This document shows, one piece after another, positions 1-51,667 of a stretch of 51,667 nt of DNA. The position numbers were made by a program, and so were the translations under genes. The stretch covers positions 1 to 51,667 of the forward strand of contig CAJOGQ010000029.1 in assembly GCA_905234125.1 (NCBI GenBank), in the 5' to 3' direction. Numbering within the stretch: the stretch's first letter is position 1; every line of letters starts with the position of its first letter. The DNA comes from an uncultured Bacteroidaceae bacterium. GTDB lineage: Bacteria; Bacteroidota; Bacteroidia; Bacteroidales; Bacteroidaceae. The notes below the pieces were generated by a model. That model was not told where the DNA came from. It did not search any database and saw only the letters and a program-made list of their open reading frames with translations.

Positions 1-112
1 TCATGATGGTGAGACAATTGGTCGTACGGCTGACCAAAAATTCCCCATTACACTTAGTCCTAGTAGTCTGGAGAAAGGAAAGATGACATTGAAGATAAAA
101 GTGAAGAAGTAG
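1..112 (+). CDS. C-terminal end of an unidentified protein (5' partial)
   Basis: An open frame enters from the left edge and stops at TAG 110-112. The 36 visible residues begin HDGETIGRTADQ and end with the basic tail KMTLKIKVKK. No family can be named from so short a tail. Codon use looks natural, and there is no terminator-like hairpin directly after it. The frame (codon starts at position 2) is a guess based on the absence of stops. Confidence 0.45.
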   Translation, partial: HDGETIGRTADQKFPITLSPSSLEKGKMTLKIKVKK

Positions 113-230
113 CCCATTCTATTTTTTTTGGGGGGGAAGGATGTGTCACAAAATGACATATTTTCCCACTAATCGAGAGAAGCAAGTGAAATTTTTTCCC
201 GAAAAGCTTGATAGCAACCATCAAAATGAG

Positions 231-240
231 TAACTTTGCA
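231..240 (+). promoter_or_regulatory. Bacteroidota -7 box TAACTTTGCA
   Basis: TAACTTTGCA matches the Bacteroidota -7 consensus TAnnTTTG. It points to the DUF6266 gene that begins 325 nt downstream, which would give an unusually long leader carrying the 11-nt repeat array. A T8-G7 homopolymer run lies about 100 nt upstream (around 122-136). Confidence 0.45.
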
Positions 241-310
241 TTCGGAAAAATGTGGCTTCCCACATTATTTATATTTAGAAGCCATAGCTTCCCAAACACC
301 CTCAAACATC

Positions 311-387
311 TCTATACCATCTCCAGACCAAGGCTATACCAACTCTATACCAAGGCTATACCAACTCTATACCAACTCTATAGCATC
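311..387 (+). repeat. Seven imperfect 11-nt tandem units (consensus YCTATACCAAC)
   Basis: Seven contiguous 11-mers can be read: TCTATACCATC, TCCAGACCAAG, GCTATACCAAC, TCTATACCAAG, GCTATACCAAC, TCTATACCAAC, TCTATAGCATC. They fill the putative leader between the promoter at 231 and the gene at 566. The rest of 113-565 holds no convincing gene. Confidence 0.85.
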
Positions 388-565
388 CTTGGGTTTCCTC
401 CGAGTTAACTCCGATTTACCAAGGGAGTAGCCAAGATCCATAGATGGAATGGCGATGGGAGAGCGAGGGGTCAGCAAGGGGTTATGAACCAAAAGCTAAA
501 CCGAAGGTACGTCTGAGGAAGGCCGAGGGTAACTGAATAGTAACTATAACATAAACGTAACGAAT

Positions 566-1108
566 ATGGCAATTTATCGAGGAAGCAAGAGAATTGGCAA
601 GTTGGGAGATGTGATATACAGTTCATGGCACGGACGTCCATACGTGCGGAAACGTCCCGCCACAGTAGCCAATCCCCAGACTGAGGCACAGCAGAGCCAC
701 CGTAATGCTTTTGCTGAGATTTCGCGACTGTCATCCGCCATGAAAGAGGCTCATAGTGTGGGGCTCCATTGGCATGCCGTGCGCAAAAAACTCAACACCC
801 ACAGCGTTTTCAAGAGTCTGAATAAGGACTGTTATGGATCTGATGGCATAGACTATCCGCGCATCCGTATCAGCCACGGCTCCGTCACTGGCGTTCACAT
901 CGAATCTGCCGATGTCAATGCACAAGGCATAGTAGGAGTGAAGTTTACGGCAAGTCCTTTGTCAGATGGACGGAATGACGAGTTCTACCTCTATGTCTTC
1001 TGTCCTGATTTGCGAGAAGGACATTTTGCTCTGCCCGTCAAACGCTCCGTCGGTGAGGTTAGCGCCAGTATTCCCGATGAGTGGAAGGGGCACCTGTTGC
1101 ATCTTTAA
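566..1108 (+). CDS. DUF6266 family protein, truncated by an in-frame stop
   Basis: The 180-residue product has the hallmark N-terminus of the Bacteroidota DUF6266 family (MAIYRGSKRIGKLGDVIYS, then a VRKRPA motif followed by Q-rich N-terminal sequence). The function of this family is unknown; members are small, soluble-looking and common in Bacteroidales accessory regions. The frame stops at TAA 1106-1108. It then continues open in the same frame for 24 more codons to TGA 1181-1183, with a family-like ending (AFMKDAKGRTSETVYAGQF). The simplest reading is that a Tyr codon (TAT or TAC) became TAA, removing the last strand of the domain. No Shine-Dalgarno sequence is evident, as is usual in this phylum. 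It may be a young pseudogene. Confidence 0.75.
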   Translation: MAIYRGSKRIGKLGDVIYSSWHGRPYVRKRPATVANPQTEAQQSHRNAFAEISRLSSAMKEAHSVGLHWHAVRKKLNTHSVFKSLNKDCYGSDGIDYPRIRISHGSVTGVHIESADVNAQGIVGVKFTASPLSDGRNDEFYLYVFCPDLREGHFALPVKRSVGEVSASIPDEWKGHLLHL

Positions 1109-1340
1109 GCATTCATGAAGGATGCCAAGGGGCGCACGTCGGAAACCGTCTATGCTGGTCAGTTTCAAGCTTATTCTTGCTGACAATCTTTCCTAACAAC
1201 GTGTCCTTATCCTTTTTTCAACCCACCATTTTTTCATCTATTCATTTACGGACGTATGATGATTCCATGCTTTTTTTGTGATATTCAAGTTGAGTTATTC
1301 CTTTTTTTGTCTTTTCTTTTCATTTGTCAGAAATAATCCT

Positions 1341-1350
1341 TACCTTTGTA
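1341..1350 (+). promoter_or_regulatory. -7 box TACCTTTGTA
   Basis: A near-consensus Bacteroidota -7 box with TTTG about 20 nt upstream (in catttgtcag). It lies 35 nt before the small frame at 1386. The following bases (CCCGAAA) are shared exactly with the promoter at 39180-39189. Confidence 0.5.
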
Positions 1351-1385
1351 CCCGAAAGTATGAAATCATTTAATCATCATGGACT

Positions 1386-1526
1386 ATGACATTCCTAAAT
1401 CAGTTTCACAAGGAGGTGACGGAGCGCAAGATGCGGAAAATAGCCGAATCGCAAAAATCGCCGATGAGCTCCGCCGACGCTGCCAACTACATGAAACGCA
1501 ATCTGGAACTGGCCAAGCAGATGTGA
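1386..1526 (+). CDS. Possible 46-residue protein, perhaps a fragment
   Basis: ATG 1386 opens a 46-codon frame beginning MTFLNQFHKEVTERKMRKIA and ending MKRNLELAKQM, with a natural amphipathic, charged composition. A longer frame overlapping it (1379-1579) has a less protein-like composition and is not favoured. After the TGA at 1524-1526 the same frame continues for 29 codons (ending DIFVVDAEIKRV) before the next stop, so this may also be a gene interrupted by a nonsense change. No family is recognised. The good promoter just upstream is the main argument for expression. Confidence 0.3.
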   Translation: MTFLNQFHKEVTERKMRKIAESQKSPMSSADAANYMKRNLELAKQM

Positions 1527-1814
1527 CCCCGCATGAGAGGGAACAACGTATGGCTGAGCAGATGGCGAAGGCTGGGTGACATCTTCGTGGTTGACGCAGA
1601 AATCAAGCGTGTCTAAAGCTGCCTGTTCCGCCTCGTTCAATAATGATAAATCTTTGACCCCCACAAATATTTGGGGCGAAATCTATATAAAAACAGGCAG
1701 ATTTCGCCTACGGTACATTCTTTTTTCCAACCCACCAAACAATTCCTCATTTATTTTTTAATCAGTCCAATCTGCTTAATCAGTCCAATCAATCCTTTTC
1801 CACAAACGCCCGTA

Positions 1815-1853
1815 AAACGAGAAACGAGAAAAACGACAAAATCGAGAAACGAC
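1815..1853 (+). repeat. Irregular AAACGAG/AAACGAC array
   Basis: Units read AAACGAG, AAACGAG, AAAAACGAC, AAAATCGAG, AAACGAC, so heptamers with two 9-nt variants. It is intergenic and resembles, in unit size, the heptad arrays found elsewhere in the window. Confidence 0.7.
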
Positions 1854-1920
1854 TATTATTTCTTTAAGTTGCACTTACCATCGTCTTTGCTCCGCCTTTG
1901 CTTTGGTTTACCACTCATTT

Positions 1921-1975
1921 TTGTCCGATTGTTGTTCGTTTGTCGTCCGATTGTTGTCCAATTGTTGTTCGATTA
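1921..1975 (+). repeat. Five imperfect 11-nt tandem units (TTGTCCGATTG)
   Basis: The five contiguous units are TTGTCCGATTG, TTGTTCGTTTG, TCGTCCGATTG, TTGTCCAATTG and TTGTTCGATTA. It has the same unit length as the array at 311-387 but an unrelated sequence. It is followed by a partly complementary CGGACAACAA, so a hairpin is possible. Confidence 0.8.
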
Positions 1976-2099
1976 TTAAACGGACAACAAACATACAACA
2001 AATGCACATCTATTGCACAAGAATCAGACCTATATCCTCGGTACATACTCGCTACCCCGACCTTAAGCCGTAGATTCTATGGTACAAAAAGACGGATGA

Positions 2100-2786
2100 T
2101 TAATGACATTGGATGTCCGTCTTCCCCATTTCCACGATGGTCTTTGCCCGTGTTTCCGTAAGATTCTGGAGGAAGGGCATGATGTCTTCGCCATACGCGC
2201 GGTGGCTATAGAAGTCGAGCTTGAGAGCCTTGCGACCATTGATGGTGACCTGTCGATATACATGCACGTCAAACTCAACAATCGAGAGCAGTTCGGGGTT
2301 CTTCTCATCCTTCTGGCTTACCAGAAAATCTATCAGATAGTCATCACCATTGTTTATGACTTTGTAGTTACAGCAGGCGTCTGTCAATTTGCGCAGATTG
2401 AGCTCCTGCACTTTTGCTTCCACAGCCAGCTTGGGCGTGATTTCCTCGCCATAATGCACAGACACCGTGAACATCTGATGATATGATTCGGGGGTCTCTC
2501 CCTGAGGGAAATACTCTTGTGTGTAATAGGGATTCGTTGGGTGTGCGCTCCATCTCAGGTGATACGTTTCATTGTTGAATTGCAATGTGTCGCCAATTTT
2601 CAGATAGTCCGTTGCGGTAATCTCATCTTCGGTACGTGTAGAGTCAAGAGCTTTTGCCTTTAGCTTCTCCGTTTGTGAGCCGACACGGGTTCCATCTTGA
2701 CGAGGTGAGCAAGCTTGGCTATTGATGGCCAGGCAAAAGATTGGAAGCATCCACAGCTTCCGAGCAAGAAGCATTGTCTTTTTCAT
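2100..2786 (-). CDS. Putative lipoprotein of unknown function
   Basis: The 228-residue product starts MKKTMLLARKLWMLP and has a hydrophobic segment ending at a lipobox-like SQAC (Cys about residue 26), so it is predicted to be a lipoprotein at the cell envelope. An upstream TTG would add two residues; ATG 2786 is preferred because it gives a standard signal peptide. The mature part is polar, mixed alpha/beta in character, with two adjacent cysteines (ACCN) mid-protein. No family is recognised. It is transcribed alone from a good -7 box and converges with the repeat-rich region. Confidence 0.75.
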   Translation of the reverse strand: MKKTMLLARKLWMLPIFCLAINSQACSPRQDGTRVGSQTEKLKAKALDSTRTEDEITATDYLKIGDTLQFNNETYHLRWSAHPTNPYYTQEYFPQGETPESYHQMFTVSVHYGEEITPKLAVEAKVQELNLRKLTDACCNYKVINNGDDYLIDFLVSQKDEKNPELLSIVEFDVHVYRQVTINGRKALKLDFYSHRAYGEDIMPFLQNLTETRAKTIVEMGKTDIQCH

Positions 2787-2813
2787 TATCAATATGTTTT
2801 TTAATGTTTCGTG

Positions 2814-2823
2814 TGCAAAGATA
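2814..2823 (-). promoter_or_regulatory. -7 box TATCTTTGCA (minus strand)
   Basis: Reads TATCTTTGCA on the minus strand, 27 nt before the ATG of the lipoprotein gene at 2786. It is a good match to TAnnTTTG. Confidence 0.6.
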
Positions 2824-2935
2824 CGGATAAGTGAGAAAAAAACAAATTTATTGATTGATTTTCATTGCAAGGGGGTTTTTAATCCTGCTGCGATAATCTT
2901 TTTCATGATGATATAGGTTTTGGAAGGTAGATGAT

Positions 2936-3763
2936 TTAGTGGATGACGTATCGGCTGGCGACGGCTTCGAGGACGGTCTGATTGGGCATCCTCTCCAAGA
3001 TTTGGTAGTCAATGCCGGCATTGTCATTCTTATAGACTTCGATGGCGACGATGTCTTTAGTGAGCCATTTGATTCCGTGGACTTTCAGATTGATTTTGAT
3101 GGATTTCTTGTTGATGAACTCCAGGGGGTAGATGTCTCCATAGGAACCGGAGAAGTCGATGAGATGGAACGGGGTGATAACGTTGTAGATGTTCTTTGCC
3201 GGATTCTCCTTGAGTCGTTTCAGTTCCTTCTTCACGTCGCGCAATTCGTCCATCTGTCCGAGGATTCTCCATGTGCCGACGAGCGGATTCTTAGGGTCGG
3301 AAGCAGGTGGCGACATGAGGGCATTGAGAATCAGTCTCCCTTTCTGAGAATATTGTCCCGATTCGTAGAACTCTGTGCACCAGTCGTTGTTGGGGAAGAT
3401 GAGGTGACTGGAATAGGTGCTCCACCATTTCAGCGTGAAGTGCTCAGCATTGCTGTCGAAGATGCGAGTGGCGGTGGCATCGTGGGCATCGGGTTCCTCG
3501 CCTGTGTAGTTGAACACCTTCCTGTCGTTCTTGCCCAAGGAGAATCGATTGCCCTGCACGGACATCATCAGCGTGACGCTGTCCGTACATATTTTATACT
3601 GGTCGAACGGCGCCTTAATGCGTGTGCCTGTCTTGTCGATGATGCCCGTGAGTTTGTAAACGCCACGAGGATTTTCGTTAGAAGTGAGATTCACTTGCCC
3701 ATAACAAATGGCAGAGAAAGTGAGGCTGAGGACAGCCAGAAGAGTAGTACAAGTTGTTTTCAT
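2936..3763 (-). CDS. Secreted protein of unknown function
   Basis: The 275-residue product begins MKTTCTTLLAVLSLTFSAICYGQ, a clear type I signal peptide. An upstream start at 3802 is rejected because it would lie on the -7 box at 3798-3807. The body is rich in beta-type sequence. It contains a segment near residues 160-185 (NPLVGTWRILGQMDELR) resembling the start of small lipocalin-like Bacteroidota proteins, and an earlier similar NPRGVYKLTGI segment. It may therefore be two related lipocalin-like halves; this is inference. No enzyme motif is seen. It follows the GH5 gene on the same strand but has its own promoter. Confidence 0.75.
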   Translation of the reverse strand: MKTTCTTLLAVLSLTFSAICYGQVNLTSNENPRGVYKLTGIIDKTGTRIKAPFDQYKICTDSVTLMMSVQGNRFSLGKNDRKVFNYTGEEPDAHDATATRIFDSNAEHFTLKWWSTYSSHLIFPNNDWCTEFYESGQYSQKGRLILNALMSPPASDPKNPLVGTWRILGQMDELRDVKKELKRLKENPAKNIYNVITPFHLIDFSGSYGDIYPLEFINKKSIKINLKVHGIKWLTKDIVAIEVYKNDNAGIDYQILERMPNQTVLEAVASRYVIH

Positions 3764-3797
3764 TGTGTGAGAATTTTTAGTGAAACATGTTTGATGA

Positions 3798-3807
3798 TGC
3801 AAAGGTA
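3798..3807 (-). promoter_or_regulatory. -7 box TACCTTTGCA (minus strand)
   Basis: Perfect -7 box on the minus strand, 34 nt before the ATG at 3763. It decides the start codon of that gene. Confidence 0.7.
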
Positions 3808-3869
3808 CGCTTTTCCGCTCAATTCACCAAGAAGATGAGTTCACAAAAATTTTACATTTTGTCGCGGAG

Positions 3870-3902
3870 TTCACAAAAAATTCACAAAAAATTCACACAC
3901 AG
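3870..3902 (+). repeat. Three 11-nt units TTCACAAAAAA
   Basis: TTCACAAAAAA, TTCACAAAAAA, TTCACACACAG in the gap between the GH5 gene and the secreted protein gene, with a further partial copy near 3839. This is a third example of an 11-nt period in intergenic DNA of this window. Confidence 0.65.
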
Positions 3903-3934
3903 TTTGTAAGCCTTTATTTTTCAACCTAATGCGA

Positions 3935-5248
3935 TTATCTCACAAATTTCTTTCCGTTCTTGATGAATATCGTGCCGGATGATACATTTTTGATGGGGAG
4001 GCCGGAGAGGTTGTACATCTGGGAGGAGGCGGAACGGGGACTCCGGACAACCTCGATGGCGGATACTTCTGGCCATTTGGCGGATGAACAACCGTCGATG
4101 ATGCCATCTAAAGCCTGCTGGTTGAACACCTTGAGGGTCTTGCGGTTGAGGATGTCCATTGACGGACGTTTACAGGCATTCGTGTCCCACACCATGGGCA
4201 CAACACCATTGTGGACGGCATATCGGCACACGGTCTGATACCAAGCATAGACCGATGCGTCGTGCTTCTCCTGACCCTCCCCCTGGGGCATCGTGCGCCA
4301 AAGCGTGCCGAACTCACCCATCACCACAGGAATGCCCTTCGAGGTGTACTTCGTCTTCATCTGACGCAATTGCGACTGCACGTATGCCTCCTCACCCCAC
4401 GTGACGTTGTGGTCGGAACCGTCCACATGATTGCCTTCGCCCCAATAGTAGGCCTGCTTGCCCCACGACTCGTCGGTGGTCATCATCGTGAAGTTGTAGG
4501 GCGCATAGAAGTGCACCTCGAGCATCAACGCATTGGGCACATTGTCGGTGGGCATCACGTCGTACTGATAGGCCAGGTCGATGCTCGTCGATGGAGACTG
4601 CACCACCAGCACACGAGTGGCGTTATTTCCCCCTGTCTGACGCACAGCATTGACGAACGCCTGTTCATACTTGATGAGCGTGGCGATGTCTCCCGCCTTG
4701 TCCTTGCTGTTGTCGCCAGCGGCATCTGGTTCGTTCATGCCAGCGAAGAGCAGATGATGGTCGTAGTCGCGAAAACGGGTGGCGATTTGCTTCCACATCA
4801 TGCCGAGGATGAAGCAGTTCTTCCCTATCGACTCGTCCGTCTTCCCCTCGAACGACTTCTCTATCCAGCCATTGTCGTAGTGGTCGTTGAGGATGACATA
4901 CAGGCTGTCCTGGATGCAGTAGTCCACCACCTCCTGCACCCTGTCCATCCATTTGGTGCTGATGTTGTAGTTGGCATCCATGTGGACGAACCACGAACAG
5001 GGGATGCGCACGGATCGGAAGCCTTGCTCCTTCACGAAGTCGATGATGTCCTGCGTCGTCTTCGAGCCTTGCCAAGCCGTCTCATAATCCAGTTCGTTGC
5101 TCAACCAGTTGCAAGGCCCTGGTTCCAGCGTGTTGCCCAAGTTCCATCCGGGCACCATATCCGAGGCGATGTCCATTGCTGTCTGTGCTTTTGCCGACTG
5201 TCCGTACAGCGACACGCAAGCCATCATCATCAGTATATACTTTCTCAT
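3935..5248 (-). CDS. Secreted GH5 endo-beta-glucanase (cellulase/xyloglucanase type)
   Basis: The 437-residue product has a signal peptide (MRKYILMMMACVSLYGQSAKAQ) followed by a complete GH5 TIM barrel. Visible motifs are GWNLGNT (about 34-40), the RIPCSW strand (81-86), AGMNEPD with the acid/base Glu at 173, EVHFY (244-248), VVMGEFGT with the nucleophile Glu at 312, and PMVWDT. The pattern fits GH5, probably subfamily 4, which acts on beta-1,4-glucans including xyloglucan; the subfamily is an inference. The last 40 residues end in SGTIFIKNGKKFVR, a Prevotella-type C-terminal tail shared with two other secreted proteins here. It is divergent from the HTCS gene and carries the shared 34-bp motif upstream of its promoter. 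Confidence 0.93.
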   Translation of the reverse strand: MRKYILMMMACVSLYGQSAKAQTAMDIASDMVPGWNLGNTLEPGPCNWLSNELDYETAWQGSKTTQDIIDFVKEQGFRSVRIPCSWFVHMDANYNISTKWMDRVQEVVDYCIQDSLYVILNDHYDNGWIEKSFEGKTDESIGKNCFILGMMWKQIATRFRDYDHHLLFAGMNEPDAAGDNSKDKAGDIATLIKYEQAFVNAVRQTGGNNATRVLVVQSPSTSIDLAYQYDVMPTDNVPNALMLEVHFYAPYNFTMMTTDESWGKQAYYWGEGNHVDGSDHNVTWGEEAYVQSQLRQMKTKYTSKGIPVVMGEFGTLWRTMPQGEGQEKHDASVYAWYQTVCRYAVHNGVVPMVWDTNACKRPSMDILNRKTLKVFNQQALDGIIDGCSSAKWPEVSAIEVVRSPRSASSQMYNLSGLPIKNVSSGTIFIKNGKKFVR

Positions 5249-5271
5249 AAAATTGAAAATTGAAGTTGATG

Positions 5272-5281
5272 TGCAAAGGTA
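5272..5281 (-). promoter_or_regulatory. -7 box TACCTTTGCA for the GH5 gene
   Basis: Perfect -7 box on the minus strand, 23 nt before the GH5 start. The conserved TTGGAATCAT element ends exactly 30 nt upstream of it. Confidence 0.75.
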
Positions 5282-5304
5282 CTGCTTTTTTCACATACGA
5301 CCAA

Positions 5305-5338
5305 GGAAACGATGATTCCAATACAAGCAAAAATGTTT
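5305..5338 (-). promoter_or_regulatory. Candidate HTCS operator, copy A
   Basis: On the minus strand a 34-bp element has the core TTGGAATCAT (5321 down to 5312), a 17-nt AT-rich left part (aaacatttttgcttgta) and the right part CGTTTCC. It aligns without gaps to copies B (5364-5397) and C (9495-9528). The core to -7 box gap is 30 nt. Binding by the adjacent HTCS is inferred. Confidence 0.65.
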
Positions 5339-5363
5339 CTCTTCGGACAAAATTGGGCACTAA

Positions 5364-5397
5364 ACACATTTTTGCCCCTATTGGAAACATGAAGGAT
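5364..5397 (+). promoter_or_regulatory. Candidate HTCS operator, copy B (autoregulatory)
   Basis: The left part acacatttttgccccta and the core TTGGAAACAT (5381-5390) match copies A and C. The right part CGTTTCC is not conserved here. The core lies 30 nt before the -7 box of the HTCS gene, which suggests autoregulation with a weaker site. Confidence 0.6.
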
Positions 5398-5420
5398 GGT
5401 GGAATGTGGGAATTTCTTCG

Positions 5421-5430
5421 TACTTTTGCA
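5421..5430 (+). promoter_or_regulatory. -7 box TACTTTTGCA for the HTCS gene
   Basis: TACTTTTGCA lies 19 nt before ATG 5450. It rules out upstream in-frame starts such as 5396. Confidence 0.65.
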
Positions 5431-5449
5431 CCAGAAAATAATCTATCCT

Positions 5450-8400
5450 ATGCGTCGAATCGTACTCTTCACCACCCTACTCCTCTCTGCCCTCCTGATG
5501 TGGGCAGATGACTCTTATCGTTTCCAGACTCTCACCACTGCCGACGGCCTGTCGAGCAGTACCGTGAAGTGCATGCTCATCGACAACAGGGGCTTCCTGT
5601 GGATTGGCACAGATGAGGGACTGAACCTCTACGATGGCTATAAGGTGGAGGCGTTTGGTCAGCAACATGATGTCCCCAAGCTGATGGAGGGCATTGCTGA
5701 ACTTCAGGAGGACGCACAGGGCTATGTGTGGATAGATTGCGAAGATTCCTACATCATCTACGACACCAACACCCGCACCCTCATCAATGATGTGCCAGCC
5801 ATGCTGAAGGGGCTTGGCGTCGATGTGGGCGAACAGCCTTATAAGGTGAAGGTGGACGACACAGGGTCGCTGTGGATTCTGCAACCAGGCCGTCTCTTCC
5901 GCTACGACTGGCAGAGCGGACGGGCAGAGTCGTGGAAGAACGCCAACTTCGACACGGGCGACGTCAACTTCTATGCCTGCACAGCCACCCACGAAACGAT
6001 GCTCATAGCCGGCAAGCAAGGCGTGTGGCAGTTTGTGCGCTCCACAGGACGGATGGAGCCATTGGCATTGCCCCAAGAGATGCAACGCAAGGACAACATC
6101 TACGGCACGTTCATCGACACAGACCGCACGCTTTGGGTGTTCTCCATCATCGACGAGTGCATCTGCCGATACAGCGTCGGGGGCAAGATCATCAAAGAGA
6201 TGTTGCGCCTTCCCTCGGAGGGCACTGACGAGTCGAAGAACAACGCCATCCGCGACATGATGGACGACGGTCAGGGCAACGTGTGGATAGCCACCGACCA
6301 CAAGGGCATCTTCATCTACCACAAGCCCACTGGGGAGATCACCCATATAGAGGGGGCAAGAAGCAAGGGGCAAGGGGCAAGCATCCCATCCCAAAGCCTC
6401 AGTTCCAACAACGTCATCTCGTTGGCCAAAGACCGTCAGGGAACCGTGTGGGCAGGGCACTTCAAGACGGGCATCTCCTATTGGGGAGCCAGCAGCAGGA
6501 TGTTTGGCAACGGAGGCCAGACCTACGGCGACATCAGCGCCATGTTCCGCGACTCACGGGGCAACCTCTGGATTGGTACCGACGGAGATGGACTCTATGT
6601 GGAGCATCCTGATGGCACATCCGAAAAGACCGCCTTGCCCAACCTCACCGTGTCGTCCTTCACCGAAGATATGGACGACCACACCATCTGGGTGGGCACC
6701 TACAGCGACGGCCTTTTTCAGATGTCTTCGCCCCATCAATACAAGGCCTACAACATCGGCAACGGCCTTTCGCCCACCAACAATGCCTGGCGTGTCATCG
6801 CCGACAACAGTCAGCACATCTGGTGCGCATCGCCCATCCATCCCCTCGTCAGGCTCAACACCCAGACGGGTCAATGGGAGGGCATGAAGGACGAGCAAGG
6901 CGACCACATCTACGGCATGGACTTCCGCCTCGACCGCCGAGGCAACTTGCTCATCGCCTCCACCTACGGACTGGTCATCCACGACAACAAGACGGGCAAG
7001 ACACGACGCTACACCACCAATCTGAGCGGTACGCAGGAGATGAAGGTCAAGACCGCCGTGGCACTCTGCTACGATGCCAAGCGTGACCTCCTGCTTATGG
7101 GACACAAGCAGGGACTCACCCTCTTCGACCTTCAGCACGACCACTTATATTATATAGAGAACACGCCCAACCGGGTGGACATCAGCGTGAAGAGCATCGA
7201 GCAAGACCGGCAGGGCATATTCTGGCTCAGCACCGCCAACGGCATCTCCCGTCTGAACGTGGAACAAAAAAAGGACGGCACCCTCCAATGGAGCATCAAA
7301 AACTACGCGCCAAGGGAGGGACAAATCACCCCCTTCTTCAACGGCAACTCGTCCGTGCTCACCGCCGACGGAAACGTCCTCTTCGGCGGTATTGATGGCT
7401 ACACACTCATCAACCCCAACAACATCAGCACCCTGCCCACCACGCCACTCACACCCGCCATCGTCAGCGTCACGGTGGCAGGACGACGCATCGACACCAC
7501 CGATGGACACATCACCCTCGACCCCGATGACAACCCCATCACCATCCGCTACTTCACTGGCCAACTCAACCACACCAGCACCATCCGCTACGCCTACAAG
7601 ATTGAGGGCATGATGAGCGACTGGGCATACACGAAGGAGAACAACATCACCCTCGTGGGACTGAGCCCTGGCGAGTACCGACTGCTCCTGCGCACAGACG
7701 ATGACGAGCAGACGACCGACCAGCAGCCCTGCGTGCTCTCCATCCATGTACGCCCACCCTTCTACCAGACCCCTTGGGCATGGGCCATCTACACCCTCAT
7801 CATCTGCACCATCGGTTATCTGCTGTGGCGTCACACCCGCCGTCAGCAGCAACAGAAATGGCAACAGCAGAAGGAAGACCTCGAACGGCAGAAGCTCGTG
7901 CAGATGACTGAGATGAAGCTCCAGTTCTTCACCAACATCAGTCACGACCTGCGCACACCCCTCACCCTCATCATCACCCCCATCGATGCCCTCGTCAAGA
8001 AACTCGAAAACGGACAACGACCCACTACCCTGTTGCCCCAGCTGAAGAACATCCGCAAGAATGCCCAGCTCCTGCTCAGCCAAGTCAGTTCCCTGCTCGA
8101 CTTCCGCCGACTCGACGTGGGTGCTGAGACCTTGCAAGCATCACCTTCCGACATCGTCACACAGTTGGGCACCATCTGCCTGTCCTTCGACGACTATTCC
8201 CACGAACGAGACATCACCCTCCAATACACGCCCTCCGAGCCTTCCTTCGTCATGACCTACGACAAGGAGAAGCTCAACAAGATGGTCTATAACCTCCTCT
8301 CCAACGCCTTCAAGTTCACCCCACAAGGCGGACACATCAGCGTGCAGTTCAGCCACGACGACCACGAGGCCACCATCACCGTCGCCGACACAGGCCGAGG

Positions 8401-9451
8401 CATCCCCGACAAGGACAAGCACAGCATCTTCCACCGCTTCTATCGGGCAGAGACCGATGACCAGTCCCAGACGGGCAGCGGCATCGGACTCCACATCGTG
8501 AAAGAATACGTCACCATGCACGGAGGAACCGTGAGCGTGAGCGACAACACCCCACAAGGAAGCGTGTTCAAGATAAAGTTGCCACTGAAGACCACCTCCA
8601 TGGAGGGAACTTCACAGGCTGAGAATCCAAAGGAAAACATCCAAGGTGGAGATATTCCCCTCACAGAAGAAGCGGAAAAAGGGAACGAGTCTTCCATCCT
8701 CGTTGTCGATGACAACCCCGACATCCTCGCCTTCATCAGCAATAGCCTGGCCGACAACTACGATGTGCGCACAGCCACCGATGGGCAATCAGCCCTCGAC
8801 ATCGTGGCCGACCAAAATATCTCGCTCATCATCAGCGACGTGATGATGCCCGGCATCGATGGCTTCGAACTCTGTCGACGGCTCAAGAGCGACATCCACA
8901 CCTCCCACATCCCCATCATCCTGCTCACAGCCCGTACCACCGACCAGAGCAAGATTGAGGGATTGCAGTTGGGTGCCGACGACTACATCACCAAACCCTT
9001 CAACATGGATGTCCTCCAACTGCGTGTGCAGAAATTCATGGAGTGGGCCAACAAGAGCCATCAGGAATTCAAGCAGAAACTCGACGTGAACCCCAGCGAA
9101 ATCACCATCACCCCACTTGATGAGCAGTTCCTGCAGAAGGCCATCCAGCTCGTCGAGAAACAGATGACCGACACCGACTTCAGCGTAGAGAAATTAGGCC
9201 AGCAGTTAGGCATGTCGCGCTCCTTCCTTTACAAAAAACTCATGGCCGTCACTGGATTAGGTCCCGCTGAGTTCATCCGCACCATCCGCATCAAACGGGG
9301 CATGGCCTTGCTCGAACGCTCCCAAATGCAGATTACTGAAATAGCCTACGCCGTCGGCTTCAACTCCCTCAAGAGCTTCACCATGAACTTCAAGGCCGAA
9401 TACGGTATGACCCCCAGTGAGTACCTGAAACGGAAAGACGAGAAAGTCTGA
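5450..9451 (+). CDS. Hybrid two-component system sensor/regulator (HTCS)
   Basis: This 1333-residue protein joins all parts of a phosphorelay. It has a signal peptide (MRRIVLFTTLLLSALLM), a periplasmic sensor of two-component-regulator propeller repeats (WIGTDEGL, WIATDHKG, WIGTDGDGL and others, about 20-680), a Y_Y_Y domain (about 690-765), and one membrane helix (about 777-795). The cytoplasmic part has a HisKA box NISHDLRTPLT with His at 832, a HATPase with DTGRGIPD and GSGIGLHIV, a receiver (VVDDNPD, phospho-acceptor Asp about 1130 in SDVMMPG), and a C-terminal AraC-type helix-turn-helix. Such regulators sense oligosaccharides and switch on nearby polysaccharide-use genes. The neighbours point to a beta-glucan or fucosylated xyloglucan. 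A heptad array in the propeller encodes the odd stretch EGARSKGQGAS. Confidence 0.96.
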   Translation: MRRIVLFTTLLLSALLMWADDSYRFQTLTTADGLSSSTVKCMLIDNRGFLWIGTDEGLNLYDGYKVEAFGQQHDVPKLMEGIAELQEDAQGYVWIDCEDSYIIYDTNTRTLINDVPAMLKGLGVDVGEQPYKVKVDDTGSLWILQPGRLFRYDWQSGRAESWKNANFDTGDVNFYACTATHETMLIAGKQGVWQFVRSTGRMEPLALPQEMQRKDNIYGTFIDTDRTLWVFSIIDECICRYSVGGKIIKEMLRLPSEGTDESKNNAIRDMMDDGQGNVWIATDHKGIFIYHKPTGEITHIEGARSKGQGASIPSQSLSSNNVISLAKDRQGTVWAGHFKTGISYWGASSRMFGNGGQTYGDISAMFRDSRGNLWIGTDGDGLYVEHPDGTSEKTALPNLTVSSFTEDMDDHTIWVGTYSDGLFQMSSPHQYKAYNIGNGLSPTNNAWRVIADNSQHIWCASPIHPLVRLNTQTGQWEGMKDEQGDHIYGMDFRLDRRGNLLIASTYGLVIHDNKTGKTRRYTTNLSGTQEMKVKTAVALCYDAKRDLLLMGHKQGLTLFDLQHDHLYYIENTPNRVDISVKSIEQDRQGIFWLSTANGISRLNVEQKKDGTLQWSIKNYAPREGQITPFFNGNSSVLTADGNVLFGGIDGYTLINPNNISTLPTTPLTPAIVSVTVAGRRIDTTDGHITLDPDDNPITIRYFTGQLNHTSTIRYAYKIEGMMSDWAYTKENNITLVGLSPGEYRLLLRTDDDEQTTDQQPCVLSIHVRPPFYQTPWAWAIYTLIICTIGYLLWRHTRRQQQQKWQQQKEDLERQKLVQMTEMKLQFFTNISHDLRTPLTLIITPIDALVKKLENGQRPTTLLPQLKNIRKNAQLLLSQVSSLLDFRRLDVGAETLQASPSDIVTQLGTICLSFDDYSHERDITLQYTPSEPSFVMTYDKEKLNKMVYNLLSNAFKFTPQGGHISVQFSHDDHEATITVADTGRGIPDKDKHSIFHRFYRAETDDQSQTGSGIGLHIVKEYVTMHGGTVSVSDNTPQGSVFKIKLPLKTTSMEGTSQAENPKENIQGGDIPLTEEAEKGNESSILVVDDNPDILAFISNSLADNYDVRTATDGQSALDIVADQNISLIISDVMMPGIDGFELCRRLKSDIHTSHIPIILLTARTTDQSKIEGLQLGADDYITKPFNMDVLQLRVQKFMEWANKSHQEFKQKLDVNPSEITITPLDEQFLQKAIQLVEKQMTDTDFSVEKLGQQLGMSRSFLYKKLMAVTGLGPAEFIRTIRIKRGMALLERSQMQITEIAYAVGFNSLKSFTMNFKAEYGMTPSEYLKRKDEKV
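6353..6380 (+). repeat. Heptad array GGGGCAA x4 inside the HTCS gene
   Basis: Four contiguous 7-nt units: GGGGCAA, GAAGCAA, GGGGCAA, GGGGCAA (28 nt). It encodes a Gly/Ser/Gln-rich loop between two propeller blades. The same unit family occurs at 10882, 13039 and 22207. Confidence 0.85.
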
Positions 9452-9494
9452 CGAATCATTTTTATGTGTTTTTTAGGCCACATCTGCCTGAAAA

Positions 9495-9528
9495 ACACAT
9501 CTTTTCCTATATTGGAAACATCGTTTCC
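9495..9528 (+). promoter_or_regulatory. Candidate HTCS operator, copy C
   Basis: acacatcttttcctata, then TTGGAAACAT (9512-9521), then CGTTTCC. It is the closest match to copy A and sits 29 nt before the -7 box of the 1126-residue protein gene. Confidence 0.65.
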
Positions 9529-9550
9529 TCTCGATGAAGTAGGAATGCTG

Positions 9551-9560
9551 TACCTTTGCA
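9551..9560 (+). promoter_or_regulatory. -7 box TACCTTTGCA
   Basis: Perfect -7 box 33 nt before ATG 9594. It probably also drives the GH29 gene, which follows 19 nt after the end of the first gene. Confidence 0.75.
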
Positions 9561-9593
9561 CCGACATTACATTTCTAATCTAATAAAACTTAT

Positions 9594-12500
9594 ATGAAAA
9601 GGATGCAAAGAGTGCTGTGCCTGGCCACAGCGTTGCTGACAACAAGCCTGTGTGCAGTGTCGGCTGAATGGGAGAAACCCGTTCCCAATGATTGTTCGCT
9701 CGGTAACGGCGGCAAGTTCTATCTCTACAACGCCACGATGGAGCAATTCGCTTCGGATGTGAGCGGACAGGTGTCATTAGCTGACGAAGGTTCGCTCATC
9801 ACGTTCGTGCAACTGAAAAGTGGCGACTGGACGTTAGAGAGCGAGAAGGGCTACTGGTATAGCGACCTCGACTACGTGGGTTGCGACGGAGCCTTGGGAG
9901 AGGGCAACAGCAATTGGTATGTGGAGAAGGAGGCTTCGGGCGCTTATCATCTGCGCGCCTCGAAGAACGACATCGACTTCTCATGGGAGCTATACCCTGA
10001 CGCATGGATGGGTTTCTCGTGGGAGAAGTGGAAGCTGACTTCGCTGATCAAGGCTGACGAGGGCACCATCGACTGGAGCGTGATTTCGGGAGATGACTAT
10101 GCCTTCTTTGCCAGCAAGGTGACCCTGCACCACACGATGAAGGAGTTGCAGGGCTATGGATATGACGTGACGAAGCTCCTGACAGTCTATAATTCAGCCA
10201 CCGACAAGGCCACGATAGACGAGGCGCTCAAGGGGGTGCAAGACGACCTGAACAACCTGCGCATCGAACACGCCTCGGAGGAGAATCCCGTGGACGTCAC
10301 ATCTATATATATGCGCAACCCTGACTTCACAGAGAACTGGGTGAACGACGGACACGACGTGCCTGGTTGGACGATGGTGCCTGCCACGTTCTGCGGAATG
10401 GGCGAATCGGACAACGTGGGTTTCTATCCCGACAATAAGACCATCGGTTCGTGGTCAGGCGGTGCGTTTGGCGACAACAAGGTGAGTCAGCAACTGACGG
10501 GACTGAAGAACGGTAAGTACAAGTTGGGCAACTACGGCCTTTGGATTCGTCACACAGGTGAGGATGGCGACCCGCTGAAGGGTGCGTACATCTATGCCAA
10601 GGTAGGCGACAAGCTGTTCAGGGAGCCGCTGCCCGACACAGGTTGGTGGCGTGGTCTGGCCGAGGTTGTGTTTGAGTGCCGTACAGGTGAGGCCGAAGTG
10701 GGCATCATGTTCGAGGGCACCAACGTTGGACAATGCATCATCCTCGATTTCAAGCTCGACTATCTGGGAGAGAAGGCTGTCACGGAACGTCTGAATGCCC
10801 TCTGCGAACAGGCACAAGCCCTCATCGACGGTGGTGGCATCTATGCAGGATATGCCCAGACGCTCTCTGACGACATCAAGAAGAGCAAGGAGCAAGGAGC
10901 AGGAGACGAGGAACTGGAAGCGCTCTTCACGACCTTCGTGGCTGACTACGAGACCGCACTGGCTAACAAGGAGGCTTACGAGGCTCTCTCCGCATTGGTG
11001 GACGAGGCCAAGACGACCATCAGCAAGGGCGACTCGGAGGCCATGAGCGCTTTGGCTGACTATCTGATGGACAATGAGATTGAGGACGAGGTGGCTAACC
11101 ACGTCTATGACAACGAGCAGATTGCCGAGATCACCAAGACGCTCTCTGCCCTGAATGAGAAGGCCGCCAACTCTGTCATCGAGGCTGGAACGGACGTGAC
11201 TGACCTCTTGGTGAACGGACACTTCGACACAACGGGTGGCTGGACTGCCACACTCAACGACTTCAGCATCGACCCCGACAAGAAGGTGCTGGAGAAGTGG
11301 TGGGGCGACTTCAAAGCTGAGCAGATTCTGGAGAACGTGGCCAACGGCACTTACCGGCTGGAGGTGCAGGGCTTCCAATGGTGCTCGTGGGACTGGTCGG
11401 CGGCTGAAAGCGACTGGAACAATGGCGATGGAAGTGCCACAACCAACGTGACGTCGAAGGTGCGCCTCAACGACAACGAGGTGCTGATTCAGAATGTGTT
11501 CGCCTGTGGAGAGACAGGCATCACGGAGGGTTATCAGGGTGGCAACTACTGCGTGCCCAACGATGCCAACACAGCAATGCCCTACTTCGCACTCGGACTA
11601 TATAATAATGTGGTGGAGACAACCGTGACCAACAACACGCTCAAAGTGGAGTTTGACTGCTCATCGAACGGCTTCTGGAACTGCTTCACCAACCTCCGAC
11701 TCTACTTCGTGGGAGCCGACACCAAGGAAGCCCTCGCCAATCTCGAAACGGCCATCAAGCAGGCTGACGAATGGCTCGGACAGAAGATGGAGGGTGAGAC
11801 CCGCAAGGCCATCGAGGACGCCAAGACCGCTGGTCAGGCCATGCTCACGAACACCAAGGCAAAGTATGACGACATCAACGATGCCTCCAACGCCATCCTT
11901 TCGCTGGCCGACCAAGTGGCTGTCAGCATCAAGGACTACAGCAAACTCTCCACAGCCCTGACTGAGGCCGAGGAGGCGCTGAAGGACGAGAAGGTGGACG
12001 GCACAGAAGCAGGTGGCAACCTGAAGGCGCTCTATGACCAGACCATCGCCGACTACAACAGCGACTACCCATCGCTCGACCAAGCAGGTGTGAACAAAAC
12101 CGTGGAGCAACTCGAAGCCCTCATGTTCGAGGCACGCATCAGCGGTGGTGTGAACGCAGGCGATGACCTCACCAGCCTCATCATCAACCCCAGCTTCGAG
12201 AACACCTTCGGCAATGATGAGTCAGTCGGAGGCGCTGCCCACACCGTGCCTTACGGATGGATGATGAACGTAGCAGGCAAAGAGTGCAAGACCGCCCAGG
12301 AACTCACCGACGCTGGCATCAACAGCTGGACAGCCATCGAGGCCAACGACTACACCACCGACGGCGCCTACTCCTACTGCCTCCTCTCGGCTCCTGTGCC
12401 CGACTGCTATCTCTATCAGACCATCAAGGGACTCCCAGCTGGGACATACAAGGTGACTGTCGATATGAACGTGACTTACGACGGAGGATGCTCACGCCTC

Positions 12501-12974
12501 ACGGGTCAGCGTCTGCTCGCCAACAACGTGGCTCAGTATTACGGCATGCAAGACTTCTACATTGAGTCTGAACTTGACAACCTCCATCCTGAAGAGGTGT
12601 CTCGCACCTTCGCCGGCTATGACGAGGTGAACACCAACGAAACAGGTGAAGTGGGCGACATGGGTAACATGTCCACACTCGCAGTCGAAGTGACCATCGG
12701 CAATGGCGAAGCCCTCACCATCGGCGTGCGCACCGACAACAACAAGCAGGCCATGAACCGCAACTATGAGAACAACTGGTGGGACTGCACAGGTCGCTAC
12801 AAGATTGACAACTTCCGTCTCACCTGCGTAAGTGCCGACATCACGGGCATCAGCGACGTGAAGACCAACCTCACCAACGATGGCGCCACCTACAACCTCA
12901 TGGGCATCAAGGTGAACCCGGCCAACGCACGTGGCATCTACTTCCAGAACGGAAAGAAATATTTCAAGAAGTAA
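9594..12974 (+). CDS. Large secreted protein with three carbohydrate-binding-like modules
   Basis: The 1126-residue product has a signal peptide (MKRMQRVLCLATALLTTSLCAVSA). Three segments begin with an NPxF or NGxF motif and look like galactose-binding jelly rolls: about 239-395 (NPDFTENW), 538-707 (NGHFDTTGGW) and 860-1079 (NPSFENTF). They are separated by alanine/glutamate-rich helical stretches of FIVAR type (about 395-535 and 710-855). The end has the tail GIYFQNGKKYFKK, shared with the GH5 protein. No catalytic motif is seen, so a surface or secreted glycan-binding role is inferred. The operator and promoter upstream place it under the HTCS, in one operon with GH29. A three-unit heptad array lies in the first helical linker. 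Confidence 0.85.
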   Translation: MKRMQRVLCLATALLTTSLCAVSAEWEKPVPNDCSLGNGGKFYLYNATMEQFASDVSGQVSLADEGSLITFVQLKSGDWTLESEKGYWYSDLDYVGCDGALGEGNSNWYVEKEASGAYHLRASKNDIDFSWELYPDAWMGFSWEKWKLTSLIKADEGTIDWSVISGDDYAFFASKVTLHHTMKELQGYGYDVTKLLTVYNSATDKATIDEALKGVQDDLNNLRIEHASEENPVDVTSIYMRNPDFTENWVNDGHDVPGWTMVPATFCGMGESDNVGFYPDNKTIGSWSGGAFGDNKVSQQLTGLKNGKYKLGNYGLWIRHTGEDGDPLKGAYIYAKVGDKLFREPLPDTGWWRGLAEVVFECRTGEAEVGIMFEGTNVGQCIILDFKLDYLGEKAVTERLNALCEQAQALIDGGGIYAGYAQTLSDDIKKSKEQGAGDEELEALFTTFVADYETALANKEAYEALSALVDEAKTTISKGDSEAMSALADYLMDNEIEDEVANHVYDNEQIAEITKTLSALNEKAANSVIEAGTDVTDLLVNGHFDTTGGWTATLNDFSIDPDKKVLEKWWGDFKAEQILENVANGTYRLEVQGFQWCSWDWSAAESDWNNGDGSATTNVTSKVRLNDNEVLIQNVFACGETGITEGYQGGNYCVPNDANTAMPYFALGLYNNVVETTVTNNTLKVEFDCSSNGFWNCFTNLRLYFVGADTKEALANLETAIKQADEWLGQKMEGETRKAIEDAKTAGQAMLTNTKAKYDDINDASNAILSLADQVAVSIKDYSKLSTALTEAEEALKDEKVDGTEAGGNLKALYDQTIADYNSDYPSLDQAGVNKTVEQLEALMFEARISGGVNAGDDLTSLIINPSFENTFGNDESVGGAAHTVPYGWMMNVAGKECKTAQELTDAGINSWTAIEANDYTTDGAYSYCLLSAPVPDCYLYQTIKGLPAGTYKVTVDMNVTYDGGCSRLTGQRLLANNVAQYYGMQDFYIESELDNLHPEEVSRTFAGYDEVNTNETGEVGDMGNMSTLAVEVTIGNGEALTIGVRTDNNKQAMNRNYENNWWDCTGRYKIDNFRLTCVSADITGISDVKTNLTNDGATYNLMGIKVNPANARGIYFQNGKKYFKK
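10882..10902 (+). repeat. Three heptad units (AGAGCAA, GGAGCAA, GGAGCAG)
   Basis: It lies within the first helical linker of the 1126-residue protein. At 21 nt it is a multiple of three and encodes SKEQGAG. It belongs to the GGRGCAA unit family. Confidence 0.7.
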
Positions 12975-13038
12975 AGCAACTTCTCTTACCACTATGATTA
13001 GAAAACTCATCACTCTCATGGCGTTCGCCCTAAGTTTA

Positions 13039-13102
13039 GGGGCATGGAGCATGGAGCAAGGAGCAGGAAACCTCTTGCCCCTTGCCCCTCGCCCCCTGCT
13101 CC
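13039..13102 (+). repeat. Inverted pair of four-unit heptad arrays
   Basis: The left arm is GGGGCAT, GGAGCAT, GGAGCAA, GGAGCAG (13039-13066). An 8-nt spacer follows. The right arm is TTGCCCC, TTGCCCC, TCGCCCC, CTGCTCC (13075-13102), the reverse complement of the same unit family. Each arm is 28 nt. It encodes the region just after the GH29 signal peptide. Confidence 0.85.
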
Positions 13103-14092
13103 TCAAAAAAACTCCTGTTCCCACCAAGGATCAGCTCGCATTGCAGGACATGGAGATGTATGCCTTCATCCACTATGCGCTCAACACCTACACCGACCAG
13201 GAGTGGGGCTATGGTAACGAGGACTTGAAGCTCTTCAATCCCCAGCACCTGGACTGCCGTCAGTGGGCACGCACCTGCAAGAATGCGGGCATGAAGGGCA
13301 TCATCTTCACAGCCAAGCACCATTGTGGCTTCTGCATGTGGCCATCGGCCTACACGGACTACTCCGTGAAGAACACCCCTTGGAAGAACGGGCAGGGCGA
13401 TGTGGTGCGCGAGCTGGCTGATGCCTGCAAGGAGTATGGGCTGAAGTTTGCCGTCTATCTCTCGCCTTGGGACAGGAACCACCCTGAGTACGGACGTGAA
13501 GCCTACGTGACCTACTTCCGCAACCAGCTCCGTGAACTGCTCACCAACTATGGCGAGGTTTTCGAGGTGTGGTTCGACGGAGCCAATGGAGGCAACGGTT
13601 GGTATGGAGGTGCCGACGAAGTGCGCACCATCGACCGCCTCACCTACTACAAGTGGGGCGACACCTACAAGATGATTCGCGAACTGCAACCCCATTGCGT
13701 CATCTGGAACGACGGCGCCGACCGACGTGGCGACCTCCGATGGGTGGGTACAGAGGCTGGATTCATCGGCGAAACCAACTGGAGCATGCTCAACAGCACA
13801 GGCGACGTGCCCTACCCTATGCTTCACTACGGCGTGGAAGATGGCGACGTGTGGTGTCCTGGCGAGACCAACACCTCCATCCGTCCAGGCTGGTTCTATC
13901 ACGATGCAGAGAACGGCCACGTGAAGAGCCTCTCCAAACTCATGGAAACCTACTACAAATCCGTGGGGCGCAACTCCACCCTGCTGCTAAACTTCCCCAT
14001 CGACAAAGACGGACTCATCCATGCCGAAGACTGGTGCCGCATTCTACAACATGATCAAACAAATCTTCGACCATCCGCTGAAAGCCAAATTC

Positions 14093-14120
14093 TCAACTAT
14101 CAACTCTCAACTGTCAACTC
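14093..14120 (+). repeat. Heptad array TCAACTN x4
   Basis: TCAACTA, TCAACTC, TCAACTG, TCAACTC (28 nt) in the linker between the GH29 catalytic and C-terminal domains. It encodes STINSQLST. The same family appears on the other strand inside purB (45091-45118). Confidence 0.85.
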
Positions 14121-14800
14121 TCACTTTCCAAAAGCCCACGAATTTCAACCGCCTGATGATTCGTGAGGACATTCGCAAGGGACAGCGTGTGAAGCGCTTC
14201 AAGGTCGAGGCACTTGTCGATGGCACATGGACAGAACTGCACGACATCATTTCAGAAGAGCCTGAGCGAAGCATGACCACCATCGGACGCAAGCGCATCC
14301 TCTGCTTCCCCACCACCGAGGCCACCCAAATCCGCCTCACCATCCTCGACACCAAGGACACACCCCTCATCAAGACCATGAGCGCCTACCTCGCCCCAGA
14401 GATAGACGCCGACAGTCCTGAGAACGGCGAGAAGAAGTCCTCCGCCTACTACGTCTTTTTCCCAGGCTCAGGCAGTCCCGTTCAGAGCATGTTCATCGGC
14501 CTGGGAAAGCAAATGACGGTGAAACAGTTCCGTTTCCTCCCTGCGCAAGACACGAAAGAGGGCATGCCCTTAGACTACACCCTCTCCATCTCGCCCGACA
14601 ACGGGCAGACCTGGGCTGTGCTGGCCAAGGGCGAGTTCTCCAACATCGTCAACAACCCCATCTGGCAGACCGTCAACTGCACTCCTGCCACCGGCAGTCT
14701 GCTCAAGCTCGACTGCTCGCGCATCACCTCCGGCAACCGCATCTTCTATGCCGACCTGGAGGTTTTGGAGTGAACGTCACAAAAGAACATTTTTGAAAGG

Positions 14801-14837
14801 AGCCCGTGAAGCCACAAGGTTGCACGGGCTATATTTT
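14801..14837 (+). terminator. Hairpin after the GH29 gene
   Basis: AGCCCGTG (14801-14808) pairs with CACGGGCT (14823-14830), followed by a short T-containing run (atatttt). It is a plausible terminator of the polysaccharide-use operon. Confidence 0.6.
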
Positions 14838-14970
14838 GCAACTTTCCACAAACATTTAGAAAGTGGTGAAAGAGCGTCTATTGGGCTACTCGCCCTCCGC
14901 TCTTATACCGAACTGACGTTAATAAAACGAAAAAGTGGGGGAAATGTTTGGTGGATAGCATAATTGCTTG

Positions 14971-14980
14971 TACCTTTGCA
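14971..14980 (+). promoter_or_regulatory. -7 box TACCTTTGCA with TTTG -33
   Basis: A perfect -7 box with TTTG about 20 nt upstream (14947-14950). It lies 31 nt before the start of the S9 peptidase gene and rules out the in-frame start at 14964. Confidence 0.75.
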
Positions 14981-15011
14981 AATTATTTATGGATTCTTAC
15001 TAAACATAGCA

Positions 15012-17264
15012 ATGAAGAACTTATTGAGAACGCTGCTGCTGGCGCACATCATGATGATGTGTGGCGGAGCGGCTTTTGCACAAGAACTGACGGACACCTC
15101 CCACACAGCAAAGATGTTGCAGTCGAGAGCATTTGGAATTATCGTCTATCCAGAGTACCCCAAGTACATCGAGTGGATGGAGGATGGCGAGCACTACATG
15201 CAGACAGAATGGAACAACGGGAAACCTGAGGTGGTGGCGTACTCGGCCAAAGACGAGAGCCGAACGGTGCTGATTCCGTCGAATCAACTGGAGACTTTTG
15301 ACGATGTGCCTTCTGTGAGCAATATCACGTTCAGCGATGACATGGAGAAGGTTCTGCTTTTCACGGACACGAGAAAGGTGTGGCGCTACCACACGCGTGG
15401 TAACTATTGGGTGCTCGACCGAAAGAGTGGCGTGGCACATCAGTTGGGCAAGGGATTGCCAGCAAACAGTCTGATGTTCGCCAAGTTCTCGCCCGACGGA
15501 AACAAGGTGGCGTATGTGAGCAAGAACAACATCTATGTGGAGGACTTAACCACGAAGACCTACAAGGCCATCACGACGGACGGAAACGACACGATTGTGA
15601 ACGGCACGTTCGACTGGGTGTATGAGGAGGAGTTTGATTGCAGGGATGGTTTCAGATGGAGCGGCGACAGCAAGTATATCGCCTATTGGCAGAGCAACAC
15701 GAGCGGGACGGGCTGGTTCGACATCATCAACAACGTGGACAGCATCTACCCTACCGTACAGCATTTCCCTTACCCCAAGGCTGGTACGACGAACAGCGCT
15801 GTGAAGATTGGCTATGTGAGCGTGGATGGTGGCACAACGACTTGGTTGCCCATCCCTGGCGACGAACGGAACAATTACCTGCCAAGGATGGAATTTGTAC
15901 CAGGCACAAACCAACTGTTCATCCAGCAGATGGATCGTCCTCAACACACGAACAAAGTGTGGACGGCGACGATTGGGAAGGATGACCTGCAGACCATCTT
16001 CGAGGACAGCGATGTGGCGTGGGTGGAGACGAATGATGAGGTGACTTGGCTTCGTCAGAACAAATACTTCACGTGGATGAGCGAAAGAGACGGCTGGCGA
16101 CACCTGTACAGGGTGAGCGCAGACGGCAAGCAGATGAGCCTCATCACGAAGGGCGACTTCGATGTGATTGAGTTAGTGGGGCTGAACGAGAAGAGTGGCT
16201 ATGTATATTTTATCGCCTCACCTGATAATGCCACACAGCGGTATCTGTACAGGGCAAAACTCTTTGGCAACGGACAATGTGAGCTGGTGAGCGATGCCAA
16301 TCAAAAGGGACAGCACAACTATAATATGTCGCCAACCTGCACTTGGGCTGTGCATACGTTCAGCAATGCACGGACAGTGCCCCAAGCGGAGCTGCTGTCT
16401 TTTCCATCTGGCAAGACCATCAGGAAATTGGTGGACAACAGCAAGGCGCAGAAGGAGTTTGACGAACTTGGCGTGCATCCGAAGGAGTTTGTGAAGGTGA
16501 AGTCGGGCGAACTGATGTTGGATGCCTGGATGATCAAACCTTACAACTTCGATGCAAGCAAGAAATATCCTGTCATCATCGACGTGTATGGCGAGCCTGC
16601 CAGCTCGACGGTGCAGGATGTATGGTCGGGCAACACGTGGCATCAATATCTGGCCAGTCTTGGCTACATCGTCGTGAGCATCGACAACCGTGGCGCGGCT
16701 GCACCTCGTGGCAGAGAATGGAGAAAGTGCATCTATGGCGAGGTGGGAACCTTTGCCAGCGAAGACCAGGCACAAGGCATCCTAGACTTGGCGCGTCAAT
16801 ACCCGTTCATCGACACGGAACGCATCGGCATCACAGGCTGGAGCGGTGGTGGCAGCCAGACCCTCAACTGTATGTTCCGCTATCCTGAAGTATTCAAGAC
16901 GGGCATCGCCATCGCCTTTGTGGCAGACCAGCGGCTCTACGACACCATCTATCAGGAGCGCTACATGAACACACCACAGAACAATCCTGAGGGTTACGAG
17001 AAGGGGTCGCCCATCACCTACGCTGAGAACTTGGAGGGCAACTTGCTTTTGATTCATGGCACAGGCGACGACAACGTGCACTACCAAAACTGCGAGATGC
17101 TGGTGAACAAGCTCATCGAGGAGGGCAAGATGTTCTATCAGGTCTCTTACCCCATGCGTTCGCACAGCATCAGCGAGAGAGAAGGCACAAGCTTGCATCT
17201 GCGGAAGACGATGGAAAACTTCTGGCTGAAATTCTTGCCAGCAGGAGGGAGAACGCTTCGCTAA
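15012..17264 (+). CDS. S9B dipeptidyl peptidase IV-type serine peptidase
   Basis: The 750-residue product has a signal peptide (MKNLLRTLLLAHIMMMCGGAAFAQ), an N-terminal DPP-IV beta-propeller and a C-terminal alpha/beta hydrolase. The propeller carries DWVYEEEF, with the Glu pair that binds the substrate amino terminus in DPP-IV. The hydrolase has GWSGGGS (Ser at about 611), HGTGDDNVH supplying Asp, and a C-terminal His in MRSHSISER. The family removes Xaa-Pro dipeptides from peptides in the periplasm. It has its own promoter and is followed by a heptad array rather than an obvious hairpin. Confidence 0.93.
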   Translation: MKNLLRTLLLAHIMMMCGGAAFAQELTDTSHTAKMLQSRAFGIIVYPEYPKYIEWMEDGEHYMQTEWNNGKPEVVAYSAKDESRTVLIPSNQLETFDDVPSVSNITFSDDMEKVLLFTDTRKVWRYHTRGNYWVLDRKSGVAHQLGKGLPANSLMFAKFSPDGNKVAYVSKNNIYVEDLTTKTYKAITTDGNDTIVNGTFDWVYEEEFDCRDGFRWSGDSKYIAYWQSNTSGTGWFDIINNVDSIYPTVQHFPYPKAGTTNSAVKIGYVSVDGGTTTWLPIPGDERNNYLPRMEFVPGTNQLFIQQMDRPQHTNKVWTATIGKDDLQTIFEDSDVAWVETNDEVTWLRQNKYFTWMSERDGWRHLYRVSADGKQMSLITKGDFDVIELVGLNEKSGYVYFIASPDNATQRYLYRAKLFGNGQCELVSDANQKGQHNYNMSPTCTWAVHTFSNARTVPQAELLSFPSGKTIRKLVDNSKAQKEFDELGVHPKEFVKVKSGELMLDAWMIKPYNFDASKKYPVIIDVYGEPASSTVQDVWSGNTWHQYLASLGYIVVSIDNRGAAAPRGREWRKCIYGEVGTFASEDQAQGILDLARQYPFIDTERIGITGWSGGGSQTLNCMFRYPEVFKTGIAIAFVADQRLYDTIYQERYMNTPQNNPEGYEKGSPITYAENLEGNLLLIHGTGDDNVHYQNCEMLVNKLIEEGKMFYQVSYPMRSHSISEREGTSLHLRKTMENFWLKFLPAGGRTLR

Positions 17265-17284
17265 ATGATAGAAGGCGCTTCGCT

Positions 17285-17312
17285 AAATGAGAAATGATAA
17301 ATGACAAATGAT
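17285..17312 (+). repeat. Heptad array AAATGAN x4
   Basis: AAATGAG, AAATGAT, AAATGAC, AAATGAT (28 nt), 20 nt after the stop of the peptidase gene. It is preceded by a doubled CGCTTCGCTAAATGA that includes the stop codon itself. A shorter related copy on the other strand is at 38949-38962. Confidence 0.85.
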
Positions 17313-17342
17313 AAACATATTTACTAATAATAATCAAAGACA

Positions 17343-18107
17343 ATGAAAAAGATTTTTATGATGTTTGCAGTTCTGATGATGATGGCTGCAACGAGTTTTG
17401 CGCAGGACGCTGTGCCTGCAACGAAAATTGGAGAGAACAAATTAGACAAGATGCTCGAGCCCCTCATGGAGAAGCTCAAGGATGTTGCTGATGACGATGA
17501 CGAACAAGCCGCGAAGATTATCTTTGACTTTGCGAAAGAAAATCTCAACGAGGCAGGAGTTTACGTCATCACCAACTTGCTTGCCTATATGACGAAGACG
17601 GAAGACCTGCTGAAGCTGGTGGACGAGAACGATTTCTTCAAGAACAACGAGCAGATTCAGAAAGCCAAGCAGGAATGGTTGATTCAATTGGATACAGCTG
17701 AGGGCAAAATGTTCAAGGACTTCGAGGCTGAATACGAAGGCAAGGTGACGAAACTGTCCGACTATGTAGGCAAGGGCAAGTATGTGCTCGTTGACTTCTG
17801 GGCAAGTTGGTGTGGTCCCTGCTGTGCTGAGATTCCCAATCTGATTAAGGTATATAATAAGTACAAGGGCGATAAGTTCGAGGTGCTGGGCGTAGCCACT
17901 TGGGACAAGCCAGAAGATACGCAGAAGGCCATCGAGCAGATGAAGATTCCTTATCCTCAGATCATGAACGCTCAAAAGGCTGGAAGTGACGCTTACGGCA
18001 TCACTGGCATTCCTCAGATTATTCTCTTTGGTCCTGATGGAACGATTGTGAAGAGGAACCTGAGAGGGGCTGGCATAGAGAATACGGTGGCCGAGGTGCT
18101 GAAGTAA
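17343..18107 (+). CDS. TlpA/ResA-like periplasmic thioredoxin
   Basis: The 254-residue product has a signal peptide (MKKIFMMFAVLMMMAATSFAQ). A helical N-terminal domain (about 25-130) is followed by a thioredoxin fold with the redox motif WASWCGPC (about 154-161) and the cis-Pro GIPQI (about 223). Such proteins reduce or exchange disulfides in the periplasm, often for cytochrome c or envelope proteins; the substrate is unknown here. No clear -7 box is seen in the gap before it. It precedes the MATE gene by 37 nt on the same strand. Confidence 0.9.
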   Translation: MKKIFMMFAVLMMMAATSFAQDAVPATKIGENKLDKMLEPLMEKLKDVADDDDEQAAKIIFDFAKENLNEAGVYVITNLLAYMTKTEDLLKLVDENDFFKNNEQIQKAKQEWLIQLDTAEGKMFKDFEAEYEGKVTKLSDYVGKGKYVLVDFWASWCGPCCAEIPNLIKVYNKYKGDKFEVLGVATWDKPEDTQKAIEQMKIPYPQIMNAQKAGSDAYGITGIPQIILFGPDGTIVKRNLRGAGIENTVAEVLK

Positions 18108-18144
18108 GAAAGAGGCACGAACACAAAGCGAGCAAGCAAGACCG

Positions 18145-19605
18145 ATGAGTCTGACGAAAGACGAACTGCTGGCGCTGGTCAGAAAAGGAGCACGGAACAT
18201 GTCGTGGCAAGAGAAGCTGCGGCTGACTGTTCTGTTGAGTCTGCCAGCGATGGTTGCGCAGATTTCGTCTGTGGCCATGCAGATCATCGATGCGGCGATG
18301 CTGGGACATCTCGGCACGAAGGAATCGGCAACCGTAGGATTGGTGTCGACGACCATCTGGCTGTTTGGTGGACTATGCTCCGCTTTCTCGGCTGGCTTCT
18401 CCGTACAAGTGGCGCACCACGTGGGGGCAGAAGACCTCCGTGGGGCACGCAATATCATCCGGCAGGGCATCCTGTCGGGTCTTTGTTTTAGTCTGACGCT
18501 CACGCTGATAGGCCTCATCATCGCCCCCTACCTGCCGATATGGCTTGGAGCCGATGAGGAGATCTGCGCTGGGGCATCAGAATACTTCGCCATCGTGGCA
18601 ATGGCCTTGCCTGTGTTGGAAATCAACATGTTGGCAGCAGGAAGCCTTCGATGCAGCGGCAACATCAAGGTGCCCAGCCTGCTGAACGCCCTGATGTGCG
18701 TGCTCGATGTCATCTTCAACTACGTGTTCATCTTCATCTTCGACATGGGCACGGCAGGTGCGGCCTACGGAACCTTCTTGGCGTTCATCATCACGATGAG
18801 CCTGATGGTGCACTTCATGGCTGTGCGCGACCAACAACTGCGTTTTGCCCTCGACACAGAGCTGGCCAATCGATGGGATTTCCAGCGCTATGTCCCCACC
18901 CGCATGACACTACGGAAAGTGATGATCATAGGGTCGCCCATCAGCCTTGAACGTGGTGTGATGTGTGGGGCACAAATCGCCATCACGGGCATCATCGCCC
19001 CATTGGGTTCTGTGGCCATCGCCGCCAACACATTCGGTATCAACATCGAGAGCATCTGCTACATGCCAGGCTATGGCATCTCCGAGGCGGCCACCACGCT
19101 GGTGGGTCAGAGCCTGGGTGCCCGTCGAAAAGACCTGATGAGGAGTTTCGCCTGGATTTCCGTCGCTTTGGGCATGGTCATCATGGCGCTGATGGGCATT
19201 CTGATGTGGGTCTTCGCCCCTGAGATGATGGGGCTCGTCAGCACAGACACCTCCGTAGTGGAATTGGGAGCAGAAGTGCTCCGCATCGAAGCCTGGGCAG
19301 AACCGATGTTTGCAGCCAGCATCGTGGCCTACGGCGTATTTGTGGGTTCAGGCAAAACCTTGGTGCCAAGCCTGATGAACTTAGGAAGCATCTGGGTGGT
19401 ACGCCTCTCGCTTTCCCTCATCTTGGCGCCCACGATGGGATTGCGAGGCGTGTGGATAGCCATGTGCATCGAACTTTGTTGGCGAGGGCTGGCCTTCCTT
19501 TGGCGACTGCGAGGACGCGGATGGAGCAACATCAAGGGCACACCCCCAACAGGGCAATATCAAGAGGAACTCATCAAGACAAACACAATATATGAAAATA
19601 ATTAA
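18145..19605 (+). CDS. MATE family multidrug/sodium antiporter
   Basis: The 486-residue product has the two-fold MATE layout of about 12 membrane helices. The N-terminal cytoplasmic stretch is followed by LSLPAMVAQISSVAMQIIDAAMLGHLG, whose second half is the typical MATE helix 1 to 2 signature. Repeats of the motif are seen after residue 260 (ISLERGVMCGAQIAITGIIAPLG). The family exports drugs or metabolites using Na+ or H+ gradients; the substrate cannot be told. The last 14 nt overlap the start of the DUF3737 gene, so translation is probably coupled. Confidence 0.93.
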   Translation: MSLTKDELLALVRKGARNMSWQEKLRLTVLLSLPAMVAQISSVAMQIIDAAMLGHLGTKESATVGLVSTTIWLFGGLCSAFSAGFSVQVAHHVGAEDLRGARNIIRQGILSGLCFSLTLTLIGLIIAPYLPIWLGADEEICAGASEYFAIVAMALPVLEINMLAAGSLRCSGNIKVPSLLNALMCVLDVIFNYVFIFIFDMGTAGAAYGTFLAFIITMSLMVHFMAVRDQQLRFALDTELANRWDFQRYVPTRMTLRKVMIIGSPISLERGVMCGAQIAITGIIAPLGSVAIAANTFGINIESICYMPGYGISEAATTLVGQSLGARRKDLMRSFAWISVALGMVIMALMGILMWVFAPEMMGLVSTDTSVVELGAEVLRIEAWAEPMFAASIVAYGVFVGSGKTLVPSLMNLGSIWVVRLSLSLILAPTMGLRGVWIAMCIELCWRGLAFLWRLRGRGWSNIKGTPPTGQYQEELIKTNTIYENN

Positions 19606-20437
19606 AGACCAAGAATTTGGAGGGGAACGTCCCCTTTATGCCTCCCACGACCTCCGATTGGAGAACGTGACAATCCATGTGGGTGAATCCTCCATCAAGG
19701 AGAGCAGCAACATCGAGGCGGAAAACTGTCGCTTCGAGGGGAAATACGTGTTCTGGGAGACAGACGGATTCCGCATCCACAACTGCCACTTTGCCGAGAG
19801 TGCGAGGAGCAGCCTGTGGTATTCGAGAAACTGCCACATGACCGACTGCGAAGTGTTGGCTCCCAAGCTCTTCCGCAGGATGGACGGCATCCACGTGGAA
19901 AACACCAACTTCCCCAACGGAGAGCAGTACCTCTGGGATTGCAGGAACATCCACCTGAAGAATGTGCGCATCGACAACTGCGATTATGCCTTCATGCACT
20001 CAGAAAACATCCGCATCGAGAACTATCACCAAGAGGGCAACTACGCCTTCCAATACGCCAAGAATGTCGAAATACGCAATGCCATCATCAACTCCAAGGA
20101 TTCCTTCTGGGAGTCAGAGAACGTGACCATTTACGATTCAGAGGTGAACGGCGAATACCTCGCCTGGTACGGCAAGAACATCCGTCTCGTCCGTTGCCAC
20201 CTCACAGGCGAACAACTCCTCTGCTATGTCGATGGCCTCACCCTCGAAGACTGCACCTTCGGCGAAGATGCCAACCTCATCCTGGAGTATTCCACCGTCA
20301 ACGGCACCATCCGAGGCCACGTCCACAGCATCAAGAACCCCACCAGCGGAACCATCACCGTCTATGGCGACGTAGGCGAAATCATCTGGGACGAAAACCA
20401 GAAAGCACCCGCCAACGCACAAGTGATTGTAAAATAA
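19592..20437 (+). CDS. DUF3737 right-handed beta-helix protein
   Basis: The 281-residue product has no signal peptide and is made of short repeating strands with regular Asn/Cys ladders (IENCRF, IHNCHF, MTDCEV, IRLVRCHL, LEDCTF), as in DUF3737. The family is predicted to form a beta-helix of unknown function in the cytoplasm. The N-terminus MKIIKDQEFGGERPLYAS is typical of the family. It overlaps the upstream MATE gene by 14 nt. No strong terminator is seen after it. Confidence 0.88.
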   Translation: MKIIKDQEFGGERPLYASHDLRLENVTIHVGESSIKESSNIEAENCRFEGKYVFWETDGFRIHNCHFAESARSSLWYSRNCHMTDCEVLAPKLFRRMDGIHVENTNFPNGEQYLWDCRNIHLKNVRIDNCDYAFMHSENIRIENYHQEGNYAFQYAKNVEIRNAIINSKDSFWESENVTIYDSEVNGEYLAWYGKNIRLVRCHLTGEQLLCYVDGLTLEDCTFGEDANLILEYSTVNGTIRGHVHSIKNPTSGTITVYGDVGEIIWDENQKAPANAQVIVK

Positions 20438-20620
20438 CGGAAGCCTCCCCCCTCTGTTCCGGCAAACGCACAAAGGTTAATCGGTTATTTTGTTTTTGAA
20501 TTGCTAAAGATAAAACCTAAGGAGTCTCTTTTTTGAGGATAAAACACAAGAAGAAAGGAATAAATATGGTTGTTTGTACATAATTATAGAGATGGGAGGT
20601 GGATTTCGGAGAAAAAGTTG

Positions 20621-20630
20621 TAACTTTGTG
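20621..20630 (+). promoter_or_regulatory. -7 box TAACTTTGTG
   Basis: TAACTTTGTG lies 18 nt before ATG 20649 of the first aminotransferase and rules out the in-frame start at 20574. The rest of 20438-20648 holds nothing else recognised. Confidence 0.55.
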
Positions 20631-20648
20631 GCGACTAATGATAGAAAT

Positions 20649-21817
20649 ATGAGACCACTATCCACACGAACGGCGGGCTTCACGGATTCCATCATCCGAC
20701 GCATGACCCGCATCAGCAACCGCTACGGGGCCATCAACCTCTCGCAGGGATTCCCTGACTTCGACCCGCCACAGGAAATTACTAATAGGCTGGCAGAAAT
20801 TGCACCTTCTGGCCCTCATCAGTATGCAATCACTTGGGGAGCGCAGAACTTCCGCGAGGCATTGGCCAAGAAGCAGAGTCGCTGGACAGGACTTCCGATA
20901 GATGCCAACAAGAATATCGTGGTGACGTGCGGCTCGACGGAGGCGATGATGGCGTCGATGATGACTGTGGTGAATCCAGGCGACAAGGTGGCTGTCTTCT
21001 CGCCGTTCTACGAGAATTATACTGCCGATACAATTCTTACAGGTGCTGAGCCTGTGTATATTCCGCTTGTTCCACCGACATTCTCGTTCGATGCCAACCT
21101 GATTGAAGATGCTTTCAGGTTGGGAGCTAAGGCGCTGGTGCTGTGCAACCCGTCCAATCCTTGTGGCAAGGTGTTTACACGCGAGGAGTTGCAGCAGATA
21201 GCTGACATCGTGATTCGATACGATGGCTACGTCATCACCGACGAAGTGTACGAGCACATCGTGTATGCCCCTCATCGGCATGTCTATATCTCTACGCTGC
21301 CTGGCATGTGGGAGCGCACCATATCATGCAGTTCGCTCTCGAAGACTTATAGCATCACGGGCTGGCGATTAGGGTATGTGATTGCCCCAGAACCTATCAT
21401 CGACCGCGTGAAGAAGGTGCATGATTTTCTGACTGTTGGCGCAGCGGCTCCCCTGATGGAGGCAGCCACCGTCGGACTGTGCTTCCCTGACAGTTATTAC
21501 GACGAGCTTCAGGCGCACTACACTTCTGCGATGGTCTGCGCCAGTTCGGACTGACGTTCACGGAGCCGCAAGGAGCCTATTACGTGCTGCTCGATGTCTC
21601 CAAGTATGGTGTGAAGGATGACTTGCAGTTCTGCGAATGGCTGGCTGAACATGTAGGAGTGGGAGCTGTCCCCGGCAATTGTTTCTTTAGAGAGGATGTG
21701 AATCACCTGATTCGTTTCCACTTCGCTAAGCGTGACGAGACCCTTCTCGCTGCCCTCGATCGCCTGTCGGACATGGATGCAAAGGCTCTATCTCATTTTT
21801 CTGCCGTTCAATCTTAA
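20649..21817 (+). pseudogene. PLP-dependent class I/II aminotransferase, disrupted by a small deletion
   Basis: The first frame (20649-21554) has the fold-type I aminotransferase sequence: INLSQGFPDFDPP, CNPSNPCGKVFT, ITDEVYEHIVY, and SLSKTYSITGWRLGY with the PLP lysine at about 232. After YYDELQAHYTS the frame runs into a premature TGA. The following frame (to 21817) carries the expected ending: DGLRQFGLTFTEPQGAYYVLLDVS, then VPGNCFF, then IRFHFAKRDETL. Family members have about four to five more residues between these parts, so a deletion of about 13-16 nt (1 mod 3) fits. The intact protein would act on amino acids such as methionine or kynurenine-type substrates; this is inference. It may be real or an assembly error. 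Confidence 0.82.
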
Positions 21818-21849
21818 ATACCTGATTATCGACACTTAAAGTAAAGACA

Positions 21850-23097
21850 ATGGCTTACGACTTCGACAAAACCATCGAGAGGCACGGGACAAACTGTGTG
21901 AAATGGGATACCTTTGGGGCAACGCTCCCAAGAACTATCCAAAATGAACTGAAAGACCCAGAGATCCTCCCCATGTGGGTGGCAGATATGGACTTCGAGA
22001 CGGCTCCGTGCGTGCTTCTGGCACTCAAGGAAAGGATGGAGCATGGGTGTTTTGGCTATACGCTTGTGCCTGAGAGCTATTACGAGGCCACGATTGGGTG
22101 GTTCAAGAGGAGGCATGGATGGGAGATCAATCGAAAGTCGTTCATTTACACGAGTGGTGTGGTGCCTGCCATCTCTGCCATCATCAAGGGGGTTGTTGAG
22201 GAACAAGGGGCAGGGAGCAAGGAGCAAGGGGCAAGGAGCGAGGGGCAAGTGAAGGTGCTGGTGCAGACGCCTGTGTATAATTGCTTCTTCTCCAGCATCA
22301 GGAATAATGGCTGTGAGGTAGCGGAGAGTCCACTAAAGATGATGGGGCATCGGTATGAAGTGGATTGGGAGGATTTTGAAAAGCAATGTGCTGACCCCAA
22401 CGTGAAGGTCTTCCTGCTTTGCAATCCGCATAATCCTGCTGGACGGGTGTGGACACGAGAGGAGTTGGTGAGAATGGGCGAAATCTGCCTACGAAATGAT
22501 GTGTTTGTCATTTCAGACGAGATTCATTGCGAATTCACAATGCCAGGACACACTTATACGCCCTATGCGAGCCTCAACGAGAATTTTGCCAAGAATTGCG
22601 CCGTGTGCTTGTCGCCCTCGAAGGCTTTCAACATCGCAGGGCTTCAGATAGCCAACATCATTGTGAAGGATGCGGACATCAGAAGGCGGGTGGACAAGGC
22701 CATCAACATCAATGAGGTGTGCGACGTCAATCCTTTTGGCGTCATCGCTCTCCAGGCAGCCTACTCGGATGAGGGCGAGAAGTGGTTGAACGAACTGAAT
22801 GAGTACATCCACGGGAATTATATCTTGGCCAAAGAAATGCTGGAGAAGGGTGTTCCTCAATGCCCTGTGACGGAACTGGAGGGCACGTATCTGATGTGGG
22901 TCAATATCGCCCAGACGGGCAAGACATCGAAGGAAGTGACTGACCATCTCCTGCATCAGGAGAAAGTGTATGTGAACGCTGGCCCGATGTATGGCGAAAA
23001 GGCTGGTGAGGGTTACATCCGAATCAATCTTGCAACAAGAAGAAAACTCGTTGAAGAGGGCATCGGACGCATTATCCGTGGAATCAAGAGCATCTGA
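21850..23097 (+). CDS. MalY/PatB-type aminotransferase (cystathionine beta-lyase-like)
   Basis: The 415-residue product is a fold-type I PLP enzyme of the MalY/PatB group: N-terminal YDFDKTIERHGTNCVKWD, PMWVADMDFETAP, CNPHNPAGRVWT, ISDEIHCEF, and SPSKAFNIAGLQ with the PLP lysine at about 258. Members cleave C-S bonds of cystathionine or cysteine, releasing a thiol or H2S and pyruvate. Residues about 119-133 (QGAGSKEQGARSEGQ) are not family-like and come from a six-unit heptad array. The 42-nt length keeps the frame, so the enzyme may stay functional with an extra surface loop. It follows the broken aminotransferase by 32 nt. Confidence 0.9.
   Translation: MAYDFDKTIERHGTNCVKWDTFGATLPRTIQNELKDPEILPMWVADMDFETAPCVLLALKERMEHGCFGYTLVPESYYEATIGWFKRRHGWEINRKSFIYTSGVVPAISAIIKGVVEEQGAGSKEQGARSEGQVKVLVQTPVYNCFFSSIRNNGCEVAESPLKMMGHRYEVDWEDFEKQCADPNVKVFLLCNPHNPAGRVWTREELVRMGEICLRNDVFVISDEIHCEFTMPGHTYTPYASLNENFAKNCAVCLSPSKAFNIAGLQIANIIVKDADIRRRVDKAININEVCDVNPFGVIALQAAYSDEGEKWLNELNEYIHGNYILAKEMLEKGVPQCPVTELEGTYLMWVNIAQTGKTSKEVTDHLLHQEKVYVNAGPMYGEKAGEGYIRINLATRRKLVEEGIGRIIRGIKSI
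22207..22248 (+). repeat. Heptad array GGRGCAA x6
   Basis: GGGGCAG, GGAGCAA, GGAGCAA, GGGGCAA, GGAGCGA, GGGGCAA (42 nt) inside the MalY-like gene, in frame. It is the longest array of this family in the window. Confidence 0.88.
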
Positions 23098-23153
23098 ATA
23101 CACATTTTTTGCATTTTTTTGCCACAAATCTTTGTGCATTAGTATAATATATG

Positions 23154-23163
23154 TACATTTGCA
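23154..23163 (+). promoter_or_regulatory. -7 box TACATTTGCA
   Basis: It lies 28 nt before ATG 23192 and probably drives the three-gene run 23192-25671. It rules out the upstream in-frame start at 22991. Confidence 0.65.
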
Positions 23164-23191
23164 CTCATTCAAGACCAAAACCCAACATCAC

Positions 23192-23803
23192 ATGAACAAC
23201 AAAAGACACATCAAGACAATGATAGTCCTCATGGTCGCCACTTCTGCCCTGCTGATGACGGCCTGCAACTTTGGACGCCCTGTCATCAATGGAGGAAAGA
23301 CTGGTCAGCCCATCATGGACGGCTGGACATTCCAAATGGCAGGCGAGTATTGGCTTCCTTCTGTCATGGGAGAACTGAATCCGCAGACACCAGAAGAGTT
23401 TGCCTCCCTCAACAAGGTGAACGTGCAGGTGAAGCTGCCCGTGTTTGAGAGCAACCCGATGCCCAAAGACGGAGTCATCTATCGTCAGGCCTCGACAGGA
23501 GGATTTGTGACGTTCCATCTGACAGAAGTGGAGGGCGACACGCTCAATCCTGTGGGCACGGCAGAGATGTGGCTCCGCGAAGAAGGCTATTTCGAAAACG
23601 ACACGACTGAAGTGAGGGTGCTGAGTCGCGGGAAAGGCATCTTCACGGTCTATCACATCGAACGGCAACGTCAACGGGGAGAGCCTGTGCGCTACGAGGA
23701 ATTTGTGCGTACCGACCCTGCCATCATCTCAGTATATCCTGATGGTGACAGCCTCCTGATTTGTCGCGGAAACTTCATGGGCGATGCCTATGTGGCAGAA
23801 TAA
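23192..23803 (+). CDS. Putative lipoprotein of unknown function
   Basis: The 203-residue product begins MNNKRHIKTMIVLMVATSALLMTACNFG, with a lipobox TAC (Cys about 25). The mature part is beta-rich with no recognised family. It is the first gene of a run with a second lipoprotein (28 nt downstream) and a zinc-ribbon membrane protein, so the three may share a job at the cell envelope; this is inference from spacing only. Confidence 0.75.
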   Translation: MNNKRHIKTMIVLMVATSALLMTACNFGRPVINGGKTGQPIMDGWTFQMAGEYWLPSVMGELNPQTPEEFASLNKVNVQVKLPVFESNPMPKDGVIYRQASTGGFVTFHLTEVEGDTLNPVGTAEMWLREEGYFENDTTEVRVLSRGKGIFTVYHIERQRQRGEPVRYEEFVRTDPAIISVYPDGDSLLICRGNFMGDAYVAE

Positions 23804-23831
23804 TCATTACTAAACAGAAAGGACAAACATC

Positions 23832-24521
23832 ATGAGAAAGAATTTGTTCACACTACTGACTGCAGGACTTGTGCTGATGCTCGGCAGTTGTTGGGAAGGT
23901 GGAAAGCCAGACGGGAACGTCATCACAGGTGGACCAGGCATCGGCATTGACACAGCCACCGTCGCCAAAATGGATTTGGCAGATGCTCTGGAAAGCCTCA
24001 TGGCTGACACCATTTTCTTCGAGAAAAAGGCTCCCAAGGATGACCTGCACTCGTATTCGTACATCAGACAACGTGTGAACGCCATGTACGAATCGATGGA
24101 TGACCAGACATGTTGCTCCCAGCACTATCTGGCACTCCGAGCCTTGGCTGAAAAGGCTGCCCAGATGAGGGGAAAGACGCTGACATCGGGAGCGGATCTG
24201 GTGAAAAACCACTGGACGCTGGGCGACGACGAGGACAAAACGAATCCTGAGTGGAGTTATCGGATTCTGTCGGTGGAGAAGGTGACCAAGAACCATGCTG
24301 AGGTGCTGGTGGAGGTCAAGAAGTATTATGAGACGAAGCTGAAGCTCATCTTGGTGCAGGAAAGAGACGACTGGTATGTGGACAACTTCGACATGCTGAC
24401 CCAAGTTGGCTTCGATGCTACGGTACAAGTGTACGAAGAGCACGAAGTATATTATAATGAGAAGGAGATGATGGAAAACTACATCGTAGAAACCATCGAG
24501 GATGCGGATGAAGAGGAATAA
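23832..24521 (+). CDS. Putative lipoprotein, DUF3828-like
   Basis: The 229-residue product starts MRKNLFTLLTAGLVLMLGSC, a lipoprotein signal with Cys about 20. The segment from about 78 to 190 (IRQRVNAMYESM, then DQTCCSQHYLAL, then ILSVEKVTKNHAEVLVEV and DDWYVDNFDML) resembles small secreted domains of NTF2-like or DUF3828 type, in which a helix pair packs on a curved sheet. The family call is tentative. The C-terminus is very acidic (EDADEEE). It is the middle gene of the 23192-25671 operon. Confidence 0.7.
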   Translation: MRKNLFTLLTAGLVLMLGSCWEGGKPDGNVITGGPGIGIDTATVAKMDLADALESLMADTIFFEKKAPKDDLHSYSYIRQRVNAMYESMDDQTCCSQHYLALRALAEKAAQMRGKTLTSGADLVKNHWTLGDDEDKTNPEWSYRILSVEKVTKNHAEVLVEVKKYYETKLKLILVQERDDWYVDNFDMLTQVGFDATVQVYEEHEVYYNEKEMMENYIVETIEDADEEE

Positions 24522-24555
24522 GAATAATCATCAACCCATAAACCCCTAAAAGACT

Positions 24556-25671
24556 ATGGCATTTTGCGGAAATTGCGGACATCAGAATCCAGACGGAGCG
24601 AAGTTCTGCGCAGGTTGCGGAGCTGACCTCACCAACCAAGCGATTGGGAATGTAGAATCAATCGTGAATGAATCCAATGTGGCATCTATCGAGGACAACA
24701 ACCCCATGAGCTACGTGCCTTTAGACAATTCGTCAACCGACAGCTTCGAGTTTTCATTCGAAAGGGACGAACCAAAAGTGGAGGATCATTCGACGATTCC
24801 TCCTGTGACAACGACGCCGACACCGACTCCTGTAGTTCCTCCGACGCCGACACCACAGCCGACACCACAACCAACACCACAGCCGACTCCCCCTCCACCT
24901 GTTCATCAGGCCATCAAACCAACGACTCCTCCACCTGCACCTCAGCCGATTCAGCCTACGCCTCCTCCTCCAAAGGCTCCTCAGCCAAGAAGGCCGGCCA
25001 CCCCACCCCCTCCACAGACATCGCAGTTCAAACAGACTCCCAACAAGAAGGGTGGCGGTTGCAGTTCGTGCTTAGGATGCGGATGCATTGGCCTCATCGT
25101 GCTCATGCTCGTCATCGGTGGACTCTGCTGGTGGGGTTACGACTACATCCAGAAACACGGAGGAGACTTTGAAGATATTCTGGAGCAATGGGATGACCAA
25201 CTGAAAGAGAAGTATGCCGAAGGCGATGAAGACCCCGATGCACAGACCTACAACGGACAGACGCTCAGGGAATTTGCCAATGGGCTTGGTTTCCCTGTGG
25301 TGACTTATTCAGAGTATCCCAAGGTAGGACCTTCTTACTTCAGCGAGGAAGCAAATAGCGTGCTACGTGCCTACGACATAAAGTTCAAGAGTGGCGACTA
25401 TCTCGGCGTGATTACTATCAGCGACCATAACACGATGGAGGTTCCCCAATACCGTTTCTCTCCATGTGGCTGTAGCATTTATCATTTGAGCCTCCCCAGC
25501 GATGAGGATTTCGACGGCTACATGTTCGTCTATGGAGGTGCTCGTCGCATCATGACCAACATCAACGGCGTTGTCGCAGAATACACAATCCCCAATGATG
25601 AGGATGTAGAGGACGATGTCGAGGAAGTAGAAGTGGAAGACGAAATAAAATCTGTAAAGGTTGTCAAATAA
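24556..25671 (+). CDS. Zinc-ribbon, proline-rich single-pass membrane protein
   Basis: The 371-residue product has an N-terminal zinc ribbon with four Cys (FCGNCGHQNPDGAKFCAGCG), then an acidic linker, a Pro/Thr/Gln-rich stretch of TPTPQPTPQ repeats (about 80-165), and one membrane helix (GLIVLMLVIGGLCWWGY, about 178-195) preceded by several Cys/Gly. A mostly extracytoplasmic domain ends in an acidic tail (EDVEDDVEEVEVEDE). No family for the C-terminal domain is recognised. The order puts the zinc ribbon in the cytoplasm, so it may be an envelope sensor or assembly factor; this is inference. A strong hairpin follows it. Confidence 0.8.
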   Translation: MAFCGNCGHQNPDGAKFCAGCGADLTNQAIGNVESIVNESNVASIEDNNPMSYVPLDNSSTDSFEFSFERDEPKVEDHSTIPPVTTTPTPTPVVPPTPTPQPTPQPTPQPTPPPPVHQAIKPTTPPPAPQPIQPTPPPPKAPQPRRPATPPPPQTSQFKQTPNKKGGGCSSCLGCGCIGLIVLMLVIGGLCWWGYDYIQKHGGDFEDILEQWDDQLKEKYAEGDEDPDAQTYNGQTLREFANGLGFPVVTYSEYPKVGPSYFSEEANSVLRAYDIKFKSGDYLGVITISDHNTMEVPQYRFSPCGCSIYHLSLPSDEDFDGYMFVYGGARRIMTNINGVVAEYTIPNDEDVEDDVEEVEVEDEIKSVKVVK

Positions 25672-25683
25672 AGTATGATGCAC

Positions 25684-25725
25684 AAAAAAAGGAGGACACT
25701 TCACATTGAGGTGTCCTCCTTTTTA
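25684..25725. terminator. Bidirectional terminator between the zinc-ribbon gene and pnp
   Basis: AAAGGAGGACAC pairs with GTGTCCTCCTTT (loop around TTCACATTGAG), flanked by A and T runs on both sides. It can end transcripts from both strands, as the two genes converge here. Confidence 0.88.
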
Positions 25726-25738
25726 CATATATAATGTG

Positions 25739-28063
25739 TTATTTCAGCAGGTCGTCGAGTGCTGACTTGAAGTCGTTGTCCTGTGCAGGAGCCTCGTTGC
25801 GTGGCTCGTTGTGACGTGGACGGTCGTTGCGCTCGCCTCTTTCAGGACGCTGACGACGTTCGCCTCTCTCAGGACGCTCGCCACGCTCTGGACGTGGACG
25901 ACGTTCGCGCTGTGGACGTTCCTGATAGTCAGCGGGCTTCTCGATGAGCACGCGGCGAGAGAGCTTGTACTTGCCAGTCTTCTGGTCGATGTCGATGAGC
26001 TTCACGTCGATTTCGTCATCTTCCTTGATGCCAGCCTCCTCAACAGTGTCGAGACGCTTCCAGTCGATTTCGCTGATGTGGAGCAGTCCGTCCTTGCCAG
26101 GCAGGAACTCCACGAAGCAGCCGTAAGGCATCACGGAACGAACGGTGCCATGATACACCTGACCCACCTCTGGGATGGCTACGATAGCCTTGATCTTGGC
26201 AATAGCAGCCTCGATGGCTGAGCGGTCTGGAGCAGAAATCTGCACCTTGCCCACGCCGTCCTCTTCATCGATGGTGATGACGGTCTGCGTGTCCTCCTGC
26301 ATCTGCTGAATCACCTTGCCGCCAGGGCCAATGACTGCGCCGATGAACTCCTTCGGAATGATGAGTTGCTCGATGCGTGGTACGTGTGGCTTCAGTTCTG
26401 GACGTGGTTCGGAGATGGTCTTCATCATCTCGCCCATGATGTGCTCACGACCAGCCTTGGCCTGCATGAGAGCCTGCTCCAAAATCTCGTAGGAGAGACC
26501 GTCGCACTTGATATCCATCTGGGTGGCGGTCAGACCGTTCTTCGTACCCGTGGTCTTAAAGTCCATGTCGCCGAGGTGGTCCTCATCGCCAAGGATGTCG
26601 GAGAGGATAGCGTACTTGTCCTCGCCGGGGTTCTTGATGAGACCCATGGCGATACCAGCCACAGGATTCTTGATAGGCACACCGGCATCCATCAGAGCGA
26701 GCGTTCCGGCGCAAGTAGTAGCCATAGACGAAGAGCCGTTAGACTCCAGCACGTCAGAAACCACGCGAACTGTGTAAGGATAATCCTCGGGGAGCTGACC
26801 CTTGATGCCGCGCCATGCGAGGTGGCCGTGACCAATCTCGCGACGACCCACACCACGCTGAGCCTTTGCCTCGCCAGTGGAAAATGGAGGGAAGTTATAG
26901 TGGAGCAGGAACTTCATGTAGTAGCGCTCCAGAGCTCCGTCCACGAGCTTCTCATCGAGTTTCGTGCCGAGAGTGACAGAAGCCAAAGCCTGCGTCTCGC
27001 CACGAGTGAAGATAGCGCTTCCGTGAGGCCCGGGCAGAGGTTCAACCTCGCACCAGATGGGACGGATGTCAGTGGTCTTGCGGCCATCGAGACGAGTGCC
27101 CTCGTCGAGGATGCAACGGCGCATGGCGTCGCGCTCCACATCATGATAGTAGCGATCCACAAGCGTGTACTTCTCTTCCAGTTCCTCCTCACTCATGTCA
27201 GTATGAGCAGCGGCATAAGCCTCCTTATAGTCCTCGCGAATCTTCTCGAAAGCCTCTGTGCGGGCATGCTTCTCCAGCGCCTGCTTCGTCACGTCGTAGG
27301 CGGGCTGGTAGCACTTCGCCTGAACGTCAGCCTTCAGCTCATCGTCGTTCACCTCGTGGCAGTACTCGCGCTTCACGTCCTTGCCCAGCTCCTTCATCAG
27401 CTCCTTCTGCAACTGGCACTGGGGCTTGATGGCGGCATGAGCGGCCTTAAGAGCTTCCAGCAGATCCTTCTCCTGTACTTCCTTCATCTCACCCTCCACC
27501 ATCATGATGTTCTCCTCAGTGGCGCCGACCATCAAGTCCATGTCGGCCTCCTTCAGCTGCTCGAAAGTGGGGTTAATTACAAACTCGCCCTTGATGCGGG
27601 CCACACGAACCTCAGAGATGGGCCCCTCGAATGGGATGTCCGAACAAGCCAGCGCAGCCGAAGCGGCGAAACCAGCCAGCGCGTCGGGCATGTCCTTGCC
27701 ATCTGCTGAGAATACAATCACATTCACATACACCTCCGCATGATAGTTCGATGGGAACAGTGGGCGGAGCGCGCGGTCCACGAGGCGGCAGGTGAGAATC
27801 TCCTCATCGCTGGCCTTGCCTTCGCGCTTGGTGAAACCTCCAGGGAAACGGCCGTTAGCCGAATACTTCTCGCGATACTCTACCTGGAGAGGCATGAAAT
27901 CTGTTCCCGGTACTGCATCTTTCGCTGCGCAAACAGTGGCGAGGAGCATCGTGTCGTTCATTCTGAGCATCACAGCCCCATCCGCTTGTTTCGCAAGCTT
28001 TCCTGTTTCGATGCTGATTTCTCTTCCATCAGGCAACGAAACCTTCTTTGTAATTACGTTCAT
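25739..28063 (-). CDS. pnp: Polyribonucleotide nucleotidyltransferase (PNPase)
   Basis: The 774-residue product starts [26 protein letters not shown]. Two RNase PH domains surround a helical domain, with FFSR-type [12 protein letters not shown] and [18 protein letters not shown] in the first and [12 protein letters not shown] in the second. Then come a KH domain ([11 protein letters not shown]) and an S1 domain. PNPase degrades RNA from the 3' end with phosphate. The last 65 residues are a low-complexity tail of RPERGER repeats ending in [11 protein letters not shown], absent from E. coli PNPase (711 residues). ATG 28063 is chosen because the longer frame would begin upstream of the likely transcript start. 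Confidence 0.97.
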
Positions 28064-28098
28064 CTTGTTAGTTGAAAAAATAAAAAAACATCTATAAC

Positions 28099-28117
28099 CG
28101 TGCCATCCAAGGGCACG
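28099..28117 (-). promoter_or_regulatory. Hairpin in the pnp leader
   Basis: CGTGCC and GGCACG form a 6-bp stem with a 7-nt loop, about 36 nt before the pnp start. In E. coli the pnp leader carries a stem-loop used in autoregulation; whether this one works that way is speculative. Confidence 0.35.
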
Positions 28118-28147
28118 AACCCTTCGCTTCAAAATGTCGAAAAGTGG

Positions 28148-28157
28148 GGCAAAGTTA
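28148..28157 (-). promoter_or_regulatory. -7 box TAACTTTGCC (minus strand) for pnp
   Basis: TAACTTTGCC reads towards pnp, 84 nt before its ATG. It implies a leader of about 80 nt. Confidence 0.55.
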
Positions 28158-28263
28158 GCCATTTTCCCGCACATCTCGGCTATTTTTGCCCCAAAATCTT
28201 CGTTTTTCTATGCTTTTTAGCAGATTATCAGGCGGTTTGAGCCGTTTTTCGCTCACTTAGTCG

Positions 28264-28273
28264 TACCTTTGCA
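28264..28273 (+). promoter_or_regulatory. -7 box TACCTTTGCA
   Basis: Perfect -7 box 19 nt before ATG 28293. It fixes the start of the DUF4369/thioredoxin-fold gene. Confidence 0.75.
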
Positions 28274-28292
28274 CAAAAGTTCTGAAGAGACA

Positions 28293-29447
28293 ATGAAGAA
28301 GATTCTGACAATATTGATGGCGGGCGCTACGATGTGGACGGCCTGCGACAGGGCTCCGAAGTTCCAGGTGGAAGGGACGATTGAGGGAGCGAAGGATTCG
28401 ATGCTGTATCTGGTGCAGAGCTCGCTGGACGGGCCAGTGAGGGTGGACTCGGTGAGGCTGAAGGAGGACGGACAGTTTGCGCTGAAGGCGGTGGCACCGA
28501 CGGATGCGCCGGAGTTTTATGCCCTGCAGATTGGGGGGCATGTGGTGAACTTCTCGGTCGACAGCACAGAGACGGTGAGGGTAACGGCGCGGCTGGCGAC
28601 AATGGAGACGGACTACGCCGTGGAGGGGAACAAGAGCAGCCAGAGAATAAAAGAAATAAGCCTCCTGCAACAGGAGGTGCAGCGGAAGATAGTGGCCATC
28701 GAGAGGAATGAGGACATGCTGCCGGGCGACCAGCGGGACAGCATTGAGAGCCTGCTGACGGCGTATAAGGAGCGGATGAAGCGGGAGTTCATCTTCGCCG
28801 ACCCGCCATCGGCCTCAGCCTACTATGCGGTGTGCCAGAGCCTGACCGATCTGGGCGGAACGTTCATGGTGTTCAATCCGCTCACGGAACGGGGCGACGT
28901 GAAATGCTACGCCACGGTGGCGACGGCGTGGGACGGGGCTTATCCCGACGCTCCGCGCACTCAGCAGCTCTGCAACATGGCCATCAAGGGGATGGACAAC
29001 ACGGCTCTGCCTCAGCAGCGGGTCATCGACGTAGACGAGAGCAAGGTGGCGGAGACAGGCATCATCGACATCAACCTGCCGGATATCAACAGCCGCCTGC
29101 GCAGCGTGACAGAGCTGAAAGGGAAGGTGGCGATGATCGACTTCACGGTCTATGGGGCGAAGGAGTCGGCGGAAAGGACACGTCTGATGCGCTCACTCTA
29201 TGAGAAGTATCACGCGCAGGGCTTCGAGATTTATCAGATTTCCTTAGACGAGGACATCCACTTCTGGAAGTTCTCGGTGGAGAACCTCCCCTGGGTGTGT
29301 GTGCACGAGACCGACGGCAACGCTACACATATATATAATGTAGTGAACATCCCCACGTTCTTCCTCGTCAATCGGGAGAACGAGATTGTGATCAGAAGCG
29401 ACTTCATGGAGGGAAGCCTGGAGGAGAACATTCAGAAACTCTTGTGA
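28293..29447 (+). CDS. DUF4369/thioredoxin-fold lipoprotein lacking CxxC
   Basis: The 384-residue product begins MKKILTILMAGATMWTAC, a lipoprotein signal (Cys about 18). A DUF4369 domain (about 22-110: VEGTIEGAKDSMLYLVQ) is followed by a helical linker with the EIxLLQQEVQ type, then a thioredoxin/AhpC-like fold (about 255-384). Where TlpA-like proteins have FWAxWCxPC, this protein reads DFTVYGAKESAERTR, so the redox cysteines are absent. The later family pieces (GFEIYQISLDED, NIPTFFLVNREN) are kept. It is probably a binding or structural member of the Bacteroidota DUF4369-thioredoxin family. Confidence 0.85.
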   Translation: MKKILTILMAGATMWTACDRAPKFQVEGTIEGAKDSMLYLVQSSLDGPVRVDSVRLKEDGQFALKAVAPTDAPEFYALQIGGHVVNFSVDSTETVRVTARLATMETDYAVEGNKSSQRIKEISLLQQEVQRKIVAIERNEDMLPGDQRDSIESLLTAYKERMKREFIFADPPSASAYYAVCQSLTDLGGTFMVFNPLTERGDVKCYATVATAWDGAYPDAPRTQQLCNMAIKGMDNTALPQQRVIDVDESKVAETGIIDINLPDINSRLRSVTELKGKVAMIDFTVYGAKESAERTRLMRSLYEKYHAQGFEIYQISLDEDIHFWKFSVENLPWVCVHETDGNATHIYNVVNIPTFFLVNRENEIVIRSDFMEGSLEENIQKLL

Positions 29448-29453
29448 AAAAAA

Positions 29454-29486
29454 GAGTGAAGAGTGAAAAATCTTCACTCTTCACTT
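29454..29486. terminator. Inverted heptad pair GAGTGAA/TTCACTC, likely terminator
   Basis: GAGTGAA, GAGTGAA, a 5-nt spacer AAATC, then TTCACTC, TTCACTT: two heptads and their inverse. It can form a 14-bp stem and sits exactly between two convergent genes. It acts as a likely terminator while being built from 7-nt units. Confidence 0.65.
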
Positions 29487-30577
29487 TATACGTATTCCTC
29501 TCCCAAGTTCAGTTGTGCATCGTTCACGAACTTGCGGATGTTCTTCTGGTCGCCCTTCTTGCAGATGACAAGCACGTTGCCCTCTTCGACAACGACGTAG
29601 TCTTCCAATCCCTGCACCACGGCCACATGACCTTCGGGCAACTTGATGATGCAGTCCTTGCAATCGTAGAGGAGCGACTTGGAGTCGATGACCACATTGC
29701 CCATGTCGGACTGGGGCAAGGCATCATGTACGGCAGCCCAGGTTCCGAGGTCGGCCCATCCGAAGTGACAGAGCATCACGTCCACATTGTCGGACTTCTC
29801 GAGCACGCTCTGTTCCAAACTCATGTTGGGACACTTCGTGAAGAGTTCCAGCAGCAGGTCGGCCATGTACTCACCCGTGCTATAAGCCTGGATGACCCGA
29901 TGGACGATGGTGGCAAACTCCTCGCTTGTCCCACTGCTCACAGCCCTGAGGAAGGCATCGGCACTCCAGAGGAACAGACCTGTGTTCCACAAGAACTCGC
30001 CACTCTCGTAGAAGATCTTGGCAAACTCGTTCGCCGGCTTCTCCGTGAAGCTCTGCACCTTGTAGATATGAGACTCGGCATCTACCAGATCAGCCATCTG
30101 AATGTATCCGTAGGAAACTTCGGGACGCGTCGGCTTGGCACCCATCGTCAGCAACACATCGCTGCCACCCACGAAATCCAGTCCTCGGAGCACATCCTGC
30201 TGGAAAGCCTCGTAGTCGGTGATGTTCTGGTCGGAAGGGCTGACGATGAGTCTTCCCTCGGGACAACGGCGCTTCACTTCCAACGCCGCCCACGTCACCG
30301 CCGGAACAGTGTTGCGCCGCATGGGTTCCATGAGCACATTCTCGTACTTGATGCCCGGAATCTGCTCCACAACCAATTGTCGGTAGGACTCGTTCGTCAC
30401 GATGATGATATTGTCAGCATCGATGCAGGCGGCAAACCGCTCATACGTCATCTGCAGAAACGATTTCCCTGTGCCCAGCACATCAATAAACTGTTTAGGC
30501 TTCTTCTCTCGGCTCATGGGCCACAGACGGGAGCCTTGTCCGCCTGCCAAGATTACACAAAAATTTCTTTTGTCCAT
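29486..30577 (-). CDS. manC: Mannose-1-phosphate guanylyltransferase
   Basis: The 363-residue product has the nucleotidyltransferase signature GGQGSRLWPMSREKKPKQF at the N-terminus and the FTEKP motif near residue 180, as in GDP-mannose pyrophosphorylases. It makes GDP-mannose from mannose-1-phosphate and GTP, feeding glycan synthesis and GDP-fucose. The length matches the short form, without a fused phosphomannose isomerase domain. It stands alone, with a weaker promoter candidate TACATTCGCA at 30631-30640 and a TTTG about 20 nt further upstream. Confidence 0.93.
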   Translation of the reverse strand: MDKRNFCVILAGGQGSRLWPMSREKKPKQFIDVLGTGKSFLQMTYERFAACIDADNIIIVTNESYRQLVVEQIPGIKYENVLMEPMRRNTVPAVTWAALEVKRRCPEGRLIVSPSDQNITDYEAFQQDVLRGLDFVGGSDVLLTMGAKPTRPEVSYGYIQMADLVDAESHIYKVQSFTEKPANEFAKIFYESGEFLWNTGLFLWSADAFLRAVSSGTSEEFATIVHRVIQAYSTGEYMADLLLELFTKCPNMSLEQSVLEKSDNVDVMLCHFGWADLGTWAAVHDALPQSDMGNVVIDSKSLLYDCKDCIIKLPEGHVAVVQGLEDYVVVEEGNVLVICKKGDQKNIRKFVNDAQLNLGEEYV

Positions 30578-30723
30578 ATAATCACTTTATCGACCTTGTC
30601 GGTATTAATAGAGGTTAGTGTCATTCACTTTGCGAATGTAGGGCAAAAAACCAAACCGACCAAATATTTTCGCAGAATAATTAAAAAAGTAACATAATTT
30701 AGGAAATAATCGGTGAAAATTCG

Positions 30724-30733
30724 TACCTTTGCA
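30724..30733 (+). promoter_or_regulatory. -7 box TACCTTTGCA, almost on the start codon
   Basis: Perfect -7 box ending only 6 nt before ATG 30740. Transcription would start within a few nt of the ATG. Confidence 0.7.
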
Positions 30734-30739
30734 CCCATT

Positions 30740-31813
30740 ATGAGCATATCCATTGAATTGAAGAACCTGACAACAGGTTATAAAGTGAAGGGCGGTGAGA
30801 AGGTCATCGCCAAGAATTTGAATGCATCGCTGAGCACCAGCGAAATGATTTGCCTGCTCGGTCCCAATGGCGCCGGCAAATCAACTTTGTTGCGCACTTT
30901 GGCCGCTTTTCAACCCGCATTGGGCGGAACGGTCGAGGTGATGGGACGTGATCTGCAGAAGTATTCGAACAAAGAACTGGCCAAGCTGGTCAGTGTGGTG
31001 CTGACCGACAACTCCGACATCAAGAACATGACGGTCGAGGAAGTGGTGGCCATGGGGCGCAGTCCCTACACAGGCTTCTGGGGACGTCTGAACGAGAAGG
31101 ACAAGACGGTCATCAAGAAGTGCCTCGGATGGGTCGGCATCGAGGATTTGGCCAAGCGGAAGATGCAGACGCTCTCCGACGGCGAACGGCAGAAGGTGAT
31201 GATCGCCAAAGCCATCGCTCAGGAAACGCCCATCATCTTCCTCGACGAGCCCACGGCCTATCTCGACTATCCGAGCAAAATCGCCATGATGCTCCTGCTC
31301 CACCGTCTGGCCAAGGCGCTGAAGAAGACCATCTTCATGAGCACCCACGACCTGGAACATGCCTTGCAAGTGGCCGACCAAGTGTGGCTGATTGACCCCG
31401 AAAAGGGACTGACCACTGGCATGCCCGAAGATTTGAGCCTCAACGGGAGCATCGAATCGTATTTCATCAAGGAGGGTATGACTTACGACCGCGAGTCGTG
31501 CACATTCTCCATCGAGCATGAGACGGCACGCGACGTCTTGGTGGAGGGGCCAGACTCTCAGGAGTATCGCCTCTGTTGCAAGGCGCTCGTCCGCAACGGA
31601 TTGAAGCCTGTGACGACAACCGAGGGAACGCTGGCCAGCAAAGATGTGAAAATCCGCATCCCCGGCGATGGCTCATACCGTCTGATAGAACAGGGCAGGG
31701 AGAGCATCAAGGTGGAGAAGATTGGCCATCTCGTCCAGATGATTGTGCCCACCATCACCAAGTATCAAATCTCAGCCATCCGCGAGGCTTCCAACTTCAC
31801 TCAGTATGAATAG
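30740..31813 (+). CDS. FecE/BtuD-like ABC transporter ATPase with extra C-terminal domain
   Basis: The 357-residue product starts MSISIELKNLTTGYKVKGGE. It has Walker A GPNGAGKST, the signature LSDGERQ and Walker B IIFLDEPTAYLD, closest to iron-siderophore, haem or B12 importers. ATPases of this group are usually about 250-270 residues, so the last 100 residues are an extra domain (SCTFSIEHETARDVLVEG, then YRLCCKALVRNGL, then VKIRIPGDGSYRLIEQ) of unclear role. No permease or binding-protein gene is adjacent. The end overlaps the CbiK-like gene by 8 nt, so the two are translationally coupled. The transcript appears leaderless. Confidence 0.85.
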   Translation: MSISIELKNLTTGYKVKGGEKVIAKNLNASLSTSEMICLLGPNGAGKSTLLRTLAAFQPALGGTVEVMGRDLQKYSNKELAKLVSVVLTDNSDIKNMTVEEVVAMGRSPYTGFWGRLNEKDKTVIKKCLGWVGIEDLAKRKMQTLSDGERQKVMIAKAIAQETPIIFLDEPTAYLDYPSKIAMMLLLHRLAKALKKTIFMSTHDLEHALQVADQVWLIDPEKGLTTGMPEDLSLNGSIESYFIKEGMTYDRESCTFSIEHETARDVLVEGPDSQEYRLCCKALVRNGLKPVTTTEGTLASKDVKIRIPGDGSYRLIEQGRESIKVEKIGHLVQMIVPTITKYQISAIREASNFTQYE

Positions 31814-32666
31814 ATTCCTCCTCTTCCTCCCCTTGCTCATGGCCTGCTTATCCCTTTCGGCACAGACGACGGAAATGGAGCAGGATATGTTTGAGACCAT
31901 GCGCGAAGATGACAAGGCCGTTGTCGTGGCAGTACACAAAGACGCCATCAGTGGCATTGGTCAGCGGAGCATCGACCGCCTCACCCTTCGACTCCATGAG
32001 CTTTATCCCAACTATGACTATCGCGAAGCTTGTACCACCCCTGGAGCGATGGGACAAGCGTCCGACCCCGACAAGCTCTTCAGCCAATTGCAGAAGGATG
32101 GCTACACCCATGTGCTCATTCAGCCGTCGGGCATCACCAACGACCTCGACATGCAGTATCTGCGTCAGATGGTGGAGACCGCCAAGGGAAAGTTCAAGCA
32201 GATGCGATTGGGAGAACCCTTGCTGAGCGACCTCGCCGATTATCAGGAGGTGGCGAACATGACCATCAGCACATTCAGCATCCCCAAGCAAGTGAACGTG
32301 CTCGTGTGTAACGGCACTGACAAAGAGGCCGACGCATCCTACATCATGCTCGACTACATGTTGCGCGACCAGACTCAGGACTGGTTCCTCGCCACCATCG
32401 TCGGCCATCCATCGCTCGACCATCTGATCAAGCAACTGAAAAAGCAAAAGCTCAAGAAGGTGCATCTCGTCCCCTTCAATGCCGAGGCCAACAAGATGAT
32501 TGGTGGCGAGTGGACCAAGAAATTGCAACAGGCAGGATATAAGGTGACAGCCGAACCAACCACGCTGATGGAGCAGGCGGGCATCATCCAACTCTTCGAA
32601 CAGCATGTCCGTCATGCAGAGCAGTTCCGCCGATTGACAGCGACAGAACAAAAATTATTACCCTAA
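31806..32666 (+). CDS. CbiK-like (class II chelatase) secreted protein with metal ligands apparently lost
   Basis: The 286-residue product has a signal peptide (MNRFLLFLPLLMACLSLSAQ). The body follows the anaerobic cobaltochelatase CbiK fold: YTHVLIQPSGITNDLDMQYL, then VLVCNGTDKEADASYIMLDYML, then LKKVHLVPF. As remembered, active CbiK has MGHG with a His ligand, an ESYP-type Glu, and GDHA with a His ligand. The matching places here read VCNG, TIVGHP and FNAEANKM, so all three ligands seem absent. It is therefore more likely a tetrapyrrole-binding than a chelating protein; this is inference. The start overlaps the ABC ATPase gene by 8 nt. Confidence 0.72.
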   Translation: MNRFLLFLPLLMACLSLSAQTTEMEQDMFETMREDDKAVVVAVHKDAISGIGQRSIDRLTLRLHELYPNYDYREACTTPGAMGQASDPDKLFSQLQKDGYTHVLIQPSGITNDLDMQYLRQMVETAKGKFKQMRLGEPLLSDLADYQEVANMTISTFSIPKQVNVLVCNGTDKEADASYIMLDYMLRDQTQDWFLATIVGHPSLDHLIKQLKKQKLKKVHLVPFNAEANKMIGGEWTKKLQQAGYKVTAEPTTLMEQAGIIQLFEQHVRHAEQFRRLTATEQKLLP

Positions 32667-32667
32667 C

Positions 32668-34455
<1,788 letters not shown>

Positions 34456-34458
34456 TAT

Positions 34459-34503
34459 CCCATCAAACCCATAATGCCCATATTGCCCATCAAACCCATT
34501 CAC
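34459..34503 (+). repeat. Five 9-nt units CCCATNNNN before engB
   Basis: CCCATCAAA, CCCATAATG, CCCATATTG, CCCATCAAA, CCCATTCAC, then CCCATG containing the engB start. The array fills the whole gap between the ABC-F and engB genes. The 9-nt period keeps frame with engB, and an upstream ATG at 34474 would add MPILPIKPIHP. Confidence 0.85.
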
Positions 34504-34506
34504 CCC

Positions 34507-35103
34507 ATGAAGATTACCTCCGCTTCCTACATCGGCTCCAAGCCCAACCACACCCAATGCCCCACCGACGGACGTCCTGAATACGCATTCATCGGACGAA
34601 GCAACGTGGGCAAGTCCTCTCTCATCAATGCCCTCACAGGCCGTAAGAACCTTGCCCTCACCTCCTCCACCCCCGGCAAGACCATGTGCATCAACCATTT
34701 CCTCATCAACGAGAAATGGTACATCGTCGATTTGCCCGGCTACGGCTATGCCCAGCGTGGCAAGAAGGAGATAGAGAAACTGAAGACGATGATCAGCAGT
34801 TATGTGCTGGAGCGCGAACAGCTCACTTGCCTCTTCGTGCTCATCGACATCCGTCACGACCCCCAGAAGGTCGATCTCGCTTTCCTCCACGTCCTCGGCT
34901 CCAACGGCGTGCCCTTCGCCATCATCTTCACCAAGGCCGACAAGCTTGTATTCTCCAAAATCAAGCCCACCGTGGAGAAGTATCTCGACACGCTTCGTGA
35001 GGAATGGGAAGAACTTCCACCCTACTTCATCACCAGCGCCACCAGCAAGATGGGCAAGGAAGAATTGTTAGCATACATCGACAATATCAACAAAAACTTG
35101 TAG
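34507..35103 (+). CDS. engB: Ribosome-biogenesis GTPase EngB (YihA/YsxC)
   Basis: The 198-residue product has G1 GRSNVGKSS, the switch region STPGKT, G3 DLPGYGYA, G4 TKAD and G5 TSATSKMG, all typical of EngB, which helps to assemble the large ribosomal subunit. Length is normal (about 200). ATG 34507 is preferred over the in-frame ATG 34474 because family proteins start just before the KITSASYIGS-type segment, but the alternative falls in the 9-nt repeat and cannot be excluded. A strong terminator follows. Confidence 0.95.
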   Translation: MKITSASYIGSKPNHTQCPTDGRPEYAFIGRSNVGKSSLINALTGRKNLALTSSTPGKTMCINHFLINEKWYIVDLPGYGYAQRGKKEIEKLKTMISSYVLEREQLTCLFVLIDIRHDPQKVDLAFLHVLGSNGVPFAIIFTKADKLVFSKIKPTVEKYLDTLREEWEELPPYFITSATSKMGKEELLAYIDNINKNL

Positions 35104-35110
35104 AAAAAAC

Positions 35111-35141
35111 GCTCAGGAGCACCTTCCTGAGCATTTTTTTT
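35111..35141 (+). terminator. Rho-independent terminator after engB
   Basis: GCTCAGGA (35111-35118) pairs with TCCTGAGC (35125-35132), followed by a run of eight T residues (34134-type position 35134-35141). Confidence 0.92.
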
Positions 35142-35174
35142 GCCAAAAGTATTTGTGATTTGGAAAATAATCCC

Positions 35175-35184
35175 TACATTTGCA
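35175..35184 (+). promoter_or_regulatory. -7 box TACATTTGCA for rho
   Basis: TACATTTGCA with TTTG about 20 nt upstream (in gtgatttgg). It implies a leader of about 150 nt before the rho start at 35337. Confidence 0.65.
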
Positions 35185-35189
35185 CCATC

Positions 35190-35336
35190 ATTTCGGGACA
35201 CATGGGCTATTGACAAAGAAAACCGCGTCCTGAAACCAAAATTCTCACAACATCATTTCAACAATTCATCAGATACTGAAACTTTCCAGCATCAAGCATA
35301 GGAAAGATTCGATATTCAAGCCATATATTGTATAAT
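35190..35336 (+). promoter_or_regulatory. rho leader, possible autoregulatory region
   Basis: The leader has a C- and A-rich, G-poor stretch (about 35235-35295, with few G residues), the kind of unstructured RNA that Rho binds. Rho is known to attenuate its own mRNA in E. coli; here the same is inferred from composition only. No riboswitch fold is recognised. Confidence 0.35.
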
Positions 35337-37364
35337 ATGTATAATTTAGAAGAACTCAACCGTAAGGAGAAGTCAGAACTTCTCAGCATCGCATCAGAAC
35401 TGGGCATCAAGAATGCCGACAAGATGGAGGACTTTGACCTGCGACTCGCCATCATCGACGAGCAGGCTGTCAATGCTGCCTCTAACGCATCATCTACTGA
35501 CAAACCAACCCGCAAACGTGCCCGCGTCAGCATCAAGAACGTGGATCGCGTCTTTTCAGCCAATCAGGAAAAAACCCGCAAGATTGACAAGAACATGACC
35601 ATCAAGAGGGACGAATCCATCTTCGCCTCTCTCTCTCCAGAGGAGAAGGCCATGCTCTCTTCCGAAGAGCCTGCCGAGCCAACTAAGGATGCCGCAGCAT
35701 CTGAACCCAAGAAGCGTGGTCGCAAGCCTAAGGCAAAGGAGGATACTCCAGCCACTGAAGAGAAAGCCCAAGAGCAGGCTCCTGCCACAGAGCCTTCTGC
35801 TGAAGCACCTGCTGAGACTCCCAAGAAACGGGGTCGCAAGCCCAAGGCAAAAGCTGAGGAAACCACTCCTGTAGCAGAAGAGAAGAAGGAAGAAGCTCAG
35901 GCCGCAGAGCCCAAGAACACCACAGCCGACACCCCCAACAACGCGGCAAGCGATGTGGTGCCAGAAGCGGCTTTCGCTGTGGGCAACAACAATTCGCTCC
36001 AGACCATCTACTCCAACGCCGGCAAGCCATCGGCCAGGCACGGCAACGACGACTTCATCATCCTCGAGGACATTCCCGACGAGGCACAATACTTCGCTCC
36101 AGCCATCAATATCCTCAACAACCGTTACGAGGCTGAACCACAGAACAACGAAGCGCCCGACTACGAGACGTCCTACAATCCTTCAGCTCCAGCACCTGTG
36201 GCATCCGCTCCACACAAGGAGAAGCCAGTGAAGGAGAAACCTTACGAGTTCGATGACATCATCCGCGTGAGTGGCGTTTTGGAGACCGTCGATAACTACG
36301 GATTCCTCCGCAGCAGCGACTACAACTACCTGCCCTCGCCCGACGACGTATATGTATCTCTCCAGCAGATCAAGCACTACGGACTCAAGACCGGCGATGT
36401 GGTCGATGGCTTCGTTCGTCCTCCCAAGGAAGGCGAACGCTTCTTCCCACTCGCCAGCGTGGAGAAAATCAACGGCTGCGATCCCAACCGAGTGCGCGAC
36501 CGCGTCGGCTTCGAGTTCCTCACGCCACTCTTCCCCGACGTGAAATTCAAGCTCTGCAAGGGACGCAACGACAGCCTTTCCTCACGTGTGGTCGATCTCT
36601 TCTCGCCCATCGGAAAGGGACAGCGCGCCCTCATCGTGGCACAACCTAAGACTGGTAAGACCTTGCTCATGAAGGACATCGCCAACTCCATCGCTGCCAA
36701 CCATCCCGAGGCTTACCTCATGATGCTCCTCATCGACGAGCGTCCAGAGGAGGTGACCGACATGGCCCGCACCGTCAACGCCGAGGTCATTGCCTCCACG
36801 TTCGATGCGCCAGCCGAGAACCACGTGAAGATAGCCGGCATCGTCCTTGAGAAAGCCAAGCGTATGGTTGAGTGCGGACACGACGTTGTCATCTTTCTCG
36901 ACTCCATCACCCGTCTGGCTCGTGCCTACAACACCGTTTCTCCAGCCTCTGGTAAGGTGCTCTCAGGTGGTGTCGATGCCAACGCCCTCCACAAGCCCAA
37001 GCGCTTCTTCGGCGCTGCACGTAACATTGAGGACGGCGGTTCTTTGACCATCATCGCCACAGCCCTCATCGACACCGGCTCCAAGATGGACGAAGTCATC
37101 TTCGAGGAATTCAAGGGAACCGGCAACATGGAGCTTCAGCTCGATCGTGGTCTGGCCAACAAGCGCATCTTCCCTGCCGTCAACCTCACCGCCTCTTCAA
37201 CCCGTCGCGACGACCTCTTGCAGGATCAGACCACGCTCAACCGCATGTGGGTGCTCCGCAACCATATCGCCGACATGAACGCGATGGAGGCCATGGAGTT
37301 CCTCAAGAAGCAGATGGAACGCACCAAGAGCAACGAAGAGTTCCTCATCAGCATGAACGGATAA
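35337..37364 (+). CDS. rho: Transcription termination factor Rho with long disordered insertion
   Basis: The 675-residue product starts [19 protein letters not shown], the Rho N-terminal helical domain. Residues about 90-300 are a disordered insertion, Pro/Ala/Glu/Lys-rich, with two AT-hook-like copies of [11 protein letters not shown]. Then come the RNA-binding cold-shock fold ([23 protein letters not shown]), the ATPase with P-loop AQPKTGKT and [16 protein letters not shown], and the Q and R loops ([18 protein letters not shown]). E. coli Rho is 419 residues. In Bacteroides thetaiotaomicron a large disordered insertion in Rho has been linked to phase separation. ATG 35337 is the first after the promoter in a good context. 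Confidence 0.97.
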
Positions 37365-37394
37365 AGAACTTTGCCTGCAAAAAAGACAAGTATC

Positions 37395-38936
37395 ATGAAG
37401 AAGAGTATTTCATGGGTGGTGGCCATCCTCCTTGTCTTTGGATTGTCGGCACAGCGTGCTGGGGCACAAGACATTGCACCATCGCAGTCGCTGAAGAAAG
37501 TGAAAACAGAGAACGAGAGCACCATCTATTCCTTCAACTACCCCAGCGTCAATGCGAGGGGGGAGGAGACGGTGCTTTCGTCGGCTCTGATTGCATGGAC
37601 ACCTTCCTTCCGCCACGATGATGACAGCATCGAATCGGTGCACATCTTCTGCCACGTCACCATCACCGATGATAAGGAGCGTCCCTCTGCCTCGCAGTCG
37701 CTGAGAGACCGTCAGTTGTTGACAACGATGATTGGTCGAAACTACAAGCTCCTCTCCAAGCAGGGCGACTATGTGTCACGTGCCATCATCATCGCCCCCG
37801 ACTACGAGGGCTACGGCGTGACCAAGACCTCGCCCCATCCCTACCTGTCACAACGGCTCACGGCACGTCAGGTGACGGATGCCGTGACCTACGGCATGCA
37901 ACTCTACCGCAAGGCCGTCGAAGAAGGATCACAGTTAGCCATGAAGAGCGACTGGCGCACCTTTGCATACGGCTGCTCACAAGGAGGTGCCGTCGCCTTG
38001 GCCACTCAGCGCTACATCGAGGAGCAGGGACTGGCTGACGAACTGCACTTCAAGGGTTCCATCTGTTGCGAGGGCCCTTACGACCTTGTGGCCACTTTGC
38101 GCTACTATTTGGAGGACGATGGCGATACATCGGGCATCTCCACCGACCATCGCAAGGGCATCTGCACCATGCCCGTTGTGTACCCTTTCATCATGAAGGG
38201 TATGGTGGACACGCACCCCGACATGAAGGACTACACCATCAACGACCTCCTCTCGCAACAACTGATCGACACGGGCGTCATAGACTGGTTAGAAAGCAAG
38301 AATTTCAACACCAATGGCATACATGAGATGTGGTACCACCAACTGCAGGAGGGACTCGATGCCAACGGCCGTCACTACACGCCCGAACAGATGGCAGAAC
38401 TCTTTGAATCGCCTTCCGAGAATATGGTGTGGGGAGATCTGAAGAACATGATGACACCCGAGGTCTACAACTACATGAACAATCCCGCCAATTTTGAAAC
38501 TGTGCCAGCTGAACCGACCAACGCCGCTCAAGCATTGCACCGCGCATTGGTGGACAACTCGCTCACCACGGGATGGACACCCCAGCACCGCATCCAGTTC
38601 GTCCACTCAAAAGGCGACACGGCGGTGCCCTACGCCAACTACCTGTCGTGGCGCGACGCTCAACCCCAAGGCGACATCTACCGTGTGGACGACACTTTCA
38701 GCAAGGCTGACCACCTCGATGCTTCCATCATGTTCTATATGAATCTCTGCCTCTCCAGAAATTTCACCGACATCTTCGAGTGGCTCAGCGAACAGCCCGC
38801 CGAGAGTGGCATCAAGGGAATTGAATGGAACAAGGGCAATGGAACTTGGTACACCCTCGATGGTCGCAAGCTTCAGGGCAAACCCGCTTCAAAGGGGATG
38901 TATATCAACAATGGCAAAAAAGTCGTGATTCGATAG
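37395..38936 (+). CDS. Secreted alpha/beta hydrolase (lipase/esterase-like)
   Basis: The 513-residue product starts MKKSISWVVAILLVFGLSAQRAGAQ (signal peptide). It has an alpha/beta-hydrolase fold with YGCSQGGAVALA as the nucleophile elbow (GxSxG), a preceding IIIAPDYEGYG, an insertion of about 120 residues after it, and a late GDTAVPYAN (Asp) and DHLDAS (His) triad candidate. The sequence resembles secretory lipases of Bacteroidota; the substrate is unknown. The C-terminal segment TWYTLDGRKLQ then GMYINNGKKVVIR is the tail shared with GH5 and the 1126-residue protein. It lies 30 nt after rho and probably shares its transcript. Confidence 0.88.
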   Translation: MKKSISWVVAILLVFGLSAQRAGAQDIAPSQSLKKVKTENESTIYSFNYPSVNARGEETVLSSALIAWTPSFRHDDDSIESVHIFCHVTITDDKERPSASQSLRDRQLLTTMIGRNYKLLSKQGDYVSRAIIIAPDYEGYGVTKTSPHPYLSQRLTARQVTDAVTYGMQLYRKAVEEGSQLAMKSDWRTFAYGCSQGGAVALATQRYIEEQGLADELHFKGSICCEGPYDLVATLRYYLEDDGDTSGISTDHRKGICTMPVVYPFIMKGMVDTHPDMKDYTINDLLSQQLIDTGVIDWLESKNFNTNGIHEMWYHQLQEGLDANGRHYTPEQMAELFESPSENMVWGDLKNMMTPEVYNYMNNPANFETVPAEPTNAAQALHRALVDNSLTTGWTPQHRIQFVHSKGDTAVPYANYLSWRDAQPQGDIYRVDDTFSKADHLDASIMFYMNLCLSRNFTDIFEWLSEQPAESGIKGIEWNKGNGTWYTLDGRKLQGKPASKGMYINNGKKVVIR

Positions 38937-38948
38937 AAAGAGTTTTTC

Positions 38949-38962
38949 TCATTTATCATTTA
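38949..38962 (+). repeat. Two heptads TCATTTA
   Basis: TCATTTA twice, 12 nt after the hydrolase stop. It is the reverse complement of the AAATGAN family at 17285-17312. The rest of 38937-39254 contains an A-rich stretch and one promoter but no gene. Confidence 0.6.
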
Positions 38963-39179
38963 TTCAAGTATCGAAATAGAAAACGTGGTTTGGGTTGCTT
39001 TGAAGACGTTCTCCATTTTCATCGGCAAAGTAAGTGAATTAAAATGGAACACGCAAGCATTTGACCGATTATTTTCACCAAGGCACAAATAAAAAACTCT
39101 TCACACCATTGATTTGCACACTTTGCAAGGAGAAATGAAAAAAAAATCAAAAAAATTTGTTTTTTAACACACTTCACCG

Positions 39180-39189
39180 TACCTTTGTA
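39180..39189 (+). promoter_or_regulatory. -7 box TACCTTTGTA with TTTG -33
   Basis: It lies 65 nt before the DUF4421 start, with AATTTG about 20 nt upstream. TACCTTTGTACCCGAAA is identical over 17 nt to the promoter at 1341. Confidence 0.65.
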
Positions 39190-39254
39190 CCCGAAAAGTC
39201 ACGGAAGGCACTTATCCTTTCGTTGTGGAAACTAATAAACTAATTAAACAGATT

Positions 39255-40247
39255 ATGATGAAAATGAGAAAAACAGCCATGATTTTACTGACGTTGATGG
39301 TGGGGCTGACAGCCTCTGCACAGGATCAGCGTGAATCGGTGCGCACCCGTATCGAAACCGCATTACGTGCGAATTATGAGAGGGGGTCTTATGACACGCT
39401 CTACATCAAACGTCCTGACAGCAAACTATTGCTGAGACTGAGAGGCAACCTGTCGGGCACCACCATCAAGAGCAAGGACAAAGAGGCGGAAGGCACCATC
39501 AGATCCAAGCTCAGCACCGACACCCGAGGAACCATCAGCGTGGGTGCAAGTTACTTAGGCGTATCTGCAGCGGTGGCGCTCAATCCTTCCCGTCTGGCTG
39601 GTAAGAACAAGGACATGGAGTACAACATCAATTTCTACGGCAACCGTTTCGGAATTGAGGCCTGCTACCAAGACTCCAAGACACTTTCGGGCGACATCAC
39701 CCGAGATGACGACAGTTACCACTTGGCGAAGGGTGACGTGCGGTACAGGATGCTCAACATCACAGGTTACTACGCCTTCAACCATCGACGCTTCTCCTAT
39801 CCTGCAGCATTCACGCAGTCTTACATCCAGAAGCGTTCGGCAGGTTCATGGCTCTTGGGTTGCACCTTCCAGAGCGGGCGAATCAAGGAAACCGACGATG
39901 CACCCGACGAACTGAATAACACACGCCTCTCGATGAATTGTTTTGCCATCGGCGGTGGCTATGGATACAACTTCGTGGTGCGCAAATGGCTCTTCCACGC
40001 TTCCCTCCAACCATCCTTGATTGTTTTCAACGACAACAGCGTCCGTGTGAGTGGCAAGAAATTCAAACAGGAGACCCACTTCCCCGAGATGATTTTCAAC
40101 ACTCGTGCGGCCATCATCTACAACATCAACCAGAGATACCTCGCAGGCGCCACCTTCCTCTTCAACACGACCATGCTTGGCGACCGCAGCGACTACACGG
40201 ATGTGTTGAAATGGCGCGCTCGTGCTTTTGTGGGCATACGCCTGTAA
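39255..40247 (+). CDS. DUF4421 family outer-membrane-like protein
   Basis: The 330-residue product begins MMKMRKTAMILLTLMVGLTASAQ (signal peptide); a GTG-started frame from 39225 is less likely, and the later ATGs at 39258 and 39264 are possible. The body has alternating hydrophobic strands and ends with RARAFVGIRL, an aromatic/hydrophobic final strand typical of beta-barrels. The family is DUF4421, common in Bacteroidota and of unknown function. It is transcribed from its own promoter. Confidence 0.85.
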   Translation: MMKMRKTAMILLTLMVGLTASAQDQRESVRTRIETALRANYERGSYDTLYIKRPDSKLLLRLRGNLSGTTIKSKDKEAEGTIRSKLSTDTRGTISVGASYLGVSAAVALNPSRLAGKNKDMEYNINFYGNRFGIEACYQDSKTLSGDITRDDDSYHLAKGDVRYRMLNITGYYAFNHRRFSYPAAFTQSYIQKRSAGSWLLGCTFQSGRIKETDDAPDELNNTRLSMNCFAIGGGYGYNFVVRKWLFHASLQPSLIVFNDNSVRVSGKKFKQETHFPEMIFNTRAAIIYNINQRYLAGATFLFNTTMLGDRSDYTDVLKWRARAFVGIRL

Positions 40248-40270
40248 AGGAAAACAGCTGTTACCAAAGA

Positions 40271-40311
40271 TAAAAAATGAAGAAGGGAAGTGGCCTGTGT
40301 CACTTCCCTTC
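40271..40311 (-). terminator. Terminator overlapping the end of the DUF4369 gene
   Basis: GAAGGGAAGTG (40282-40292) pairs with CACTTCCCTTC (40301-40311), loop GCCTGTGT, with a U-run on the minus strand (40272-40277). The stem includes the stop codon of the minus-strand gene. Confidence 0.82.
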
Positions 40312-41001
40312 GCATAAACTCATATATTGCTTGACGTCCTTGTTCTGCTTGAACTCTTCGGGTGCCCGACCATAAATTTCATCAATCTGAGGAGTGGTGG
40401 TGGGATAGCCAAATTGGTTGTAGGCATTGTCGCAAAGGACAAGGAAATAGGTCAAACCAAGGACATTGTCGTAGTTGGAGGTCACAAAATCGGTTTCCAA
40501 CTTGTCGATGGCCATGCGAAGCGAACCTTCCTCCTCGCCCAACTCACGCAGAATCTCGTCGTGATCGTAGCCGTCCAAAATCATCGCGCTCTCCTTCCGA
40601 GGCAGTTCCTGCAAGAGGAACATCAGCGAATCGCGCTGGGTCATGAAGGCGTAGAACTTGTCGTTCAGCGGTGTGCCTTCCACCTTCATCGCATAGTTCA
40701 GGTCTATCACCCTGATTTCGCCACCCTCCAAAATGATGGGGATGTTGTCGCCACTCGTGCCAAAGAACATTCGCACACACATCACAGAGTCCACAGGGCC
40801 TGTCATCGAGAACGTGCCATGCAGAATCCTGCAAGAGTCCACGGCCTTGGTGTTTTCGCCCCCTAAGGGACGCAGATAGACCATGTCGCCATCGTAGAAC
40901 GACTGCAACGATGTGCCCGAAATACTATAACTGGTAGAGCAAGCCACCAGCAGTGTCATCACCGCCAGCACACCAAGCCCTTTATGGAATAAACGTTTCA
41001 T
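40300..41001 (-). CDS. DUF4369 domain lipoprotein
   Basis: The 233-residue product begins MKRLFHKGLGVLAVMTLLVAC, with the lipobox Cys about 21. A DUF4369 domain (about 25-115: YSISGTSLQSFYDGDMVYL, IILEGGEIRV, then GTPLNDKF) is followed by a helical part. Unlike the gene at 28293 it has no thioredoxin fold, so it is a DUF4369-only member. The function of DUF4369 is unknown; it is common in Bacteroidota envelope lipoproteins. It has its own promoter and terminator. Confidence 0.85.
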   Translation of the reverse strand: MKRLFHKGLGVLAVMTLLVACSTSYSISGTSLQSFYDGDMVYLRPLGGENTKAVDSCRILHGTFSMTGPVDSVMCVRMFFGTSGDNIPIILEGGEIRVIDLNYAMKVEGTPLNDKFYAFMTQRDSLMFLLQELPRKESAMILDGYDHDEILRELGEEEGSLRMAIDKLETDFVTSNYDNVLGLTYFLVLCDNAYNQFGYPTTTPQIDEIYGRAPEEFKQNKDVKQYMSLCEGK

Positions 41002-41017
41002 CTCTTAAGAAATTGCA

Positions 41018-41027
41018 TGCAAAAGTA
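41018..41027 (-). promoter_or_regulatory. -7 box TACTTTTGCA (minus strand)
   Basis: TACTTTTGCA on the minus strand, 16 nt before the ATG of the DUF4369 lipoprotein gene. Confidence 0.65.
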
Positions 41028-41099
41028 CGAATCCTTTCCCATCCCCACAAACCATTTAGCATTTCTTAATACATCGTTAATCTTTTTTAATGATTCAAG

Positions 41100-41137
41100 C
41101 CAAAAGAGGCACAAAGTCTGGTGTACTTCGTGCCTCT
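41100..41137 (-). terminator. Terminator hairpin after asnS
   Basis: AGAGGCACAAAGT (41105-41117) pairs with ACTTCGTGCCTCT (41125-41137) with one mismatch. On the minus strand it is followed by TTTTGGC. It sits just after the asnS stop. Confidence 0.7.
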
Positions 41138-41160
41138 CTATCATGATATATGTGTAATCG

Positions 41161-42582
41161 TTAGAACTCGGCTGTCTTTGGCGTGCGGGGGAACGGAATG
41201 ACGTCGCGGATGTTCTGCATGCCAGTGACGAAGAGGATGAGACGCTCGAAACCGAGGCCGAATCCTGCATGTGGACACGAACCAAACTTGCGGGTGTCGA
41301 GATACCACCACATGTCCTTCATCGGAATCTGGCGTTCCTCAATCTCGCCCATGAGTTTGTTGTAGTCTTCCTCACGGACAGAACCACCGATAATCTCACC
41401 AATCTGTGGGAAGAGCACATCGGTGCCCTGCACGGTCTGAGCCATCGTCTGACCATCGAGCACAGGGTTCTCGTCGTCTATCTTCATGTAGAATGCCTTG
41501 ATGGCTTTGGGATAGTGGGTCATGATGACGGGCTTCTTGAAGTACTCCTCAACGAGGTAGCGCTCATGCTCGGAAGCGAGGTCATCGCCCCACTGGCATG
41601 GGAACTCGAACTTACGACCGTCCTTGATGGCCTGCTGAAGAATGCGAATGCCCTCTGTGTAGTCGAGGCGTACGAAATCCTCCTTGAGCACACCTTCGAG
41701 ACGTTCGATGAGACCCTTGTCAATCATCTTGTTGAGGAACTCGAGGTCGTCCTTGCAGTGGTCGAGCGCCCAACGCACGCAGTACTTGATGAAGTCTTCT
41801 TCGAGATCCATCAGGTCGGGAAGATCCATGAAGGCAATCTCTGGCTCAATCATCCAGAACTCAGCCAAGTGGCGAGGTGTGTTGGAGTTCTCGGCACGGA
41901 AGGTAGGACCAAAGGTGTAGATGGCTCCAAGAGCCGTAGCACCCAGCTCACCCTCCAACTGACCAGAAACGGTGAGGGAGGTCTGCTTGCCGAAAAAGTC
42001 GTCGTCGTAGATGATGGAACCATTCTCGTCCTTCTTGAGGTCGTAGAGGTTCTTGGTGGTCACCTGAAACATCTGACCTGCACCTTCACAGTCGGAAGCT
42101 GTGATGATGGGCGTGTGGAAATAGAAATATCCATGCTCGTGGAAGTAGGTGTGGATGGCCATCGCCATATTGTGACGGATGCGCATCACGGCACCAAACG
42201 TGTTGGTGCGCAGACGCATGTGAGCGTGCTGACGCATGTACTCGAACGTCTGTCCCTTCTTCTGCATGGGGTAGTCGGCAGGACATTCGCCAAACACCTT
42301 GATGTCGGTGGCCTGCACCTCAACAGCCTGACCAGAACCGATGCTCTCGACCATCGTGCCCGTCACGGAAAGACAGGCGCCTGTGGTGATGAGCTTCATC
42401 ATCTCAGGGTCGAACTTCTCCACATCGGCCACCACCTGTACGGTCTTGATGGTGGAGCCGTCGTTGAGGGCGATGAAGTTGACGCTCTTGGAGCCACGCT
42501 TCGAACGCACCCAACCCATGACGGTGACCTCCGTTCCAAAGTCTCTGCGCTGGAGAAGGTCTATTATCTTAACTCTTTTCAT
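41161..42582 (-). CDS. asnS: Asparagine--tRNA ligase
   Basis: The 473-residue product has an N-terminal OB fold ([25 protein letters not shown]) and a class II catalytic core: motif 2 [24 protein letters not shown]-type region, and motif 3 [15 protein letters not shown]. It charges tRNA(Asn) with asparagine. The size and motifs fit AsnRS rather than AspRS (no GAD domain). It starts 8 nt after the RluB-like gene and is probably in one operon with it. A hairpin terminator follows. Confidence 0.97.
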
Positions 42583-42590
42583 CTTATTCT

Positions 42591-43943
42591 TTATTCATAA
42601 TGTCCCGTGTGCAACATAGCCACCTCCTGCTCAGTGAGGAAGCGCCAGTCGCCACGCTTAATTCCTTTCTTGGTGAGTCCAGCGAACACAACGCGGTCGA
42701 GACGGGTCACCTTGTAGCCAAGGCTCTCGAAGATACGGCGCACGATGCGGTTCTTACCAGAGTGAATCTCGATGCCAACCTGTTTGTGGTCGGTCTCAGA
42801 AGCGTAGCTGATGTCGTCGGCCTTGATTTCGCCGTCCTCAAGCATGATGCCTTCAGCAATCTGCTTCATGTCGGCAGCAGTGAGGTTCTTGTCGAGATGA
42901 ACATGATAGATCTTCTTCTTCAGGAACTTAGGATGGGTCAGCTTGGAAGCCAAATCACCATCGTTGGTGAAGAGGAGCACACCAGTGGTGTTGCGGTCGA
43001 GACGTCCCACAGGGTAGATGCGTTCGCGACAGCAGTTCTTCACGAGTTCCATCACAGTCTTGCGCTGTTGTGGATCGTCGGAAGTGGTCACGTAATCCTT
43101 TGGTTTGTTGAGGATGACATACACCTTCTTCTCGATGCTGACAAGCTGGTCGTGGAAGTGCACCTGGTCAGTACGCTGAACCTTCGTTCCAAGTTCAGTA
43201 ACCACCTGTCCGTTGACAGAAACCACACCAGCCTGGATGAACTGGTCTGCCTCACGACGGGAACAAACGCCTGCATTGGCAAGGAACTTGTTCAGACGGA
43301 TGGGTGCATTTGGATCCTCGAGATATTCCTTATATTCGATTTGCTTCTTCATGCTGTACTTGGCGTTGGGATTGTAGCCACCACGCTGGTTGTAACCACC
43401 ACGGCCACCCTGCTGATAGCCACCACGCTGATTGTAGCCACCACGCTGCTGATAGCCACCCTGACGAGGCTGATAACCCTGCTGTTCGAAGCCACCTTCC
43501 TGCTGTTCGCCACCAGGCTGATAACCACGATTGGGGTTGTAGCCACCCTGACGAGGCTGATAGCCACCACGTTGCTGATAGCCACCACGCTGGTTGTAGC
43601 CACCATTGTAGCCACCACGCTGGTAACCACCCTGACGAGGCTGATAACCACCCTGACGAGGCTGATAACCACCTGACTGCTCGCCACCCTCCGTGGAAGA
43701 TGAACCACCGAAGCCTGCTGGACGGAAGCCACGTTCATTCTGTACGCCATTTGAACTATAGGCAGCACGTTCGTTACGATTGAAACGAGGACGCTGTGGA
43801 CGGTCGCCACGACCGTATGCAGGATGCGCGCCATTACTGCTTTCACGGTTGTAAGATGGACGATAGCCTTCGCGGTCACCTCCATTTTCAGATTTCTCTT
43901 CTGGTGCAGGTGTCTTTCCCTGCCATTCTTCAATTTCAGACAT
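42591..43943 (-). CDS. RluB/RsuA-type pseudouridine synthase with long Gly/Tyr/Gln-rich N-terminal tail
   Basis: The 450-residue product has a 200-residue N-terminal low-complexity tail of GGYQPRQ and GGYNQR repeats. Then come an S4 domain ([22 protein letters not shown], about 217-265) and the synthase domain with the catalytic Asp in [17 protein letters not shown] and [13 protein letters not shown]. It converts uridine to pseudouridine in rRNA (probably 23S, as in RluB; the site is not decided). E. coli RluB is about 290 residues, so the tail is the odd part. It resembles RGG/GY-type disordered RNA-binding tails. No clear -7 box is seen upstream (43944-44077). Confidence 0.92.
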
Positions 43944-44077
43944 AATCTTCTTTACAATTTTTCTATTTACGATTTTACAATTTGATTATTTATTTTGCGA
44001 TTGTATTTGTTAGGTTGTAACAATCTTTTTATTCCTTTTTGTTGTACAGTTCTGTGAGATGCACATTCCTGTGGGTT

Positions 44078-45445
44078 TTACATTCCCGTGTAGGTGTGAG
44101 GCGTGATGGCTCTCAGTTCCTCCTTCACGCTCTCCGACACATCCAACCCGTCGATGAAGTTTCTGATGCTTTCAGCTGTGATGGCCTCATTGGTACGGGT
44201 GAGCGCCTTGAGTGCTTCGTAAGGATGGGGATAGGCCTCACGGCGAAGGATGGTCTGGATGCCCTCAGCACAGACAGCCCAGCAGTTGTCGAGGTCGCGG
44301 TTGATGGCCTCCTGATTGAGCAAGAGTTTGCGCAGACCCTTCAACGTGGATTGGATGCTGATGACCATGTGACCCATCGGCACACCCACATTGCGGAGCA
44401 CGGTAGAGTCGGTCAAGTCACGTTGCAGACGGCTCACAGGCAATTTCTGACCCAAGAAAGCGAGGATGGCGTTAGCCATGCCGAGGTTGCCCTCTGAGTT
44501 CTCGAAATCGATAGGATTCACCTTGTGGGGCATTGCCGACGAACCCACTTCGCCAGCTTTGATCTTCTGCTTGAAGTATTCCATCGACACATACATCCAG
44601 AAGTCCCTGTCAAGGTCGATGATGATGGTGTTGATGCGCTTCATGGCGTCGAAGATGGCACCCATGTTGTCGTAGTTGCTGATTTGGGTTGTCCACTCCT
44701 CACGCTGCAAGCCCAGTTTCTCGCTCACGAACTGATTGCCAAAGGCCTTCCAGTCGTAGTTGGGATAAGCGATGTGATGAGCATTGTAGTTGCCCGTCGC
44801 ACCACCAAACTTGGCGGTAATCTTGCAGGCCTTCAACTGGTTCAATTGCTCCGTCAGACGATAGACATACACCATCACTTCCTTGCCCAGACGTGTGGGA
44901 GAGGCTGGCTGTCCGTGTGTCTTGGCCAGCATGGGGATGTCCTTCCACTCGTCGGCGTACTCCTTGAGTTGCGCGATGAGTTCCTCCACTTGGGGATAGT
45001 ACACCTCTGTGAGTGCATCCTTGATGGTGAGAGGCACGGATGTATTGTTGATGTCCTGACTGGTCAAACCGAAATGGATGAATTCCTTGACGGTTGATAA
45101 TTGACAGTTGACAGTTGCCTGTTTCTCAATCTCATCAAACTTCTCCTTGATGAAGTATTCCACAGCCTTCACATCGTGGTTGGTCACCTTCTCAATGTCC
45201 TTCACACGCTGTGCATCTGCCTCGGAGAAATTGCGGTAGATGTCACGCAGACGCTCGAAGAGCCCTTTGTCAAAGCTCTCTAACTGTGGCAGAGGCAACT
45301 CACACAACGTGATGAAATACTCGATTTCAACACGAACACGATATTTAATAAGTGCATACTCGGAAAAATACGCAGCCAAATCTTGCGTCTTGCTTCTGTA
45401 ACGACCATCTATAGGCGAGACAGCCGTGAGTGCATTCAGTTCCAT
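44078..45445 (-). CDS. purB: Adenylosuccinate lyase
   Basis: The 455-residue product starts MELNALTAVSPIDGRYRSKT, as in PurB. It has GLTSQDINNTS, KTHGQPASPT, the signature GSSAMPHKVNPIDFEN, and an ordinary length. It catalyses two steps: SAICAR to AICAR plus fumarate, and adenylosuccinate to AMP plus fumarate. Residues about 110-120 (KQATVNCQLSTVKEF) replace the expected short linker, because a four-unit heptad array lies there. The enzyme is otherwise complete. It has a long leader of about 110 nt. Confidence 0.96.
   Translation of the reverse strand: MELNALTAVSPIDGRYRSKTQDLAAYFSEYALIKYRVRVEIEYFITLCELPLPQLESFDKGLFERLRDIYRNFSEADAQRVKDIEKVTNHDVKAVEYFIKEKFDEIEKQATVNCQLSTVKEFIHFGLTSQDINNTSVPLTIKDALTEVYYPQVEELIAQLKEYADEWKDIPMLAKTHGQPASPTRLGKEVMVYVYRLTEQLNQLKACKITAKFGGATGNYNAHHIAYPNYDWKAFGNQFVSEKLGLQREEWTTQISNYDNMGAIFDAMKRINTIIIDLDRDFWMYVSMEYFKQKIKAGEVGSSAMPHKVNPIDFENSEGNLGMANAILAFLGQKLPVSRLQRDLTDSTVLRNVGVPMGHMVISIQSTLKGLRKLLLNQEAINRDLDNCWAVCAEGIQTILRREAYPHPYEALKALTRTNEAITAESIRNFIDGLDVSESVKEELRAITPHTYTGM
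45091..45118 (-). repeat. Heptad array TCAACTG-type x4 inside purB
   Basis: Plus-strand units CGGTTGA, TAATTGA, CAGTTGA, CAGTTGC (28 nt), the reverse complement of the TCAACTN family at 14093-14120. It encodes part of ATVNCQLSTV. Confidence 0.82.
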
Positions 45446-45555
45446 ATTTTGTTTTCTTCAGAAATTTTCTCTTTGAAATGTTCTCTTTTGATTCGTAATC
45501 GATTCTCTTTTGCTTTTCTCTGGTGTAATTTCAGGTGCAAATTTGATTTTACGCT

Positions 45556-45565
45556 TGCAAAGTTA
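45556..45565 (-). promoter_or_regulatory. -7 box TAACTTTGCA (minus strand) for purB
   Basis: TAACTTTGCA on the minus strand, about 110 nt before the purB ATG. A C9 homopolymer run lies further upstream (about 45612-45620). Confidence 0.6.
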
Positions 45566-45642
45566 CGGCTTTTTCAGCAAGTAGAAGGCATGAAGCACGC
45601 AGAAACACGCTCCCCCCCCCTCTTTTTTTATATTTTTAACCC

Positions 45643-46041
45643 TTAATCCAGCTTATCCAGGGCTGAAATGCGAAAAGCGGTGTACAGTTCTATCACCACA
45701 AAAAACACAAATGGTATCAGCCAAGCTGTTTGCCCCACATACATGCCGGCATAGAAACCTGGTGGCATCCACATGAAAATCGTGGCCAACACCAAGCCCA
45801 CCATTCCAAACACACGCTGATGATACAATCGGCGCATCGTCAGTTCTAGGGGGTCTGTCGGGAGGTAGTTCATATAGAACGGTGTCTGCATGAAACGTCC
45901 GATAGCCAACGCCACCGTTCCGATGGCCATCGCTATAGAAGCCCATAAGCGCACGCTAGGGGACAACCACAGGGCTGCGCCCAACACCACCAGGCACAAA
46001 CCAACCACCTCTACAACACCTAAAATCTTATCCTTGTCCAT
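45643..46041 (-). CDS. Small membrane protein, four helices, unknown function
   Basis: The 132-residue product has about four membrane helices (VVGLCLVVLGAALWL, IAMAIGTVALAIGRFM, VFGMVGLVLATIFMW, IPFVFFVVIELYTAF). No family is recognised with confidence. It is second in a run after the DivIC-like gene (46 nt gap filled by the heptad array), so it may be co-transcribed and perhaps linked to cell division or envelope; this is inference from position. It is an ordinary-looking Bacteroidales gene. Confidence 0.8.
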   Translation of the reverse strand: MDKDKILGVVEVVGLCLVVLGAALWLSPSVRLWASIAMAIGTVALAIGRFMQTPFYMNYLPTDPLELTMRRLYHQRVFGMVGLVLATIFMWMPPGFYAGMYVGQTAWLIPFVFFVVIELYTAFRISALDKLD

Positions 46042-46050
46042 TAGCTCATC

Positions 46051-46085
46051 TCTAAACCCTAAACTCTATACCCTAAACTCTAAAC
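46051..46085 (+). repeat. Heptad array YCTAAAC x5
   Basis: TCTAAAC, CCTAAAC, TCTATAC, CCTAAAC, TCTAAAC (35 nt). It fills the gap between two minus-strand genes and ends 2 nt from the stop codon of the DivIC-like gene. Confidence 0.85.
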
Positions 46086-46087
46086 TA

Positions 46088-46390
46088 CTACTCATCCTCC
46101 TCTTCCTCCACAATGAAGATGTCCTCCTTGTCGGTCTTCATGAAGTAGCGACTGCGAGCCACTTCCTTCACGGCCTCAGGGTCATTCTTCAGGGCTTCCA
46201 GCGTCTTCTTGTCCTGATTGAACTTGCGGTTATATTCATCTATTTCGCCCTTCAGATGCGAAATCTCCCGTTTCTGTTCCAAACGATTCACCAAACTGCT
46301 GTCACCCACAAAGCCAATGGTGCCCGCAAAGATGGCGAGGGCTACTACATACTTCAACTTGAAAACCCAATACTTGATACTACTTTTCAT
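46088..46390 (-). CDS. DivIC/FtsB-like septum formation initiator
   Basis: The 100-residue product begins MKSSIKYWVFKLKYVVALAIFAGTIGF, one membrane helix, then a coiled coil (RLEQKREISHLKGEIDEYNRKFNQDKKTLEALKND; shown in pieces RLEQKREISHL and EYNRKFNQDK) and the typical PEAVKEVARSRYFMKTDKEDIFIV. This fits FtsB/DivIC, a bitopic protein that joins FtsL and FtsQ in the division complex. ATG 46390 is chosen because the extension from 46444 begins on the -7 box (46440-46449). The acidic tail EEEEDE is ordinary. Confidence 0.9.
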   Translation of the reverse strand: MKSSIKYWVFKLKYVVALAIFAGTIGFVGDSSLVNRLEQKREISHLKGEIDEYNRKFNQDKKTLEALKNDPEAVKEVARSRYFMKTDKEDIFIVEEEEDE

Positions 46391-46439
46391 AAAAACGCTC
46401 ACTTTATTCAAAAAAACACGCCTTAATATTGACTTGCTG

Positions 46440-46449
46440 TGCAAAGTTA
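46440..46449 (-). promoter_or_regulatory. -7 box TAACTTTGCA (minus strand)
   Basis: TAACTTTGCA on the minus strand, 49 nt before the DivIC-like start. Confidence 0.6.
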
Positions 46450-46513
46450 GTGCTAAAAGTATCTTCCAACAAAAAAAATCAGGGAAAAAGTTGTGAAATA
46501 GGTTTATTCTCTC

Positions 46514-46523
46514 TACCTTTGCC
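46514..46523 (+). promoter_or_regulatory. -7 box TACCTTTGCC
   Basis: It lies 52 nt before ATG 46576, with a TTG about 20 nt upstream (gttgtgaaa). It drives the DUF4861 gene. Confidence 0.65.
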
Positions 46524-46575
46524 CCTGTTTTTCAACAACAAACCTATTTTTTCCCAATTTAAAAACAACAAAATC

Positions 46576-47850
46576 ATGAAGGTTCTTCTCACATTTATTA
46601 TAATATGTGTAAGCAGTTTGACGGCTATGGCACAGACCATAACCGTCAAGGTGGACGTGACCAACGACTGGAAAGAGGACAAAGCGGACGAACCCGTGGT
46701 GGTGAAGCTCTCCGACGTGAAGGGACTGAATTTCGAGGCCAAGAGCGTGACGGTGACCTACAAGGGCGATGATGTGCCCTTCCAGTTGGACGACATGGAC
46801 GGCGACCAGCGTGCCGACGAACTTTTCTTCCTCACCGACATCAAGGGTAAGGACACCAAGACTTTCGAGGTGAAGTTCTCGGCCAAGGAGAACAAAAAGG
46901 CGACCCCTGTGGAGCCACGCATCTACACAGCCCTGCAACTCCGCGACAAGCAGGACAAGCACCCCGATGTGTTGCGTGTGGAGGCCAAAGGCACCAGCAA
47001 CATCTTCAACGACATCTACATGCACGGCATCACGGTGGAGTCAGACGTGGTGGGCTATCGCATCTACTTCGACGAGCGTCAGAACATCGACCTCTACGGC
47101 AAGCAACAGCGTCGCATCGAACTGCCTGAAACCCAGTTCTACACCACCTCCGACCAGTTGGAGAAAGGCTATGGAGTGGATGTGCTGTGGGCTGGTCAGG
47201 CCATCGGCTGTGGCTCGTTCAAGGACTGGCAGAAGAAGAAGCCCGTCAACTGGACGGACGTGGGATTGCGAGGTCAGCGCATCGTGACCACGGGTCCACT
47301 CCGCACCATCGTTGAGGTATATGACCTGGGCGTGAAGACACCCGAGGCAGAAGATATGCTCTACGACCTGCACCAATACTACACCCTCTATGCAGGCCAT
47401 CGCGACATGGCTGTGGATATACAATACACCAAGACGGTCTCTGGCAAGAAGTCCATCGAGAAGCTTTTCTGTACAGGCGTTCAGAAGGTGGGCGTGACTG
47501 CCGACGAAAAGACCCGCAAAGGACACAAGCCACAAGGCTTCGTGAAGAAAGACGGCATCGCAGGCTCATGGGGATGCGACTATCCCGACATGGGCAAGAA
47601 ACAGCAATGGGCACCAGAAGCCATCGGAATGGCCGTGTACATGCCCAAGGAGTACATCCGCGACACGAAGGAAGACGATCTCAACTACCTCTTTGTCGTG
47701 AAGCCCGACTCGAAAGGAGCGCTCCACTACCACCTCACGTTCTGTGCCGACAAGGAGGCCGAAGGCTACCACACCGCCAAGGAATGGTTCGCATCCCTCG
47801 ACGATTGGCAGGAGGCGTTGGAACATCCCGTGAGAGTGAAAGTCAAGTGA
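46576..47850 (+). CDS. DUF4861 domain protein, secreted
   Basis: The 424-residue product starts MKVLLTFIIICVSSLTAMAQ (signal peptide). The remainder fits DUF4861: an N-terminal small beta domain (VTNDWKEDKADEPVVVKL), then a large beta-sandwich region (GVDVLWAGQAIGCGSFKDW, GPLRTIVEVYDLG, YTLYAGHRDMAVDIQYT). The family is found with pectin and other polysaccharide enzymes in Bacteroidota; no reaction is established as far as remembered. It stands alone with its own promoter. Confidence 0.88.
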   Translation: MKVLLTFIIICVSSLTAMAQTITVKVDVTNDWKEDKADEPVVVKLSDVKGLNFEAKSVTVTYKGDDVPFQLDDMDGDQRADELFFLTDIKGKDTKTFEVKFSAKENKKATPVEPRIYTALQLRDKQDKHPDVLRVEAKGTSNIFNDIYMHGITVESDVVGYRIYFDERQNIDLYGKQQRRIELPETQFYTTSDQLEKGYGVDVLWAGQAIGCGSFKDWQKKKPVNWTDVGLRGQRIVTTGPLRTIVEVYDLGVKTPEAEDMLYDLHQYYTLYAGHRDMAVDIQYTKTVSGKKSIEKLFCTGVQKVGVTADEKTRKGHKPQGFVKKDGIAGSWGCDYPDMGKKQQWAPEAIGMAVYMPKEYIRDTKEDDLNYLFVVKPDSKGALHYHLTFCADKEAEGYHTAKEWFASLDDWQEALEHPVRVKVK

Positions 47851-47943
47851 GGGAACCTCCAACGAGAGGGATTCACGTCCCCTTTGTTCCGAAAATCCTA
47901 CACATTATAGTGGTTTTCCCATCGTCATTCCAAAAGAATGTCG

Positions 47944-47953
47944 TACCTTTGCC
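47944..47953 (+). promoter_or_regulatory. -7 box TACCTTTGCC
   Basis: It lies 30 nt before ATG 47984 and probably drives both paralogous lipoprotein genes. Confidence 0.7.
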
Positions 47954-47983
47954 ACGAACAAATCAACCAACAATACTCTCATC

Positions 47984-48637
47984 ATGAAAAGAAATCTTAC
48001 CCTATCAAGCATCATCGCCCTACTGGCTGTTTGCATGCTGTGTACCTCGTGCAGTAAGGACGAGATACTTTCCAACCGAATCTCCGGCAAGTGGCAAGGG
48101 GAATGGGGCATGTCGTATGTTGACAGAGACGGCATCAACCACAACTCGGCCTACAGCGTCGTTGAGTTCTACCCCAACGAGAAGTTCGACACCCAAGGTT
48201 ACGGCTATCAGGAAGACTACTACCACGATGGTCCCTTCGCCCGTCTGGGCTTCTACTTCGAGTGGCGCATCGACCACAAGACCATCTTCATCACCTATCC
48301 TGGACACGCCGAATACAACTGCGTCATCCGCGACTACAACATGCAGAAGAAGCACTTCACAGGCTACATCGGCGACACACCTTTCGACCTCACCAAGATT
48401 GAGAAATACTATAAGTGGTATGACTACGTAGGTCGATATGTGGCCACAGGTACCGCCATTCTGCTTTGGATGGCCGACGACACCTACTACTATTACGACG
48501 ACTATTACGACAGCTATGCCAAGAACCGCCCTGAGATGGACACCCGCACATCAGCAGGTGCGTGGAACGACGGCAAAGGCAAACCCGTGGGCGACATGAA
48601 GCCCCTGCGCATCTACAACCGATATGCTGAGAAATAA
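47984..48637 (+). CDS. Putative lipoprotein, paralogue 1 (Tyr-rich)
   Basis: The 217-residue product starts MKRNLTLSSIIALLAVCMLCTSC (lipoprotein signal). The mature part has GKWQGEWGMSYVDRDG, YGYQEDYYHDGPFARLGF, ITYPGHAEYNCVIRDYNM, and a very Tyr-rich patch (TYYYYDDYYDSYAK) before PEMDTRTS. It is a clear paralogue of the next gene, which has the same order of motifs. The fold looks lipocalin-like (GxW start and beta-strands). No named family is recognised. Confidence 0.8.
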   Translation: MKRNLTLSSIIALLAVCMLCTSCSKDEILSNRISGKWQGEWGMSYVDRDGINHNSAYSVVEFYPNEKFDTQGYGYQEDYYHDGPFARLGFYFEWRIDHKTIFITYPGHAEYNCVIRDYNMQKKHFTGYIGDTPFDLTKIEKYYKWYDYVGRYVATGTAILLWMADDTYYYYDDYYDSYAKNRPEMDTRTSAGAWNDGKGKPVGDMKPLRIYNRYAEK

Positions 48638-48656
48638 CCATTAAAAACAAACTGAT

Positions 48657-49295
48657 ATGAAAAAGATTCTCTCACTTGCATTCATGGTGGGCATGCTCCT
48701 TGCCTCCAGCTCCATGTTACTATCTTCATGCACCGACCACGACACGGAAGAAGCCATTGTGCTCTCCGGACAGTGGCAAGGTAACTGGGGCATGTACTAC
48801 GAAGTGGAAGACCCCTGGGGCAACATCGTGGCCTTCGACTCCTACGACACCGACATCGTGTTCTATCCCGACTACGACTACGCCACCCACGGCTACGGCT
48901 ATCAGGTCGATTGGTACAATGAGGGTCCCTACGAGCGCATGAGTTACCGCTTCCACTGGAGCATCACCAACGGCATCATCCACCTGACCTACCCAGGCTA
49001 TCCTGAGTACAACAGCGACATCCGCGACTACCATCTCAACTACGACCGCTTCCGTGGCTACTTCACCAACGGCACCCAGCCCTTCGAGCTCTACAAGATT
49101 GCCGACTACTACAACTGGAGCTACTACTACGAATGGGACTACCATTACTGGCCGTATGCTTCATGGAGCTGGGATGTATACTACAACGGCAAGACCCGTC
49201 CTGAGATGGACACCCGCATCACAGCCGACAGCACTGAAGCCAAGTCCGACAGCCTCCCACGCATCGTGAAGATTGGAAGCCGATTGGCAGAATAG
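48657..49295 (+). CDS. Putative lipoprotein, paralogue 2
   Basis: The 212-residue product starts MKKILSLAFMVGMLLASSSMLLSSC (lipoprotein signal). Motifs parallel paralogue 1: GQWQGNWGMYYEVED, YGYQVDWYNEGPYERMSY, LTYPGYPEYNSDIRDYHL, then PEMDTRITADS. The two share perhaps 40% identity by eye. They lie 19 nt apart in one operon, so a tandem duplication that has diverged is inferred. A hairpin follows. Confidence 0.8.
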   Translation: MKKILSLAFMVGMLLASSSMLLSSCTDHDTEEAIVLSGQWQGNWGMYYEVEDPWGNIVAFDSYDTDIVFYPDYDYATHGYGYQVDWYNEGPYERMSYRFHWSITNGIIHLTYPGYPEYNSDIRDYHLNYDRFRGYFTNGTQPFELYKIADYYNWSYYYEWDYHYWPYASWSWDVYYNGKTRPEMDTRITADSTEAKSDSLPRIVKIGSRLAE

Positions 49296-49333
49296 ACATT
49301 GGAAACTAAAAGTCACAAAAGCCCCTACCCTCT

Positions 49334-49362
49334 CCCCTCACCCTCTCCATGAGGGCGAGGGG
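49334..49362 (+). terminator. Hairpin after the paralogous lipoproteins
   Basis: CCCCTCACCCTC pairs with GAGGGCGAGGGG (one mismatch), loop TCCAT, followed by AAAATG. It ends only 8 nt before the next -7 box, so terminator and promoter are tightly packed. Confidence 0.6.
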
Positions 49363-49370
49363 AAAATGTG

Positions 49371-49380
49371 TACCTTTGTG
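49371..49380 (+). promoter_or_regulatory. -7 box TACCTTTGTG
   Basis: It lies 16 nt before ATG 49397 of tcdA and rules out the upstream frame start at 49349. Confidence 0.65.
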
Positions 49381-49396
49381 GCCAAATTCATTCACG

Positions 49397-50131
49397 ATGG
49401 GAAAAGAGCAAGCAATATTCAGACGCTCCGAACTGCTTTTGGGCAGGGAAGCGATGGAGCGAATCTTTCAGAAACGGGTGATCATCTTTGGTGTGGGGGG
49501 CGTGGGTTCCTGGTGCGCTGAGAGCCTGGTGAGGAGTGGCATCTGTCATTTGACGATGGTGGACAGCGACTGCGTGAGTGTCACCAACATCAACCGCCAA
49601 CTGATGGCCACCACTGAGACCGTGGGGCAGGTGAAGGTGGAGGCGCTCAAGCAAAGGCTCCTCAGCATCAATCCGGAGGCTGACATCACGGCCTTACAGA
49701 TGATTTTCAATGAAGAGACGGCTGAATCTTTCGACCTCGGCAGTTACGACTATATCATCGATGCCATCGACTCGCTCAAAGACAAAGCCCTGCTCATCCT
49801 GATGGCTTGCCAGACGAAGGCCAAGTTTTTCTCATCGATGGGCGCGGCCTTGAAACTCGACCCTACCCGCATTCAGGTAACGGAGTTCTGGAAAGTGAAG
49901 GGCGACCCCCTTGCCCGTGCCCTGAGAAACAAGTTCAAGCTGCAGAAACGATTCCCTGCCAAGAAGTTTCAATGCGTCTTCAGCGACGAACTCCTCCAGA
50001 ACCTCGGTTCCCCGTCCGACGAAGGCGAGGCACCCACATCCTTCCACAAACCACAGACGAATGGTTCCCTCGTCCACATCACCGCCATCTTCGGCTTCAC
50101 ACTGGCAGGACTGGTGATCAAGGATGCGTAG
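49397..50131 (+). CDS. tcdA: tRNA threonylcarbamoyladenosine dehydratase (TcdA/YgdL)
   Basis: The 244-residue product has the ThiF/E1-like Rossmann motif GVGGVGSWCAESLVRSG, the VDSDCVSVTNINRQ motif that follows it, and DAIDSLKDKALLI. The C-terminal HITAIFGFTLAGLVIKDA is typical of TcdA. It converts the t6A base at position 37 of ANN-decoding tRNAs to the cyclic ct6A form using ATP. Length is normal (E. coli about 268). It has its own promoter. Confidence 0.93.
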   Translation: MGKEQAIFRRSELLLGREAMERIFQKRVIIFGVGGVGSWCAESLVRSGICHLTMVDSDCVSVTNINRQLMATTETVGQVKVEALKQRLLSINPEADITALQMIFNEETAESFDLGSYDYIIDAIDSLKDKALLILMACQTKAKFFSSMGAALKLDPTRIQVTEFWKVKGDPLARALRNKFKLQKRFPAKKFQCVFSDELLQNLGSPSDEGEAPTSFHKPQTNGSLVHITAIFGFTLAGLVIKDA

Positions 50132-50175
50132 TTGCGATTTTCTTTCCATTATTTGCAAATAGTTGCATTTTTTTT

Positions 50176-50191
50176 GAAACGCTTCCGTTTC
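50176..50191 (+). promoter_or_regulatory. Palindrome GAAACG-CTTC-CGTTTC upstream of the TPR lipoprotein gene
   Basis: A 6-bp inverted repeat with a 4-nt spacer, 90 nt before ATG 50281. GAAAC resembles the -35 of ECF-type promoters, and the operon ends in an ECF sigma factor, so self-control is possible. No consensus -7 box is seen in 50132-50280. Confidence 0.3.
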
Positions 50192-50280
50192 TGAGGTGTA
50201 TGCTGTAGTAGAAAGGCATGATGACGTCAAGGTGCTTTCGAGAACGGAAACAAAAAAGCAACAATAACTAAATAAAGAAA

Positions 50281-51516
50281 ATGAAGACAAAAACAATTGG
50301 ATTGATGGTGGTTCTGGCAGGCCTGCTGTGCTCGTGCCAGCAACAAAACCAGCAAGGTTCAGAAACGCAAGGAGCGAAATACGATGCGTATTGGAACACA
50401 GGTGATTCCCTGTCAGAAATGAAAAGACTCCACAAGTGGGAAGCCTACGTGGAGGAACACCCCCAAGATGAGATGGGATGGAGGAATCTGTATCATGCGA
50501 AAAGCATGAGCACTTTCTATAATCGTGAACAGGGTTATCAACAGATGATGCAGGAGCTGATGAAGCGTGTGAAGGAAGCCATTCCTGACACCTACACCTA
50601 TTATCTCTTGGCGATGGAGACCAGCTACGAATATGAAAAAAGCAAAGAGTATGCAGAAGAAGCCCTCAAGCGTTTACCTGAAAAGTTGTATGAAGGTGAC
50701 TACAAGACATGGTGCTGGTATTTTATCCAGGAGGATAAGGATGAGAAGCGCCTGAAGGACATGCTGACACGTTACTACAAGAGTGGGCTGCTCTCACCCG
50801 ATGTACTTTACTATCATTATAACGAGATGCAGGGGATGGAAGAGGGAGGCATCTATCTGGGCGAGTTCGAGGGAGACCTCATTCCCAAGAAAATGATTCA
50901 GTTGGTGCTGGGCATGCACAAGGACAAGGTGCTGGTCAACCGAAATGGCGACTGGAGCAAGATCTGGAAGGCGTGCAAGATTCCAGGACCTGCTGAGAAC
51001 TGGGCAGAGACCACCCCGAGGGATGATATGGGTAACTATTTTAACATACAAACCCTCAAGATGTTGGCTTGGATAGGAGATCACAGTGAGCACCCCGTCT
51101 ATTACTCAGCCTCGAATTTGAGTGTGTATCGAAGGGAAAAACTCCCCAAGGATTTGTTGAAGAATCTCTACAACGAAGGACTGCTCGTCCGCTACTCACC
51201 CAAGCCCTACGACAACATTGCTGTGACCTGCCGAAACATCGAGGAACGCTATTCGCTCGACTACCTCTACCTCCCCTTCACGGCCTCGAAGGACAGCGAG
51301 AAATACTATTCCGACGCCACCAGTTGCACAAGTCAAACCATCGTTCTGCTGCAAGGCATTCTGCCCCACTATCAGCAGTATAACCCCCAGCGATGCCATT
51401 GGCTGAGTGGCGTGTTGATCAAGGCGATTGAAAATAGGCGCAATAAAGACTACAGTGAAAACAGTTTAAAGGAACTCCGTCAGTATTACGAATCCACAAA
51501 ATCAGCTGCACAATGA
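50281..51516 (+). CDS. Putative TPR-like lipoprotein
   Basis: The 411-residue product starts MKTKTIGLMVVLAGLLCSC (lipoprotein signal, Cys about 19) followed by a Gln-rich stretch. Helical repeats of TPR type follow (RLHKWEAYVEEHPQDEMGW, YLLAMETSYEYEKSKEYAEEALKRLPE). The C-terminal half is more globular (YYSASNLSVYRREKLPKD, ERYSLDYLYLPF). No family is named. The TGA overlaps the ATG of the sigma factor (ATGA), so the two are translationally coupled, an odd pairing that suggests the lipoprotein takes part in the sigma pathway. Confidence 0.78.
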   Translation: MKTKTIGLMVVLAGLLCSCQQQNQQGSETQGAKYDAYWNTGDSLSEMKRLHKWEAYVEEHPQDEMGWRNLYHAKSMSTFYNREQGYQQMMQELMKRVKEAIPDTYTYYLLAMETSYEYEKSKEYAEEALKRLPEKLYEGDYKTWCWYFIQEDKDEKRLKDMLTRYYKSGLLSPDVLYYHYNEMQGMEEGGIYLGEFEGDLIPKKMIQLVLGMHKDKVLVNRNGDWSKIWKACKIPGPAENWAETTPRDDMGNYFNIQTLKMLAWIGDHSEHPVYYSASNLSVYRREKLPKDLLKNLYNEGLLVRYSPKPYDNIAVTCRNIEERYSLDYLYLPFTASKDSEKYYSDATSCTSQTIVLLQGILPHYQQYNPQRCHWLSGVLIKAIENRRNKDYSENSLKELRQYYESTKSAAQ

Positions 51517-51667
51517 GTATCCTCCTGTTCAAATCCCATCGGCAGATGACCGATGAAGCGCTGATGCTGCGTGCGAGCCGAGACAGCGAGTCGGCATTTG
51601 AAGAACTGTACCGTCGGTATGCCCGACGGCTACAGGGCTTCTTCTTCCGACAACTTGGGGGCGATGA
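51513..51667 (+). CDS. ECF RNA polymerase sigma factor, 3' truncated by the window
   Basis: The first 51 residues are seen: MSILLFKSHRQMTDEALMLR, then ASRDSESAFEELYRRYARRLQGFFFRQLGGD. This is the sigma-70 region 2.1 pattern (DxxAFxxLYxRYxxxL). It starts on the ATGA overlap with the upstream lipoprotein gene. The anti-sigma partner, if any, would lie beyond the window. The group is not decided. Confidence 0.88.
   Translation, partial: MSILLFKSHRQMTDEALMLRASRDSESAFEELYRRYARRLQGFFFRQLGGD

What the first reader, a model, noticed from the sequence alone, without database searches (positions are those of the whole stretch)
6353..46085. Dispersed micro-arrays of 7-nt units, mostly exactly four units long
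At least eight arrays share a period of 7 nt but belong to unrelated unit families: GGRGCAA (6353, 10882, 13039, 22207), TCAACTN (14093, and 45091 on the other strand), AAATGAN (17285, 38949), YCTAAAC (46051) and GAGTGAA (29454). Five single arrays or arms are exactly 28 nt: 6353, each arm at 13039, 14093, 17285, 45091. They lie in coding linkers or right after genes, and unit changes of 7 nt would shift the frame. I know of heptamer repeats in cyanobacteria but not of this set in Prevotella; whether it is undescribed I cannot tell. The unit length is common to all families, so one mechanism making 7-nt period arrays seems likely.
Basis: partly seen in the sequence, partly recalled or inferred. 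Interest (0 to 1): 0.75.

Follow-up and report, generated by a model that had tools for sequence, protein, structure and literature searches.

The report
Dispersed, changeable seven-letter DNA repeats
This bacterium, probably from an animal gut, and its relatives carry many tiny arrays of seven-letter DNA repeats, often about 30 letters long, at gene ends, between genes and in protein loops; in some related species the site is kept while the repeat itself is changed or swapped, which looks like an overlooked, active kind of bacterial microsatellite.

Summary
The 7-nt arrays are real: 9 in the window at score >=11, shuffles near zero; 33 in a 400-kb sample of the same genome against at most 8 for any other period up to 20 (period 21: 12, period 22: 16). 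'Exactly 28 nt' is not right; 31 of 64 arrays are 26-34 nt. A few unit families recur across the genus, a scrambled unit is nearly absent. Beyond an ordinary microsatellite: (1) sites are kept while units change. Over four pairs of related genomes 38 of 53 array sites hold an array in the partner (control 12 of 304), 4 of 53 are identical (control 107 of 304), 14 have another unit; but this rests mainly on one pair, and pair G006/G026 shows no swaps. (2) Arrays are extra in-frame segments in PurB and an aminotransferase. (3) One or two unit positions stand out as variable in five of six families. No reverse transcriptase or Y1 transposase match in the own genome, 84% complete. Best reading: slippage plus copying between arrays by ordinary replication/repair. 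The heptamer excess is in print; the mechanism here is inferred.

The parts
6353..6381 (+). GGRGCAA array, coding, in a hybrid two-component regulator (propeller part)
   Evidence: TRF; gene domains
10883..10905 (+). GGRGCAA array, coding, in a 1126-aa ORF without Pfam match; relative G034 has non-repeat sequence there (38 vs 44 nt)
13042..13103 (.). inverted pair of GGRGCAA arrays (13042-13065 / 13074-13103), strong hairpin, in the front (leader) part of the fucosidase ORF
   Evidence: fold -38.9 kcal/mol, z -4.4
14091..14123 (+). TCAACTN array between fucosidase and F5/8-type C domain; relative G034 has a non-repeat stretch 3 nt shorter
17284..17315 (+). AAATGAN array between a DPP-IV-like peptidase gene and a thioredoxin-like gene; unstructured as RNA
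22199..22249 (+). GGRGCAA array as an extra segment (+42 nt against 7 relatives) in an aminotransferase; 8 of 9 relatives compared lack a heptamer array there, G025 has a TCAACTG array at the same place
29452..29485 (.). inverted pair AGAGTGAA / TTCACTCT between convergent genes (hairpin, terminator-like)
   Evidence: fold -21.1 kcal/mol, z -5.7
38945..38963 (+). weak TTTATCA array (2.7 units) just after the gene 37395-38936
   Evidence: below the score threshold
45087..45117 (-). TCAACTG array in PurB (adenylosuccinate lyase), +21 nt; shared with G003 only among 29 relatives aligned
46050..46086 (-). GTTTAGAG/GGGTTTA array filling the gap between the stop of gene 46088-46390(-) and the start of gene 45643-46041(-)

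Best explanation
These are dispersed heptanucleotide micro-arrays: short (often 26-34 nt), imperfect microsatellites of a few shared unit families. Proposed working: arrays grow and shrink by 7-nt or 14-nt slippage; they reach new sites and overwrite one another by copying from other arrays during replication or repair (template switching or gene conversion), the 7-nt register being kept where families share letters; selection keeps those at tolerant or useful sites (the stop-start gap between genes, gene 3' ends, hairpins, protein loops in frame). Shown here: the 7-nt excess, recurring families, arrays present in some species and absent in others at the same place, sites kept with changed or swapped units in some pairs of genomes, in-register mosaics of two families, one or two variable positions per unit in most families. 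Inferred: copying between arrays as the route, slippage as the growth step, any use to the cell.
For: Period 7 dominant. 36 of 42 arrays of window plus unpicked sample lie within one letter of six reference units against 15% of random heptamers (references chosen after seeing the data). Three-unit TCAACTN in 26 of 45 genus genomes, up to 220 overlapping matches in one; AGTGAAN in 39 of 45; scrambled ACTTCAN 3 matches in 2 of 45. Matched sites: 24 array sites, 128 comparisons, 31 array, 5 weak, 92 none; sites counted from each genome that has the array, so not independent. Related pairs, both directions: 53 array tests, 4 identical, 20 same family, 14 different family, 15 none; 304 control intervals, 107 identical, 12 with an array. 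Same site, different family: aminotransferase loop (GGRGCAA in own, TCAACTG in G025) and 46050 (CTAAACC in own, TCAATTG in G025); AATTATG in G017 against TCAATTG in G025. TCAACT and TAAACT in phase in 61 of 64 nearby pairs. Variant letters of TCAACTN repeat at two-unit spacing: 60 of 104 against 38.7 +/- 3.9 shuffled. Same-family length changes between partners include 7 and 21 nt.
Against: The swaps come mainly from one pair: G017/G025 (35 tests: 0 identical, 11 same, 13 different, 11 none) and G002/G003 (9: 4 same, 1 different, 4 none); G006/G026 (9 tests) has 4 identical, 5 same, no swap, no loss, that is no faster change than its controls (28 of 75 identical); G010/G011 gave no test. Array sites without both flanks in the partner were dropped (18 of 25 and 17 of 35 kept in G017/G025). 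No copying event has a named donor. Array-free matched sites show no seed like the array beyond chance (12 sites, mean z 0.49, one at p 0.03). Some same-family length changes are not multiples of 7 (8, 18, 34, 59). Variants piling up in one column could come from duplication of one variant unit. Why 7 is not explained. Most genomes are drafts, probably metagenome bins.
Confidence: 0.47

Rival explanations
1. Local slippage only: each array is born where it stands, because the polymerase favours 7-nt slips (the idea attributed to Mrazek et al. 2007 in the papers read).
For: Heptanucleotides were the most abundant long repeat class in most genomes surveyed in 2007 (passages of PMC4679880, and PMC4692102); Bacteroidetes median score 0.75 for 7n3 and 0 for 6n3 and 8n3 (PMC4060949 Table 2); length changes of 7 and 21 nt between partners, and pair G006/G026 with no swaps.
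Against: Few families recur at many loci and a scrambled unit is nearly absent; families differ at one site between related genomes; array-free matched sites show no matching seed beyond chance (12 sites); neighbouring variant letters are less often equal than shuffled (41 of 141 against 51.9 +/- 4.5), the opposite of single-unit slippage.
Confidence: 0.22
2. Selected spacer: the sites need an unstructured stretch with stops in all frames (or a hairpin), and heptads are merely a cheap way to build one; turnover is neutral within that need.
For: Of 81 gene 3' ends next to intergenic arrays 28 lie inside the array and 40 within 10 nt of it; of 87 gene starts 26 lie within 22 nt (crude gene calls, sample mostly picked for TCAACT). 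Sites kept with the unit changed. The 17284 array is unstructured as RNA. Inverted pairs have the purine-rich arm first in 23 of 27, several of them orthologous copies.
Against: Arrays inside PurB and an aminotransferase are not spacers between genes; relatives lack an array at the same gene junction (46050: none in G016); 25 of 32 unit families have a stop codon on either strand against 66% of random heptamers, not a clear excess.
Confidence: 0.17
3. A dedicated writer: an enzyme adds heptads by a template, as telomerase or DRT10 does, or moves them as a transposase does.
For: Length cluster near 30 nt; one strongly variable position in several families; same period for all families; DRT10 shows that bacterial enzymes can make tandem-repeat DNA (abstract and passages of PMC12632851).
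Against: No RVT_1 match in the own genome (84% complete); of the 10 genus genomes (own included) with at least 55 TCAACT matches, 2 have an RVT_1 match. No Y1_Tnp match in the own genome; over the cut-off in 1 of those 10. No element-encoded protein is seen. These two families do not cover all conceivable writers.
Confidence: 0.1
4. Chance or assembly artefact.
For: Genomes are drafts, many probably metagenome bins; gene starts are from my own crude caller.
Against: Shuffles give few or none; arrays are short and sit between unique flanks; the same families occur in most genomes of the genus searched (39 of 45 for AGTGAAN, 26 of 45 for TCAACTN).
Confidence: 0.02

Closest known systems
Long simple sequence repeats with heptamer excess in prokaryotes (Mrazek, Guo, Shah 2007; not held; known here through passages of PMC4679880 and PMC4692102; also the 2014 survey PMC4060949, section 3.1 part 1 read)
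   Same: unit of 7 nt is the dominant class; Bacteroidetes mildly over-represented for 7n3
   Different: here several shared families per genome, imperfect units with one or two variable positions, extra segments in enzymes, and different families at one site; I saw none of these in the passages read
TAACTGA direct repeats of Beggiatoaceae, some cyanobacteria and five Bacteroidetes (MacGregor 2015, PMC4679880, abstract and passages)
   Different: one exact unit there, related heptamers rarely repeated; here many units, TAACTGA not among the 32 units counted, unit variants frequent
GGGAATC / GGGGA(C/T)T heptamers of Xanthomonas and Nostoc (Rehm et al. 2015, PMC4692102, abstract and passages)
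   Same: degenerate heptamers, majority with four units, mostly intergenic, some inverted pairs, extensive length and sequence variation between close species
   Different: G-quadruplex-forming unit there; here mostly AT-rich units and changes of unit family
Tandem repeats of Borg elements (PMC9879509, abstract and passages)
   Same: fast-evolving, genome-specific, both intergenic and in frame in ORFs
   Different: perfect units there, unit length in ORFs divisible by three; here 7-nt units, imperfect
DRT10 tandem-repeat synthesis (PMC12632851, abstract and passages)
   Same: short tandem-repeat DNA; repeat set by an RNA template there
   Different: no RVT_1 match in this genome; arrays are chromosomal, short and imperfect

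Membership tests
Heptamer long simple sequence repeats (Mrazek 2007 class) | 7-nt unit over-represented against expectation and against other unit lengths | tested here: met
Heptamer long simple sequence repeats (Mrazek 2007 class) | change by whole units between close genomes (slippage) | tested here: inconclusive
   some length changes of 7 and 21 nt, but also 8, 18, 34, 59, and 14 of 53 tests with another family
TAACTGA repeats (MacGregor 2015) | unit TAACTGA | tested here: not met
   not among the 32 units of 126 own arrays
TAACTGA repeats (MacGregor 2015) | arrays a few nt upstream of start codons | tested here: inconclusive
   26 of 87 starts within 22 nt, but gene 3' ends are at least as close (40 of 81 within 10 nt)
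Xanthomonas/Nostoc G-rich heptamers | unit GGGNATC or GGGGAYT able to form a G-quadruplex | tested here: not met
   no such unit among the 32 counted; quadruplex formation itself not tested
REP/REPIN with RAYT | Y1 transposase encoded in the genome | tested here: not met
   no PF01797 match in G000 (84% complete)
REP/REPIN with RAYT | GTAG- or CGTC-tagged palindrome | not tested
   hairpin cores seen between inverted arrays were not typed against these tags
Telomerase-like / DRT10 repeat synthesis | reverse transcriptase plus template RNA | tested here: not met
   no PF00078 match in G000 (84% complete); template RNA not tested
Phase-variable contingency loci | unit-number change within a species that switches a gene | not testable with these tools
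   one genome per species is held; no strain series
Cyanobacterial short tandemly repeated repetitive sequences | heptamer families of heterocystous cyanobacteria | not tested
   named from memory; only the search listing was seen

The most novel reading that the evidence does not exclude
A still unidentified process, not a PF00078 reverse transcriptase and not a Y1 transposase, writes and overwrites roughly 30-nt heptad arrays at retained chromosomal sites, with a mostly fixed core and one or two free letters per unit, so that one genome keeps changing the unit at its array sites.
Probability: 0.15. Interest if true: 0.9.

Novelty: new variant of a known kind. Interest (0 to 1): 0.6.

Why it matters
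The preference of bacteria for 7-nt tandem repeats was noted in 2007; the papers I read offer a polymerase-slippage idea but no shown cause. Here is a genus in which genomes hold many such small arrays and in which, at least in some pairs of related genomes, sites are kept while the unit changes, with built-in comparisons (same site empty, same family, other family). That makes the cause testable by comparing strains and by passaging. It also shows that such arrays can sit inside conserved enzymes such as PurB and in the junctions between genes, so they could alter proteins and operons.

Tried and rejected
Frameshift switch at 14091: the split of the fucosidase/F5-8 gene looked like a phase-variable break by the array, but alignment with G034 shows an 8-nt deletion about 60 nt upstream of the array, and the array stretch itself differs from G034 by 3 nt. 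RAYT/REPIN as the mover: no Y1_Tnp match in the own genome. Telomerase-like writer: no RVT_1 match in 8 of the 10 genus genomes richest in TCAACT, the own included. Seeds at array-free sites: none beyond chance (12 sites). Known RNA family: none at gathering threshold in 123 kb, the window and four loci. Stop codons as the selected feature of the units: 25 of 32 families against 66% of random units, not clear. Phages as carriers: 64 stretches of the viral collection hold a four-unit TCAACT array, not read further. The backward control is uninformative because TCAACT reads the same backwards; one search was run as a control. Variants concentrated in one column: outside the genus not clear at period 7 (6 arrays, z 1.5) and seen at period 9 (10 arrays, z 3.8), so not claimed beyond the genus. 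'Same family' was too lenient (up to 2 mismatches on either strand); the counts given are. The set was picked mostly for contigs with TCAACT hits (19 of 20 stretches), so period and length statistics rest on the set plus the window; the positions, the 126 arrays, the column counts and the phases include the picked set. Two stretches were tiny (L072, L078) and left out of the densities.
Full report
1. What was claimed and what is there. Tandem Repeats Finder and a separate period scan confirm eight clear places (6353, 10883, 13042 with an inverted partner at 13074, 14091, 17284, 22199, 45087, 46050) and two weak ones (29452-29485, 38945). At score >=11 the window has 9 period-7 arrays; no other period from 2 to 16 has more than 3 except period 14 (5), which describes the same arrays; eight third-order shuffles average 0.0 at period 7. 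'Exactly 28 nt' is not right: window arrays run from 18 to 51 nt depending on the program.

2. Genome scale. In 400 kb from the first 20 kb of 20 contigs not chosen for repeats, 33 arrays have period 7 (one shuffled set: 2), against 0-8 for each other period from 2 to 20, 12 for 21 and 16 for 22. Lengths: of 64 arrays at score >=9 in that sample plus the window, 31 are 26-34 nt long; shuffles give 3.5 in all, all under 20 nt. Over 219 arrays of the stretches and named loci fetched by then the median is 4.4 units. So 'about four units' is a genuine cluster but not a fixed length. Density per 100 kb at score >=11: 8.2 (own sample), 17.4 (window), 13.3 (genus stretches chosen for synteny), 5.0 (37 named loci, mostly Bacteroidales), 1.7 (43 further named loci), 0.6 (eight stretches of other families of the order).

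3. Families. In the window plus the unpicked sample, 36 of 42 arrays lie within one letter of one of six units (TCAACTC, TAAACTC, AGTGAAA, AAGGAGC, AAATGAT, AATTAGG), against 15% of random heptamers of the same composition; the six were picked after seeing the data. Across 45 genomes of the genus a three-unit TCAACTN pattern occurs in 26, from 0 to 220 overlapping matches per genome, AGTGAAN in 39, and the scrambled ACTTCAN in 2 (3 matches). In 295 other genomes drawn from the phylum 21 have TCAACTN, two of them with 83 and 55 matches. The families are thus shared but amplified to very different degrees.

4. Anatomy of a unit. In several families the mismatches between neighbouring units pile up in one column: TCAACT[N] 101 of 231 against 8-33 in each of the other six (46 arrays); AAATGA[N] 10 of 18 against 0-2 (7 arrays); AAT[T/G]AGG 8 of 17 against 0-2 (4 arrays). 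TAAACTC has two such columns (36 of 80 and 20 of 78), GGRGCAA two (14 of 37 and 10 of 43), AAAAGTG only a mild one (11 of 69). The share of deviations in the top column within single arrays is 0.64 against 0.43 expected in own arrays (33 arrays, z 8.9) and 0.57 against 0.41 in genus relatives (11 arrays, z 3.8); outside the genus the effect is not clear. Variant letters of TCAACTN agree at two-unit distance (60 of 104, shuffled 38.7 +/- 3.9) and disagree at one-unit distance (41 of 141, shuffled 51.9 +/- 4.5), so the working step may be 14 nt. TCAACT and TAAACT units within 40 nt of each other are in 7-nt phase in 61 of 64 cases, TCAACT and TTAACT in 17 of 24, TCAACT and TCACCT in 26 of 53; unrelated units are not (GGAGCA/TCAACT 1 of 16, TCAACT/CATTTA 2 of 7).

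5. Where arrays lie. With a simple gene caller (88.6% coding), 36 of 126 own arrays are inside genes, 81 between genes, 9 partly; 84 of the 126 come from stretches picked mostly for TCAACT. Next to the non-coding arrays, 28 of 81 gene 3' ends lie inside the array (often a stop codon of the array is the gene's stop) and 40 of 81 within 10 nt; 26 of 87 gene starts lie within 22 nt. Some arrays simply fill the gap from stop to next ATG, as at 46050.

6. Arrays as extra segments in enzymes. The window's PurB match is 1365 nt; most relatives' are 1344. In an alignment with 29 relatives only G003 shares the array segment; 28 lack it. In the one alignment with a solved structure that was printed (9bpl_A), the chain has an eight-residue gap there. 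A purB tree built without the segment places the window's genome with G005 and G003 with G002, both branches strongly supported, and G005 and G002 lack the array, so the segment arose twice or passed between species; shared letters beside the array favour passage. A Prevotella MAG (L248) carries an AAATCTC array in the same PurB loop. In the aminotransferase 19 of 23 relatives could be aligned: at the site of the window's GGRGCAA array G025 has a TCAACTG array, G034 another repeat, and by eye I saw no heptamer array in the other 17; the scan agrees for the nine genomes it compared.

7. Turnover at kept sites. For 24 array sites with flanks found in genus relatives, 128 comparisons gave 31 arrays, 5 weak and 92 none (sites counted from each genome that has the array). 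For four pairs of related genomes (aligned DNA 90.3, 92.0 and 92.6% identical in the three pairs measured) I asked what the partner holds at each array site, in both directions: 53 tests, 4 identical, 20 same family, 14 different family, 15 none; 304 intergenic 30-nt control intervals: 107 identical, 12 with an array. So array sites have an array in the partner 38 of 53 times against 12 of 304, and are identical 4 of 53 against 107 of 304 (both directions counted, some array sites coding while controls are intergenic, sites without both flanks dropped). The pairs differ: G017/G025, 35 tests, 0 identical, 11 same, 13 different, 11 none (control 47 of 122 identical); G002/G003, 9 tests, 4 same, 1 different, 4 none (control 7 of 63 identical); G006/G026, 9 tests, 4 identical, 5 same and no swap (control 28 of 75 identical); G010/G011, no test. 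Rapid rewriting is therefore shown in one pair and in the wider genus, and not in another pair. Examples: AATTATG in G017 for TCAATTG in G025; TTTTCAC for CTAAACC.

8. Inverted pairs. Twenty-seven inverted pairs of arrays within 130 nt were found in the stretches and named loci; in 23 the purine-rich arm comes first (3 the reverse, 1 even), a property that does not depend on the strand read; several of the 27 are orthologous copies. Several enclose related cores, such as GCCATGCGG...GCATCGCGTCAGCC and AAATCTAAGTTAC...GTAACTTAGATTT; at one matched site the arms differ between G002 and G068 while both hold a hairpin. The window's two hairpins (13042/13074, found under the looser rule, and 29452/29471, below threshold) fold much better than shuffles.

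9. How it may work. Best reading: arrays expand and contract by slippage and are copied between sites by ordinary replication or repair, with selection keeping those that do no harm. Copying is inferred from recurring families, in-register mosaics and swaps at kept sites; no donor was identified. No reverse transcriptase (PF00078) or Y1 transposase (PF01797) match was found in the own genome (84% complete); among the ten genus genomes, own included, with at least 55 TCAACT matches, 2 have an RVT_1 match and 1 a Y1 match over the cut-off. Seeds at array-free sites were not found beyond chance (12 sites), which speaks against birth in place and also gives no support to microhomology capture; divergence is high.

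10. What is known. From passages read: heptanucleotides were the most abundant long repeat class in most genomes surveyed in 2007, with the suggestion that 7 nt is the length held by the polymerase (PMC4679880; PMC4692102); the 2014 survey gives Bacteroidetes a median of 0.75 for 7n3 and 0 for 6n3 and 8n3 (PMC4060949); a 2025 survey says that Bacteroidota have a high density of short tandem repeats and that some repeats of 6-9 nt units are enriched in prokaryotic phyla (PMC12699852, passages). TAACTGA repeats and Xanthomonas GGGAATC repeats are close parallels, the latter also mostly of four units and variable between close species. Seven paper searches, of which I saw listings and starts of abstracts, showed me no description of this multi-family system in Prevotella-like bacteria; the library lacks most subscription papers. 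I therefore file it as a new variant of a known kind.

Noticed in passing
window 14031-14032: Against relative G034 the fucosidase gene lacks 8 nt here, which splits it into two frames (12931-14166 and 14021-14773); G034 reads on in one frame. Could be real or a draft error.
   Followed up: partly
own genome, 27 places, e.g. L179, L183, L194: 13-mer GCATCGCGTYAGC occurs 27 times in the own genome and 0 times read backwards; in a good part of the places it sits directly before a heptamer array, a TATA-like repeat or a CTCCCCCTTCGGGGG hairpin.
   Followed up: partly
window 310-382; L079-L098: Period-11/22 arrays (CTATACCAACTCTATACCAAGG in the window); period 22 is the second commonest period in the unpicked sample (16 in 400 kb).
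   Followed up: no
window 43372-43677: 18-21 nt repeats in the front part of a pseudouridine synthase gene (42591-43943, minus).
   Followed up: no
L162, L166, L177 upstream of purB: GCGTC..GACGC hairpins in the same place in several genus members (seen).
   Followed up: no
   Followed up: no
L046 2971-3068 and L086 7060-7174: GGRGCAA inverted pair nested inside a further inverted repeat with AACTTTCGCAAGTTGAG.
   Followed up: no
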